Part shown: piece by piece, positions 1 through 64,000 of the stretch
Position numbering within the stretch: the first letter of the stretch is position 1
Layout of the letters: every line of letters begins with the position of its first letter
Source of the DNA: Pezizomycotina sp. ARF18
Taxonomy: Eukaryota; Ascomycota
Direction of reading: 5' to 3'
Assembly: GCA_002224055.1 (NCBI GenBank)
Contig: AZLU01000012.1
Span: forward strand, 326,033 to 390,032
Length of the DNA: 64,000 bases
Made by a program: the position numbers and the translations under genes
Notes under the pieces: generated by a model
What the model was told of the DNA's origin: nothing
The model's database searches: none
The model's input: the letters and a program-made list of their open reading frames with translations, nothing else

Positions 1-49
1 GAAATTAGCGCGGCGGAGACGAATTGCTCCGGCGGTTCCGCTTCCTCGG

Positions 50-1235
50 CTACTTCTTCCAGTTGGGAGAAGCAAGAGTAATACGGCGCCGGAACGGGGA
101 CATTATTCCTCCTTCGAGTCCCTGCCGGATGCGCACGTTCTCTTCGTGCCACGGTAGGCACACGTGCTCGTCGTATACTTCCTGTATACACGTTGACACA
201 CCGTCGGGAGACAAGCTGATCAAATCGCTATCGGTTGTCGATGACCGGTATTGTCTTCCGGAGTGTGGATTCGCAGTCGGCGCAGAGGATGTTTATGGAC
301 GCCCAGGTTCGGCCCCACGTTCTGTCTTCGACGCGGGAGAGGATGACGGTGAGGCGGGAGGAAGGGTAGCGCTGGCTGAGTTGGTATTCTATGTTGCGCT
401 CGTGGTCGAGTTCGGGGAGGAAGAGGAGGTCGGAGTCGGAGGGGTTTGCTTGCGGGATTGTGGGATGGGGAGGGGTAGTGCGAGAGCGGGTGCGGAGAAC
501 TTGAAGGGGAGGGGATGATGATTGTATCGTGGGGAGAGTGGACGGGAGGGACGGAGAGGACTTCTTCTTCGGGCATTGGGGAGAGCGGTGGTAGCGGCGG
601 CATCTATCGAATACAATCGTCAGTACTGAGAGTTTCTTTCGCACGGGGATACATGATTTGCTCACCTCTACTAGTACCTCCGTCTCGACCGTCTCCTCCA
701 CGACAACCCCATTCTCCTCCCTCGATGCCGACGATGCTCGACTAGAGTACCTCACACCCCCCGGCACCCTCAGGCTAACCCTCCTCGACGCCGTAACAGG
801 CGTGTACGCAATAACGCTATTCCGACTGCTCGTCGAATCGAACCTCTTCAGCATGCACTTCGGCACAATCCCCTCTCCCTCCCGCATTACTCCCCGTGCT
901 ACTATTCCTGCTAACGCCCCCACCGTACCCCGCATGGCTACTACACGTACTAGCGTGCCTGACAACGCCGCTCTCCGAGTGTTTTTCCAACTGTATCTGG
1001 TTAAACCTCTCGATGAGGTCCGGGTCGACGTCTTTAGGCCGCGCTGGAGGACACGTTTTAGGTTCTTCGCTTCTTCGCGGAGAGGTCGTTGTCGTCGCGG
1101 CGGAAGGAGTGGCGGTTTGTCCTCGAGGACGCGCCGGAGGACTTTCCGGATCATGTAGAGCTTTTGGGAGTCGGTGTACTTGTGGTACTTTGAGATTCCC
1201 CAGGATGACAGGCGCTTTTTGTACATTTGTTCTCT

Positions 1236-1277
<42 letters not shown>

Positions 1278-1676
1278 CGGAACGTTAGTATTATCTACTG
1301 CTATTGTATTTACTACATCGTGAACAGGGCAGGGGTAAAGTGGTGGAGGAGATCGTAACCAAGCAAAAGGGAGAAAAAGTGTAGCGGCAAACAGGGTATA
1401 GTCAAAAGGGAAGACAAAGTGAAGACGTTGAAAAACATACGTAGCGTCGAACCCTTCCTGCCTCCTCATGATTTCGGCTACTTCGGACAGCGTGTGCTCG
1501 TCGATGAGGTACAGCTCCAGTATCTTCGAGCGGTGGTGCTCCACAGCCATCCCGGTAACGACGGCCGCCGGCCCGTCGGGAGAACGACGCCCGCTTGCCC
1601 GACCATGCCCGCCTGCTGCTGCGCCATCTAGATAATTTAAGAATACGAGGGGGAGGTAGTTATAGCTTGTGATCAT
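50..1676 (-). CDS. Clr5-domain protein, copy 1 (divergent)
   Basis: The N-terminal part matches the Clr5 domain, named after a fission-yeast silencing factor and common at the N-terminus of Pezizomycotina proteins. The first half (HHRSKILELY, then LSEVAEIM and GFDAT) ends at an intron, and the second half (EQMYKKRLSSWGISKYHKY) follows it. The intron is about 1440 to 1234 (GTATGT donor, AAACAG acceptor) and carries a 34-nt T tract before the acceptor. A likely start is the Met codon at 1550; an open frame reaches 1676. The C-terminal half is basic, then Ser/Pro-rich, with WGRTWASINILCADCES near 300-230, and passes through several frames. One frame closes at 50, another stays open to the window edge, so the true end may lie outside. 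It lacks the GLS motif seen in copies 2-4 and 6-8. Function unknown; DNA or chromatin binding is only inferred from the domain. Confidence 0.7.
1240..1273. repeat. 34-nt A run (intronic T tract of Clr5 copy 1)
   Basis: A pure A run on the plus strand. Read on the minus strand it is the polypyrimidine tract directly before the AAACAG acceptor of the Clr5 copy 1 intron. Its length is unusually large and may be imprecise in the assembly. Confidence 0.85.
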
Positions 1677-4201
1677 TCAAGGGACACAAAGAAGGAGAGT
1701 AAAGATATAGAGATGTGGAGTTTATTCGATGGATTTATTTTAAGGATCTCTCGTCTAATTGAGGGGTTCACACTTTTTTTTTTTGGTTTTGATTTTCAGG
1801 GGGGAAGGAAATGTTAGGTAACTAATTGGCTAAGCACTTTCTCTCACTATTCGCTCTTGTGCTACAGTGCGACAGTACAGTACAGGTAAGAAAGAGTAGG
1901 ACAGGAATAGTAGTTATTCTAGAGTATAGTAGTATTGAGAGCTGAACAGAAACGAATCAAAGGAATATAAAAAAAAAAAAAAGCTTGTGATAGGAAGAAA
2001 GATCAAGAGATTAAAAATGAAGGAAGAGAGGTGGGGAGAAGATCGAGGAATATAACCATATTATACAAGCACATAATGGACAAATTTTTGCCATTTGGAA
2101 AGCCTTGTTATAAAAAGAGGGTGTGACAGTGCTGTATATTCATTGCCACCTTCGCCTAACGGTGTCATTAACGACGAGGGGAAAGCAGCCGCATGTATCT
2201 CACAGTATAAGGTAGGGTGAGGAGGTACTTTTTGCTCCCACAGCCTCAAACATCCGAGCAAATCTGAGGCCAAAGTTCCCTCCCCCCGTAACCGAATCGA
2301 GAAAATCCGAGGGAGTGGATAATACGTAGCGAAATAGACTGTAAGTGTACAGGCGTTTTTAAGCCCACGGAGTCCCTTTCGTTCGATCACATCATGGCGC
2401 TATGGCCTATGGCTAAAATTGTAATTTCTACACTTCTCAAAGCGTTCATATATAAAACTGTCAGTCTCTGTCGTCAGTACCAGGCAACCAAACAGAGTTC
2501 GCCGATGCCGTCGATGCAGATTGGTAAAACAAGCAGGGGTTTTTTTTTTTTTTTTTTTTTTTTCTGAATAACTCAGGCGTTTCTTTTTTCTGTTTTCTAT
2601 TCATGACGATATTCATGAATACTAGGATTATAATCTTTGTCACACTATGGACAATTTGGAATGGATTCATATTTCAGCTCGCGATGCAAGAAGCATGGTT
2701 TTTTTTTTTTTTTTTTTTTTTTTAAAGGCTGCAGTGTCTTCTTGGCTCTTGTGCGCATTGCGTACAGTGCTTTTAGGCTATAATAGCCTTATGCTCGCGG
2801 AGTTACTTTGCAGTTACATGCTCATAATCGTGGGTACGAAACTATTTCCTGAAGGACTTTCAGAGAAACGAAACAGGTTTTCACGAAACAATGAGGGCGG
2901 AGTGAGGGGTCCCCGTAAACCTGTTTTTTTTTCTGGCAGGATGATGAAAGGAAAAATTCGCAATCTGCAGTAGCAGCAAGCGGAAGTGGAGTAATCTCTA
3001 CCGAAGGAGGCCAAAGTTCTACTAGATCCTTTCTAGGAAAAGCGTCCGCGACTTCTATCTAATTTAGACGAGCAATTACATATAATTATTGCTAAAAGTT
3101 CTGAAGCTTTTGCAAAATTATCATGAAACTGCAAAGCAAAAAGCCATATATCAAATATTGAGAAGTAATTTTAAATTTTTACGCAGATGTAAAAAGGCTT
3201 TTTTTCAAGTCGTACAATTGGACATGGATTCGATCGTTCCGTGAGCGACAATAATTTTTTTCGGTGGCAGCGAGCACCAAAACACTGCACACAGCCTCCG
3301 CCAGGTGGCTTAGTTAAGCCATCGATATCTTTCGAAAAAATGTCATAGGGAGCGAGGATCCGGTCCAATCATATTGCGAGAAGTTACTATATCGCCCGTT
3401 TTGTTCCGTTATATCCCCGTCCTTCTAGAAGTTCTAGCGAGATGTCGTGAGACTTGGCGACGGGTTTACTGCATTGTTCAGAGGCGGGGAAATGATGTTG
3501 GTGAAGGATTATACAGACTATCTTGAAGCCTAGCTGGGCTGAAGATTTGTTATTGACACAGGGAATCTCAACCGAACTTCCAGGAGACCTGTTCAGCAAC
3601 TCGAGCATATGCGTCGAAATCACAATAGCCTATCAGTTGCTGCCCGTTGCAGAAACTTATATGGAAATATATAACTTAGTTCTATACTACTAAATGGCTT
3701 CAGGCCGATAAGTGACCTGTAAGCGTTTTCATTTTGCAATCGACGTGATGAGACCCGAAGTACCGGATCATATGGGATAGCTGAGGAATGAAACTCACTT
3801 GTATCCTAGGTTCGGCCTTACGACTTGTAGGTTCTATTTATTGATCTAAAATTTCGCCTGGTGCATTATTTTTGATCTCTTTATAGTGATCATATAAGAT
3901 TTTAGTGGGTAATGGGAACTAAATAAAGTGCGGCGGAAACGACTAATAATAAGGGTATTTGGAAATAAAATACATTAGAGTAAAGTGATATATATATAAG
4001 CAACAGCATGGTCCAGATATATGCAAAAACTTAGCAGTAAAATGTTTGTACGGGTTTCAACGGATAATGTCAACTCTATTTATCTTCACATCGGTAAAAA
4101 TGCGCCAGACTCGGACTCACCCTCAACTTCTCCCAATAATCTCAATAAGTACCATATTCAGGCGATAGTTTATATTCCTTCGAAGCTCTGAAGGCATTCT
4201 G
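1677..4201. other. Intergenic, no gene seen
   Basis: No reading frame here resembles a known family or continues across a plausible intron. It contains T24 at 2540-2563 and T25 at 2699-2723, plus smaller A/T runs. The short frames present are broken or biased in a way typical of chance. Confidence 0.55.
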
Positions 4202-5957
4202 CTAAAAATAAGTCGGGAAATACGTAATTGGGCCCTGCGGAGAGCTCAGGCTCATCCGAGGCCCCGATAAAATCAGAAGCATCGCGTTTGCTAAATTCTC
4301 GACCGTTTCGCTCGTTTCCCCTTTGTACATGGGGTTCCAAGCCTCAAATGGGGAACCGTCATGATCGTGGACTGGGAACGCTCGGGCAACGGGCGGGTCA
4401 ACCTCTTCGCTCTGGTTCGAATGGTCTCCATCCAATGCGTGACGTTGTTATGAATCTCCTCGTGCGTTTCGAATCCGTATCCCGTTGTTATCAGTCCGTA
4501 GTCCTCTCCGCCTGTCCAATGTTCCTGATCCACCTTGCCCGGATCAGGATCTAGGATTGCGTTCTCGTTGCCTGCGTTTTTCTGGTTATAAGTCGCGGCC
4601 TGCAAAGATTTAGCATGGGAAACCTCTGCAAATTTTTCATCCGCAGCTTTGAACTGGGACCAGCGACAACCGCCAGGTTCCCAGCATTTTTTAACTTCGA
4701 AGTTGAAGTGCGGCAGTGGTGAAGCATGGCCACATGTGAGCCCAGTAGCAGCGACGAAATCTTCCCTTCCGCTCCACTGGCCTGGGTTTCCCAAAAGTCG
4801 GAGGCTCACCCTTCCACGATGATGTTGATTCAGGAGGTGCCTTTGCTCAAAATTTTTCAACACTGCCTGGAACGTGTAGTACGTCGGAGTCGGTATCTTT
4901 GAGCTATCTGAATACCATACGTAATTGCTGAGATATAATATTCTGATCTCAGATATAGCCCGGACAATCCGAACAGGTTACTTCGATCGGAAACTTGACT
5001 TTGGTGACGTCGCATTCGTTAAATCCAAATTGGAAGACATCATCGCGATACTTGTTCGACAAAGCTGTCACAGCATTTGTATATCCCAACGTTCTTCGAG
5101 ATCGATCGGCGTTATCGTTGCTATCTCTGGAATCCGAGTCTCCTCAAGCAAGACTTCATTTTCTGGGATGGTTGGTGTTGGCGGTGCACGCCCCTCTTTA
5201 TTCGCAGCGTGTACGGGTTTTAGCGACTCGGCTGCTACATGAATGTCATTTGTAAACCGTCCCTTCCGATATTGAAGCCAGAGGTACTTGAGGTAAATGT
5301 CGATAGGCCGTTAGAGCTTATGGAACTGCAGGTGGAAATAGCTACACAGCGAAAATATATTAATCAAAGTTGGATATAGTCTAGGGCATTCCGCAGATAA
5401 ATTAGCGGCGAAGACAGGAGCCGCCGTCCTGAAATGAAAGCGCTGAAATGTAACGTAAGCGAATAGACTTACCATCGCGGAATCGATCAATGGCGAATTT
5501 TCTCCCCAGTCCTCTTTTTACTTTTGAAGGCGGATTACTTCTTTCGAATGCTTCCAACGAACGGCCGTTTTCTTTGGAGGATTTTGCGACGACCTCGCGG
5601 CTACTTTTGCTGCTAAATACATCCATTGCCTATTGGTAAGCTTGAGATACTTTTCATTGCCTCCCCAACGGCCTCGCAGACGAGCTTGTAGTTGTTTTTC
5701 GCTGTGAAGAAGATCAATGAATCCACGTTAGCATTTCAGGGAACTACGATATTAGTGCGCCACTCCATACCTTGCCATGAAACCCTCGGCTACCAGCTGT
5801 GCTTTAACGTCTCTTATTTCATGGCTTTTCCAGAGTTCTTCGATGCGTGGCTTCCAATTCTCCCATTCCTTTCGTCTATGGGCTCTTTCAGGTTCCGTCC
5901 TGAGTCTTTGGACGACGGCGGTAAATCGGGGGTGGATGCTGGCATGAATGTCAACAT
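4202..5957 (-). CDS. Clr5-domain protein, copy 2 (group I)
   Basis: First gene of a tandem triplet with copies 3 and 4. The start (Met at 5957) gives a Ser/Pro-rich leader, then the first half of the Clr5 domain (EWENWKPRIEELWKSHEI, ending AEGFMAR). A phase-2 intron runs 5770-5702. Exon 2 has EKQLQARL, WGGNEKYLKLTNRQWM and a basic KKTAVRW stretch. After a second intron comes ISSNGLSTFTSSTSGFNIG (5330-5271), then FQFGFNEC and TCSDCPGY. The C-terminal part has FEQRHLLNQHHRGRV, TGLTCGH and KKCWEPGGCRW (about 4860-4670), followed by an acidic tail; two frames compete for the end (4291 or 4202). At least two frameshifts, one in exon 1 near GACGAAAGGAA and one in exon 2. The Cys/His pattern suggests metal binding (inference). 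Molecular function unknown. Confidence 0.75.
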
Positions 5958-6418
5958 TATGATAATTGAATTAACAGGAATTGATCTTTTTTTTTTTATC
6001 GATATATCGCCTGGAGATTTGTTCGTTTAGTCAGGTGACGATGTAACTGCTTGCACATAGAATATTGTAGGCACGGATGGTCTGTTTTTTGATGATGTTT
6101 TTGGAAGGTGTTTTTTGATGATGTTTTTAGAAGAGTATGATAGCGGGCGGAAAATGCAACACGAAGTCCTAGCCTCGTCTCAAGTTCCAGCCGTTGACCA
6201 AATCCCTTTTGAACAAATTAGGAAATTTTGTTTGATGTCCGTCTTGTGGCGGATTTAGTACTGTAGTACAGAGATTCTAATTCAGTTGTCCTAGTTTATT
6301 AAATAAATAGCTTACGCCCCCAACGGTTCGATTACATCTGGTCTAGGCGCACTACTGATCGCATAATCTGGGAGATTGTAATAACCTGGTTCAAAATCAT
6401 AAGGTCCTCCGTAAATCC

Positions 6419-8090
6419 TTAATTGGAGTTCGGGGAAGAGGCTTTGAAGCAAGTCATCCGCAGCTTTGGATGTAGCCGGAGGTGCTCGTCAGCGACAAGT
6501 TCAGACTTCTCATCAGGGTATAGATCGCCGAGGTGAGCGGCACGGTGGTCGTCAACGCTTCCCGAACCACCATGGATTGGTGCGCAAGAGCCCTTACGGC
6601 CCTGGGTCCACTCTGCCGTCGCCTCGTTGTTATTAGTTTCCCACGACCCTTTCCTTGTTTCAAGAAGATACCCGATCGGTCCTTCAAGTTCGCTCTCCAG
6701 GCCAGCAGTATTGAAGCCGTTACGGTCGAAACCTTCGTAGTCTCCAGCGTATTCTTTTGTTCTTGATTCGTCTTGCCCTGGTAGCCCCGGATTTCTTTGT
6801 CTTCCATATCTTCAGAGAGATTACGAAAAGGTATTTCCCACGAGCAGCCACCAGGTATAAAGCACTCCCAGCCCTTTTCAGAAGGAGCTTGCGGTGATGC
6901 ACCATGCATGTGCTTGCATTGAGGTGCAAAAGCGCCGCTAGCCTGCTGTGCTTCAAAGTACCGCTGAAGCCTTCGCTGCACCCTTCTGCGGTGACCTTCA
7001 TTTAGCAGGTGTCGTCGCTCGAACGACTTGAGGTTTTCTCGCAGAGATTCGCATAAAGCAGATATTCTCGCCAGTGGATCACCACCCGCAAGAGGACGTT
7101 GCGCGATATCGGTGGGGGGTTCCACTCGTAGTCTGGACAATCCGAACATGTAAACGCGTCCCCATATCTTTGTTCGTTGCAGCTAAAACGATCGTATGGG
7201 TACTTCATTTGTAATTCCTGAACAATCGCTGCTGGTGATGGCGGCGACCTTCCAGTCCGGGCCCCAGCGGACGCGGTTTCACCTCCGAGTCAACGGATTT
7301 TGCGTCCGAGATCTCCGAGCCTAGTTCATTCAAGAAACCATGAAGCTCTTCTTTAACTTTGAAGCCGCTTGTGCTAGACGTGTACGTGGATAAGCCATGG
7401 GAGCTTACGGTCCCGCACTCAGATATGACTGGTGAGTGAGTAGGAAAGAAACGTTTGTTAGTAGATGGCGACTCGACGGAGGAGTGCTAATAGTGGTAAC
7501 TGCTTACCATCCAGGAAGTCTTGCCTCGCTAACCTTCTTTCCAAACCTTTCTTCAGCTTTGAAGCCGGAATTATCTCTTTGGTATCTTTCCAACGCACTG
7601 CTGTTTTGCTTTCGGATCCAGCGAGGATCTAGCTGCTATCCTTTGTGCGATGTGCATCCATTGCCTGTCGGTAAGCTTAAGATACTTGGAATTGCCTCCC
7701 CATTCCTCAAGGCGAGTTACAATTTGCTTCGCGCTACGTCATAAAAATCGTTGTTTTAGCTCCAAGAAGTGTCATAAATCGCAGCTATATCGAATGAAGG
7801 GCTTGCAAAACACTTACCTCGCGTGAAAGCCTTCTGCCACCAATGTTTCTTTCACGATCTTCAATTCATGGCCGCGGTATAGTGCTTCGATACGCGGTCT
7901 CCATTTTTTGCCAGTCCTCTGCCGTAAGTTGCTGACCGGGTCCCGTTTTCTTTCTTTTGGATTTCGGCGGCGAATCTACAGAGAAGGCCTCGGCAAATTT
8001 TACCTTCTTAGACGCCGTGACCGGCGGTGGAGCTATACTTGAGAAGGCTTTAGCGAATTTGAACTTTTTGAGATTCTGAGTATACATCAT
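6419..8090 (-). CDS. Clr5-domain protein, copy 3 (group I)
   Basis: Middle gene of the triplet. The N-terminus carries a doubled KFAKAFS / KFAEAFSVDSPP motif; the second unit resembles copy 4. The Clr5 first half (WRPRIEALYRGHELKIVKE, then VAEGFHAR) becomes continuous only if the six-base T run at 7904-7909 is read as five. A phase-2 intron at 7817-7734 follows. Exon 2 has KQIVTRLEEWGGNSKYLKL, DRQWMHIAQ and IIPASKLKKGLERR. The next exon begins near 7415 with VSSHGLSTYTSSTSGFKVK. Further on are FTCSDCPDYEW, FERRHLLNEGHRRRV and FIPGGCSW (about 7200-6840). The tail frame ending at 6419 fits best; another ends at 6454. Upstream lies a strong hairpin (8436-8468). Function unknown, presumably as for copies 2 and 4. 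Confidence 0.75.
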
Positions 8091-9023
8091 CTTGTCTTAT
8101 GATTCTGAGGACCGTTCCTGAATAATTTAGATGCTTTTGATGTATCGACGAATATACTTATTGACCGGAAGTATCCCAGGTTACATACAGGTTGGATGAG
8201 AGAAACCCTGAGGCGAAAGCCTCGTCTTTAATCCATCCTTCCGTCCAAATTCCCTTCGACAAATTAGGAAATTCAGCGGAGAAGGACTTGTATATTTGCG
8301 CCGTTGCGGAGTTGTGGGTCTGTTTAATTAATTGTTCTGTCACTAAAACTCGGAAATTCCCACCATTGATCACTCCCACTGATTATCGACAGGAATTTTC
8401 GACTAATATTCAACTTTTGACGCCGACACAACTCGAATCGCGAATAACTCTACGAGCTATTCGCGATTTTATACTCGCCGACGTTAAAAATTTTATAAAA
8501 TTTTATAAAATTTCCGTTTATAGGGGGTAGTTCGCTAGCGTAAGGGGGTGGGGTATTGCCCTGATTAGGCTAGCAGAGCGTTGCCCGGTAGTGTGGGTAG
8601 CGTTGTTTGTTTACGTTGTATATTATTGTGAGGCGATCGACACGGACCCACACTGATATAATGATTGTCCACTTTCGTCCGCAATATGATGGGATGCCAG
8701 ATGCTGAAACGCAGCAAAGCAATGCGCCTCGATCTTGGAAGCGGTGACCAGAAGTTCGACTGCGCGAACTGCCGCGTTGTTATAGAATTTGATACTAGAT
8801 TCTGATGTTTGTATCGCTAAAGCTCTAAAAACTCTGCAGGGCAAATTAGGAGACTAAATGTTCTGGGATGTACGTTAAGATACGCTTTTGGTATAAACAA
8901 AATTCCTTTCTCCTTTAAAAATTAGAATGTAACCAGATGCATTTCAGTATGACAAGTATTACCTGGCTTATCTCAAAAGTGAAACACCTAACGGGACATT
9001 TTCACCGCGATACTAACATCCCT
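8091..9023. other. Intergenic between Clr5 copies 3 and 4
   Basis: No credible gene. It holds the 5' flank of copy 3 and the 3' flank of copy 4. It contains a hairpin at 8436-8468, and just beyond it, at 8488-8515, an A/T stretch with two direct copies of TTTTATAAAA. Confidence 0.55.
8436..8468. promoter_or_regulatory. Perfect 11-bp inverted repeat upstream of Clr5 copy 3
   Basis: AATCGCGAATA at 8436-8446 is exactly complementary to TATTCGCGATT at 8458-8468. The spacer can also pair (CTC/GAG around TAC), making a nearly continuous hairpin. Each arm contains the palindrome TCGCGA. It lies about 350 bp upstream of the copy 3 start. A protein-binding palindrome or the relic of a small element are both possible; no function is shown. 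Confidence 0.5.
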
Positions 9024-11102
9024 CTACCAGGTTCCCGCATTAAGCCCAGGAAAAAGGCTATATATCACATCGTCAGGTACTTCTCCTAATACATCTCCTG
9101 GAAGCTCTCCAAATACCTCTCCTGATATCCCATCTAATATCTCAACAAGCGCCTCATTAGTATCTCATCTGATGTCCCATCTGTTACCCTTCTAGAGATC
9201 TCAATGGGCAATTCTTCCCGGGCTTGGGCTTTCGTGATGTCGCGGGGCGGAACCCATTTCCCATAAGCTTTAGTATTACCCATATCAGAACAGCTTGGGA
9301 TATCGCGTGGTAGACCATGTGGTGTTCCAGCTACTGCCTCTTCTGGGCCCCCACTGGCAATTTACAGTCTATGCCGATACTTGGGTGCTCGGGATGTCGC
9401 GTGGTGGAACCCATTGCTCATTTGTTTCAATGACATGGGTATCAGAACGGCTTGGGATAGCTGGCAAATCCTGCAAATCCGGGAAATCCGGGAAATCCGG
9501 CAACCTAGATTCTAGTGAAGTCTCCTGTTCAGTGCCGGCCATTCCATGGTTCTGAACCCACATGGCTACGTCTTCGTAGTTGGTTTCCCTGCCACCTCGA
9601 ATTACCCCTGAACTATCTCCATGAGCCTTATAGGATTCGGCTTCAAGAACCACTATATTCTTTCTGAGGCTCTCGCCACTTCGAGGGCCTTCCTTCTCTT
9701 GTCCAATTATCTCTTTTCCATTTCCTTCCCGCGGTATTTCGGGCATTTCTTGGAAGTTGGCTTCTTCGGACAATTGAGACACAAGTTTCTCCCTCTCTTG
9801 ATCCTCTACGGTCTTCAACTGGACCAGCGACAACCACCAGGCGTCCAGCATTTCTCTAATTCGAGGCTAACATCTGGCGGCGGTACGTCGTGTCCGCATG
9901 TGAGGCCTGTATCACGCACAAACTGGTCACGCTTGCTCCATTGACCGGGGTTTCCCAGGATTCTCAATTCCACCCTCCTACAGTGGCGTTCCTCGTTTAA
10001 GTGCCTCTCGAAGATATTGAGGACTTCTTCCAAACTATTGAAATACCGGGAAGGACTTATGATAAGATCGTCCGGTGGCAAACCCATGTTTGGCGTGCGA
10101 TCCCCTCAAAAAGTCTCGTGGGATCTGACGAGCGTCTAAAATTGATAGAAAAATCCGGACAATCCAAGCACAGAAGCTCGTACCCGGACGTCGGACCCAT
10201 TTTCAAATAAAAGCTATCATTTGGGTATCTGGCCTTTAGAGCTCTGACAGCGAAAGGTTGCCAGCGATCTAAAATCCCGATTCTAGGATCTGATGTAGCG
10301 TCGGATGTCCCTTGAAAGTTCATCAGTCTGCTCAGTAGTCGGATCCCATTCTTGATCTTGAAGCCGTTCGTACTAGAGGTGAAAATGGACAAGCCGTGAG
10401 AGCTTATAGACCCGCAGACAGAAAAGGCTATAAAATTATGAATAATGATATATCGATATGCGACCATTAGCGCAAATGTCATGATCAGCGAGAAATACAC
10501 CGACCGGGGAGTAAATACTCGTATCTTCAAAAGCGTCTGCCACGCTATATACTCGTAGGGGCTCCTTACCATCATAAAGTCGCTTTTCGCTAGCCTTCTT
10601 TCTAACCCCTTCCTAATTCTCGAACCCGGGATTATTTCCTTTGAAGCGCTCCAGCGGACTGCCGTTTTCTTCTCTTTATCCTGTGACAGCCTTATCATTG
10701 TCTTTTGTGCTACGTGAATCCACTGGCGGTCCGATAGCTTTAAGTATTTCGCATTACCTCCCCATTCCTCGAGGTGTGTTGCAAGCTGTTTCTCACTATA
10801 CCAATTTCTTATCAGTATATCTGAACACATCTTCTATCTCCTTCTTTTCGGAACTTCAGCGACGTCCTCTATTCCTTCTCAGTTCGTTGGGTCGGTAACA
10901 GAAAGATAAGCTCTTACCTCGCCGCAAAACCTTCCCTTGCTAGCATTTCCTTTACCTCCTTTAACTCGTGTTGACGGTAAAGTTCTTCGATCCGTGTTTT
11001 CCACCTTTTCCAAGTCTTCGGCGGTATAGGTTCCGTTTTGCGCCTCTTAGAGATTGGCGGCGAGTCCGTAGAGAAAGCATCAGCAAATTTCACCTTTCCC
11101 AT
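9024..11102 (-). CDS. Clr5-domain protein, copy 4 (group I)
   Basis: Best preserved of the triplet. Start chosen at 11102 (MGKVKFADAFSTDSPP), matching the leader of copy 3; an upstream in-frame Met exists at 11261. The Clr5 first half (TWKRWKTRIEELYRQHEL, ending REGFAAR) ends at a phase-2 intron at 10917-10796. Exon 2 gives EKQLATHLEEWGGNAKYLKL, DRQWIHVAQK, KKTAVRW and IRKGLERRLAK. After a second intron comes SSHGLSIFTSSTNGFKIK (10410-10351), then ALKARYPNDSFYL, ELLCLDCPDF, FERHLNEERHCRRVE, DTGLTCGHD and LEKCWTPGGCRW. The acidic C-terminal tail has PDFPDFPD repeats, two WVPPRDI repeats and short G-D-V-L-G-E-V-P units, closing at 9024-9026; a stop at 9369 needs one frameshift to pass. The Cys/His core suggests a metal-binding module specific to group I (inference). 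Confidence 0.78.
9234..9464 (-). repeat. Imperfect direct repeat encoding WVPPRDI units
   Basis: Two related segments, about 9234-9305 and 9391-9464, lie 157 bp apart within the tail of Clr5 copy 4. Each encodes, on the minus strand, IPS-x-SD followed by WVPPRDI. Just beyond, at 9465-9495, a 9-bp unit (AAATCCGGG type) repeats and encodes PDFPDFPDLQDLP. This is in-gene repeat expansion of a low-complexity tail. Confidence 0.65.
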
Positions 11103-14100
11103 GATCGCAGGTGCACAGAGTATCCGTCCGAAGCGTAAGTTGCTCCTCTGATCGATTTCTATGGAGTCGCCTGCCCAATGTTTACTCGGAAATAATGTGC
11201 TCTTGAGACATGATGAATCTTCGGGCGCTGCCAGGGCATGCAGCCTTCTTTTAATCCCCACAAATTACAATAGCCAAAACAAAGGGTCCAAATCCTTTCA
11301 ACAAATTAGGAAACTTTTCTTACAATCATTTTAATTACCGAATCTGGGAATTCTCTTGTAGACTAAAAGCACCTGCAGATACTGAGTTAAAGAGCTGCAA
11401 TGTAATGCTATTCTCCGACCCTGGTGAGTGCACAAGGAAGGCTCCGTATTCTTCATTGCAATGGAAGACTTCATGAGCTGCTGTAACCTAACCAGGTACT
11501 GAGATATTTGAAGCCGGTTTTGAGAATTTATTTCCATGCGACTTAGAACCTTCCGCTTGTTGTGACATAGTTCCATTCTTTCATGTGCTTGAAGATAAAA
11601 AGTGTATTATTTTCCATATCTCTACATCACTCTTGTCGGCACGGATGCTTAATTCACCTACTAGATTAGACCGGCGAGCCATGTAAGATTCCCCGCTGTA
11701 ACGAACGTTGTCGAGGCGGGCGGAACATACATTGAAGTCATATCTTCCAGGCGAGAAGCACATGGCGAATACATTTTGCTCTGCTGAACCAAAGCCACCA
11801 CTGTACTATAATCTCTCCACCGTCATCATCGTCATCGTCATCATTCAGAGTGGTTTAAGACGCGTTGAATTATTACAGTTGTTTTCTAAGGGTATTCCTC
11901 CTGCGAAATTGCAAGTTCGCTGGTCAAGGTGTTGGGGACCATAGCCCAAGCTTAGACTGTTCATGGCAGAATACCTCCTTGCTTCCAATCAGGAACCAAA
12001 TTCTTTCCTACAAGTAGGGAAGTTAGCGGCTATATCTTTCCCCAATGAAGAGACCAGTATGCGTGTAGCCTTGTTAATAGAGCCGCAATCGGGGCGTGGA
12101 TGCGCTGAACAATTTCCCCATGCTCCAGTCATGGCAAAGATATCAGATTATAGTTCCAGTATTCGCTAAGAATTAAGCTTATCGCTGTACGAGGACTGCT
12201 AGCCCGTTAAATACCAGTACCGTAAGAACTAGCGAATAAGTAGGTATTATTAGTAGTGTGTATTGTGAAGATTTAGACGATGCTTATTTGGCATGGGAAA
12301 ATCTAGCAAGACCATCAAATAAACAAATTTACGAGTATAGACTTATTCATTAATACATCCTTATTCGCCGGGTTTACGGTCTGTATAATATCGGACACGA
12401 CAAATAGCCGGGCACAGCTGTCTTTTGAACAAAAGTCACGAAGCCCTCTGCGAATACTAAAAAGCACTAAAACAGTGTGCGGAAACCAAATATAATCTCT
12501 AGAATTCGATGATCTGAAACCCATTTTGGTCACATCGTGCGCTCACTCTGGCAGATATATTTAATGGTCCAGTTGTAGCTGAAGATGGTTCCTATTTTTG
12601 AAATCTCAAGTCGTCTTTATTATTACCTGAATCCCGAAAAACTCGGGGAGCCCATAAATGTTAAGAAAGGATACGCGAGGCTGTACACCTTTACCTACCA
12701 GACTTATGGATCCAAACCTCGGTTCCAAGATCTCTCTTGTTACTCGTGTGCTCACACGCTCGCGCCTGTATTAACCCTTGTCAGATGCCGCGCCTCCATC
12801 GTGCGATTTGAGCCTTAACGTGGTATCAGTCGGTTACGTATGTCAGTACCATTACTAGCCACCTATTATAATAAATCTGTTTCAACATCGCGGCCCCGAC
12901 ATGCTGGATATGCGAAAAGCACGTCTTTCCCTGTTTCCCAAGAGCCTGGTTACCTTCACAGCCTCACAGAGCGGGAAGATGACCCGCGCTATTCCGAGAA
13001 CAGCAAGGCCTAGCGGTAAGAGGTACGGCGGAAATAAGTAGATCCGCCTATCTTTTTGCTGAGAAAAGACATATAGCCGAGTCTCCACTGTTTCTTTAGT
13101 GTCATTTTTCAGCTGAGAAATGGTCCAAAGATCGTCCTTATTCTTAGAATAAGTGCGAATAGGGCTGCTATTTTCGTCGAAAGAGAGGATGATTATTCAA
13201 CAATAATCACCTCTTCAAAATTTCGAGGGAATGCTTACTCGTAAAATTCCTTCAGGAAAGCCTCTTCGAGAATTTGCTGAATAGTTTGTATCGATGAGGA
13301 AATTTACGCGAAATCACGTTAGCTGCACGGTTTTCCTAAAATGTAATCTTACTTTTAAACCAATCAACGCTATCAGCGCAAGCCAGAGTCTTGAAAGTCT
13401 TCATCGGTGTAGAGGAGCCGATACGTTAATCTGCGAACGATGGCGAAAGAGAGCGTTCTTTCATTTCAGCTCCGCCATGCCGAGCCACTATATATCTCTC
13501 TTTCCTTGAGCGATTTTATCCCTTTATTATGAATTTCAGACATCGTGCAAATAATATATGACGATCTGTCTCGATATGGAGTGGAGACGAGGAAACAGCC
13601 TGCGTGAAAGTCCAGAAACGTGGACCGAGGATGAATATCGATCTATATCTATATCCACTCTAAGCGCTTTTGTTTGTGGCAAGGTAAGTCGTTCCTCTAT
13701 TTCGCCTCTTCGGGTTCAGCTGCCCCCGAGTCTGAAGGCTTTTGGAGCGGGAAAAAATACCCCCACGTTTTTATCGTGGCGATATAATCCAACCCCGCGG
13801 TAACAAAAGCGAACTTCTGTCACTTTTTGGGAACACCGAGACTCAGATCGGTCCACCGTTCAGGAAGGTATGGAAGAAACATTGTTTCACCGAGATGTTT
13901 ATTAAGTCTCACTATCATTTAAAAAAAAAAAAAAAAAAACAGGCTTTGGATCTGGCGCATACTGTATCAGGAACACGTTGCCATATTTGAACGATGTGCG
14001 CGTTTTTCACATTGCATTGTATCTTGCATATCGACAGGAAATCAACAGTTCCGTTTTCTCAGAAAATTGAAATCCTCCCGCCTTTTCCTTGCTAAACAGG

Positions 14101-15278
14101 CTTTACCAATGACTCGTTCAAGGAGGCTGTTTCTATGAATCAGAAGATCAATTGATGCCTAAGGGTGACGAGCGAGCATGACCTATTGTGTTTCCTTTAC
14201 GCTATGAGCATCCAGAAATGATGCATAGGTGTCAAGTAAACGTTATTCAGGTACGTCGATACCACAACTCGGCAACAGGTAAACGCAAGCAAAAGACGCA
14301 AAGAAGGCGAACCCACAGGCACATCCGCGCAGGCTGGAAGGATCTTCTGTTTGGGGGGGTGGTATAGGAATAATCCAAAGGAAACGGGGCGCCCACAACA
14401 CACCCACTCTTTCTCAAATCCAAGGGCCCATGACTATGGCTTAATTACGCAATGGCTTGGCGAAAGGTTTTTTTTTTTTCTTCCAACCGTGGCGTCTCGT
14501 ATGTACATAGAGGAGGGAGTTAAAAAAAAAAAAAAAAAAAAAAACACAACTTTTGAGAACCTATACTGCTGAAGATTGCATAGAAGGGTACTCGAGTACT
14601 TCGGGGAAACCCATCGCGAGTGTTCCAAGACGCATTATGACTTCTCGGTCTTGGACGCCTGATTGGCTAAAAACGTCCAGATTATGTCCTCGCCCGTACG
14701 TGCATTAGCCCTACAGGGAAATCAACTAATGTCAACTGACAGGCATCTGCTATCCTTTTATCTCTTGTATCTCTTGCGAATAAGAAATTGGACGAGAAGG
14801 CTGAGGTCACTCATAGGACTAATAATAATCAGTAATAATGTCATTTTAGGTATAGCCCGCGAGTTCCTTTTTTTAAACTGAATTTGGCGGTCATCCCGGT
14901 TTAACATGATTACTGACTTTCGTTTTATCGATCATCGTGAGTAAGGAAGAGGAATTCTGAACTAATTAAAGGGGACGAAATGGCAACCCATCGTACACTG
15001 TTATTCGCCTGGAAGTATTAAAAGAACGGCCCGTTACGACATTGCTCTTCTCGTTTAGCATCGACGGTCGGAAAACCCCACCAGCTATTTTTATTATTAT
15101 TGTTCTCGACTATCTCTACCAAGACTCTCGTATCTGGTCTTTTTTTAAGGAGATTTAAGACCTCTTTAACCGAACTTCTAGAAGAGATCCAAAAACCCGC
15201 CGGTACCTACGTTACATTTAACAATAAACCTTTGCTGACCTCCTTGTTCTGTTTTGTTTTGTTATTACTAAGTTCTGG
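11103..15278. other. 4.2-kb intergenic region, no gene seen
   Basis: Short frames only, none with a recognisable domain or a plausible exon chain. Contains A19 at 13921-13939, A23 at 14522-14544 and a hairpin at 13184-13214. It separates the Clr5 triplet from copy 5. Confidence 0.5.
13184..13214. repeat. Intergenic hairpin, 13 bp with one bulge
   Basis: AGAGG-A-TGATTATT pairs with AATAATCA-CCTCT across a CAAC tetraloop, with one bulged A. There is no U-run and no flanking gene close enough to call it a terminator. Function unknown. Confidence 0.45.
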
Positions 15279-17097
15279 TTGTTGCGCTGGATCATACTAT
15301 TACCCGTGGCAGCTGGCCTCGACCATGGCCTCGACGTCGGGAATACGTCGGTGGAGAACATGCAGATGTATCTACCAGGCCGGAGGACTATACCAGCGTC
15401 TAGACACGCTGAAGAAGACTGGGAGAGGAACAAGTCGCTTATAGTCACTTACTACTTAGGCCATAATCTGAACCTCTCAAAGGTCATCAGATTAATGAAA
15501 GATCAATATGACTTTCACGCAACGTACGCAATATTCTCACCCCCTTTTTATTGTCTCAGGAAGATGTATAGTTAACAAAACATACTTTTTGTATAGGGAA
15601 CAACAATACAAAAAGAAGTTCAGGGACTGGGGAATCCGTAAAAATAACCCCAGCTTCACGACAAAAGACATGGACTACATGCTACAGACAATGGCAGAGA
15701 GGAATGCGAACGGGAAGCCAAGGACTGGTTGGCGGCTGAACGGTCGTATGCTTGAATATCTTAAAATGAGGAGACTTTTCAGAAGCGCTATCAGATCAAG
15801 AATAGACGCACGTAGGGGTAAATACCCCCTTGTCACAATGCCGGAGCTTGCTTTGTTGTTTGCTGCTTTCTTTTGTTTTACAAATTTTATATTCTTTCTA
15901 CTTGTGTACCATCTAAGCGGTTTCTAGGAATCTTTATTATGAGCGCAGTTTCCGTTCGCTTTGCACTATATGCTAACTTATAAATCAGTCATTGAAATGG
16001 AGCCTCTCAGTCCTTGTCCCGGCCTGTCTCCAATCACGCCTGAGCACCACGGCTGCGAACCTCACGGAGCTGCGGAGTTGTTCGCCCGTATTTTCAGGCG
16101 GCCTCGGTCAATGAGTTCCCTACCAGGACGCCTTTCGGACCTCCTCAACGCTCATCCACCGTTCCCGCCACTCCGCCAAACACAGATTATCCGTACGATA
16201 CAATCTCTCCATCTCGTCGCATCGCTTTGGCAGACGACCTCCTCCACTACCTGAATCCCGTTATAGCCCTGCTGGTCTATTTGCTGTCGAAACTGCGGAC
16301 GACCGGGAGCCAGGTTTTCTCAAAATCATCATAACATGCAATGATTGCAATTTAGTGTTTCAGTATTCGCTCTCCTTCCCACCAGGAACGACACCGACGA
16401 ATCTAGACGCCTCGCTGCGAAACTTATTCCACCGCTGTCGTTGCGATTCGAAGCCGAGCATATATCGACTTCCGGCACAGGAATAAAATTCTCGAGCGGT
16501 TCTGCGGACACTGCTTTTACGCCGCCGCCTCTTGTTCAGCGCCGCAGCTTCGGCAGGGATTACCAGTACGCAAGAGATGAATTATTTCCCTGCAGACGAG
16601 CACGAGCTGGCAGCAGCGTGGATAACGGCAGCTATTCGCTGTCCAGCGCGGATTTGTGGTCCGGCACGCCAGTATCGTCGGCGGAGGGAGTGCAGTGGGG
16701 GCAGTTTGTCAATTTTGATATCTGGAGCGATCAGAATCAAGTTTCAGCAACAGCAACACCCGAGAGTGCCCGGACACGGATTGGGACTCGAAGGATTGCA
16801 AGTTTCAGTATTAATTCCCCGAGCTCAAACCACGGTTCTCTCCGGACCCGTGTTCTTACCTTCGGACTAGCTCAACCCCCGACCCGCAGAACTTATGATC
16901 TCATAAGACTTTCGGCGAGAAGCTCGAAATTACTTCCTTTCCTTTTTTTTTTTTTTTTTCGTTTATCGACCCTTTGGTGGCATGCGGTTAGTTTCCACCC
17001 ATCACTACTACACTCTGCAGTTGCCATTTATCCCGTTCTTGCGCCAACCAACCTTTCACACCTATTTTCTACTCAAACTTTTCTTCCAAGCATTTAA
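15279..17097 (+). CDS. Clr5-domain protein, copy 5 (divergent)
   Basis: The first exon carries EEDWERNKSLIVTYYLGHNL and VIRLMKDQYDFHAT, the first half of a Clr5 domain. A phase-2 intron at 15524-15596 sits at the same codon as in the other copies. Exon 2 continues EQQYKKKFRDWGIRKNN, then TGWRLNGRMLEYLKM and RLFRSAIRSRIDARRG, ending at a GTAAAT donor near 15819. The start at 15279 gives a hydrophobic leader and may be wrong; an internal Met at 15360 is an alternative. The downstream region to about 17.1 kb has long frames in two phases that I could not join with confidence, with a T17 run at 16943-16959. A segment near 16025 reads PGLSPITPEHHG, with the same spacing as the GLS motif of the group I and II copies, so it may be a diverged form. 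Confidence 0.62.
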
Positions 17098-18244
17098 GGA
17101 GTTCCAGTCCCAGTCTCATTATCTCTACTTCTCTACTTTGTTGTTTCGCGTCTAAATTCTCGATCTTGTTTTCTCTATAATGCTAGGTGTCTTTGTTAAC
17201 GTTGTCATGCTATATTTCCCCACTTTTTTCTTCTGAGGTTTTTCATCCTTCACATTTTCGTTACGTAACGTCAGGCACGGTTTCCTCCTTGTTCCCCCTT
17301 TTTCTGACTTCACGTTCATGTTATTTATTTTTTATTTTTATTTTTTTTCCATTTTTCAGGAGCACGGCGATATTGTGGAGTTGATGTTTGTTCACCGTAA
17401 ATGTCTTAGGCATTGGCAGGAGACTGGAGTCCCCAAGGTTTCTTGAATATGTAAACAAGCTATTCAGAAAAGATTTATTTGACTCCGTTCCATCGGACAA
17501 TTATCATAGTTAATGATGAGAATATGAGATAGATCAGGAGTTTCGTTCTTATATGATGTTACACATCGTTTTTCTTTGATATGCTTTGCTCATTCGCTGT
17601 ATGTAAGGTTTCTTAGCTAGTTAGTGTATTTGAAAAGGTTTAGAACTTCGATTGCCGCAAAACATCCCCCTATTATATTATCGCTCAATCACTATCACAG
17701 ACTTCAAGTCTGCCCATGTGAACAACTGATACCTGAGCTCGCAAGAATAGTTGCAAGTGTCAAATGCTATTGAGGGGTTCCTTAAAGCCCTGTGAATAAA
17801 GCTAAAAGTGCGGGCACCAATGCTAAGCGAGCGGCGTGATGATCTGGCGTATAACGATTCGGCGCCGTTAAGCTTCTGGAGTAAACAGTAAATGGGGCTC
17901 TTCAAAAAATCTCTGCAGGTATTCGCTGTCCTGGGTTCCCCTAGTTCTTTTCATAAGACTCATTAATAGGCAACCCGTGGAAAGCATGTTTTAAAACTTT
18001 TTTTTAAAGCCCCCCTAATGTCCCCTCGTTCTTGCATCGAGAAAACGCGGCGTTCACTAATATAACCTTCCAGTGCTCCGAAGAAAACGATATCAACGCC
18101 TCTCTCCCCAGGTCACCGTCACTATCAAGTTCAAGGAACGTTCGATTCAGGGCAAGGCTTTCTTCAATCCTTCGCAAAGCGCGCCCCAACTCGTTCTAGG
18201 ATAGACCAACAAGCCTATCGCCGCATCCTACCAGCGTTGGAAAC
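17098..18244. other. Intergenic, no gene seen
   Basis: T-rich at its left end (17.1-17.4 kb). Only short, unconvincing frames. It contains the promoter region of the thioesterase-like gene that starts at 18245. Confidence 0.5.
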
Positions 18245-19234
18245 ATGGCACCTTCCACGAAAGATTTCGTTCCCTCGGACGTGTTTTCCGAGCCGACCGT
18301 TGTCCCGCCCCTAAAACAACCCCATTACTCCACTGTAATTTTCTACACGGCCGTGGTGACTCCTCGTCTTCGTTCTCTTACATTCTAAGGGATCCCGCCT
18401 GCCGCGCTAATCTCACCCTCACGCTCCGCAACCGGCTCCCACAACACATCGTTCATATTCCCTCAAACGAAGCTTCGTCGAAGTACGGAGAACGGCATGG
18501 TGTGGACGAGTGGTTCGACCTAATGGAGCTCAAAGCGCCCTGCTACGAGGGAAGAACTGCAGATAGTAGGGTTGAGAGGAAGCAGGGGGATGGGTGGCGG
18601 GAATTAATAGAGAAGGAAAAGGATAAAGGAATACCGGAGGGAAAATTATTCTGTGCGGTATAAGTCAGGGCTGCGCGACGGGCTTGCACGCATTACTTGG
18701 GTACGAGGGAAGCTGGCGGATTTGTGGGCTTCAGTGGGTGTTCCCGTTCAGAAACAGGTAATGGATATCTTGGAAGGACAGAGAGCTACCCCGAGAAGAG
18801 AAGTAAGGCAGTGAACATGTTGAGGAAGCTGGTGTTCGATTTGCCTGAGATTAAACTTCACGATGATCAGTTGATACTATTCCTAAGGACATCGGAGTAG
18901 AGAAAATTCTAGACGCGAGGCAAGGTTGAAGTATCAGATGAGAAAGACGAGAGCATGACCAATGCTAAGGTTAGCAAGATCTTACAGACACCTGTATTCC
19001 TGGGACACGGTACCCTCGATGACATCGTCGACATCAAACTTGGAGAAGGAATGAGGGATATGTGCGAGCGATTCGGAATGGACGTTACGTGGAAGAAGTA
19101 TAACTATTTCACTGGTATCAAGCGCCGGAGCAGCTTGAAGATGTCGTTGACTGGATCGCCGAAAAGGGATGGGAAAAGGCTGGGAGTTGGAGATCGACGA
19201 CGGGGAATATGAGCCTCGAGAGGACGATAATTAA
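18245..19234 (+). CDS. Acyl-protein thioesterase / carboxylesterase-like hydrolase
   Basis: Alpha/beta hydrolase of the phospholipase/carboxylesterase family that includes acyl-protein thioesterase 1. Members usually hydrolyse thioesters or carboxylesters, often removing palmitate from proteins in the cytosol. The Met at 18245 starts a frame leading to the family strand HYSTVIF and then LHGRGDSSSSF. The nucleophile motif GISQGCATG is at about 18657-18683. The acid residue lies in FLGHGTLDDIVD near 19000-19028, and the histidine in FHWYQAPEQLEDVV near 19105. The whole catalytic triad is therefore present. Frames are broken at short homopolymers: T4 at 18339-18342, A4 at 18642-18645 and T3 at 19107-19109 each lack one base. 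At least one more break lies near 18.8 kb. Either a long-read error pattern or a recent pseudogene; I favour error. About 330 codons, somewhat longer than the family norm. Confidence 0.8.
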
Positions 19235-19676
19235 GACATAACATTTGTTATAGCGTAAGAGAATTGCTAGTGGGAGGATATCGGCCAGATTCGTTTCTAA
19301 TATCTCAGCGGATAGACTTCAAGATCACATCCTGGCTATAGTATGCTTCATTCTATTTGAATAACGTTTCGTCATGACGCTCGCTACATACATCTTATAA
19401 AGAGGTACGCAAGCACCGCTTGCTTCGGATCTTGCTAGAAAAGATCGTGATACTCATTACCACGCCCAAATTACCGTGTCATTGGAGACTATTAATTCCG
19501 TCGTCTGGTACTGCTCTACTCGAGATGTAGCAGCCTGTCCCTATTGTAAACGTAAATTATAAAACGAATCAAAACGAATGTCTGGGTCCATCCGAGGAAA
19601 ATGCAAGGTATATATGCTCCCGACGCGTGCCGCACGCCTTTCCCTGCCTCACTTGCATACGTCAACCATTGCACCG
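19235..19676. other. Short gap between convergent genes
   Basis: This is the shared 3' flank of the plus-strand thioesterase-like gene and the minus-strand Gly-rich protein gene. I see no feature in it. Confidence 0.5.
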
Positions 19677-21372
19677 TCACTTGCTGCAGCTCGTACCTCT
19701 GAACCCTCCTCGACCAAATCCACCAGGTCCACCGAACCCGCCCGGCCCACCCCAACCTCCGGGCCCTCCCCACCGGTCCACCCCGCCAGCCCCACCATCC
19801 GCCCTCCCGTGTCCCCATGGCCCCCACCATGGCTACCTCCTCCTCTTCCATGCCAGCCCGCGACCACCGCCGGCGGGGCCCGGCGCATCTTCCTTCCTTT
19901 TCCCTTGAACTTCCCGTGTAGCTCCTCCCTCTTAAGCCTTGCGAACTCTTCCGCGTTCCTACTCACGCGTTCACCGTATTCCTCGGCCTGCCTGCCAATC
20001 CTATCTCCGAAATCTTCCAGTTGCCGTCCCCAGTTCTCGAACATGCGCCTGTACTCATCGCCCGCATTGCGGACGGTGTTCGTGCCGGACCACCACTGGT
20101 TCCACCTCGAGCGGGAAGCGGCCGTAGATGTTGATCCATCGCCCCACGTATTAGATGCGTGGTCAAACGGCATCATCGGGTGGATGTAGCCAGCGGAAGA
20201 GTTGCCGAAGGATTCAATTGCGGGTGTTCGACGTTGCTGGTTCCCCTGCGCTGCCGCCGCCCGACGCTACGGCGACGAGTATGATGTCGTGGGAGCAGCG
20301 GGAGTTGAATTCGAATGGTTCAGCGGCGGCGGGTAGGGTACTTGTGGATATGACTCCGACATCGGCTGGGTCGGAAACGCGCCAGGCACGTTGTAATCGT
20401 AATTGTACTCCGCTGCGACAGACTCGCGCCGCTCGGAGCCGTATTCTGACGTATCTACGTCGGGCGCGAAAAGCACTATTCGAACCCCACGCGTTGGAAG
20501 AATCCCTCGTTCCATTCGCGGACTACGCCTTCTATCCGCGCGTTTCGGCGCGTCTAAACGCTTCGCGGTCTTCCGTTTCTTCCCGGTGCGCGACCGCTTC
20601 GTCGGGTTCTTCGTCTAATGCGGGCCTATTATCCCGTTTTCTTGATTCGATGGATGTGTGCTGCGACAGGGAATGCTCCCGGCAACGATAGCACGGGTTC
20701 TGATACAGTTCTTCTGTGTTCTTTCTCCTCCTTTGTTTTCTCCGACGATTTCCCCTTTTCTCTTTTTCCCCGCTGCTCCGCCGTTATTGTCATATTGTGA
20801 AACGGACTCGCTAGTATTGTTTCCACTTCGTCTGGCCGTAAAATAATTTACAAACGTCTTCCAATCTTGTTCGTCGATATTTTGCGCTTCCATGCTTCTT
20901 TGGGTGTCGGTAGTCCAACCGTCGATGTCGAGTTCGTAATCGACGACAATCGTGTGCGTGAGTACTGGCTCTGAGGGATGTGGGTGCAGTACGGGCGGCA
21001 GCCGCATCTCGAAAAACGCGGCCGCAGAGCCGGGCGGCGTTACTCCACTGTCGGCATAAGGTATTCCTGTGTTGGGTTGAGGTTGAGGTCTGTCCGAGCT
21101 GTTACCGGTGTCTGGTAGGGAAGTGGAGGAAGCGCCGGCGGCAGAACTTGATTCGTGTGTATGGGTTGCGATGTAGGAGGACGCCCGCATTGTCGGGAGG
21201 CACGTAAGTCTGTGGAGGGAGGTAAGCCTGGGAGTGCTGAATATTTGGATGAAGAGGGGACGATGGAGGAGGAGGATGGTGTTGACCTGGTGGAGGTGGT
21301 TAGGATGCGTTGGCGACGTCGGTGTCGGATTCGGGTCCGTTTCCGAGTACGGCGGCGGGGTATGTCGTCCAT
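19677..21372 (-). CDS. Proline-rich PPxY protein with Gly-rich tail
   Basis: Not assigned to a family. Read on the minus strand from Met 21372, one frame starts MDDIPPPYSETDPNP, giving a PPxY motif, the type of site bound by WW-domain ubiquitin ligases. It continues through a Pro/Ser-rich region. A folded-looking segment follows near 20900-20800 (ELDIDGWTTDTQ, EQDWKTFVNYF), then a basic stretch and RGVRIVLFAPDVDTSEYG. A charged, probably helical part has EYRRMFENWGRQLEDFGDRI and RNAEEFARLKREELHGKFKG. The last part is Gly-rich (GGPGGWGGPGGFGGPGGFG, then RGGFRGTSCSK), with a stop at 19677-19679. Several frame changes are needed to join these pieces. Similar PPxY proteins of unknown function occur widely in filamentous ascomycetes (recalled, not checked). 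No signal peptide or membrane segment is evident. Confidence 0.6.
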
Positions 21373-23091
21373 GCGTCTTTTAGATGTGAACGATGAGGTT
21401 TATAGCAATATAATGGAACTCAGAGATGCCCGGAGAGCTCTCAGACAGATAAACGCGATTCTCTCTTCGCGGCTACAAGAGACTATCGCGATCCTTTCGT
21501 ATTTGGGCCAATGTCTTGATGAATTGTAGATGAGGGGAATACCAAGACAAAGACCAAAGGATTTCGATGGTGACTCTTTGCTGATAAATAACAACAGAAG
21601 GATGCTTCTTCCGGAAGCAAGCAATTACTAGGGCGACCGATGCCGAGACCAGAAAGCGAACGAAATAGCTCAAACCCCCCCGAAGAAGTGAAAGGAGAGG
21701 ACACGTTATCGTTGTTAAACGTTATAGAATCTTCACGAAATGAATTAAATGGGTTAACGCTCTGGATAAAAGTTGAGAATGGCCTCGCTATGTCAGCAAG
21801 CGCCGCTGGTAAATCGCTTGGGTGGTTTCAAATAACGTGCTCTGTTATACTTTGAGGCTGAGCATACCCATTTCAGAGGCCGCGTACTTTCTGAGGCAGT
21901 GTTTAGATTCATCCACGATCGAAAGAACGGTGCATTATGTCCTTCGTCTCATCTTATTGATTAGACAAGACCTTAAGTACTCTCCACGGATAGAAAGATA
22001 GGAGATAACCAGCCGAGTCTCATGGTTAACGGATGTATTAAAACTGCGAACTGCGAGCCAGGCTAGTTTCGCGAGGATTGGTAGCCTAACCTTGCTCCTT
22101 GCTGCCAGCGACAACCATGTTATATGTCACTCGATATAAATAACTCGCCCATGTCAGTTGGGGTTGGACAATCCTCCATCGCGCGAGCTTGGGGGTATGC
22201 ATGAGCATTTGTACTGTATGACCAGATTTGTGAAGATTGTTTCGAGAGCATAATGTCAGGCCCCACTGGACCCCAGATCATGCAGAGGGTGATGCATCGA
22301 TGCACAGGGCTTTGCCAAAGCGCATCTTATATTCAGGAACAGGTCATCCGCAGCTCGTTTTCTGTAGCGTACGATCGATCTCAGTAACCGCTGAGATTTA
22401 GTTTTCCGTGCGAAGAGAAAGCCCCTTGCCCAATTTCGATTCACCCTTCTTAGGCTGACTTACGCAATCACAACTTCTCGACTGTGTAGATTTGAAAAAG
22501 TTGCAACAACTTGCAAGGCTATTTTGACGGGGGTCCGATTGGCCCTAAGCTGTTGCATGATCCATTAACCATCAGTACTTCTCACGTAACTGTAACCAGC
22601 CCTTGATGGTTGGCCCCTGAAGCATTGGATCCTGAGAAAAGATTTTTGATGGATACCGATAAAGCCAATGACTAAAACGAACTAACTACCTGCAACGAGA
22701 ATATCTGTAAACCAAATTTCCGAATGGCTTACAAGGCAGTTTTTCATGATAATTTTGAGACCTTCCAGATCAATCAGTTTTTGTAAGCCATGGCAAACCC
22801 ATCCCGCTTATCGGGTATTACTTGTGTTAACACAGTTTAGACAGAAGGCATTTTCAATTCGACGACCTCTTCTCGAAGGTCGAGTGGTCTTGCTCTTTTT
22901 CAGACACTTGGAACCCCGAGACGCAACGTACGTCGCAAACAATTACGAGAATATTTACAACATCAGAAGCAACATGAGTCGATTGATTCCTAAGTAGATT
23001 CCAGGTAATAACAAGCGCAAAGAAAGCTTTTACTTCGGAAATCAAGAAACCTATGAAGAAAAGGATGGCAAATCCCAATATCGGTGCCTTT
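21373..23091. other. Intergenic, no gene seen
   Basis: Contains the promoter of the PPxY gene and the 3' flank of the methyltransferase gene. A hydrophobic frame near 22.9-23.1 kb overlaps the methyltransferase end and has no other support. Confidence 0.45.
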
Positions 23092-24352
23092 TCAGGATTC
23101 CTCATCCATTGGCTTTTGTACGTAGACCACGTCGACGCACATGTACTTATGATGCTTCTTATTCTTCGCATCATCTTTCCAGCTCTTCAGCAGGGCTTGA
23201 TACTCATCCGTACTCTTCCCTAGCAATTTACTCCAAATCATAACGCTCCACCCATCGATTCCTGCAGCATATTAATCAGCATCATCCCTCCTAGAGTCTT
23301 ATCCTCCTTTTCTTCGGCCACGTCCAATCGGGACAGGAAACGACTCCTTTTTGAACGTCTTCATATCGAAGCCTGCATCATCTAATTTCTTCTCGATTGT
23401 TAATATCGGCTTCGGGTCGCACTTGAAGATGTCGGCGAGGACCCGGTGGGTTTCCTTGAGCCATTTTTGCAGTGGCGTGTCGGGAGGCATGCTGCCATCA
23501 TCGCAATGAATGACAGCGTCCTCTGAGACGACTTCGATCCAGCCGCCGGGTTTCAGAGCCTTGTAGGCTTGTGCGAGGAGTTTAGACCAGTCGGTCACAC
23601 TACCATGGATCGCGCGAGCATGGATAAAGTCGAAGGAGGATTTGGTGTATGTCCAGTCCTTGTTGAAGTCATCGACTTCGAAAGTGCAGTTCACAGGGAC
23701 CCTATAAGAGCCGTTAGCCTTTGATATCTATTGGGAACGTAGCTGGGTGGGATTACCAGTCTGGCTGTATCGGCGAGAGATCTAAAAGGATGCCGTTATT
23801 TAGCTTCCAATAGATAGAGAGAAGCATGAAACCAAGAAAAGCAAGCGTGTTCTCAGCCTACCATTACCAATAACGGCCGCGCTCGGATGAGCGTCCGCAA
23901 AATCAACGGCCCAGATCCCAGTCCCCGTTCCAAGATCCAGGACCCTCTGTGACGTTTAACACATTGAACAATAAGTCATTAGTGTTATCGTGATAGGGCG
24001 ATTTATTATTGCGACAATGCGATTGTTTGCAAAATAAGGCTCCCTCACCTGAGGCTTCTCAGAGATCGGAGCAAGAAAGAGTTTATTGCCTAGGGCTCTG
24101 AAGTAGATATCATGGCTGATATAAATGAGTATGGTTAGCGTTGGATGCCAGGATCGGTGAGTTAACAGTGTTGATATCAGACGAGAAGAGGTACACACAA
24201 CAAATCCATTTGATCTTGTTGTATCTATGAATATACATCAGCAGGGTCACCCTCGAGCTTTGATATACTAGATCGACATTTACCTCATCGTTTGAAACGG
24301 AATATTTCTGGCCGGCGTCAAACCTTCTGCCTTCGAGGTATGTGTACCCTAG
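23092..24352 (-). CDS. LaeA-like SAM-dependent methyltransferase
   Basis: Class I methyltransferase of the LaeA-like group, which in filamentous fungi includes regulators of secondary metabolism and many uncharacterised paralogues. Exons read from the right: [18 protein letters not shown] with NDE (about 24352-24290), a short QMDLL exon near 24210, then [19 protein letters not shown]. Motif I is [18 protein letters not shown] (near 23930), followed by DLSPIQPDW. The core continues with [16 protein letters not shown], then [14 protein letters not shown]. The C-terminal part is split over three frames near 23330-23230: PVPIG, then [10 protein letters not shown], then [12 protein letters not shown] and VDVVYVQKP, closing at 23092. 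I did not identify the 5' exon. The frameshifts may be sequencing errors or real decay. The SAM-binding loop is intact. Confidence 0.78.
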
Positions 24353-25196
24353 TTTTCATATTTTATTGTTAGAAAAAAACTATCACTGAAAGTACACCTC
24401 TAAATGCCTTCTCATGGTTTTCTGGCCTCCTTACGTGTGACATAGGACGCTAAGGTTTGTGTATAACTCCCACTATTTTGTCAAGAAGTACGTTTCAGCT
24501 CCACGAGTATCAAACGACGCTTTCGTAATGGCATAAGAATTATTGGAGGGAAGTATATGAGACAAACTCTTCAGTGGAGTATACGGATTCGAGGTCGGAA
24601 ATTCCGGACTAGAGATATTGAGAGTATTAATAACTTATCTTGACGATTGAAGCTCAAGGTTCGAGTTGAAACCAATGAGAAAGATCAACAGACAACGTGA
24701 TTTATAACGATAGACAAAGCAAAGAAATCTAAGATACGTTTTCTTCGCCATTTTCAAGCCATCTGATCTGACCAGGATCCTATCGCTTATATCGTCTACA
24801 GTACCCAGCATATACCTGTGTATAGAACAGCATCCCCTTTATAAAACTGGGTACTGGGTCGTGTTGAGCTGAGACGGGTAAAAGTGATTCAAAGGTCTCT
24901 TACATCGTCTGAAGCATCTGCCTCGGGCACCTCATGGGTCGTATAGGCACTGGATCCGTCGGACACATGACTAGCTCGTAAGATCTTCGGTAAAGGCGCA
25001 AATTAAGGCAATGAATGAAGTTATTTCAATAATGAACTATTGGAAAAATATAGCGAAGTTGAACGAAGGGTATTTGGAAAGAATGGGAAATTTTTCCGCG
25101 CAGAGCTGCCTTTCCGTAAGAAATAATCACCAGAACATCGAGGAGGCTTTGGGGTAGAAAAGGGCATGATTAACGCGGTTCACTCCAGTGGAGGGG
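24353..25196. other. Upstream flank of the methyltransferase gene
   Basis: Probably contains the missing first exon and promoter of the LaeA-like gene. I could not identify a start codon with confidence. No other gene seen. Confidence 0.4.
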
Positions 25197-25732
25197 TCAA
25201 GGAGGATTCAACGCAAATCGACAAAAGGAATACGTGCTAGTAAAAGCGGAGTCGCCTGTCGGCTGTCGGGGAATCGGGAGTAGGTCCAGGGAAGACGCCG
25301 AGATAGGAAACGCTCTGATATCAGGCCACTTTTCTCGAAGGGTGTTAGTGTCTTTAGCTTGCAGTTGCAAGAGTGTGCAATGAGCTTCAGCAGATTTTTC
25401 TCGCGCATGAAAATCTGCAGCTGCAGATGCACAAATGAGACACTCATTGCCGAGTCTCTTGTCCACGTGTATACGTCGGCGCTTAGCAAGTCTGTCCATC
25501 GGATAAAACCGGTTTTCATTTCCATCATTGTTGTGCATGAGATGGAATCAAGTTCAATCAAGTGCATGTCCTCCGTAGACAATGGTTCTTTATGAAATTC
25601 AATGTGGCCTGGAACTTGAACAAGTTCTCCTATAGCCACGCACCCCAGTCCTTTTAAAGTTTCACCATCCTCGAACACTTGGTCCATAGAGGAGTGATTG
25701 CGATAGCTTCTCAGGAATACAATTGGATGCAA
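25197..25732 (-). CDS. Hypothetical protein
   Basis: A frame of about 174 codons starting at 25732 (or at the internal Met in SMDQVFEDGETLKG, near 25687). It overlaps a second frame that reads MDRLAKRRRIHVDKRLG and NECLICASAAADFHAREK, as though one base separates two halves of the same protein. No domain recognised. It has one CxxC pair and no signal peptide. It may be spurious; support is only length and composition. Confidence 0.3.
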
Positions 25733-26121
25733 AACCGATAGTATTTATTTGAGCAAGTCTTCGACTTATTTCTGGTTATAAGTCATTTCACACTCAAAAA
25801 GAACGGGCGCAAACACAATTACAATGCTTTCTCAAACGAAAAGCGCGCTAATAGGGTAGGCGCAAAGCAGGCAACTTATTACACCACAACAAAAATATAT
25901 GAAAGGGACAGAAAAACAGGCAGAACTATACATAAATGGACAATGGAAGAGGAATGAAATAGAAATATATCGCTTACTGCTTGTCATGCGCTAAAGGCAG
26001 CTAGATATTATGCAAAAAAATATGAAAAACCGGAAGAACTTAAAAGAAAAAAAAAAAAAAAAGGGGGGGGGGGGGGGGGGGAGAAAGGCATTTGTATAAT
26101 CGAAGAAACTTAAGCATGAGG
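25733..26121. other. Gap with an A16-G19 homopolymer junction
   Basis: 3' flank of Clr5 copy 6. A16 at 26047-26062 runs directly into G19 at 26063-26081. No gene seen. Confidence 0.6.
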
Positions 26122-27481
26122 TCAGAACTTATCCTCCTCTTCCCATAAGCTATCCATGAGTATATCATGAATACTCAGTGGTGCAACATCCCTCGGCGAA
26201 TCCCTCCTAAGATAAGTACTGCTATTTGGAACGCAGCTACTGGCTAGCAACTCGCATCTTACCAACCGAACGTCCTGCCTACCTTCAGACCCTCTCAAGA
26301 TTGTTGGACCCGACTTCTCCTCGCAGCTTGGGGGGAACATTCTGTTAAACACCTTATACTGGTGTGGCGCAGTGAAAATGTGCTCTTTCTCGAATTTATC
26401 AAGAAGGTAGGACCAAATTGCCAATAAATTGTGATCGGAAGACAAAGGAGTGTTGGGAGTGAGGGAGATGGTGACTTCGTCGTGTTCGAGGCAGTCTTTG
26501 CATTTTAGAAGAAGTAGCTGCCGAGAGGATGGTAATGCTATTATGGAAACGGAGAAACGGTCGCCGTAAGGATGGGTTTCATGGACGTGTTTCTTTAACT
26601 CTTGCGTTATAGAGGAGTATGAACAGGGGTGATGAGGTTGAGAGTACTGAGCTCTACAAAGCGACGGAGAAGAAGATTTTTGGAGATGAGAGCTGGGGGT
26701 CTGAGGTTTACTGGGAGCGAATGCTCGTTGTATGATCGAATCGGCACTAGTTATTATTATGAGTTTGGTCCCATATACGCGTACAACGAGACTTGATGAT
26801 CAAAATGACTCACTATCGTCTATCGTTGTCCTTCAATACAAGCTTTACGCCGGCAGCTTCCGGTGGTGTGAACGGGGATATGCCACAAGGGCTACCGTCA
26901 ACGGCCTTTTCTGGTGACGAAACCCTTACTGTTTCAATTAAGTAATTTGGTCAGTTAACGTTTAACTTCAGAACAAGAAGGGTTCGGAAATAGAGCTAAC
27001 CCTCAAACGCTTCATTATCTAGCGCTCTCTGAAGCGTTCTTTCGACTTTTGAAGAATTGACGACCTGCCCATTCAGTTTGAACGCGGTGTCCTGCTTCCC
27101 CTGACGGAAACGGTTAATAAGCTGCAGGTACATGAACCGCAGTTGTTTAATGCTGTATTTATCGTATTTTGTTATCCCCAATCTCTGAATTTGCGTTTAT
27201 ACTGCGGACACTATCGGAGTGAAGGTCAGTTACTATAGTTCATAACAAAGTAATAAAAAGGGGTGGTTCCTGACCGGAGAGAATTGATGAAAGAAAACGG
27301 GAACCATACCTAGCGACGAACCCTTCCCGCTCCTCCATTATAGAAACAACGCGGGGTAGCTCGTACTCGCTGTATAACGCCACGATCTGCTCGCGATGTT
27401 GCTCCCATTCCTCGCTGGAGTGACGGGGCATTGCCAATGGTTTGTTTGGCGAGTAGTGCCTTCTCCATATAACCGACATGT
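26122..27481 (-). CDS. Clr5-domain protein, copy 6 (group II)
   Basis: Starts near 27479 (MSVIWRRHYSPNKP) or at the Met near 27431 directly before the domain. The Clr5 first half reads SSEEWEQHREQIVALYSEYE and IMEEREGFVAR, and ends at a GTATGG donor at 27309. The second half gives QYKRKFRDWGITKYDKYS, but only if the G4 run (C4 on the plus strand at 27176-27179) is five bases long. It continues FKLNGQVVNSSKVERTLQR and NEAFEG. The exon after the next intron holds SPCGISPFTPPEAAGVKL (26898-26838), the group motif. The C-terminal part has HPYGDRFSVSI, a CxxC knuckle (LKCKDCLEH), WSYLLDKFEKEH and the terminal peptide LSIHDILMDSLWEEEDKF. Divergently oriented to copy 7, about 2 kb away. Function unknown. 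Confidence 0.75.
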
Positions 27482-29468
27482 TTACAATCGTTCCATTCGA
27501 ACAGCGGGCACTTCCTTGAGGGTTCAGTCCAAGATCATAAAAGTTCTGTAATAGATGATACCGATGTCGAAGGCGCAAAAAGAATCGAATTGGGAGTTGA
27601 AATCCGTCGCTGGCCATTAATTATCCCTATAAACCCGCGAGACTCTGGGGGCTGAGCAGCGCCGCGAATTGGGATTACTGTCCCAAAAGTATTTTTGCCG
27701 TATTTGGGTCAATTAGGTTAGTTTAAGCGAGTGATTTTTAACCAAAAGGAGTAAAATTAAGGGAATTGAAAATCTAGAGATATCCTCTGCTCGTAGTTCA
27801 CCTCCATAAACCTCTGGATAGAGAACCAAGAGTATGGAGAACGAAGAGTTGAGTGCAATTATATATAATGATATTAAATGCTCATATTTTTTATAACTTA
27901 TATAGGGTATGGATTGATCTTCCTTCTTTGTTGCTACGATCAAATATCATGGAGCAGCATTTACCGCCAGCTAAATGAAACCACGGCTACAGCCTGCACA
28001 ATAGCCTCAATAGATATCACTTCTAGATATACCCGGATGTAAAATAACGAAATTCAACTATCACTTCTAGACGAGCCCTGTGAAGACTAACAGCATCGCA
28101 AAAAAAAAAAAAAAAAAAAAATTGCCGTATATCGATATATACAGATTATTTTATACTAGATACATCCATATTTTCTACTTTCCGACGCTGCGTACGGCTA
28201 GCTATTTTGCATTGCTCCCATTAGATTCACCGCAGTCTTCGTCAGTTCGATAAACCCCGGCCCATCTTCAGTTAAAACACCTCGTATTTGGAATTTAACC
28301 ACAATTTCTAATAGCTCAAAAAACCTCTATCCACGGTTTCTAATACTCGCAAATTTCTTTCACATGATTCCAAATCTCTATCGTTCCAGATTCTTATCGG
28401 TTGGAGAGTTTCCTAAGAAATCTAGATTCAATCTTTGAGCGACTCTGATGGGTATATCAAATTCTCTCCCAAACCTACAAAGCCTTCTTCCTGGAGATTT
28501 GTCGATCAATTATATGCTATGAAGGCATGCTAGTCGAAAGTATATCTCCCTACTTGGTTTAGCTCTTCAAACTTACACTTGAAGGCTTTGCAGATTGCTT
28601 GCAGAAACACAGGAGGTGTTTGGTGCCTTGCATGATCTTTCGTCCAAACAAACGACGTTCTCGAGAGAGTTTCTCGATTATATTTTCACCGATACGAAGC
28701 AACCTACTAGATTCAGGGGTAGGTATCGTTAGAAGAATCGCAAATATGCAAACAAACGCTCACGAATTTGCGGCGGAGGTGGTCTATCACGGTGCTTTTT
28801 CCAACAATCATAATTCTCCATTGGGTTTAGCCGTTTCAGACTCAGCCCGGCGATTCGGGAGACCCTTTTCGGTGTTGGCCTCTGGCCCAACGATCAGGGA
28901 GACAAATTATTTCGAGAACAGCGCCTCAAACGCTATAGAACAATCCTGAACATTTCCAGATTTAGAAATAAACTTCTGTTGAGATGCAGCAGAAATCTCT
29001 GCAAGTATCCAGTGTTTAAAGAATCGTCAGAACCCAAAATCTTTCCAATACCGCCAGATGTTGCCGCTCAAGGTTCGAGGATCGTTTCGTTCTGCAGGCC
29101 CAGAAGGCTAGTATGCTGAGCAGCAAACAGGAAGGAAAATTTTCGTCAAGTTTTATTTGTGGATCCCCTTTCCACGTCATCTATTGGCTGAAAAAACTCT
29201 TAGCGGTCGCCGGGCTTGGTTTTCCAAAAGAAGCGGGGAATATAATAAGCACGGTATTGCCTCCTTGTCTCCAGAATCTCCATCATCTACTCCACCTTAT
29301 ACTCCCAATCATTATAGCTATATAGTCCACATCATCAGAGGTCCTGGAGCTGGCGATAACAGAGATCCTTGTAGCCCCCGTAACCTGAACCGACCACCTC
29401 CCTTTTTTGCCCTTTTAAACCTCCGACGCTCTCCATCAAAGACCACCCCATCCCCGACACTGCCGGCC
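27482..29468. other. Intergenic between divergent Clr5 copies 6 and 7
   Basis: About 2 kb separating two divergently transcribed group II genes, so it should contain both promoters. A22 lies at 28100-28121. The rest is AT-leaning with short chance frames. Confidence 0.5.
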
Positions 29469-29491
29469 ATGGCATCTCTCTCAACAATATC

Positions 29492-31174
29492 ATGGCAACC
29501 TACTTACGGCGAGCGATCTACGACACCGAGAGCCCGGAAAACCGACAAGAAACGCGAGCTCGAAGATATACCCCCGAACAGCTAGACTGGAGAATTCTTT
29601 CTACCCCCGACGCACCTCCGGCCTCGAAACGCCGGAAAGCTACGTCCAACCATCACAGCAACGAGGAATGGGAGAAGCACAGACAGACTATCGAGGACTT
29701 ATACCAAGTCCACGAGCTACAGGATGTAGCGAACATCATGGCTAATGTTTACAACTTTGATGCTAGGTAATTAGGTCTCTTTGGCATGCAAGGGCTCAGA
29801 CTCAAGCTTACAGAAGATGGTTTCCGCAGTATTCCGCAATACAAGCAAAAGCTGAACAAATGGGGTCTCCAAATACACAAAGTTCTCCGCCAAACAGCTT
29901 CTATACATAGCACAAGAGGTCGTACGGCGGTCTGGACAGGAGAAAGGTCCGGCATTCCGCCTCAACGGCAAGCGATTAAATTCCCGGAATATCGAGAGAG
30001 CACTCAACAGGAACCTGAACGGAAAGGACGGAAAAGACTTTGAGGGTATTTCCCTCTCTTGCCTTTATATTTTCATATAAATTACATGGACCAAGCTAAA
30101 CCTCCTATCTTTAGTTGCATCTTTGGCCTCGGCTATGAGTTCGTGCGCATTATCCGGATACACTTCCAGCACCCGCGGTGTAAAAACATCCTTCCTCACC
30201 CTGATCGGCGAAGAATCGATCAGTTACCCCCAACCTCCGACAAACATCGCCAAATGCCTCGTAAAAATCAACAACCTCAACCACCACCTCAACCGACCCC
30301 CCGGCTCTAAAAAATCCTCCTCCAGAGCACCGAAACTCGATCCTATATTTTCCGACAAAGAGAAAGTTCAAAACTACCTCAACCAAGCACTCGAACTCGT
30401 CCGCAGTGGAGGCGATGGCAGTGTGGACTTCCAGCTCCGCGGCTTATTCATCCCCGAAGAGATCCGCCTTTTGCTGTGTTTTTTTCACCTCATAAACTCC
30501 CACAGACACGGCGAACCGTTCTCCGCTTTCAGGGTGCAGAACTGTTTTAGGAAGCATATCCGGAGAAGATTTTTATCCGAAGGACCCACGCCAGAATGCT
30601 TCGAAGTCCAGTGTGCGTGGTGCGGATATTCTCGCGAGTACAGCGCGGATCCAGAACTCAGCGCCGCAATACAGCACAAGCTTACCCGAGGTACCTGGTC
30701 GGACAGATTTATAAAAGACGTCAAGAAATTTGCGTTCGCGCACGAGGAATTCTACTCCTGGAAGAGCGAGTTCGGGGCGTCTAAGGAGGATTTACCCAAA
30801 TTGGCTAGCTACCTAAGAGAATGGGAGGCGGTAGACGTGGAGCGACGGGCCAGCATGGAGGAGACTGAACTAGCTGCTAACATGGAACGCCTTCCGATAC
30901 GACTGAGACTACTGAAAGCACAGAGACATCAGGCTCCACGGATTCAGACGATCTGGGAGATATCCGGATTATACAGAACGGGAACGACCTTGAGATCGTT
31001 GACTCGACAGGCCAAAATAGGATCTCGCTGAGCGATATTCTCCTATCCGACCTCTGGGAGGAAGATAGTGAAGGACAAACCGAGGGCACTGGCAGTACTC
31101 CGAAGGACGATACCTCGAATGACTCAGGGTCTCCCCGTGAATTGTTGATTTCTTGGATGATGAATGATTTATAG
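29492..31174 (+). CDS. Clr5-domain protein, copy 7 (group II)
   Basis: Start at 29492 (MATYLRRAIYDTES), with an alternative out-of-frame Met at 29469. The Clr5 first half (SNEEWEKHRQTIEDLYQVHE, then ANVYNFDAR) meets a phase-2 intron at 29767-29829. Exon 2 reads PQYKQKLNKWGLQ, then FSAKQLLYIAQEVVRR and FRLNGKRLNSRNIERAL once A3 at 29871-29873 is read as A4. It ends at a GTATTT donor after DFEG. The third exon begins with SSCALSGYTSSTRGVK (30135-30190). The core has LRGLFIPEEIRLLLCFFHL and a CxxC knuckle (VQCAWCGYSREYS). The acidic end reads RISLSDILLSDLWEEDSEG and stops at 31172-31174. One frame change near 30.9 kb separates the core from this tail. Closest relative in the window is copy 8. 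Confidence 0.77.
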
Positions 31175-32858
31175 TAGGATATTATTGATAAATTTAGCGG
31201 GTTTATGTGGTAATTACGATGAAATTCTTGTCGCTTAGATGCCTGACGTTTACGTAGCACAAGTGTAATATTTAATAGTTTTTAATATGTATATTATCGT
31301 GATGTCACTAAATATTGTGCTCAATTTATACTCGATGGTGGCGCCGGAATATAATAGTTGGGTTGAGTGAGGAAAGAGCCGTTCTTTCATAGGATCCATG
31401 AATTTAAAAAAACCCCTCTGAGATCTCTTTCCTTTATGGAGTTTGTGCAGCGACACTCTTTCTATTCAACACGCAAATCTTATCTCTGAGGTTTAATCCT
31501 TCCTTTCGCTCCATACTTTGTGAGTGTTTCAATTATCTGTTTCTTAAAGTCTCGTCGTGTAAGACGAGGGTTATAGCCGTCTCGATGTAGCTTTAGGTGA
31601 AAATCAGCCTCAAGCATTACTACGGCGGAATTCCATGAAGGGGGTTAAACCGCGACTTGTTTGAATGGTCTGGTGGGCTTGTGTTCCACACAATCCATTG
31701 ACATAATCGCGATTATTTGCATTTTGTAGTGATGCTGAAAGCTAGGCTTGTATCTGCTTCGCTCTCAAATGCATAACGTCCTAGGAGGCTTTAGTAAACC
31801 CCTGAATGTTGCCGAGAAAGGGATTGTGTTTATATATGACTCTACAAGACGGTATACTATGCCGATCTCGTGATGATCATTGAATTAGAGTGCGGCGGTT
31901 ATTTCAACTATTTGCTGTGTTCCCATTCTCATTTGGCTTCTGGGAGCGCAGATTGTCGGATTTCTCCCCAACGCGTGGCGTCATGCATAAACGGTGGCAA
32001 TGGGAACAGCCCTGCCTCGAAGACCTTACCGCAGGTAGCGGGGCTTTAGAGCATGAAGCGCATTCACCTACATCGGAAACTTGAAAGGGTAGACTTTTTT
32101 GTCCTATAACAAGATCGGGAAGATGCTCAGAATGGCGAAGGCGAGCGTACCTGTTGTCCATGCACGGCCGTTGTGATTTGTATCCTTCTAAATATAATAA
32201 TGTCTCGCGTTAGTTAGTACCTTCGTTATATATAGGCAAAATTCGGGGCTGTTCGCCTTATATACTAGGGCTTAGATTGTTTCAATTAGCGGGTAATGCG
32301 ATTGACAATGTGTGTGCTTCGCCTTTTGGTATTTAATGTATGTAAAAGTTGGGAATTTGTGTAACAATGGCTTGTGTCCAGTGAATCGTTTCCACCGCCG
32401 AAGAAATGAGTATAAATCCAAGGACATCCCGTTGCCTATAATATATGGAGGAGTACTCACAGTCCCAGGTCACATAGTTTACTCCCTCGCTCTACAGAAA
32501 CTCTAGCCTTCTTGCTCCAGTGCTCGCAAACTCCTTTACTTTCCACTTTAAATTTTATCCCGAATTACTTCTACTCATTCACCTTAAAACTTCTATCCCT
32601 GAGGCCCAGCTACTATTGGCTCTTTATAACCCTTATCTACGATAAATACCCTTAAGATCACCCTGCCATAGAGATTAAAATCTCGACTCGTTGCAAATTA
32701 CTATGCTATATTAACCCCCTTTTGATCCGTTGATCTTCTCCTTAGTGTAGCGCAAGCTGCACCTTCGATCGGCCTCACCCGGAATCCGGAAGGGCGGGTA
32801 ACAATCGTTTGACCAGGCGAATGGATCGACGTCCAGGTCCTGACCCTGACCCGTAGAC
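31175..32858. other. Intergenic, no gene seen
   Basis: Several short frames, none with a domain. A minus-strand frame at 31904-32161 is Cys-rich (CASCSKAP, SHCHRLC) but has no further support. Confidence 0.45.
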
Positions 32859-33395
32859 ATGTTCACTCACCTCGCAGATTCCTCCTTAAAATCGGGTGGC
32901 ACCCCAAGCTCTGGCCACCAAGGTCGGGGGGAATTGCAAGTGTCCGAAGATCGAAAGACGAAACGGGTTTGCCCGGCAGCGGATGAGAAAGATCATCCCG
33001 AACGCGCGCTCGCAGAGATGTGTCGCAGAAAGTGTAGGTGCAGAACGGGTGGAACTAATCGTACAACTCATTTGGTGGAGCAGCGCATCTCCAAGAAATA
33101 ATATCCAATCGCGAACGCTTCTCCGCTATATCCGCTTCTCGGGGCAGACCCTAGCAAGCCTTTAACCGAGGAAGAAGATTGGCGTATAAGGCTCGAGGCT
33201 GATGATAGATGCTCGAAGCTCTGCACCGAGTGCGGTTGGCGAGTACCCCCAGAGAAAAAGAAGGCTGGAACTGGAACCGCTGCTAAAGCCGCGCCGACCG
33301 GCGAGAGAGCCGGCGGCGACGCGGGCCCCAGTAATCTCAGAGGTGGTGATGCTCATGCTGGCGCCGTGGCATGGATAGCCACATGGGATATCTGA
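32859..33395 (+). CDS. Hypothetical protein with CxxC, partial
   Basis: The best-supported part is the end. It reads YPLLGADPSKPLTEEEDWRI, then KLCTECGWRVPPEKKK, followed by an Ala/Gly-rich tail ending AVAWIATWDI with a stop at 33393-33395. Upstream frames (32859-33165) change phase at least once and contain Cys-rich stretches, so the true start is not visible. I do not recognise the family. It abuts an AT-rich block directly downstream. Confidence 0.35.
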
Positions 33396-33419
33396 ATGGG
33401 CTCTTTTCCTTTTGTCCGT

Positions 33420-33960
33420 TTTATCTTTCCTATCGGCATACGATACTGTTATCCTACATAGCCTTTTATATATATATTTACTTTTTAATTTATATTATTT
33501 ATTCTTTTATTTTACTACTATTCTTTCCCTGCTTCTCTTTTCTCTTTTTTTGCTCCGAAATATTATAGCTTTTACATATAGAGTAACTAACTATATATAA
33601 ATAAGTAGCTTCAAGTTAAGTTATCTATAATAATAACGGTTAGCCTTAAACTTGGTACGGTTTCCCGTTAGATATATATTTGAAGCTATAATAATATTTA
33701 TTTTTTTTTTTTTTTAAGTTTATATATGATAATTTTTTAGGCTCATCCATTCATAATACTTTTGATAATTAAATTTTTATTACCTTATATAGTATATAAT
33801 ATTATAAATAACTATAGACTATATAAAATAATTGTTACAGAAATCCACCTCAGTAATATAGTAGCACGAACCGGTATATATTGTAGGGTTGACACCGACT
33901 AAGCGTACTATTCCTAGAGGTCTTATTATATATAGCCCTTTTTGTTTTTTAAAATGAAAA
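33420..33960. repeat. Small AT-rich island
   Basis: A roughly 0.5-kb stretch of A/T-dominated sequence with TATA-type runs and T15 at 33701-33715, in contrast with the moderate GC on either side. It resembles a degraded, mutated repeat remnant. No open frame of note. Confidence 0.55.
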
Positions 33961-34268
33961 TTATCCGAAGAGCAATGATATTAAAAATTGAAATTCTCCC
34001 GGGCCGAATTTCAGGTGAACAAGTAGAATAGCAGGAACGAGAGGTCTATGATTCAGCCAGCTGCATTGCCTTCTCGGCTCAGACTGTATGTATCACTGAC
34101 CGTTATTGAAGGTCTGGCACGTTGTGTAGAATCAAAGTCGGTTTGTCCCTCAGACCCAATCGCATAACTAGGACGAGGTTTTCCACATTGCTTGTCTTTT
34201 CAATTTCGATCATCGCCACTTTCTGACTTATACAGTATATCACTTTAAACATATTATCAATTCGCAAA

Positions 34269-36265
34269 ATGGCCGAGAAAAATTCTCCAACCTTCAATTT
34301 TACAGGATCTAAACCCGTAGCCTCCCTGCAGCCGAAGAGGATAATCATTTGCCGCGATGGCACTTGGCAATCCTCAGTCACTAAAAAGGCCAATATACCT
34401 TCTAATGTTACGCGAATTGCACGTTACTACCGGAAAAGCTCGGAAAAGACAAGGACGGGCGAGATTGGCCTCAAATCGTCTACTATGTACGATGCGGGTA
34501 TTGGGACTGGCGTTCACCCGGCGGAAGCGAAACGACAGGGAGGCACCGGATCTGGGCTTTTGGGGAATGTCATCGGGTATATAATTTCCTCGGGTTGAAC
34601 TACAACCCGGGGGACAAAGTATTCTGTTTTGGATTCTCCCGGGGCGCATACACTGCCAGAGCCGTTGCTGGACTCGTCACGGATATCGGTATTATCAAGC
34701 CGAGAGACATGCAGGATTTCCCCGAGCTGTACAGGGTTTATCAAGCCCACAAAGACTCCCACTCTTTCAGGGCATCTAAACAATGGCGTGAATGGGTGGA
34801 AGGGAAACGCTCGTTCGACCGGGCTCACAAGAATCTCCCTGTGGAGTTGAAGAAGATCATTTGCATGGGAGAAGGTACCCCACGCTGCCGCTCCAGAATC
34901 CAGCAGATAGATCGAAGCCATTGGTGTTTTTGATACAGTTGGCAGTCTGGGCATCCCCGAAATAAGTGGTATAAAAGGATGGTTTGCAGATCGCCTTGGG
35001 GACAAAATAACAATGGAAGACTTTGGGTTCCATAATGTAGCGCTCAGTCCATGTGAGTACCCCTAGCGGCACGCGGAGCTATTACGTATAGCTAAAACCG
35101 ACTGAACAGATATCAAACACGCTTATCATGCAATTGCGTTGGATGAGCATCGCAAGCCATTAGATACCACGCTATGGCATTTGCCAACGGACGCTGTAGC
35201 AGAAATCCCCACGCCCGAAGCTTCAAGCAGCCAACTTAGGAAAAATTAGAAAGCTCTTCAAAAATAAAGCTGATGGTACGGAGTCAGAGCTTTCGACAGC
35301 CTGGAAAAAACTCATTAACGCCTTAATGTATGAAGAACTAAAGGGTCCAAGTCCAACCTCCTCCAGGCTTGGTTTTCGGAGTCCACATCAATATCGGAGG
35401 AGGGCATGAGGGTATTTTCAAAGAGAGGAAAAGCGACTTCGAACGTGAGTGGCCGATGGCAGTCTCTATTTTATGCAGTCCTAATGGAATAAGTTCCACT
35501 ACATTTTTTTTTCTTGGTGATCCAAAGCTGATGATATACAGAGATCGCCATGGTGACTTTTAATTAGATGGTAGAGCAGCTGAGATCGCATCTTTCTTTT
35601 GAGCAGGATGTAACTGAGATATCGGAAAAATGGGATTTGTTTGCAGTTATCTCTCCGTACTCGACGAGCTCAAAAGAAGGGGTTCGAAGATCACTGGCTT
35701 CGCCAGAAGATTAATCGAATTATGGCTCTATGCTCAGCAGGACCGAATATCTGGAGGGTAATAAACCCATGTGGGCAAGGGCCATTATCACAGATATTTG
35801 CAGGTGCTGGGCTACTGGTCCATTGATTGAAAGCCATGAAGGTTGGATGAAGTTAGGAGACGAGCCATACCGTCGACCTGGAGAATACAAGGAGACGAAA
35901 CTCAAGAGCGGCGCCATTGTTAAACTGGGGCTGACAAACGAACAAATTCATCCTACGGTCAAGTTTAAAATGGATCAAGTTGGCGATTACCGGCCTACGC
36001 CCCTCAAAGACTTTAAACGTCAACGAGTGGTCGACAGTAAGACCAAAAAGGTTACCTATGTATAGATCAAGGATGATGTTCGGATCCCGGGATATAAGAT
36101 CAGGGGATGGAAAGTTATGAGCGTTCCTATATGTTTCATGATAACTCAGCCAGGGAGTTCGTCGGTCGCCTGGATAAGGAGTATGGCATTGATTCACGTG
36201 AAGCTCAGGCTTTAGACCTTGGCTTCTTTCAAAAAGAATGGGTTCTAGGAAACAAAAGAACTTGA
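34269..36265 (+). CDS. DUF2235 hydrolase (Tle1-like phospholipase fold)
   Basis: DUF2235 proteins share the alpha/beta-hydrolase core of bacterial type VI phospholipase effectors of the Tle1 group, and are common in filamentous fungi with mostly unknown roles. From Met 34269 the order is the family-typical RIIICRDGTWQSS, NVTRIARYY, YDAGIGTG and GLLGNVIG. Then come YNPGDKVFCFGFSRGAYTAR (nucleophile Ser in GFSRG near 34631-34645), EAIGVFDTVGSLGIP, DFGFHNVALSP, an intron starting GTGAGT at about 35053, and HAYHAIALDEHRKPLDTTLW. The Gly-rich VHINIGGGHEG follows near 35380. The C-terminal part has LIELWLYAQQ, WATGPLIESHEGWMKLGDEP and RRPGEYKETKL, with a stop at 36263-36265. Frame changes lie near 34575, 34880 and 35365. 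No signal peptide is visible. Confidence 0.8.
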
Positions 36266-36754
36266 GGAGAGGGTGCGTTTTTCAAGCCTTTACCACCACT
36301 TGTGTATTTATTACTATCCGAGGCCACTGAGTGGTGCAGATCTTTCTTTCTTTTCCTCTTACTAAGGTCTCCAATCGAAGTTCTATTCTTTCTTGACATG
36401 GATACTTAAGTAATTTAACACTAAATATGACTATCTATTCTACCGTTAAGCTAGGAAACCTACAGGCCCAACGGCCCTACTCGCTAAAGCACTAGTTTTA
36501 CTTCTGTCACTTGTCCTCTAAAGAAAATTCATCCTACTCATGACATCAGAAACTCCCATGCACCTCATTAAATTCGCTAAATACTTCTAGATTGGGGATT
36601 CAACTTTTGGTTTTCAGTCTTGGTGGATTGTAGCGGCACGAGGCTGAATGACTTTATCCCCATCTCGGATTATTGAAAAAGAAGGCAATGTACGTGCTCA
36701 GATTACTTCTCTTATCCTTGTTCTATCAATAAGGAAGTTATAGAGTCTCACTCT
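36266..36754. other. Intergenic between DUF2235 gene and Clr5 copy 8
   Basis: About 0.5 kb with no reading frame of interest. It should contain the promoter of copy 8. Confidence 0.5.
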
Positions 36755-38403
36755 TTGGGTCCATACAGCATGCGAGCGAAACGCAAGGCCCGTTCAGACA
36801 CCAGTCTAGCGTCCAGGAAATCGCGAGCAGGTGCAGGTGGAACCAAGAAAGGAAAGCAGTTGCGGCAGTCTTCGTCTGCGCAATGTGTCGATAATGTTAT
36901 CAGCTGGCAGGAAGTGTCTACGCCCGGCCATCCTCCCATCAGCAGACGGCGGAGGGGAGCAGAGAGTGCTACGTATCACACCGAACAGGAATGGAAGAAC
37001 TTGAGATCTGAAATAGAATCATTATATCTGGAGCACGACTTGGAGGGACTTGCTTCCATCATGGCCGCGAAGTACGGGTTCGAAGCTAGGTAAGCTGTGT
37101 GGCTTTTCCTCCTGTGGACGACGACAACGTAAATACTAACTGAGAATCGATATTTATCAGACCCTCACAATATAAAGCCAAACTGAGTAAATGGGGTGTG
37201 GGAAGTATCTGAAGCTGTCTGTGAAACAGGTTCTTTACATCATCCGAGAAACAATAAGGCGATCGAATTCGAGTCCGGGATCTTGCGCGGCTACAGCTTT
37301 CAGGTTGCACGGGAAAAGATTGAATTCATACAATTTACAACGAATACTAAGGCGCAGAATGGAAGATGAGAACTTCAAAGGTATGCAATTTTACCCGGCT
37401 CGCAAACGTAGATGTCTGTTTTGTTGTGTTTCTCTTTTGATGTCGGGCTCTGAATGATTCGTCTTAGCCTCCTCCCTCGTTTCAGCATTGAGCTCTTGTG
37501 GTCTGTCCGCATACACACCTAGCACGGTCGGTATAAAAATACACGTTACAAGGCGCCAAAAGAGAGCGAACAGAAAGAACGTGACTTTGTTTTACGCATG
37601 GAAGGAAACGATTGCCTCATCAGCGGTAACCCTGGCCGGGGTGATCTTATGTTCGTTAAATATCCGCTTAGAGATGACCACCTGTACATGCTGCCGGGTA
37701 TACTGCTTCCAAGGTTGTTCGATCTATCTTTCAACCTACTATCTACCACCGAATCTTCGGACGCGCCACTGGCTATTCCTCTGTATTCCAGCTGGGGTAG
37801 CGAAAATGAGAGCCTCGTGCGAAAGGTTACGTTTCCCAGTTTAAGGAAAGACATGCTGCCTGACGAGATCAGGTTCATCCTTTACTTTCTGCACTTATCC
37901 TATCCCGATGGAAATGGTCCGAGACGGTTCACTGCAACGTTCGATAGCGCAACGGAATCAGAAGACGAAGGAGCACAGTTTCGCTACACGATCGAATGCT
38001 GCGGGTGCTCTTACACCCACATATACGACTTCTCATCTACGACTTCAGCTACAAACTACTTCAAAGTCTTCAACGAATTCCTAAAAAGTTAAACGATTTC
38101 GCGGATGATTTCTTCTCCGGTCACCAGAACTTCATCGACAATGAGACTATTGTCGATGAGCTCTCAGAACACTATGGTATCGACTTTGGTATCGCTTGGC
38201 AGCGTATCCCATCCGAATTATTGCTACGCACGCGTGTCGGTTCAGACAGCGACTTGTCAGTCAGTGCCGATATTATCGACGATTGGACGGCCGAATTATC
38301 GGTCGTTGATTGCGACCCTAATATTGAACATGGCGAAAGTGATCGGATGTCCCTGAGCGATATCTTCACGTCGGATTTATGGGATGAGGATGACAGACAA
38401 TAG
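36755..38403 (+). CDS. Clr5-domain protein, copy 8 (group II)
   Basis: Start at 36755 (MGPYSMRAKRKARSD) or the Met at 36770, both in a basic Lys/Arg/Ser-rich leader. The Clr5 first half reads EQEWKNLRSEIESLYLEHDL and AAKYGFEAR. A phase-2 intron lies at 37090-37160. Exon 2 is PSQYKAKLSKWG, then CGKYLKLSVKQVLYIIRE and FRLHGKRLNSYNLQRIL, with one base missing in the G4 at 37193-37196. The exon after the next intron begins ALSSCGLSAYTPSTVGIKI (37488-37545). The core has LPDEIRFILYFLHLSYPDG, a CxxC knuckle (IECCGCSYTHIY) and then, after another frame change near 38.08 kb, the end MSLSDIFTSDLWDEDDRQ with a stop at 38401-38403. A23 follows at 38459-38481. Function unknown. Confidence 0.78.
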
Positions 38404-39263
38404 TGTCGGGGCGGAGTAGGCTTTTAGATCTGGAATCTGCTGGCAGATTGCTCAATAGAAAAAAAAAAAAAAAAAAAAAAACTAAGAGTGAAGAACTTGA
38501 ATTAATGGAGAGGGGTTAGGAGTAATCGAAGAGAAAAGGCTCTTCGGGCGGTTGGCCTTAGGAGACATGTACCCAGCATGCCGGCCATAACGACGGAGGG
38601 ATAGCGGGAGGTGGCTCGGTGAGATTGGTATCGACAGAACGATCATTTCGATTATTGAGTAGCACCGTCGAGGGTAATGATTTGCTATAATTTGGGTTTA
38701 ATATTGTCGAGCTTATATATCGAAAGAATACCTTGTATTATATACCATGCATAGTTAATAGCAACACCAGCACCGCGCGAGTATTGTAATGGAGACTGAA
38801 ACACGAGGAAGAAGAACGGCGATTGCCCAGATGCTCTTGATCAACCAAGATAGGCGAAATGGGCTCTGAAGTGGAGATATTATTGGCTGATTCCTAGGCT
38901 AATATTTCCAGATAGGGATGTCGGCACTTTAGTTGGTTGATATTTTGACAGATGGAGGACGAGGCTGGGAAAATGGAATCACGAAAATTGTCTATAAACA
39001 TCCTGGATCCAGTTCGTCAAACGGAGACTGTTGTGAAGAGACTATCGCGATCGAGATTGTGCTCATTTTCTAACCTATAGTCATTTCATCATTAAATCTA
39101 AAGTAGTTAACCATGGCTATTGCTTCGAAATCTAATTAAGCGAGATTCACTACTTTTATTATTATTATAAGTACTCAGAATTTACTAAATTTTATTATAT
39201 TTTCAATAAAATTCAGAGAGTCCAAGTATACACGTCGATATCACGTAAATTTTTATTATTATT

Positions 39264-39297
<34 letters not shown>

Positions 39298-39863
39298 ATA
39301 AACTATATATATAGATTATAATATATTATAATAATAATACCTACCTCAGGCTGCCTTTGCCTCTACCCGCTTCGAGACAACCCTTGCTCGCAGCCCTCTA
39401 CTCGAGCTCGGATTCGCCGGCGGAGCGTCGGCATTACCGCACTTTAGGTCCTTTAAACTAGCAGAACCAATAGCCCGCCAGGGAACCTTCCCATTCGCTT
39501 AATTCTCGAAAGCGTTGAAACATGTTTATACGCTCTTAATTCCTAGGCTCTAATCTTTGTGGCTTTTGAAGATCGTGCCTAAGTATCGCTAAAAATCGAG
39601 ATTCTCAGCAGGTTATATAATATAGACTGACATTTGTGTTGCTTAAATCCAGTCATCTCTGCTAAACCACTTTATAAACTCTGTAGAAAAGTGCGACATG
39701 GATTTGCTTTGCCAGAGGTCTCTTTATCGCCAGAAGAGAAAATGGGCAACACCGGCACAATATCACCTCAGCATGCTCTGGTAACAGAATTCCGATCCAA
39801 ACTTGAAGATTCTGCTAGCTGTCATAGCCAAGGTTAACCTGTTAGTAGATTTCCGAATGGAGT
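38404..39863. other. Intergenic with A23 run, AT-rich island and (TAAC)7
   Basis: A23 at 38459-38481, an AT-rich stretch at about 39100-39330 and a perfect tetranucleotide array (TAAC)7 at 39264-39291. No gene recognised; the last 0.2 kb may contain an upstream exon of the SAT4-like gene. Confidence 0.5.
39264..39291. repeat. (TAAC)7 microsatellite
   Basis: Seven perfect copies of TAAC inside an AT-rich island. Confidence 0.9.
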
Positions 39864-40805
39864 TTGCAAACCTTCGCTCTGGTCCTTGTCGCACCAAGGT
39901 TCTTTGTCCGCCAGAGGACAAAACGCGCTTTTAGCCCGAGTGATGCGACTATTCTGTTGGCTTCTTTCAGCTTCACCGTTATCGTCGTTTCCGACACAGT
40001 TCTCGTGGGAAGGGATACGGATATCTTACAACCGCGTCATTGTTCGCGGTTAAGCCTGGACCAGATGGCGCCCCGCAGAGCGCTTTAATGTTTTGACGAC
40101 CCATCAGCTTCGTACTCTTCTGAAATGGAACTACGGAACATTACTGATGTATTACATCTCCCTTTCGATGATTAAGATAACGCTAGTGCTTCTTTACTAT
40201 ACTCTGGTACCGAAGGCTCTGGGACGGCGATATTTATACAGCTTACAAGTAATTGCTTTCGTGGTTGTGGGGAGCTTGGTAACGGCGCTGTGCTTGACTC
40301 TGTCCTCGTACACGCCCGTGTCCTCAAACTGGGACCTGTCCTGCGGCGCGAGCAGTTTGTGCTACTATTACCACATGTTAATCCTTATTTGGTTTTTCTT
40401 CCCGTCCATGTGGGCACGGAACTCATGGGCAAGTCTACGATTATCCACCATCGCTCTCGCCCGTTGTGAAAGCTCTTGATATTTGTGACACGGCCTCTAA
40501 TCTAAATGCGACTGGTCTCATTGAATTTAGGTTTCATTTACCCATTAACGCTCATCCGCGTCCTCCGCTTCAACAAGAGGCAGTACCGTGAAGCGACGAT
40601 GATGTTTGCGGTCGGCTTCCTCCGCATGGCCATCTCTCTAGGACGACGTGTTTACTTTTACGTCGCGCCTGGTCTAGAGCTGCTGATAGGAACCGCTCAA
40701 ATACTAGCTGCTGCTGAAATGTCCGTCGGTATCGTCGTCTGCTGCATGCCCGCTTTACGGTATATCATTGTTTCGTCCAGCGACAGACACCGAGCGGTAG
40801 TCTAG
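39864..40805 (+). CDS. SAT4/rhodopsin-domain integral membrane protein
   Basis: Fungal seven-helix membrane protein of the SAT4-type rhodopsin-domain family (related to PTH11-like receptors), located in membranes. Its role is usually unknown. The left part (VLVAPRFFVRQRTKRAF, then SDATILLASFSFTVIVV) matches the region before the D residue of the second helix. The middle part is LLMYYISLSMIKITLVLLYY, then a helix LYSLQVIAFVVVGSLVTAL and WDLSCGASSLCYYYHMLILI. The right part carries GFIYPLTLIRVLRF, the arginine-rich loop, and AAAEMSVGIVVCCMPALRYI, the typical last helix. Three frames are needed (breaks near 40.09 and 40.48 kb). One may hide a short intron, the others are probably indels. A possible upstream exon lies before 39864. 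Confidence 0.68.
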
Positions 40806-42142
40806 AGCTACGAGATGGTGGGAAGTTTCCGGAAGAGTCGATATAGTCGAGAGAAGGCGTAGAGGAACAATATCGGTAGCATTGGATGGGATACCGGGCC
40901 ATCTGGGAACGGCGGCAGTTGATTTGGAGTCCCATGGCAAGGATGTTGACGATGATGTGAACTCGTCAATGGAGAGCGATTCTGAACGTGTATATCCTAA
41001 CACAGATCATGCTTCGTATTGTTCCTATTTCCTGTCTGTGTTTCCTTGTCCGAAATCAAAGCGGGCTGGAGTTTTGTTTTTGAATGTTTCTTGGTCGTCT
41101 ACCTATCTCCTTATTTTGTGCTCTGACTGTATCTATGAGGTAATCCGTCACCTTATTATCATCAATAGCGACATAAGTATATACGCGTGTCCGTTTTAAA
41201 AAGGCAGCAGTTGAGAAATGTCTTATATCTTTATGATTTCTAGCTGCTTCTCTTCGCAGAATGTAATAGGTTGAAGTTTTTTTTAGTGCGTAGACATCAG
41301 TGGGCTGTGAACCATGGTATCTGACCGTAATGGGAACAGTCTCGCTCTTGATCGGTATCGAACGAAGAGGAAAGCTATGGTGGAATGTTACAAGCGTGAG
41401 GCAAGCACCATTTCACGATGGAGACCGAAAAGGAGGCAAAGCTGTATCAATAGCATAGCCAACAGTGTGGAAGAGTGGGTGTCCTCCGGTCCGCGGGCAT
41501 TGGACGCTATACATTTAAACAACAAATGCCAAATAGCCGCCGAAACTTGAATTCTAAAAACGGGGGAACTGTTATGGCTTAGCACCGACTACCGCTTTCT
41601 TGAATCTCACCTTACGGACTTCGAGTTGAGGCCAAAATCATCTTTTTGCAAAATTTCACCCAAAGCTACCGGGCGGACTTGACTGCCAAATGGGAGAAGG
41701 AATGTCCCTTTTGAGGATTTGTTAGAGATATCCAACGACGAGCACGAAATCTTTCGAGTGGGTATGCCTCAAACAGGACTAGCTGATTCGCTGTTGATGT
41801 TTGTTCTCCACTCTCGCAACTTGCAAGCCATCAAGATCTGGATGATTTTGAAATGACGAATGAGAACGAGGGACGTCGAAGTTGGTGAAAGTTGGTTCGA
41901 TCGATCCCAAGTTTCGCTTAAGACGGTTCTTGCCGTCATTAGGAATGGTGCAGGACACAATAGCATTGATAGGGACAATAATCCAATTGAAAACCTTTCC
42001 TCACTATACCGTTTTGCACTAAATCTTTTAACCTGAGTGGAGAAAAATCCATAGCAATACATGTCCACTATTCACTGAAGGAATAGGACGATCTTAACTA
42101 CACGTATAATATATATAGAATGTTCGGTAAGTTTTAGGAGTC
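40806..42142. other. Intergenic, no gene seen
   Basis: A frame at 41314-41550 is basic and short, with no domain. Nothing else stands out. Confidence 0.45.
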
Positions 42143-43365
42143 ATGAATATTCTGCGTACTGTAAACTTCCCGGAAAGCATTATTTATGGCAAGCTCTACG
42201 AGCCATGGGAGACGGGGTTTCGCAAAGTTTATCCGGCGAAGACGGCGATAGACTTTCCACCGCTTGAACCTAAAAAGATTTGTAAGTCCCTTGATAATTT
42301 AGTAACTTTGACTTGTAATAAAAACAGATAGCAACTTCGATATCGTTCTGTGCTAGGACCAAGTCTCTAAAAGAAAAAAAGGCGAAGCTATCAGACTTAC
42401 CACCGAACTGCAAACTAAGATCCTCTCTACATCCAGCCATGGCAGTATACCATGCGCCTCCAAGGGGTATGCCGCCTCTGGAACAGTATCCTATTCGATA
42501 AAGTCTTCGAAAGGAAAAGCCCATGTTACGAGATGGCCAGCACGGACCTGCGATACTGGCTCTCCGTCGGGACGTATTCTACGGCCACCTGGAGATCAAA
42601 ATGTACCCCTACGGCAGGCGAAACCACCAAAAACTGCGCAACGGTTTAGCGAACCTCTTGCATCTGCACAAATTCCTACTCTGTCACTCGCACAGGATCG
42701 GTCTATCCGGCAAGCTGCGAATAAGACATGCCCGAGCTGCGGAGCTCGTGTAAGACCGCGCATCTACACGAAGGACGGATGCTATCGAAAAATAACAGGA
42801 TACTGCCGTGTCCCCTGTTCCCCTACCGCGGCTTCACCCAGGATCATGTCTGGAGACCTTTAAATCCCGAATTGGACGACATTGAAGCGGGATTCTCAAG
42901 GCTACTTCAAATCAAGCATCCCTATGGGGGTTCCGACAAGGTGAAGAATCTCGGGTCGGTGTTAAATATCAGTCTTAAAGGGGTACTACCTTTCTATCCT
43001 CGCCGTGAGGAGGCACAGCCTGTTTAGAGCACCAGGTGGTGGACTACGTGAAGATGGGAACAGAGGATCTGTCGATGGCGGAGCTGTTCACGTGCGTTGA
43101 TTCCTGGGTTAGGTCCGCGCCGGTTCCGTGTCCTGAATGCGCTTTCACGATTGAGTATTTGGAAAAGGTACGCAGGGAGAAGATCGCGGCTCGAAAGAAG
43201 AAAAATGATAGATTCGGTTCAAGACAGGCTAGGATCGGTCCAGTACTCGTTGACCCGGAATGTTTGAACGATACCGGCGATCTTAGACGGCGGCGACATC
43301 CGCGTTGTCGCATCATGGGCGGGGAGAGGACCTTGAATCGGAGGGTTGACCCATTGAAATCATGA
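42143..43365 (+). CDS. F-box protein (first of two)
   Basis: F-box proteins recruit substrates to SCF ubiquitin ligases. The F-box lies at about 42395-42510: LSDLPPELQTKIL-like with one base missing, then MRLQGVCRLWNSILFDKVFE. A candidate first exon (42143-42288, MNILRTVNFPESIIYGKLYE) ends at a GTAAGT donor; its membership is uncertain. After the F-box come FYGHLEIKMYPYGR and LANLLHLHKFLLCHSHRIGL. Then follow a Cys pair segment (KTCPSCGARVRPR), NPELDDIEAGFSRLL and NLGSVLNISLKGVLPFYPRR. The end is MGTEDLSMAELFTCVDSW, with a CPEC pair and a basic tail stopping at 43365. Frame changes near 42410, 42480, 42750 and 43030. The substrate is unknown. Similar architecture to the gene at 46.4-47.2 kb. 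Confidence 0.6.
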
Positions 43366-43668
43366 GTGCAGATGTACTTACACTTTGACGGTTTGAAATT
43401 TCAATAAGAAAGCAGAAACTATTCATGTCGAGCACTGATTGTAATATCAAATCACGAACAATTGGTCAGCTCCTGGTATACAAAAATGCTTAGAAAGTAT
43501 TTAAGTATTTATTTAATAACTTCCAGTAAGACTTTTACTAGATTTGCTCAATTTCCTGTTGTACGAAGGGATCAGTCTCTAACCTCGGCCCAAATAAACT
43601 ATATATATGTCTAGTCTATAAGCTGTATTTAATTCTAATGATTTATACGTGATCAAATCTTTCCCTCC
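43366..43668. other. Short gap between convergent genes
   Basis: AT-leaning 3' flanks of the F-box gene and the secreted protein gene; nothing recognised. Confidence 0.5.
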
Positions 43669-44288
43669 TCACTGCTTAACCATGACCACATTATCAATGT
43701 AGATATCATTACTCTCATCCCGATCGCAAAACCACACGACCTTTATCGTGCCACTTGTCGCTGCGGGATCCGCCGTAACAGTACCCCTAACAGTAGTCCA
43801 CGTATCGATCGGGGATGGTTCGGCAGAGCCGTATTCCCATCGAACGGCGCACTGATGATCTGCTGATCGTTCCACATCACTTGGATACTCGTATTCGGCG
43901 CCATGAACCCGATCACGTCGACGCTGACTTTATACGTTGCGCCGGGCTCGACGGTTACGGCTTGAGAAATGGACATGGAATCTTGGAAGACGGCCGCGCC
44001 GGTCGTGGGATTCCCGGGCGGGAAGGAGCCGTTGCACTTGCCGTGGACTATGCGCGAGGTAGTGGAGACGTGTTGGACGTTATCTGAGGGCGAGGCGATG
44101 ACGAAGAAGGATTGTGAACCGCCGGGTGTTAGAGTCCACGGGAGGGCGTTACGGGTCGGATTCGAAATCGCCGTCCGCGATAAGTGATTTGGCGGTTGTG
44201 TTATCCGCGCGGCGGACGATGGCGTAAGCGGTTGTTAGGGGAGGGCGGAGAGAAGGAGGGAGGCGGCGGCTGCGGTGTTGAAATGCAT
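43669..44288 (-). CDS. Secreted protein with carbohydrate-binding-type beta-sandwich
   Basis: Small secreted protein of about 205 residues. Met at 44288 gives a signal peptide (MHFNTAAAASLLLSALP, then LTTAYAIVRRA), continuous if the G4 run at 44238-44241 (C4 in the gene) is five bases. The mature part begins LIADGDFESD, NALPWTLTPGGSQSFF and GSFPPGNPTTGAAVFQD. It goes on with SISQAVTVEPGATYKVSVDV, IQVMWNDQQIISAPFDG, DTWTTVRGTVTADPAATSGT and WFCDRDESNDIYIDNVVMV, stopping at 43669-43671. This order (GDFES, PGxTYxVSxD, W-x3-GT, NDxYIDNV) is that of galactose-binding-like / CBM4_9-type sandwiches in fungal secreted proteins. The ligand is not evident. Two or three frame breaks. Confidence 0.72.
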
Positions 44289-45252
44289 TTTTTAGTAGGA
44301 GGTATATGTCTAAAAGCTTCTGGACTGTCTTGGGGAGAATAAGCAAGTAGAATGGTAATTCGTGATAGTCTTCCTGAGACTTTTGAGGGGGAGGGAAATG
44401 ATGGATCGAAAGGAATGGGGGTAAAACTTTGAATCCTTTCGAGAAGGAAAACCGACGAACGATGAAAGAATTTACAAAAATGAAGGGAAATAGAGGAAAT
44501 GGCTTTGGTTAAAGAATGTGAATGCTGTTAGAACTTGCTGTGAAACTGGGGGAAAGGACTGAGAAAGGCGCCTCTGGCTGCTTTTATAATTTGCATTGCT
44601 GGTTTATAAAACGTTTATAAACACAAAGCCCCAGAGTTGAAACTCAGGCTCTATGCGCAAGTTCAATGAGTCGTTACACCTCGTGAGCATGCAGAGTCTG
44701 TCTTCGTCGGGTTCGATGGTTCTCTGGCCCTGCATATTCTAGAAAGTTTCCTTCTAAGGATAATAATCGGAGAATAGAGAACAGTCGACAAGGCGCAGAC
44801 GTGTTCCATTGTCATCGTCAAAGAAACTCTACTCGATTAGACGAAAGCGTGGAGAATATCACGTACTGAAAAATGAGAGCGACCCCATGACCGTTTCGCT
44901 TGATATTCATGCACGCATGAGCAATCTATATCAGATAATATAGAAACGAGGCAAAGTACGGGGCTAGAATTTCAACATAGCCATATCCCTACCATGGAGT
45001 AGACTATATAAGTCTCCGCCACCTAGATATAGGGAGGGGCCTTTTTAATGCATAATCATGATTAGATGACATCTCGATATAAAGGTTTCAAGTGAATGCT
45101 CGGATGTGGCGCTCCCTCGTTGGTGAAACGAATGAAACGTGGGCACAATTGGAAGGAAAACGGGCAGTCTAGGGAGAAAAACAAAAATCTTTAGTAGGTT
45201 TCATGCAAAGCTATGTGCTTGAGATATATTGCAGCTTTAACGGGGTGGGGCG
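44289..45252. other. Intergenic, promoter side of the secreted-protein gene
   Basis: No credible reading frame. It should contain the promoter of the minus-strand secreted protein. Confidence 0.45.
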
Positions 45253-45684
45253 ATGATAAATTTGACTCTCAAGGGTAAAGTCTATCTAGCTCGTCATGGT
45301 GCCAGCTATAGAGTTGGCCACTGTGTTAGTGTCCGAGTCAGCCTGGAAGCGGCAAGCCTCGCCTCAGAAGAAGCAGTCATGCAATTAATTGGTCCGCCAA
45401 CTCTCAAGCTCCATCACTGGACTTTAAGACTTCGAGATCGTTGTAGACACACAGCGCAGGATTCTCATTCTATGCCCCACTGCGGGGTGGATTCCGGCGC
45501 TGGGTGCGACTCAAGCGCATGTTTTATAATCATCGATTCTGTAACTATAAAACCAAGACGAAGCTCGATGTCCCTCACTAAGAGCTGCTCCTTGAACCTC
45601 CTCACTGCAAGCAGCGGAAGACCCTTGGAGGCATGGTCAGAGAACGCGACGGGGCGGGTAACGCGCCAACGTTTACGAAACTAG
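45253..45684 (+). pseudogene. F-box-protein C-terminal fragment
   Basis: The end of this frame (LNLLTASSGRPLEAWSENAT, then GRVTRQR) aligns with the F-box gene 1.2 kb downstream (LLRTFVTASSKGFTEVWSDNAT, split here for length: LLRTFVTASS / KGFTEVWSDNAT, then RPTTRH). No F-box precedes it in any frame and the frame stops soon after, so it looks like a truncated duplicate. The first part of the frame has no match. Confidence 0.45.
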
Positions 45685-46358
45685 CTATGAGGACCTTCCA
45701 CAATTTTCGCTTCCTCGCTAGCGGTCCATAAGCAAGTCTATATTGGTAGTGATCGATCGCTAGGAGGCTACAAAGCACCATCCTATAAGGTTGTTATATT
45801 GATCTAGAGGATACATCTGTGTTCGCAAAAACTTGAATGCGCCATCCACGGGACGGGCGTAATAATTACAGCAAATATTAGAACCACTTAGCATAGAATT
45901 AATATAGTTATTTACAGTAGTTTATATTATTCTACTGTAATTTGAATACAAGGAGGCTAAAACGGCTTGAAAGATAGTAGTATTAAGTTTAAATTTTTTT
46001 TTTTTAAAAAAAAAATTTCAACACTTATAATTTTTTTTTTCGGAACCTCACAGTCAACTAACCTTTCCATCAACTACTACGCAAAACTGTAATCACATTC
46101 TGGATAAACTCAAACTCGTACGCTGATTCGAGACTCACACCATTCACCGACTACGAAACGGGCCGTACACGAGATTAATGGCTTCTTCCAGTCTGGGAAG
46201 AACTTCAAACGTCGACAACGGCAGACAACAATGAGAGACCTTGCGAGGGCATGACATCAAATCGCGATCCATGGTAAGTCGATTCGATGATGGCTTTGAT
46301 CCATGTCGCCTGAATCTCTAGAGCTAATAGTTATCTTGTTATTTCAAAAATATTGCAG
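45685..46358. other. AT-rich gap with a 9-bp inverted repeat
   Basis: TTACAGTAG at 45912-45920 pairs with CTACTGTAA at 45932-45940. Next to it is a T12-A10-type stretch near 45991-46018. A possible first exon of the F-box gene ends at a GTAAGT donor near 46274. Confidence 0.5.
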
Positions 46359-47213
46359 GTGAAGTTATCTGGTACTCGCCGTTCGCGCGTCTTCCGGTGA
46401 AGAGGCAAAAAGCTACCGGCTGAGCTCTGGATACAAATCTTCGAATACCTCGGCTATCAAGAGCTCCACAACCTCCGTCGCGTTTGCCTCTACTTCAGGC
46501 ATCTCCTCGCAAAGACGTCGAAGACGAGCTGCTCCGTGCTCGACCGTAATCTATTCCGCGAGTCGCCCGCCTATCCTACGGAGCCGCCCAACGACGTTCA
46601 AGTTAATACGAGGCTCACCCGCTGTTGCGGCGGAAGGCGGGATTCAAATCTCCCGTATTTTTTTCAGGCTGTAAAACCTGCTGCTACGGCAGCACTATTT
46701 ATAATCGCAAGATCCAGGTAGCTTGAGCAGCAAGCCGAAATTCAACGGTCTCCAATCACTGCTCCGCACGTTCGTCACGGCTAGCAGCAAGGGCTTCACT
46801 GAAGTATGGTCGGATAACGCGACGAGGCCGACGACGCGCCACGTGGAAATAAAATTTACGAAAGACATCTACGCCTTCCATGGCTTTCGCATTTTCCCTG
46901 TAATTTTTGTTATCACGGTAGAATCGCCCGATGGCGCCGGGGCGGTTACGGTGTTCGACGTGATGATAGCTTCTATCGCGGCTATCGAAAAGCTATATAG
47001 ACTGGGGCGTCGGCTATATTGGGGGAGGTGTAGGCGAGTAATGAAGGTATTGAGATGGGGAACAAGGACTTTAAGGATACCGTTTGGAGATTGATGTCGT
47101 GGGGTATTGAGGACGCTTCGGACGGGCATTCACTGGCTTCCGCGTGGAGGTTGGTGGAGGAGAGGATCAAAGAGAGCGAAGTATCGGTGCAGCTGGCAAT
47201 ACGAGCTCGTTGA
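46359..47213 (+). CDS. F-box protein (second)
   Basis: After an acceptor at 46358 the exon reads EVIWYSPFARLPVKRQK and then, one base shifted, KLPAELWIQIFEYLGYQEL followed by LRRVCLYFRHLL, a clear F-box. It continues VLDRNLFRESPAYPTEPPND and VQVNTRLTR, as in the Pezizomycotina F-box family. Next come LLRTFVTASSKGFTEVWSD, VEIKFTKDIYAFHGFRI and DGAGAVTVFDVMIASIAAIE. The end is NKDFKDTVWRLMSWGIED and LVEERIKESEVSVQ, with a stop at 47211-47213. Frame changes near 46400, 46720 and 47040. Probable SCF substrate adaptor; target unknown. Confidence 0.65.
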
Positions 47214-47743
47214 GAGCGAAGATCACAGATACTTGATTGCAAAGACTCAGTACATTGGATATGTGCACCCATTCATGATTAACTATCTCAAACTCTCCCT
47301 TCTGAGAAGACAGCTCTAAACCTGCATGATACTATCCTAGACATATATTTAAATATGCATCTTTCAACCAAGCTCCTATGTGAAGTAGTCTAGATCAACG
47401 GGGCCTAACGCTTCACACATGTTTACTACTATTTTGGCTCTCGTATAACAACAGTACGTGCACTTATTTTCCATGGCATTCGTACCACAAGAGCCGCGCA
47501 TCTTGGTAAGCATGTGGCATGGGAAGTAAAAACCCCGCAATACGAAAGAGCCCCGCCGTTGCTCAACTTCAGCTGCTATTTTTCCGATTCTCTCATAAAT
47601 CAAACAACAGCGCCAAAACAGCTTACGACAGACACTTTCAGGCACCATCACCATCTTCTTGAATATCAGCTACAGCTCAGCTTACTCTCTAACCAGCATA
47701 TAGTTCCATAGAGGAGGAAGTCTCTTCGCGAAAAGCTTTCACC
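47214..47743. other. Intergenic upstream of the lipase
   Basis: No gene seen; presumably the lipase promoter and 5' leader. Confidence 0.5.
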
Positions 47744-50167
47744 ATGGATCCGGAGTCGATAGACCGGGGTGTTTTCTCCCAAGCTACGCTGGCAGAGGCA
47801 GATGTCTACCCGAGCCTTACCCAGCTCGTCAACCAGCTCTCCACAACCCATGGAGAGCGCAAAGATATCCCGATCGTCTTCAGTTGCGTGTCCTCATGGT
47901 CTTATCCGTACCATAATTCATATCCTAAAGTCCTCGTTCATATACTAACAAGACTCCCTCGGGAGTGGACTTTAGTTCCCGGTTTCGCTGGCTGGGGTGA
48001 GCCCCTCTTTAAGTTCTTTAACTACTTCGGCGGCTTCTTCAACACCATGCAGGCCCTCGTCGACGACGGCTGGCACGTAATCTGCCCGCATCTCGGCCCT
48101 ATATCCTCCAACTGGGAGCGCGCCTGCGAAGTCTACGCCCAGCTCACGAAGATCGGTAGAAACGCCGGATACGTTGACTACGGCCAACCTTCGCCAACGA
48201 CCCATCCAACCCGTACAGGACGCGCCAGGGGAGGTATACAGAGGGTGTTATGAAGAGTCCGAACGGCGTTACGGTTAGTGGGATTTCGCCGGATTGGAAG
48301 TGGGACGCGAATCACCCGGTGCACTTTGTTTGCCATAGTCAGGGTGGAATACGGTTAGGTTTTTGATACATTTGTTGGAGAATGGGGGTGTTCCGGATAC
48401 GTACTTCGAAAGGCCGGTGGATGGGGCGGGATTGTGGGTAAGGAGCGTTACGACGTTGGCGACGCCGTATAACGGGACTACGGTATTGGACGTTGTTGAT
48501 GTAAGTCTATCCTTACTTACTCGCGAGAAGACCCATAGCATCTTGGGCTTAGTGAAATGACGACTTTGAATTACGCAGGAACTCGGAGGACCGATGTACG
48601 ATATCGTCCGCCAGACAATCATTACCGCGCAACACCCTGCTCCGGAAGACCGCTTCTTCGACTTGAAACTGGACCACTGGGGAATCTGCCGTAACTCACC
48701 AACGGAAGACTACACCGCCTACTGCCTCCGCCAGGCTCAACCCAATGGTCCATACACCCTCTGGCGCAACTCCGAGTGGCACGGCTTCTACGATAACTCC
48801 ATCTCCGGCATCGCCACGCGCCTCGCGGGCATCAACCCTTCCCGCAACGTATTCTACTTCACTCTAGCGACCGGCTGTACTATCGATTTATTCCCTCACG
48901 AAGGGGTTCGAGAGAGAATACGAGCACCTCCTCCGCGGCCGAAACGAACAGAGGATGATAGAGGATATTCAAAGTATTCTTACTGGTGGTTTCAAGCACG
49001 ATTCGAAGAGGATGCAGGATGAATTCATGGGTTACGTTAAGGGGTACGCGCCGAAGGTTATGGATACGGCGCATAAGCTCGGTCAGCATTTGCCCGCGGG
49101 GCTGAAGGCTAGTATGGGAAACACGCAGCGGGGTTGTCGCAGAAGCTGCCGCGAGCTTGCAGCAGTATGCGGCGCCGTATGGGCAGCAGTATAATACTCA
49201 AGCGGCGGGAGCTCAGGCTGGTGCGCCCAGTGGGCAGGATCCGTATCAGCAGGACAATATAGCACTGGCCAACAGCAGCAGGGACAGTATAATACTGGGC
49301 AGCAACAGCAGCCGGGGCAGTACAACACTGGACAGCAACAGCAGGCAAACGCGCCCGGTGGTTGGAATCCGACGACTGGTACGCAACCTGGGGCAACTGG
49401 CCATGAGACTTGGAACCCCACTTCTCCGCCTCCGTCCGCTACTTCAGGCACGTGGGCACCGCTGTAACGCCGGCCTCACCACCAGCAGCGGCTCAAGGTT
49501 GGCTCCCGATGTCGTCTCACACCCCAGCATCCGCTACGACAACCACACCAACCCCATCCGCACCCGCCGGTTGGACGTCCATGTCGGCTCCTTCCCAAGC
49601 CGCACAAGGCCCGCTCCAACTGGTACCCAATGGGAGCCATCCTCGCAATCCGCATCAGCAACCGGTCCCGGCGCAAACACCAATCCCGCGACCGCGTTCA
49701 CAACACGCAATCGTTCAAAGACAAGCTACTCCACGACTGATATCCTTCCGCTTTTTGCACTGACGGCGTATAAGATGGGTAACTACGACTTGAAATCACA
49801 CCAGCGCGCCGAAGTGGTGAGTGCTACCCGGACCGTGAGGCGGGATCGAAGGGTCTGCGGCCTGGTGGCAGAACGATGGCGTTGTTAATACGGTTAGCAT
49901 GGCCGGACCGAGGAATCAGAACGTGCTTCATTGGGGAGGAGCGGTGACGGGCGTTACGCCGGGGGTTTATACGTATTTGGGGTTAATGAGACCTTGGATC
50001 ATGCTGATGTGCTGGGAATTAGTGGGAATGTTATCAAGGTGGGTTTTCGCTGAACTTCTGAAAGCAATTGTTTGATATGAGTACAATGATAGCGCTGACT
50101 TTCGACGTAGTCCGAGAAGGTGGTCCTGACGTATAGGATGATTGGGCGGCTGCTATCTCATCTGTGA
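47744..50167 (+). CDS. Lipase, bacterial L1-like, with inserted Gln-rich repeats
   Basis: Triacylglycerol-lipase-type alpha/beta hydrolase resembling the bacterial (staphylococcal/bacillus) L1 family. Met at 47744 leads to DIPIVF. An inferred intron (47883-47975) joins it to PGFAGWGEPLFKFFNYFGG, then DDGWHVICPHLGPISSNWE. The nucleophile motif is HFVCHSQGG (Ser at 48337-48339). It continues VTTLATPYNGTTVLDVVD, an intron at 48501-48578, ELGGPMYDIVRQ, FFDLKLDHWGICR, WHGFYDNSISGIATR and FYFTLATGCTID. A low-complexity insert follows (49.15-49.75 kb). The acid motif NDGVVNTVSMAGPRNQN lies at about 49870-49915, and NETLDHADVLG, with the catalytic His, near 50000. A last intron leads to a stop at 50165-50167. 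No signal peptide is visible. Several frame changes, one at 48348 (A2 for A3). Confidence 0.8.
49237..49350 (+). repeat. QYNTGQQQQ repeats inside the lipase
   Basis: Three near-identical units of about 30 bp encode GQYSTGQQQQ, GQYNTGQQQQ and GQYNTGQQQQ (one with an extra Pro), followed by Ala/Pro/Ser/Thr-rich sequence. The tract lies between the nucleophile and the Asp/His motifs, so it is an insertion in the catalytic domain rather than a tail. Confidence 0.75.
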
Positions 50168-53100
50168 TTATTTCCTGGTAGCTTTAAGTCCTAGCTGGGC
50201 ATGATACATTTCACTTTGCTATGCACTCTCAAGGAACAATACAGAATAGCAACAATTGTATCCGGAAGCTTGTCGAGAGCTAAACAACGTGATCGCGCGG
50301 CGTAGCAGTAAGAAGATTCTGCGAGTATACATACTAGTATAGAGACGAAGCTATAATCAAGTTCTTGCCTAGTTTTTCTTCTTGAAGTCACAGCGATACA
50401 TTAAGTTTATTGGAAGAGTAGATGACGGTTGTATGCTGTGGATCTGGATCACCGTTGTCGAATATCACCAATCCTTAAATGCAACGTTTCTCTCGCACGA
50501 ATGCTTTCTGTTGCATTTTTGCAAAAAAAAAATAAACACATAAATAAGTAAAGAAATAACAATGAATATTCATTCGAGACAGCATTGATAAAGCAAACAT
50601 CTGCGGCTGAAGCTACCTCCCCAGCCCCCCAACTTCTCCAACCCCAGTCTCTAACGAGGGCTGAACATCATGTCAGTCATCCACATCGTGCAGCAAGCAA
50701 CTAGCAAAACCCATGTACGCTGAAAAACTTCGTTGGGATTCCACAACACACAGACCCTCTCATGCGAGGATCACGATTAGGAAGCCTTCCCAATCTCTCG
50801 CCTCTGGAATAAGCTTGAATATTTGAAGAAGGGGGATATGGCGCACCCGCCTATATTCGAAACCGTATTTCATGATCATGTGGGCTCTCGAAGCCGTTGG
50901 CCGTCATAATCCCACTTGTGGTGATTGCCGACAGCGCGGCTGGAAGCGAACTCGAAGCATTTAAGAGCGAGTTTTGAAGCAGCGGGATGCCAGCCCGCTG
51001 ACAGTATGCGGCTCTCATTGAAACAGGCCTCAAACATGGATCGCGAGCAGCAGACTAAATAACAGGTGGAGAGGCATACCTTGTGGTGATTCCGAGTCGA
51101 AGTTTTGCATACTCCTTCAAGATTTAAGATCCTCCTTCTCTAATCAGTGAACAACTTGAGGCTCGGACGTCTTCCACAGCGCAGTTCTGTATCTTACAAT
51201 ATCCATAATAAGCTTCTAGAAAATTGTAAGATTCAAAACAACAATGGCGGCTGTCCAAATCTTACAAGACTGCGAATACTTGCGGCATCGCCGTTTCAAT
51301 TCCCGAGCTACAGTCACCAAAAACGCAACCCTCGGTGCTCACAACTCAGGCTCTTGCATACTGCTAAAACACCTCCTGAACTTTCATCCCACCAAAACAG
51401 TGATCCAACTAAAACGCCATGTACGAAGCTGGAGACCGATCATCCGTCAACGTAGTAGTTGTTAATTTTCTAGAATCCGAGGAGCCGTTTATAGACAGAC
51501 ATACGGGGGCTGCGGAATTACTCTGAATCCCGTTCAGCCTAAGTATGAGACATTTTTTATTTTATTCTCTCCGATGAAATCATGAAATAGCTTCTAATTT
51601 TTTTCACACATGTCTAATTCACCATTTTAAAATACTGGCTATCTTAAATAAATTATGCGCTAAAAGAATTTACCATGTCGGTCGGAAGAATGGGATTGCC
51701 AGGATACCCGACAGGCTTTCTGTTCACATGGATCGGGTAGCAATCCAGGTAAACTGTGATTGAAAACTTACATCATAGCTCTGTGGTCGTTGCTAAGATC
51801 CGCGGAGACTGCCCTGTCCTTAGCAACGCTTGGGGCGGGCGCGACTCGTACGACTATTTTATTTCTTATCTGATCGTGATTATCAGTAAAAATTTCGCGT
51901 ATCAGCCGAAGAAATCGTAAGCTTCGTCGGGAATTATATGTCTCACTATTACATTGTCTTCGGCTACAACTGTCTATATTCTAAAAAATATTTGATTGAA
52001 GTGTAACATTTCGTCCTGTTCCGATATGCTCAGGCTGCGGCTAGTCAAAAGGAATCGAAATAAGCATTGCGGCTCATCTCGAGAGGACGGAAGCAGAAAG
52101 AAACAATTTGAAGAAACCAGAAACATCCATTTATAGATACAAAAGCTATCAGTCTGTTTCCACGAAATTAACCGACGTCTCCTGTGAGCCAAAATCCAGA
52201 AAAACGATCGCCCAGCTGAGTTTTATACGAAGCCTCATTTACATTTAGTTACACTGTAACCTTACTACTTTTACCACTAGTTATGAGAAGGCACTTTTGG
52301 TTTTACAATGCGTTTTAAAAATATACAGCTGGGCAGTGAAGTTGCAGATGCAGAAAACTCTGATCGCGAGGATTATCTATTTACAGACGGTTGTGCGTTT
52401 TCTTATTTTTCTCTCATTAATGTAGCCTTACGGTAGTTTGAGTGGGATGGCGTTGACCGTGAGAAAACCTATTGTAGGCAAAGGCATTAACAGAGTAAAT
52501 AAACGAATATTACGTCGGATCAGGACCAACGAGCGTATGCTTCATTCATGACCTTACTCGCGTCGGTTATATTTCTACAAAATAACTCACGAAAACGACC
52601 GGACCGGTAGTGTGACCGCGATCTTTTGTTCATATTTGCTATCTTTGTTTTTCAGTCAACCGAAAGGATTACTTAAGAAATACTGCGAGAGCTCATGATA
52701 CCTCCCTCGCAAGTAAATGATTATCCCGTATCGGCTAAGAATAGCAAAAAATCAAGAAGGTTGCGCGGGAAACAACAAAAAACGAGGCATTAAGAGAAAC
52801 AACTTTTTCTTTCCCTTCATAATCATATGATCTCTCGCCACTGTTACTAGCCTCCCGGTGATTTTTGACCAGCCCGTTCGGCTTGGGCCGTGACTCCGCC
52901 GGAAATACTTGACCGAATAGTAGATTTTATATATCTTTATTGCTATATTTAAAATTCTCTTGGGATGTGGTGATATGAGGGTATGGTTATCATTATTTAT
53001 TTGCCCTTCTTCTTCACTCTTGGTGATGTGGATAACTACCGCTACAAAAGAAAAGAACTTTCAGGGTCATGGGTCTTTGCCTATCAACGACGTATCATCC

Positions 53101-54748
53101 ATGATGGGGGCTCCCTTCGGGACTTGCTCGAAATGGGAAAGAAGATCCAAGCATGAGCCTCCCCTGCCACCTTCTCCATGGGGATTTTCGTACATGGGCA
53201 ACGGGAAGAAATAGCTTGAAGAACCATTCCGTCTCGCAAGAATTCTGCCCGAAAAGGCAAAGAACATTCGAACAGAGTGGTTTTCTCCATGTTCGCTGTA
53301 TGTTTTCTCGATCACTGCTAGAGACAAACTGTACCCCATGATGCTATTTAACCAACCTCCCGAGAAAACAATAAAGAAAATTTTTTTACCGAATCCTTGG
53401 AGGGGTTTTTGTGTTGTCCAAGGATTTTTAGGCAGTGTGGTTAGCCGGACTTGCCGTGGTCGCCCGAAGGAGAGTTTTATACTTATCGAAGAATAATAAC
53501 AATTTTAGATAGAGAAAATGAAGGTTTTCGAATACGCGGATACGTGACACTGCACTGCCATTGACTGAACCCCTGGTAATCAGATATCTTTCCCGTAGCC
53601 TGAATTGAATACTCACTCTATTATAATGTTTCACCGATATTAACAAGACTAAGAGATGCATTACATGTGCACTGGATTGCAGCGAATGAATGCTCTTCGA
53701 GAAAGGTAACTGCTCATCTCGGTTGTAGTAGATCGTTTTCATCATCGCCTAGCTGTTTAACTACGTACATTATAGGTATTTCATCGGCGACGTAATCTGG
53801 GTATATATCCTTTTTCTTCTTCCTCCCTCGCAACCCTACTCAGACCCTGCAGAGGGTCCAGTTGTAGTGCGCTTTCTTATGTACTCTTATCATACTAGAA
53901 AAATGATTTTCGAGGCACTATCGGGAGATTTTTTTCATATTTCCTGCCATTTCGTATCTTCTCTCACTCTTTCTGCTTTGTCAATTGCGTTAAAGTTGTG
54001 CCCGACTGTGACGTTTCGAGCTATTTTTATACACAGAAGCAACCGTCAAAAAAGAAGCTCCACACACTAAACGACCGGGAAAAAGTAACACACCACTGCC
54101 ACTTGATTATTTGCTATTTACGACTTAAGTACCTACAATATGTACTTAATCCTGCATGGGCCATGGGCAAAGGCAAATGTACTTTTTTCTGCGGTTACAT
54201 GATATGATATACCCGAAATAAGTACCTAATTTACAGCTAAACGGGATGTAACAATCGCTGAGAGAGAGGTTCCTTTTTTTTGTTCTAAATGTATGTCTCT
54301 TGTAATCATTCTGAGTACATAGATGTTGTTGTCGTTGTCTTGCGGCTGGGTTAACTATTGGCCCTGGTTACCGAGATACAAGGCGGAAAATAGCTCTGCG
54401 GGCACGAGCTCTCACACAACAACAACACACACAGCATATGGGAACGAACGACACACCCTCCGGTCGTATAACGTTGCGTATTGCTTGCTCCATGCCCATG
54501 AGCTTTTAGTATAAAGAAACCTCGTACTGCCCACCTTCTCAGCCCTTTTTTTTTTTCTCTCCTCATCCCTCTCCTGAACTGACTGATTCCATTATTACTT
54601 ATAGTATTCTTAGGGAATATCTATAGGTCGGTAATAGTACATTCGTTCCGCTAGAAGCAGTAAAAAAGACAACACTCGTTGAGGTCTTTTACATTCGCTA
54701 CAATCAACAACTACTTTTCGTTAATAAACACGACTCTTATACGACAAA
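50168..54748. other. 4.6-kb intergenic region, no gene seen
   Basis: Many short frames, none with a domain, splice logic or credible composition. The frame pair at 52960-53340 is antisense to itself and unsupported. The last 0.2 kb should hold the promoter of the wall protein gene. Confidence 0.5.
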
Positions 54749-56123
54749 TATGCGTTTCCGTCTATATCGCTCTTGGAGCCGCCGTCGCTTCGACGGCCGT
54801 GGCCCTTCCGACATATGGTGGAGACAATGGATATGGCAATGGCGGTGGTGATTATGGAAACGGTGTGGAGACTATGGAACGGTGGAGGAAACTACGGCTC
54901 GCCGCCTCCGCCCCCGGAGAGCACGCCGTGCGAGGAGAGCAGCACTCCGGCTTATGTGCCCCGTACGTACCTCCAACTCCCACGTACGTTCCCTCCTCCT
55001 CGGAGAGCACGCCTTGCGAGAGACCCCGACCCCGAGCCCGTACGTTCCTCCCTACGTACCGCCAAGCTCCCCATCCTACGCTCCTCCGCCGGAGAGCACT
55101 CCATGTGAGGAGAGCAGCCCCGTACGTCCCGCCGTACGTGCCCCCGACATATGTCCCTCCCCGCCCGGAGAGCACCCCGTGCGAGGAGACTCCTACTCCG
55201 AGCCGTACACCCGCCCGACGTACGTCCCTCCCCCTCGGAGAGCACCCCGTGCGAGGAAACCCCGACTCCATATGTCCCTCCTCCTCCGAGAGCACTCCCT
55301 GCGAGTCCTAGCACTCCTTACGTCCCGCCTCCTCCCGAGAGCACCCCGCGAGAGCAGCACTCTTACGTCCCGCCTCCGCCCGTAAGCACTCCTTGCGAGA
55401 CGCCCGTTCCGGAAACCACTCCATGTGAGACTCCCGTCCCCGAGACGACTCCTTGCGAGACGCCAGTTCCGGAGACTACCCCATGCGAGACGCAGTTCCG
55501 GAGACGACTCCTTGTGAGACTCCGTTCCGGAGACAACTCCATGTGAACACTCCTGTCCCGAGACCACCGCTTGCGAGTCCACCCCGTCCTCCCCCTCCTC
55601 CTCCGCCCACCAGTACCCATGCGAGACTTCTGAAGTCCCACCGCCGCCTCCAGTCTATACTCCATGCGAGACCTCCGAGGTCCACCTCCCCCTCCTCTCC
55701 TGTCTCACCCCTTGTGAGACCTCCAAGTTCCTCTCCTCCTCCTCCCCCCGCCGTCTCTACTCCTTGCGAGACCTCTCAGGCTCCCCCCGCCCCCGCCGGT
55801 CTCTACCCCCATGTGAGACGTCCAGGCTCCTCCCCGCCGCCGCTAGCAAGCGCGCCTTACGTCCCTCCCCGCCGCCGGTTTCTACCGGAGGATAGTCCCT
55901 CCGCCGCCCCCGCCTAGCAGCGCGCCTTACGTCCCTCCCCCGCCGCCGGTTTTCTACTGGAGGATACGTTCCACCACAGCCGCAGACTTCCGCTGCTAAG
56001 CCCTCGCAGCCACCTGCTCCTTCCGCTCCCGCTTACACCAACACCGGTGTTAAGATGACTGCCGGATGGGGAAAGCGCGGTCGCTGGTGTCCTTGCCTGG
56101 TTTGCTTTCTTCGTTCTCTCTAA
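54749..56123 (+). CDS. Secreted Pro/Thr/Cys repeat protein, probably GPI-anchored
   Basis: Start at 54749. With one base added near the start, a signal peptide appears (VSVYIALGAAVASTAVALP), then a Gly/Tyr/Asn stretch (GYGNGGGDYGNG, GNYGSPPPPP). The body consists of repeats in all three frames. About five are of the type ESTPCEE with YVPP spacers (54.92-55.30 kb). Then come about five 10-residue units TPCETPVPET (55.39-55.56 kb), then looser Pro-rich units with TPCET. The C-terminal region is PPQPQTSAAKPSQPPAPSAP, then YTNTGVKMTAG. In one frame it ends in a hydrophobic segment AVAGVLAWFAFFVLSN, as expected for a GPI-anchor signal. The regular Cys in each unit suggests disulfide or wall cross-links (inference). 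Most frame changes lie in GC-rich repeats. Not a recognised named adhesin. Confidence 0.65.
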
Positions 56124-58169
56124 TTTTTTTTTTTTTTCTTTTCGTAGATGAATTTAAAGAAAGAGGTGGAAAATAACAGAAGGAACAATTCCTGCTACGT
56201 TCACAATTTCGAGGAGCGGACTTCAATTAATCGGTATTAATCGTATTTACAGCCATGAGAAGAAACATTGTTTTACCATACGAGTTTTCTTTTGTCTCTT
56301 ACATCACGAATTTATGCATTAGCTAATGTTACAAAAATATTATACATAGTTTAGCATAAACGACATTTATAGGGAAATGTACTAGTACTAGTAATAGCAT
56401 TATTCACAGTTAACTAAGAGATACAAACTCTTAGGAATTAATAGAAATACATTAACGAGATACAAAAAAAACTTCATGATTTCCTGTGGGCATAGTGCAT
56501 GAACTGCCGTTAACTGGCTTCTAACAATGCTAAATTCGATATTCTCGAGGACTAAATTCGATACACTTATAATCGAGATCGTGGAACTTTGGCTTGCAAT
56601 CCCGTTGTTAAAGCTCTCTTGATTGTGGAGTGAATATCGTCATTTCTGATCATTGCAGAGCTCCACATATACGTAGCTGGCGTGTACCTGAAATCACCAC
56701 ACAACTACTACTTTTACGAGAAGATATTGTGTTAGGCTACTCCTACGATTGACCCACTATACAGTGAACGATATGATCAGATTCACTGACACCGTTACCT
56801 TGGTCCTGGTCTAATAAAAGTTAAAAATCTTGTTTAACAATATTGCGAAAAAAAAGAGACGGTCACAGCAATACTCAATACAGAATCATTGGTGGAGAAT
56901 CCTCTGTGTGGGGGTCCTTAATACTTATATGATCTGGTGGGTGGTGTGGTGTAGTTGAAAATAGAAATAATTCACATGCCCTACAGGTTCCGACCACCCG
57001 AAAAGCCAGTCAGTGAAAACGCCTATTGGTAACTGCCAGCCTAAGAAACAAATAAGGGTTATTCACATTTTTTTCTAAGAGGATCGATGAAAGATATGAT
57101 ATTCAAGATCTCCACACCACCTAACGACTAGACTAGCGTTGAGAGAGGGGCAAAGACGGTTCGTGAAGAAGCCTGAACCCTCGTTGCTTTGTTGTTCTTT
57201 CAAACAAGGGGAGAAAAGAAAAGGTTATGAAATACGACCTTCTTCCTCCACTCTTGTTAAAAATAGATTTTTTTTTAACGCCCCGTAGAAAGGATCCGAG
57301 AGTCTTATCGCAAAAGCTGGGGTAGGCGAGGCATGCTAATCATGATGCCACCTGCCCAAATTTCCCGGAATAGTAGATTTTAGCCGGGCGGTATCGACAA
57401 CGAGACGCTAGTCTCTAGAGAAGCTTCTTACGGCACTCTACCAGCGTATTCTAGTTAGGATCTCCAGTGTAATTCAGTGGAATTATCTGGTAATGGTATA
57501 GGCTCTGCAGCGGAAAGAACTGAGATAGAATTCTATCTGTTGGACCGATTTGAAGAAGCCGTAGGTGGCAGGAAGATGAAGCAGGTAATCCTTTTCATTG
57601 GATAAGGAGCAAGCTTCGGAGAATGCTATCATAGCCGCGAAAACTAGAAGTAAACTGTACAGTACCTGCGAATTCTGATCGGAGGCGACTAGGATGAAAT
57701 GGCATCGCGGGGTATATACGTCTAGGCATATGTATGTCGCTCGAATACTGTATTGCTTAGAAAGGGCTGCCTTGAGAGGCTAGCTATACGACAATATGAA
57801 ACTAGTAGCGGGGCTTGATAAAGCTTGATCTAGCGGGGGAAGTGTATACATACCTACGTAGGTACTATGTATATACAGAAGAATATAACGGCGGGAAAGA
57901 GAGGCGGGATAACAGAAAGAAACCAGAGACCAAACCTTTTTTTACGAGGGTTGTGAATGGAAGTATATCGGAACTTAATCTCGCTGAGGTGATCAGAAGC
58001 TCAGAGACGTTCGGCATGTTGACGAGTGTGATGACTGCAGTTTTCCGGCTTTGGTGGTAATTCGCTACGTTACGGTTTATTTGAGGGCTAATATTAGCAT
58101 GAGTGCCCGAAATTTCAAACAAACCGACATCATATGGTATATACTTATACATACATATTCTCCAATCGG
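56124..58169. other. Intergenic, no gene seen
   Basis: Moderately AT-rich with short A/T runs. Frames near 57.8-58.2 kb lie opposite the 3' flank of the BTB gene and are unsupported. Confidence 0.5.
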
Positions 58170-59171
58170 TCAAAGCCGTTGGTTGGTACCGCGGTATTCC
58201 TCTGGATCTAAACCGCAGATGTTATGGAATTCTTCAGAAAGCCGGGCTCCCGCGTCTCCCATCATGTCCGTTATGCCGCACGAGGACTCGTGTTTCACTA
58301 GCGCGCAGCATTTGCTAGTCCAGTCAATGACCTCCCTAAGGCAGTCTACAATGGATTCTACGGACCCCGTGATGGCCACTGCGGGGCCATCGTTTCCTTC
58401 ATCCATCCGGTATTTGGTCAGGTTGATCTTTATTCGGGCGTTTAGTGTACTTCCAAATATCAAGTTCTTTTAGCTCTAAATTTGATTGCACCGGAAGCAG
58501 CGCAAACGCAGGCTCCTCTGCACCAAAGGTTGGCGCTCCGACGTAACATCTTTGGCAAGATTTGATATAATGGAGGCGAGTTTGCCAATCTCGTCGAGTC
58601 GGCGGAGCATTATATCCTCTAACAGGCAAGAACCATAGTTGTGTAAGCTAAGATACCTCCCGTTACATGTTCTTTCTAACAGTCACAAGTCACATTTTTC
58701 TTTGAGTCCGTAATAATTATTAGAGGTTGAAACAAATTGCTCAACTTACCGAATATCTTTTCAGGAACGTCCGGAGGCACCGAGAAGATACTCATGGTAG
58801 TACCGGGAAGCTGTTCAGCAGGTCGGCGCGATACACTATCTCTCCATACAGTTTGTGCGAACGCCGCGATGAAAATGGATGCGCTTGACGGCTCTGCAGT
58901 CAGTTCCTTGAATTTTCTTTCTCGCCCAAATATGGTACATATTTGCAACCATCCTTTCGTGGCCGTGATGACAAGGCTTTAGGTTCCCACTGGTGAGCCA
59001 AAGACCAGGTCGTACGCAAGACTGCGACTGATTTCGCGCAGTTGTTAATTTATCGCGGATCGCCGCTACGGCCCTCAGTTTCTCGAGTGGTATCTGTTCG
59101 GGAATGAGATCGATTGCAGGTGGATCGCGCGGAGTACGACAAGTAATGCTTCGGCGTCGTTACAAAGACGT
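58170..59171 (-). pseudogene. BTB/POZ-domain protein, 5' part missing
   Basis: The visible part matches fungal BTB/POZ proteins from the end of the BTB fold onward. After a TTCCTAG acceptor at 59172 it reads RLCNDAEALLVVLRAIH, then PPAIDLIPEQIPLEKLRA and VAAIRDKL. Next is WLQICTIFGRERKFKELTAE (the family's second conserved block), VPPDVPEKIFGK, an intron, and then MLRRLDEIGKLASIISNLAK. A long C-terminal part (SVESIVDCLREVIDWTSK, EEFHNICGLDPEEYRG) stops at 58170. The expected upstream exon with the BTB core and start codon should lie at about 59.2-59.6 kb, but that is the start of the AT-rich mutated block and no such coding sequence is readable there. Several frame changes. Likely a gene cut by a repeat insertion or mutated by RIP leakage. 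Confidence 0.6.
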
Positions 59172-59269
59172 CTAGGAACAATCAGAAAAGGTAAAAATCC
59201 ATTCGTGTATTCGCTAAACTTCAGAATGGGTACTACCCGCTCCTTCCCATACCATATTATTTTTTACTA

Positions 59270-62200
59270 ATTCCCTTCTATTTTATCCTATCGCCAACTA
59301 GTACGAAATTTTAAAGCCTCTTCTTATAAAATATTAAAAAAAAGAAGATAAGTAATAACTAATCTAAGGCTTTAATTTTATTTATAAAATATATTTTATT
59401 ATCGATATTATAAAAAAATAATATATTACGGAGCTATCGGGGGTTTTTAAAAGGTATTACTAAAAAAAAAAAAACTTTTATAGACTCCCGATTAATAATA
59501 GTAATAGCGTCGCTATATATAGAAAATAGCTAATAAAATCTTATTATAAACTATTAAATCTATATAAGTATTAAAAGCTACTTTATCTAGTACTAAAGAT
59601 TATATACGCTTACTTTAAAACTAATTTTAGAGTAATTATTTTTTATATAGCTTTAAATTCTCTCTTTTATAGTTATAAGGAGAAAATTTTTAAAACGTTA
59701 TAAAAACTTTTAGAGATTTTACTATATCTCTAAAATATAAAAGCTTTAATTTTATTAAAAAAATAAAAAAATAAGATATTTTTAAAAGCGGGTTAATAAT
59801 TTTAAGAAAAACTTAACCTTTTTATACTTTACTATAAAGATTTTTATATAACGCTTTTAATTTTTATATTAAAGGATAAAATTATTTCTAAGACCTTTTA
59901 AAAATTAATTTTTAGTATATTAGATAGTATAAAAGATCGTTAACTTCGCGGTTAAAAAACGTTTAAGAGTTAATTTAAAACTATAAGTATCTTAATTAAA
60001 AAAACTATATAGGCTAACTTAAAAGCTTTTTAATAACTAGTTATAAATAACTTAAGTATATAAAAAAGATTTTTAGATAGGAAAATAGTATAGGGCTTAA
60101 TAGATAGAGAGATTCTATTTTTTTTAATACTTTAATAGAATTAATTTTTTTTTTTACTTTCTTTAAATTTATAAAGATTTAGAGAAGGTTATAAACCTTA
60201 ATTAAAATCTTCTTCTTTAAATTAATATTATATAGAAAAGATAGATTATTAATTTTAGTTACTTTCTAGAGTAATTATTCTTCTCTAAACTTATTTTTTA
60301 AAAGATTTAAAAGCTCTAGAATAACTTATATAATTTTAAAAATATAATATTCTTTTTTATAAAATACGAAGCTTTAGTATTAATTATAAAGTATATCTTT
60401 ACATCTAAAATATAAAAAATCTATTTTATTATATTCTTTTAATTTAATACTCTCTATAAAGTTTTTATTACTTAATATATTACCGTTCTATTACCTCTAT
60501 AAAAATATATTAAGATTATTATATTAGCGAATAATATTTATAAAATAATTTAATAAATAAATTTTAATAAAATTAAAATTTAATTTATTTTTTTAAAATT
60601 CTAGAAATCTTTTTTTAATATATTTTAGTTTTTTCTTTTTAAATATCTTTTTTTAAGTAGAGTACCTTAATAATTTTTAACTTCGATCTTTAAAGTATTC
60701 CTAAATACTTTATTTATTTCTTAAATCTTAGCTTTAACCTTTTTAAATATTAATATATTAAAAATATTAAGTAAATCGTAAAAGTATTTAAGATTTTATT
60801 ATTATTCTATCGTATCTTTTATATACGAAAATATTAATATTAACCGTATAAAATTTATAAAGGATCTAATATAAGAATAGTTTAATTAAATTAAGTTTTT
60901 TTTTTATTTATATATAGAAATAAAAAATCTAATAGTAAAAATAAGTAGAGCTATTAAAATCTTTATCGTATTTTTTATTTCTTTCTTATATTACTTCGAC
61001 GTTTATATATATCGTATAAAAATAGTTTTAAACTTAGAATAAATAATAATAATACTAGAGAGTATTAAAATCTCTATATAATTATACTTTTTAAAAAAAG
61101 AAATAAAGCTAATCTAAAATATACTTTACTATTCTAAGATATATTATATATAGAATATTTAGCTTAAGATTATAAAAATTATAATTTAAGATTTGAAAAT
61201 ACTATTACTAATATATTAATTTTAATTTTAAAAGATTTTTTTTATCTTTTATCCGCTAGTTATACTTTTTATAATTCTATAGCTTATACTTATATAATAT
61301 TTATAATTTTCTAACTCGTCTTAAGGAAACTTTAATATATTAGATAAAAATATCTATAATATTTTTAAAGTTTATTTATTCTATATAATTAGCTAGCTAT
61401 ATTAGTAATTAAGAAAATAAATTAATTATATCTATCTACGTAGCGTATAGAGATACTATTTTATAGATATAACTCTAGAGGTTTTAGAATTTCTCGTAAT
61501 ATTTTTAAATTTATAGATCTAAGTTTTTAGTAGAGATTATCTAGACTATTTTTTTTTAGAAGAATAAAAAGTAATATAATAAATAACGTAATTATAGTAT
61601 TTTTATAAAAATCTACGTTAATATTTTTAAATCGTTATATAAACTAGCTAAGCCTTTTATCGCTAATAAAATTAAAAAAATATAATATCTAAACTATAGA
61701 TAATAGGTATTAAAATATTTTTTTACTTTAAACTTTTTTTTATTTTTATTTTATTAATTTCTAAGTTTATTTTTAAATAAATTCTCTTTTTATTTTATCT
61801 TTTTAGATCTTTAGTTCATATTATATTATTAGTATTACTTTTACTCTATAAGATATTACATAACCTTTAAAATATCTCGATAATAGTATATAAAGTTTTT
61901 TACTTTTTTAATTTTCTAGAGAATTACTTTTTTTTAAAAGGATTATAGATTAATTTGCTTTTATCTACTTAATAAGATTTTATATTATCGCTATAAAATT
62001 AAAATAACCTTTTAATTAATATCTTTTTTAGATTTTTTAAATTCTAAATTAATACTTATTAATTTATTTTTAGAGTTTTAATTTTAAGAAAACTATCTCG
62101 TTAAACTAAATTAATAAGCGTTTATAACAGGTCTCTAAGAATTTTATAAAATATTATTAAAATTAATAGTTTTATTAGAAATTATTTATCGATTTTTTTA

Positions 62201-64000
62201 TCGTCTTAAATAATCTAATTTTTATTAAGCGAAGTATTTTTATTATCTAGATTATAAATAACCGGTAGTTATAAGTTTTATTAATCTTTAAGCTAATATC
62301 TAAAATACTATTTATTTTAGGCTATAAGAATAGGCTTACCTTTACCGGTAGTTTTAAAATAGGATCTTACGTATTATATAGATATTAGGATTAAGAGAAG
62401 GCTCTAAAATATTTTTTAAAGGTCGATAATTATTTTTATCTAAGTTTTAAGTTTTTATCGGAATAAAAAGTAGTTATATATAATTCTAGATAAGCTTTAC
62501 GATAGAAATTTATTTAATACGAGAAGTAACGGTATTCTTTAGATATATTTATAAAAGGCTAAAAAGATCTAAATCTTAAGATATAACGTAAAAAAAAGAA
62601 TATTTAAAAAAGAGGTTTTAAATTCTAATTAGAATAAATAAAACGCGTCTAATAAAGTTATAGATTTATAGAAAAAAACTAAAACGTAAACTCTCTAAAA
62701 TAGAACGCGTTAATTAGCTCGATTATAAGCTTAGTATAGCTAAAAATAGCTTTAGGTACGCCTTTAATCTTTAATAATATTAAAAAATATTAAAATATAA
62801 TAATATAGAGAAAAACAATTAAAAATTAAGGTTAAATAAAATAAATAAGAAGGTTTAAAGTAATATTAGCTTAATATTATTTATTAGATATTTTAAAGAT
62901 TAAATTTAAACGTTAAGATATCCTTTTTATATTATTTTTTTCTAGTATCGTAAAAAATAAAGAACGGAGTTTTTATTTAAATAAAAAGAAAAAAAAACTA
63001 TTTTTACTTTATAAACGCTCTCTAATCTTAGGATATAAACTTAAATTAAATATTATATTTTTCTCTATATTATTAGCTTATATTTTTTTTTTATTTTAGT
63101 TTATAATTTTTCTTTTTAATCCTTTAATATAACTTTTTCTAAATAATTAAAATATCTTTTTTATATTCCTTTTTATTTTTATTTATATTTTTTACTCGTT
63201 CTTATTAATAGTAAGCTTTTATTAAAAGTTAAAAACGTCTTCTAAATACTTAAAAATTAAAAATAATAAATAAAGATATAAGACACTTAAAAGATATTAT
63301 TTTATTTTAGTTTTTAGTAATTAAACGTAGAGTAATATTTAGAACTTCTTTTATATATTTTTAAAATAAAATTAAAGCCTATTATAAATAAAATAGCTAT
63401 TACTTCTATAAGAATACTAAGTAATTAGATTCTTATAGAAGTTTTAATCCTTTTATCTATATAAATAAATTAAATTTTTAAATCTTAACTTCTCTTTTTT
63501 TTTTTTTTTTTTAAAAAAAAATATTATTTACTATTAAGTATATCGTATATTTTTTATATATCGCTACTTATATTTTATAATCTCCGTTAAACTTATATAT
63601 TTTCTTTTACCTACTTAATATTATTTAACTTAGGCTAGGATAATAGCTTAAAGACTAGGCTAGATATTTCTAAACTTTAATATTTAGAAAAAAATAAAAG
63701 AAATAGTAACCGCTTAAAAAACGATCTAAAAATAACCCTAATTACGTATATATTTAATATTATAATACCCCGCTAATAATAGATATAGATCTTAATCCGG
63801 CCGATATAGTTAAAAAACTTTAAGAAAGCGGTTATAAATATAATATACGCTAATATTAATAGCTATAGTCCTATAGCTTTAATAGAAAGGTAAATAAATA
63901 AATAAAGACTAAATAAAATAAGATATCTTACTACTTTCTTTACGCGTATTTTAACTTAACTCTAAAAAAACCGTTATATTAAGTAACAAAATTAGAAGTT
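59270..64000. repeat. AT-rich RIP-mutated block
   Basis: About 4.7 kb, to the window end, of very A/T-rich sequence with no open frame of length. Reading it line by line, CpA and TpG are nearly absent while CpT, CpG and CpC remain. That is what C-to-T change at CpA on both strands leaves behind. The left edge is abrupt, within about 100 bp of 59.27 kb. The ancestor was probably a transposable element; I cannot name its class because the mutations have removed coding signals. It continues past the window. Confidence 0.85.

Follow-up and report, generated by a model that had tools for sequence, protein, structure and literature searches.

Clr5-type genes of at least two apparent lineages in a dense cluster of Pezizomycotina sp. 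ARF18

Clr5-Type Genes in the Window

The stretch of DNA analysed here (the window; 64,000 nucleotides) carries eight Clr5-type genes. Positions refer to the whole window; coordinates of profile matches were converted from contig C12. A Clr5 domain followed by a second conserved exon is common to all eight copies, and in each the Clr5 exon comes first among the conserved exons; the true starts are uncertain, given the frame errors described below. Full-length gene models are not reliable because of single-base errors, and those of the gene finder, which fused adjoining genes, served only as a guide. The earlier note had distinguished two groups and two divergent copies, and these proved to be usable labels: group A at 4.2, 6.4 and 9.0 kb, group B at 26.1, 29.5 and 36.8 kb, and the divergent copies at 0.05 and 15.3 kb.

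The divergent copy D1 is found on the minus strand at 228–1676 (limits of the open frame), with its Clr5 exon at 1440–1553 (PF14420 match at 1440–1541, 32.9 bits) and its second exon at 1089–1235. D2, on the plus strand at 15270–17097 (outer limits approximate), has its Clr5 exon at 15408–15524 (match at 15411–15527, 40.1 bits) and its second exon at 15595–15810.

Group A is a head-to-tail trio at 4.2–11.1 kb on the minus strand, for which all outer limits are approximate. A1 (4204–5970) contains a Clr5 exon at 5770–5880, a second exon at 5468–5703 and, from the motif scan, a Cys/His-rich C-terminal region at about 4600–5000. In A2 (6422–8096) the corresponding positions are 7817–7930, 7503–7735 and about 6720–7290; the motif scan detected NLS-like and LSxYTSST motifs. 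A3 (9027–11264), recognised by its profile match (10920–11021, 25.7 bits) and by motifs, has a Clr5 exon at 10917–11027, a second exon at 10573–10797 and a C-terminal region at about 9818–10410.

Group B comprises B3 on the minus strand and B1 and B2 on the plus strand. B3 (26122–27620; match at 27312–27419, 35.2 bits) has its Clr5 exon at 27309–27419, its second exon at 26999–27207 and a C-terminal exon at 26125–26799, in which the motif scan located CxxC and the tail motif D-I-L..LWEE. B1 (29384–31171; match at 29660–29872, 53.1 bits) was delimited also by motifs and open frames; its Clr5 exon is at 29657–29767, its second exon at 29828–30047 and its C-terminal exon begins at about 30115 and carries the tail DILLSDLWEE. 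B2 (36677–38403; match at 36983–37090, 31.1 bits), delimited in the same manner, has its Clr5 exon at 36980–37090, its second exon at 37162–37382, C-terminal exons extending to 38403, and the tail DIFTSDLWDE.

The presence of Clr5-type genes at eight places, as described earlier, was confirmed, although the profile itself accounts for only part of them: the six matches given above exceeded the curated PF14420 cut-off, whereas A1 reached 16.1 bits (E 0.013) against a cut-off of 22.3 and A2 yielded no Pfam match. The second exons of A1 and A2 are 57% and 59–60% identical, respectively, to that of A3 (E 1e-9 to 1e-14), and by this sequence comparison both are clear paralogues despite missing the cut-off.

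Elsewhere in the window, a RIP-like AT-rich block is present at 59–64 kb. Between the region at 32.7–33.5 kb and the left flank, DNA matches were short and no shared gene was seen.

Broken Reading Frames

Reading-frame pieces overlapping by one or two bases occurred in nine of 32 copies (A1, A2, B1, B2, B3, C34b, C127, C145, C166), among them five of the eight in the window, and in B1, B2, B3, C145 and C166 the break falls at a run of Trp-Gly codons. Such overlaps would be expected if the copies were decaying pseudogenes with frames broken by single bases. This explanation is considered highly improbable, since genes for Cpn60 (at least five of eight loci: C24, C53 twice, C54, C99) and Hsp70 (at least five of seven: C3, C49, C70, C208, C303) likewise shift frame where no intron would fit; the locus at C49:53036–54818, an Hsp70 gene, shows six frame changes with no gap exceeding 31 nt. 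Furthermore, differences between paralogues in five trios numbered 497, 432 and 934 at codon positions 1, 2 and 3, respectively, a third-position excess that speaks for coding constraint, the pieces having been chosen in conserved frames, which favours such an excess.

The breaks in Clr5 genes are thus attributed to assembly error and not to decay, because the chaperone genes are broken in the same way. For this reason, neither programmed frameshifting nor hypermutable G-runs were retained as an explanation of the breaks at the conserved Trp-Gly codons. Homopolymer run-length ratios were even and normal, and therefore the error is not simple compression of runs. It would be a mistake to interpret such breaks in this assembly biologically.

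Motifs Outside the Domain and Predicted Structures

Motifs were counted in 41 copies and in 205 shuffled sequences. Upstream of the Clr5 domain, an NLS-like motif was present in 14 copies versus one shuffle, two of the 14 matches (A1 and C138) looking spurious. Downstream, the linker motif LSxYTSST was found in 15 copies (one shuffle), [GM]C[RQS]W in eight (one shuffle) and the D-I-L..LWEE tail in four (no shuffle). The sharing of extra motifs, which the earlier note had read as a sign of local expansion, is therefore real and well above chance, but most of the motifs recur on other contigs, and the scan found none of the three downstream ones in 22 of the 41 copies, D1 and D2 included. The acidic tail of B1–B3, three of whose four occurrences are at this locus, is the nearest thing to a locus-specific feature.

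Residues of the C-terminal region (CxxC, H and GGC) are conserved in alignments of three and five rows. Any zinc site is putative, since the pattern C-[GK]-H was only weakly above chance (11/41 copies versus 23/205 shuffles). The C-terminal and second-exon pieces scanned gave no Pfam match at the cut-off, and the structural models of these regions were of low confidence (pLDDT 44.5 and 58.6, respectively); Foldseek returned no match below E 5 in the PDB, and a search for a solved structure of a relative found none.

Density of Clr5 Loci in the Genome

A ninth Clr5 locus is situated 19 kb to the left of the window (C12:307109). Together these nine loci in 56 kb, at one end of the contig, form the largest Clr5 cluster found. 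When 53 loci were placed uniformly on 46.4 Mb (5000 placements, contig borders being ignored), the maximum was four per 57 kb, and six if gene space was taken as 23 Mb. The density is thus as unusual as had been suggested, far above chance, yet the cluster is not the sole one: 28 of the 53 Clr5-type loci lie no more than 20 kb from another, where chance would give a mean of 2.4–4.5, and further clusters are present on contigs C34, C126, C248, C136 and C9. In this genome the Clr5-type family has many members, often in clusters.

Loci of a neighbouring methyltransferase family were noticed near Clr5 loci: four of the 27 were no more than 12 kb away (P 0.002 for 46 Mb and 0.02 for 23 Mb), and at 10 kb or less there were three (P 0.01 and 0.07, respectively). 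These distances were picked after the fact, and a link between the two families was not taken up for that reason.

Phylogeny of the Copies

The earlier note had proposed a single local expansion with a common role, which would be visible as monophyly of the window copies. A recent expansion of this kind from one ancestral gene, the copies sharing a function particular to the locus, would agree with eight copies in recognisable groups within 38 kb and with the concentration of acidic tails at the locus. In a tree of 33 rows of roughly 100 residues, eight of them from the window, a single clade of all eight copies was rejected (AU p 1.1e-6), as was one of the six A and B copies (p 1.8e-5); B1–B3 alone were weakly rejected (p 0.028). 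Not rejected were the clades A1–A3 (p 0.143), B1–B3 with D1 and D2 (p 0.082), and B1–B3 with the left-flank copy (p 0.101). Group A formed a supported branch (95/96) with a copy from contig C23, which in the best tree fell among the A copies; branches enclosing these also contain C29, C93b and C58.

The window label was not clustered on the tree (six changes versus a shuffled mean of 7.2; 80 of 500 shuffles as low), which weakens the case for local duplication, except for the A trio. Contig labels taken together were clustered (14 changes versus a mean of 18.2; none of 200 shuffles as low). Some local duplication at the locus is likely, because of the head-to-tail A trio and this clustering of contig labels. 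A single expansion with one role found no support and is deemed very unlikely, in view of the rejected clades, the position of the C23 copy, the unclustered window label and the occurrence of most motifs on other contigs. Judged from the sequences, the cluster appears to mix at least two older branches of the Clr5 family.

Relation to Known Clr5 Systems

The window copies agree with the Clr5 family PF14420 in the profile matches of six and in the domain and second exon of all eight; they differ in their dense clustering, and some of them may differ in the LSxYTSST linker and Cys/His-rich C-terminus. According to passages in two papers which both cite Hansen et al. 2011 (PMC7608984, PMC5003357), Clr5 of fission yeast acts in chromatin silencing and works with histone deacetylases; repression of meiosis genes has also been reported for the Schizosaccharomyces pombe protein. 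The likeness to this protein is that of a shared domain name. An expansion of Clr5 proteins is already in print: the orthogroup OG0000643 of psychrophilic Dothideomycetes, with 85 members, is listed as expanded (PMC11412873), in a table row which gives no clustering or architecture. Since the cluster mixes at least two older branches of a family that has many members and frequently forms clusters here, the locus counts as a striking case of an already known type of gene, and not as a new system.

Proposed Nature and Role

The reading considered rather probable is that a fungal Clr5 family, expanded in this lineage, forms several clusters, this locus being the largest, and that its members would be nuclear regulators, probably DNA-binding, whose number rose through tandem duplication. 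Each gene would probably encode a nuclear protein, with an NLS-like basic stretch ahead of the Clr5 domain in many copies. The second conserved exon is probably helical and probably binds DNA or chromatin; the proteins would serve in the regulation of transcription or in silencing. About half of the copies examined add one or more of the LSxYTSST linker, the Cys/His-rich C-terminus and the acidic, Trp-containing tail of group B, which resembles an activation motif. The cluster would have grown through tandem and short-range duplications in two or more older lineages, with later divergence of the copies.

The KRAB zinc-finger genes of mammals form clusters and are engaged in an arms race with transposons. 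By analogy, the locus could be a fast-turnover cluster of DNA-binding silencers. Many divergent, clustered paralogues, the AT-rich block adjoining the cluster and the connection of Clr5 with silencing in fission yeast (PMC7608984, PMC5003357) would fit such a role, which is nevertheless held to be unlikely; Clr5 loci were not enriched towards contig ends (KS p 0.34, for the 47 of 53 loci with known contig size). In an equally doubtful extension, the Clr5 clusters would have the role that clustered KRAB zinc-finger genes have in mammals: their products would be nuclear DNA-binding regulators in the course of diversifying, equipped with a C-terminal Cys/His module not described before and, in group B, with an acidic tail of activation type, and the repeats or genes recognised would differ from copy to copy.

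Little functional work on Clr5 proteins, a fungal family, was found in a literature search on the domain. A nine-copy locus of apparently at least two lineages, together with the 53 loci listed for a single genome, would provide a handle on DNA-binding targets that may have diversified within this family.

Density of Clr5 loci

The eight Clr5 places reported for 38 kb of the window in the earlier note were recovered. A six-frame search gave 30 exon matches to PF14420 (the Pfam Clr5 domain) genome-wide; six were in the window, all exceeding the family cut-off. The two remaining places (A1 and A2, at 4.2 and 6.4 kb) scored below the cut-off and are plain paralogues of the copy at 9.0–11.1 kb (A3). 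A ninth copy was found at C12:307109, 19 kb to the left of the window, which spans C12:326033–390032. Five pooled searches of the sampled genome (46.4 Mb, 408 contigs) yielded at least 53 Clr5-type loci on 28 contigs, a set which takes in some weak matches, with E values up to 0.008. A neighbouring Clr5 locus within 20 kb was present for 28 of the 53 loci; uniform placement, with contig borders ignored, gave on average 2.4 such loci on 46.4 Mb (maximum 13) and 4.5 on 23 Mb (maximum 20), in 5000 runs each. The densest 57 kb contained nine loci, compared with simulated maxima of 4 and 6. The density is unusual, as had been supposed, but clustering was also observed on contigs C34 (five loci in 48 kb), C126 (three in 4 kb), C248 (three in 8 kb), C136 (three in 16 kb) and C9 (three in 37 kb).

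Phylogenetic relationships

Pieces of the Clr5 exon and/or the second conserved exon were gathered for 41 of the 53 loci. The tree comprised the 33 loci for which 40 or more second-exon residues were available (8 of the 41 were left out); its rows had about 100 residues and its deep branches are weak. A single clade of all eight window copies, as expected from the proposed local expansion, was rejected (AU p 1.1e-6), as was one of the six copies of groups A (A1–A3) and B (B3, B1 and B2, at 26.1, 29.5 and 36.8 kb; p 1.8e-5). Group A as a clade was not rejected (p 0.143), and group B was weakly rejected (p 0.028); B1–B3 together with the divergent copies D1 and D2 (0.05 and 15.3 kb; p 0.082), or with the left-flank copy (p 0.101), were not rejected. 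Group A and the copy on C23 formed a supported branch (95/96), nested in larger ones with C93b, C58 and C29. The left-flank copy was the partner of B1 (94/73), and D2, on a long branch, that of B3 (83/90). Another local trio consisted of C34a, C34b and C34e (99/98); the five C34 copies as one clade were rejected (p 0.0005). Contig labels taken jointly were clustered on the tree (14 changes versus a shuffled mean of 18.2; 0 of 200 shuffles as low); the window label alone was not (6 versus 7.2; 80 of 500 as low).

Motifs outside the domain

Motifs were counted in 41 copies and 205 shuffled controls. An NLS-like basic stretch preceded by two prolines was located directly upstream of the domain in 14 copies versus 1 control, although the matches in A1 and C138 look spurious. 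LSxYTSST occurred shortly past the second exon (15 versus 1), [GM]C[RQS]W close to the C-terminus (8 versus 1) and a D-I-L..LWEE ending in B1, B2, B3 and C34c (4 versus 0); C-[GK]-H was only weakly above chance (11 of 41 copies versus 23 of 205 controls). The extra motifs claimed as common to the window copies exist, but 22 of the 41 copies, including D1 and D2, have neither the tail nor LSxYTSST nor [GM]C[RQS]W, and the tail is found on another contig as well. The group B tail presumably resembles acidic, Trp-containing activation motifs.

The C-terminal region of group A showed conserved C-x-H, H and GGC residues (alignment of three rows). Scanning of C-terminal and second-exon pieces against Pfam gave no match at the cut-off. 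Since a search for a solved relative found none and two structure models were both of low confidence, any fold or zinc site in the Clr5 copies is putative.

Broken reading frames

One- or two-base overlaps between frame pieces of a conserved exon were detected in 9 of 32 copies, among them five of the eight window copies (A1, A2, B1, B2, B3); in B1, B2, B3, C145 and C166 the break occurred at the same Trp-Gly codon pair. A biological origin of these breaks was suspected at first but became unlikely in view of like breaks in housekeeping genes. In match tables, at least five of eight Cpn60 loci (C24, C53 twice, C54, C99) had a frame change lacking an intron-sized gap, and five of seven Hsp70 loci (C3, C49, C70, C208, C303) one without room for an intron; the Hsp70 at C49:53036–54818 contained six, every gap being 31 nt or less. 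Assembly errors are therefore the most likely cause of the Clr5 breaks, and the single-base breaks in Hsp70 and Cpn60 mark an assembly with many small indel errors. Close paralogues differ at 497 first, 432 second and 934 third codon positions, summed over five trios, which indicates coding constraint, with the reservation that the pieces had been selected in conserved frames.

Setting of the window

A methyltransferase gene (PF13489; 23092–24240, minus strand) adjoins B3, and 27 loci of this kind were counted in the genome; a possible association with Clr5 loci is suggestive only. A piece with 65% identity to this gene is present at C34:146066, inside the C34 Clr5 cluster. Open frames on the plus strand matched PF09994 (T6SS Tle1-like catalytic domain; 34409–34930) and the fungal rhodopsin domain PF20684 (40054–40476). 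Short DNA repeats of 77–87% identity are common to the window (32733–33650) and the left flank (L009 5712–7111; L010 1022–1082). The last 5 kb (59000–64000), reaching the contig end, are AT-rich, with 15–26% GC per kb; from 60 kb onward the (CA+TG)/(AC+GT) ratio is 0.03–0.05, an extreme dinucleotide bias of RIP-like pattern. Together with the rhodopsin domain and the Clr5 family, this bias suggests a filamentous ascomycete.

Implications

A role of fission yeast Clr5 in silencing is described in PMC7608984 and PMC5003357, which cite Hansen et al. 2011. Expansion of the family has already been reported: PMC11412873 lists a Clr5 orthogroup of 85 members among those expanded in psychrophilic Dothideomycetes. 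No comparable dense clustering was found in the portions available of the literature on the Clr5 domain and its expansion in fungi, and the literature search found no paper joining Clr5 with Pezizomycotina. The Clr5 family is often clustered in this genome. Tandem duplication would have built the cluster at least partly, in at least two Clr5 lineages, and its products are best read as nuclear, probably DNA-binding regulators.
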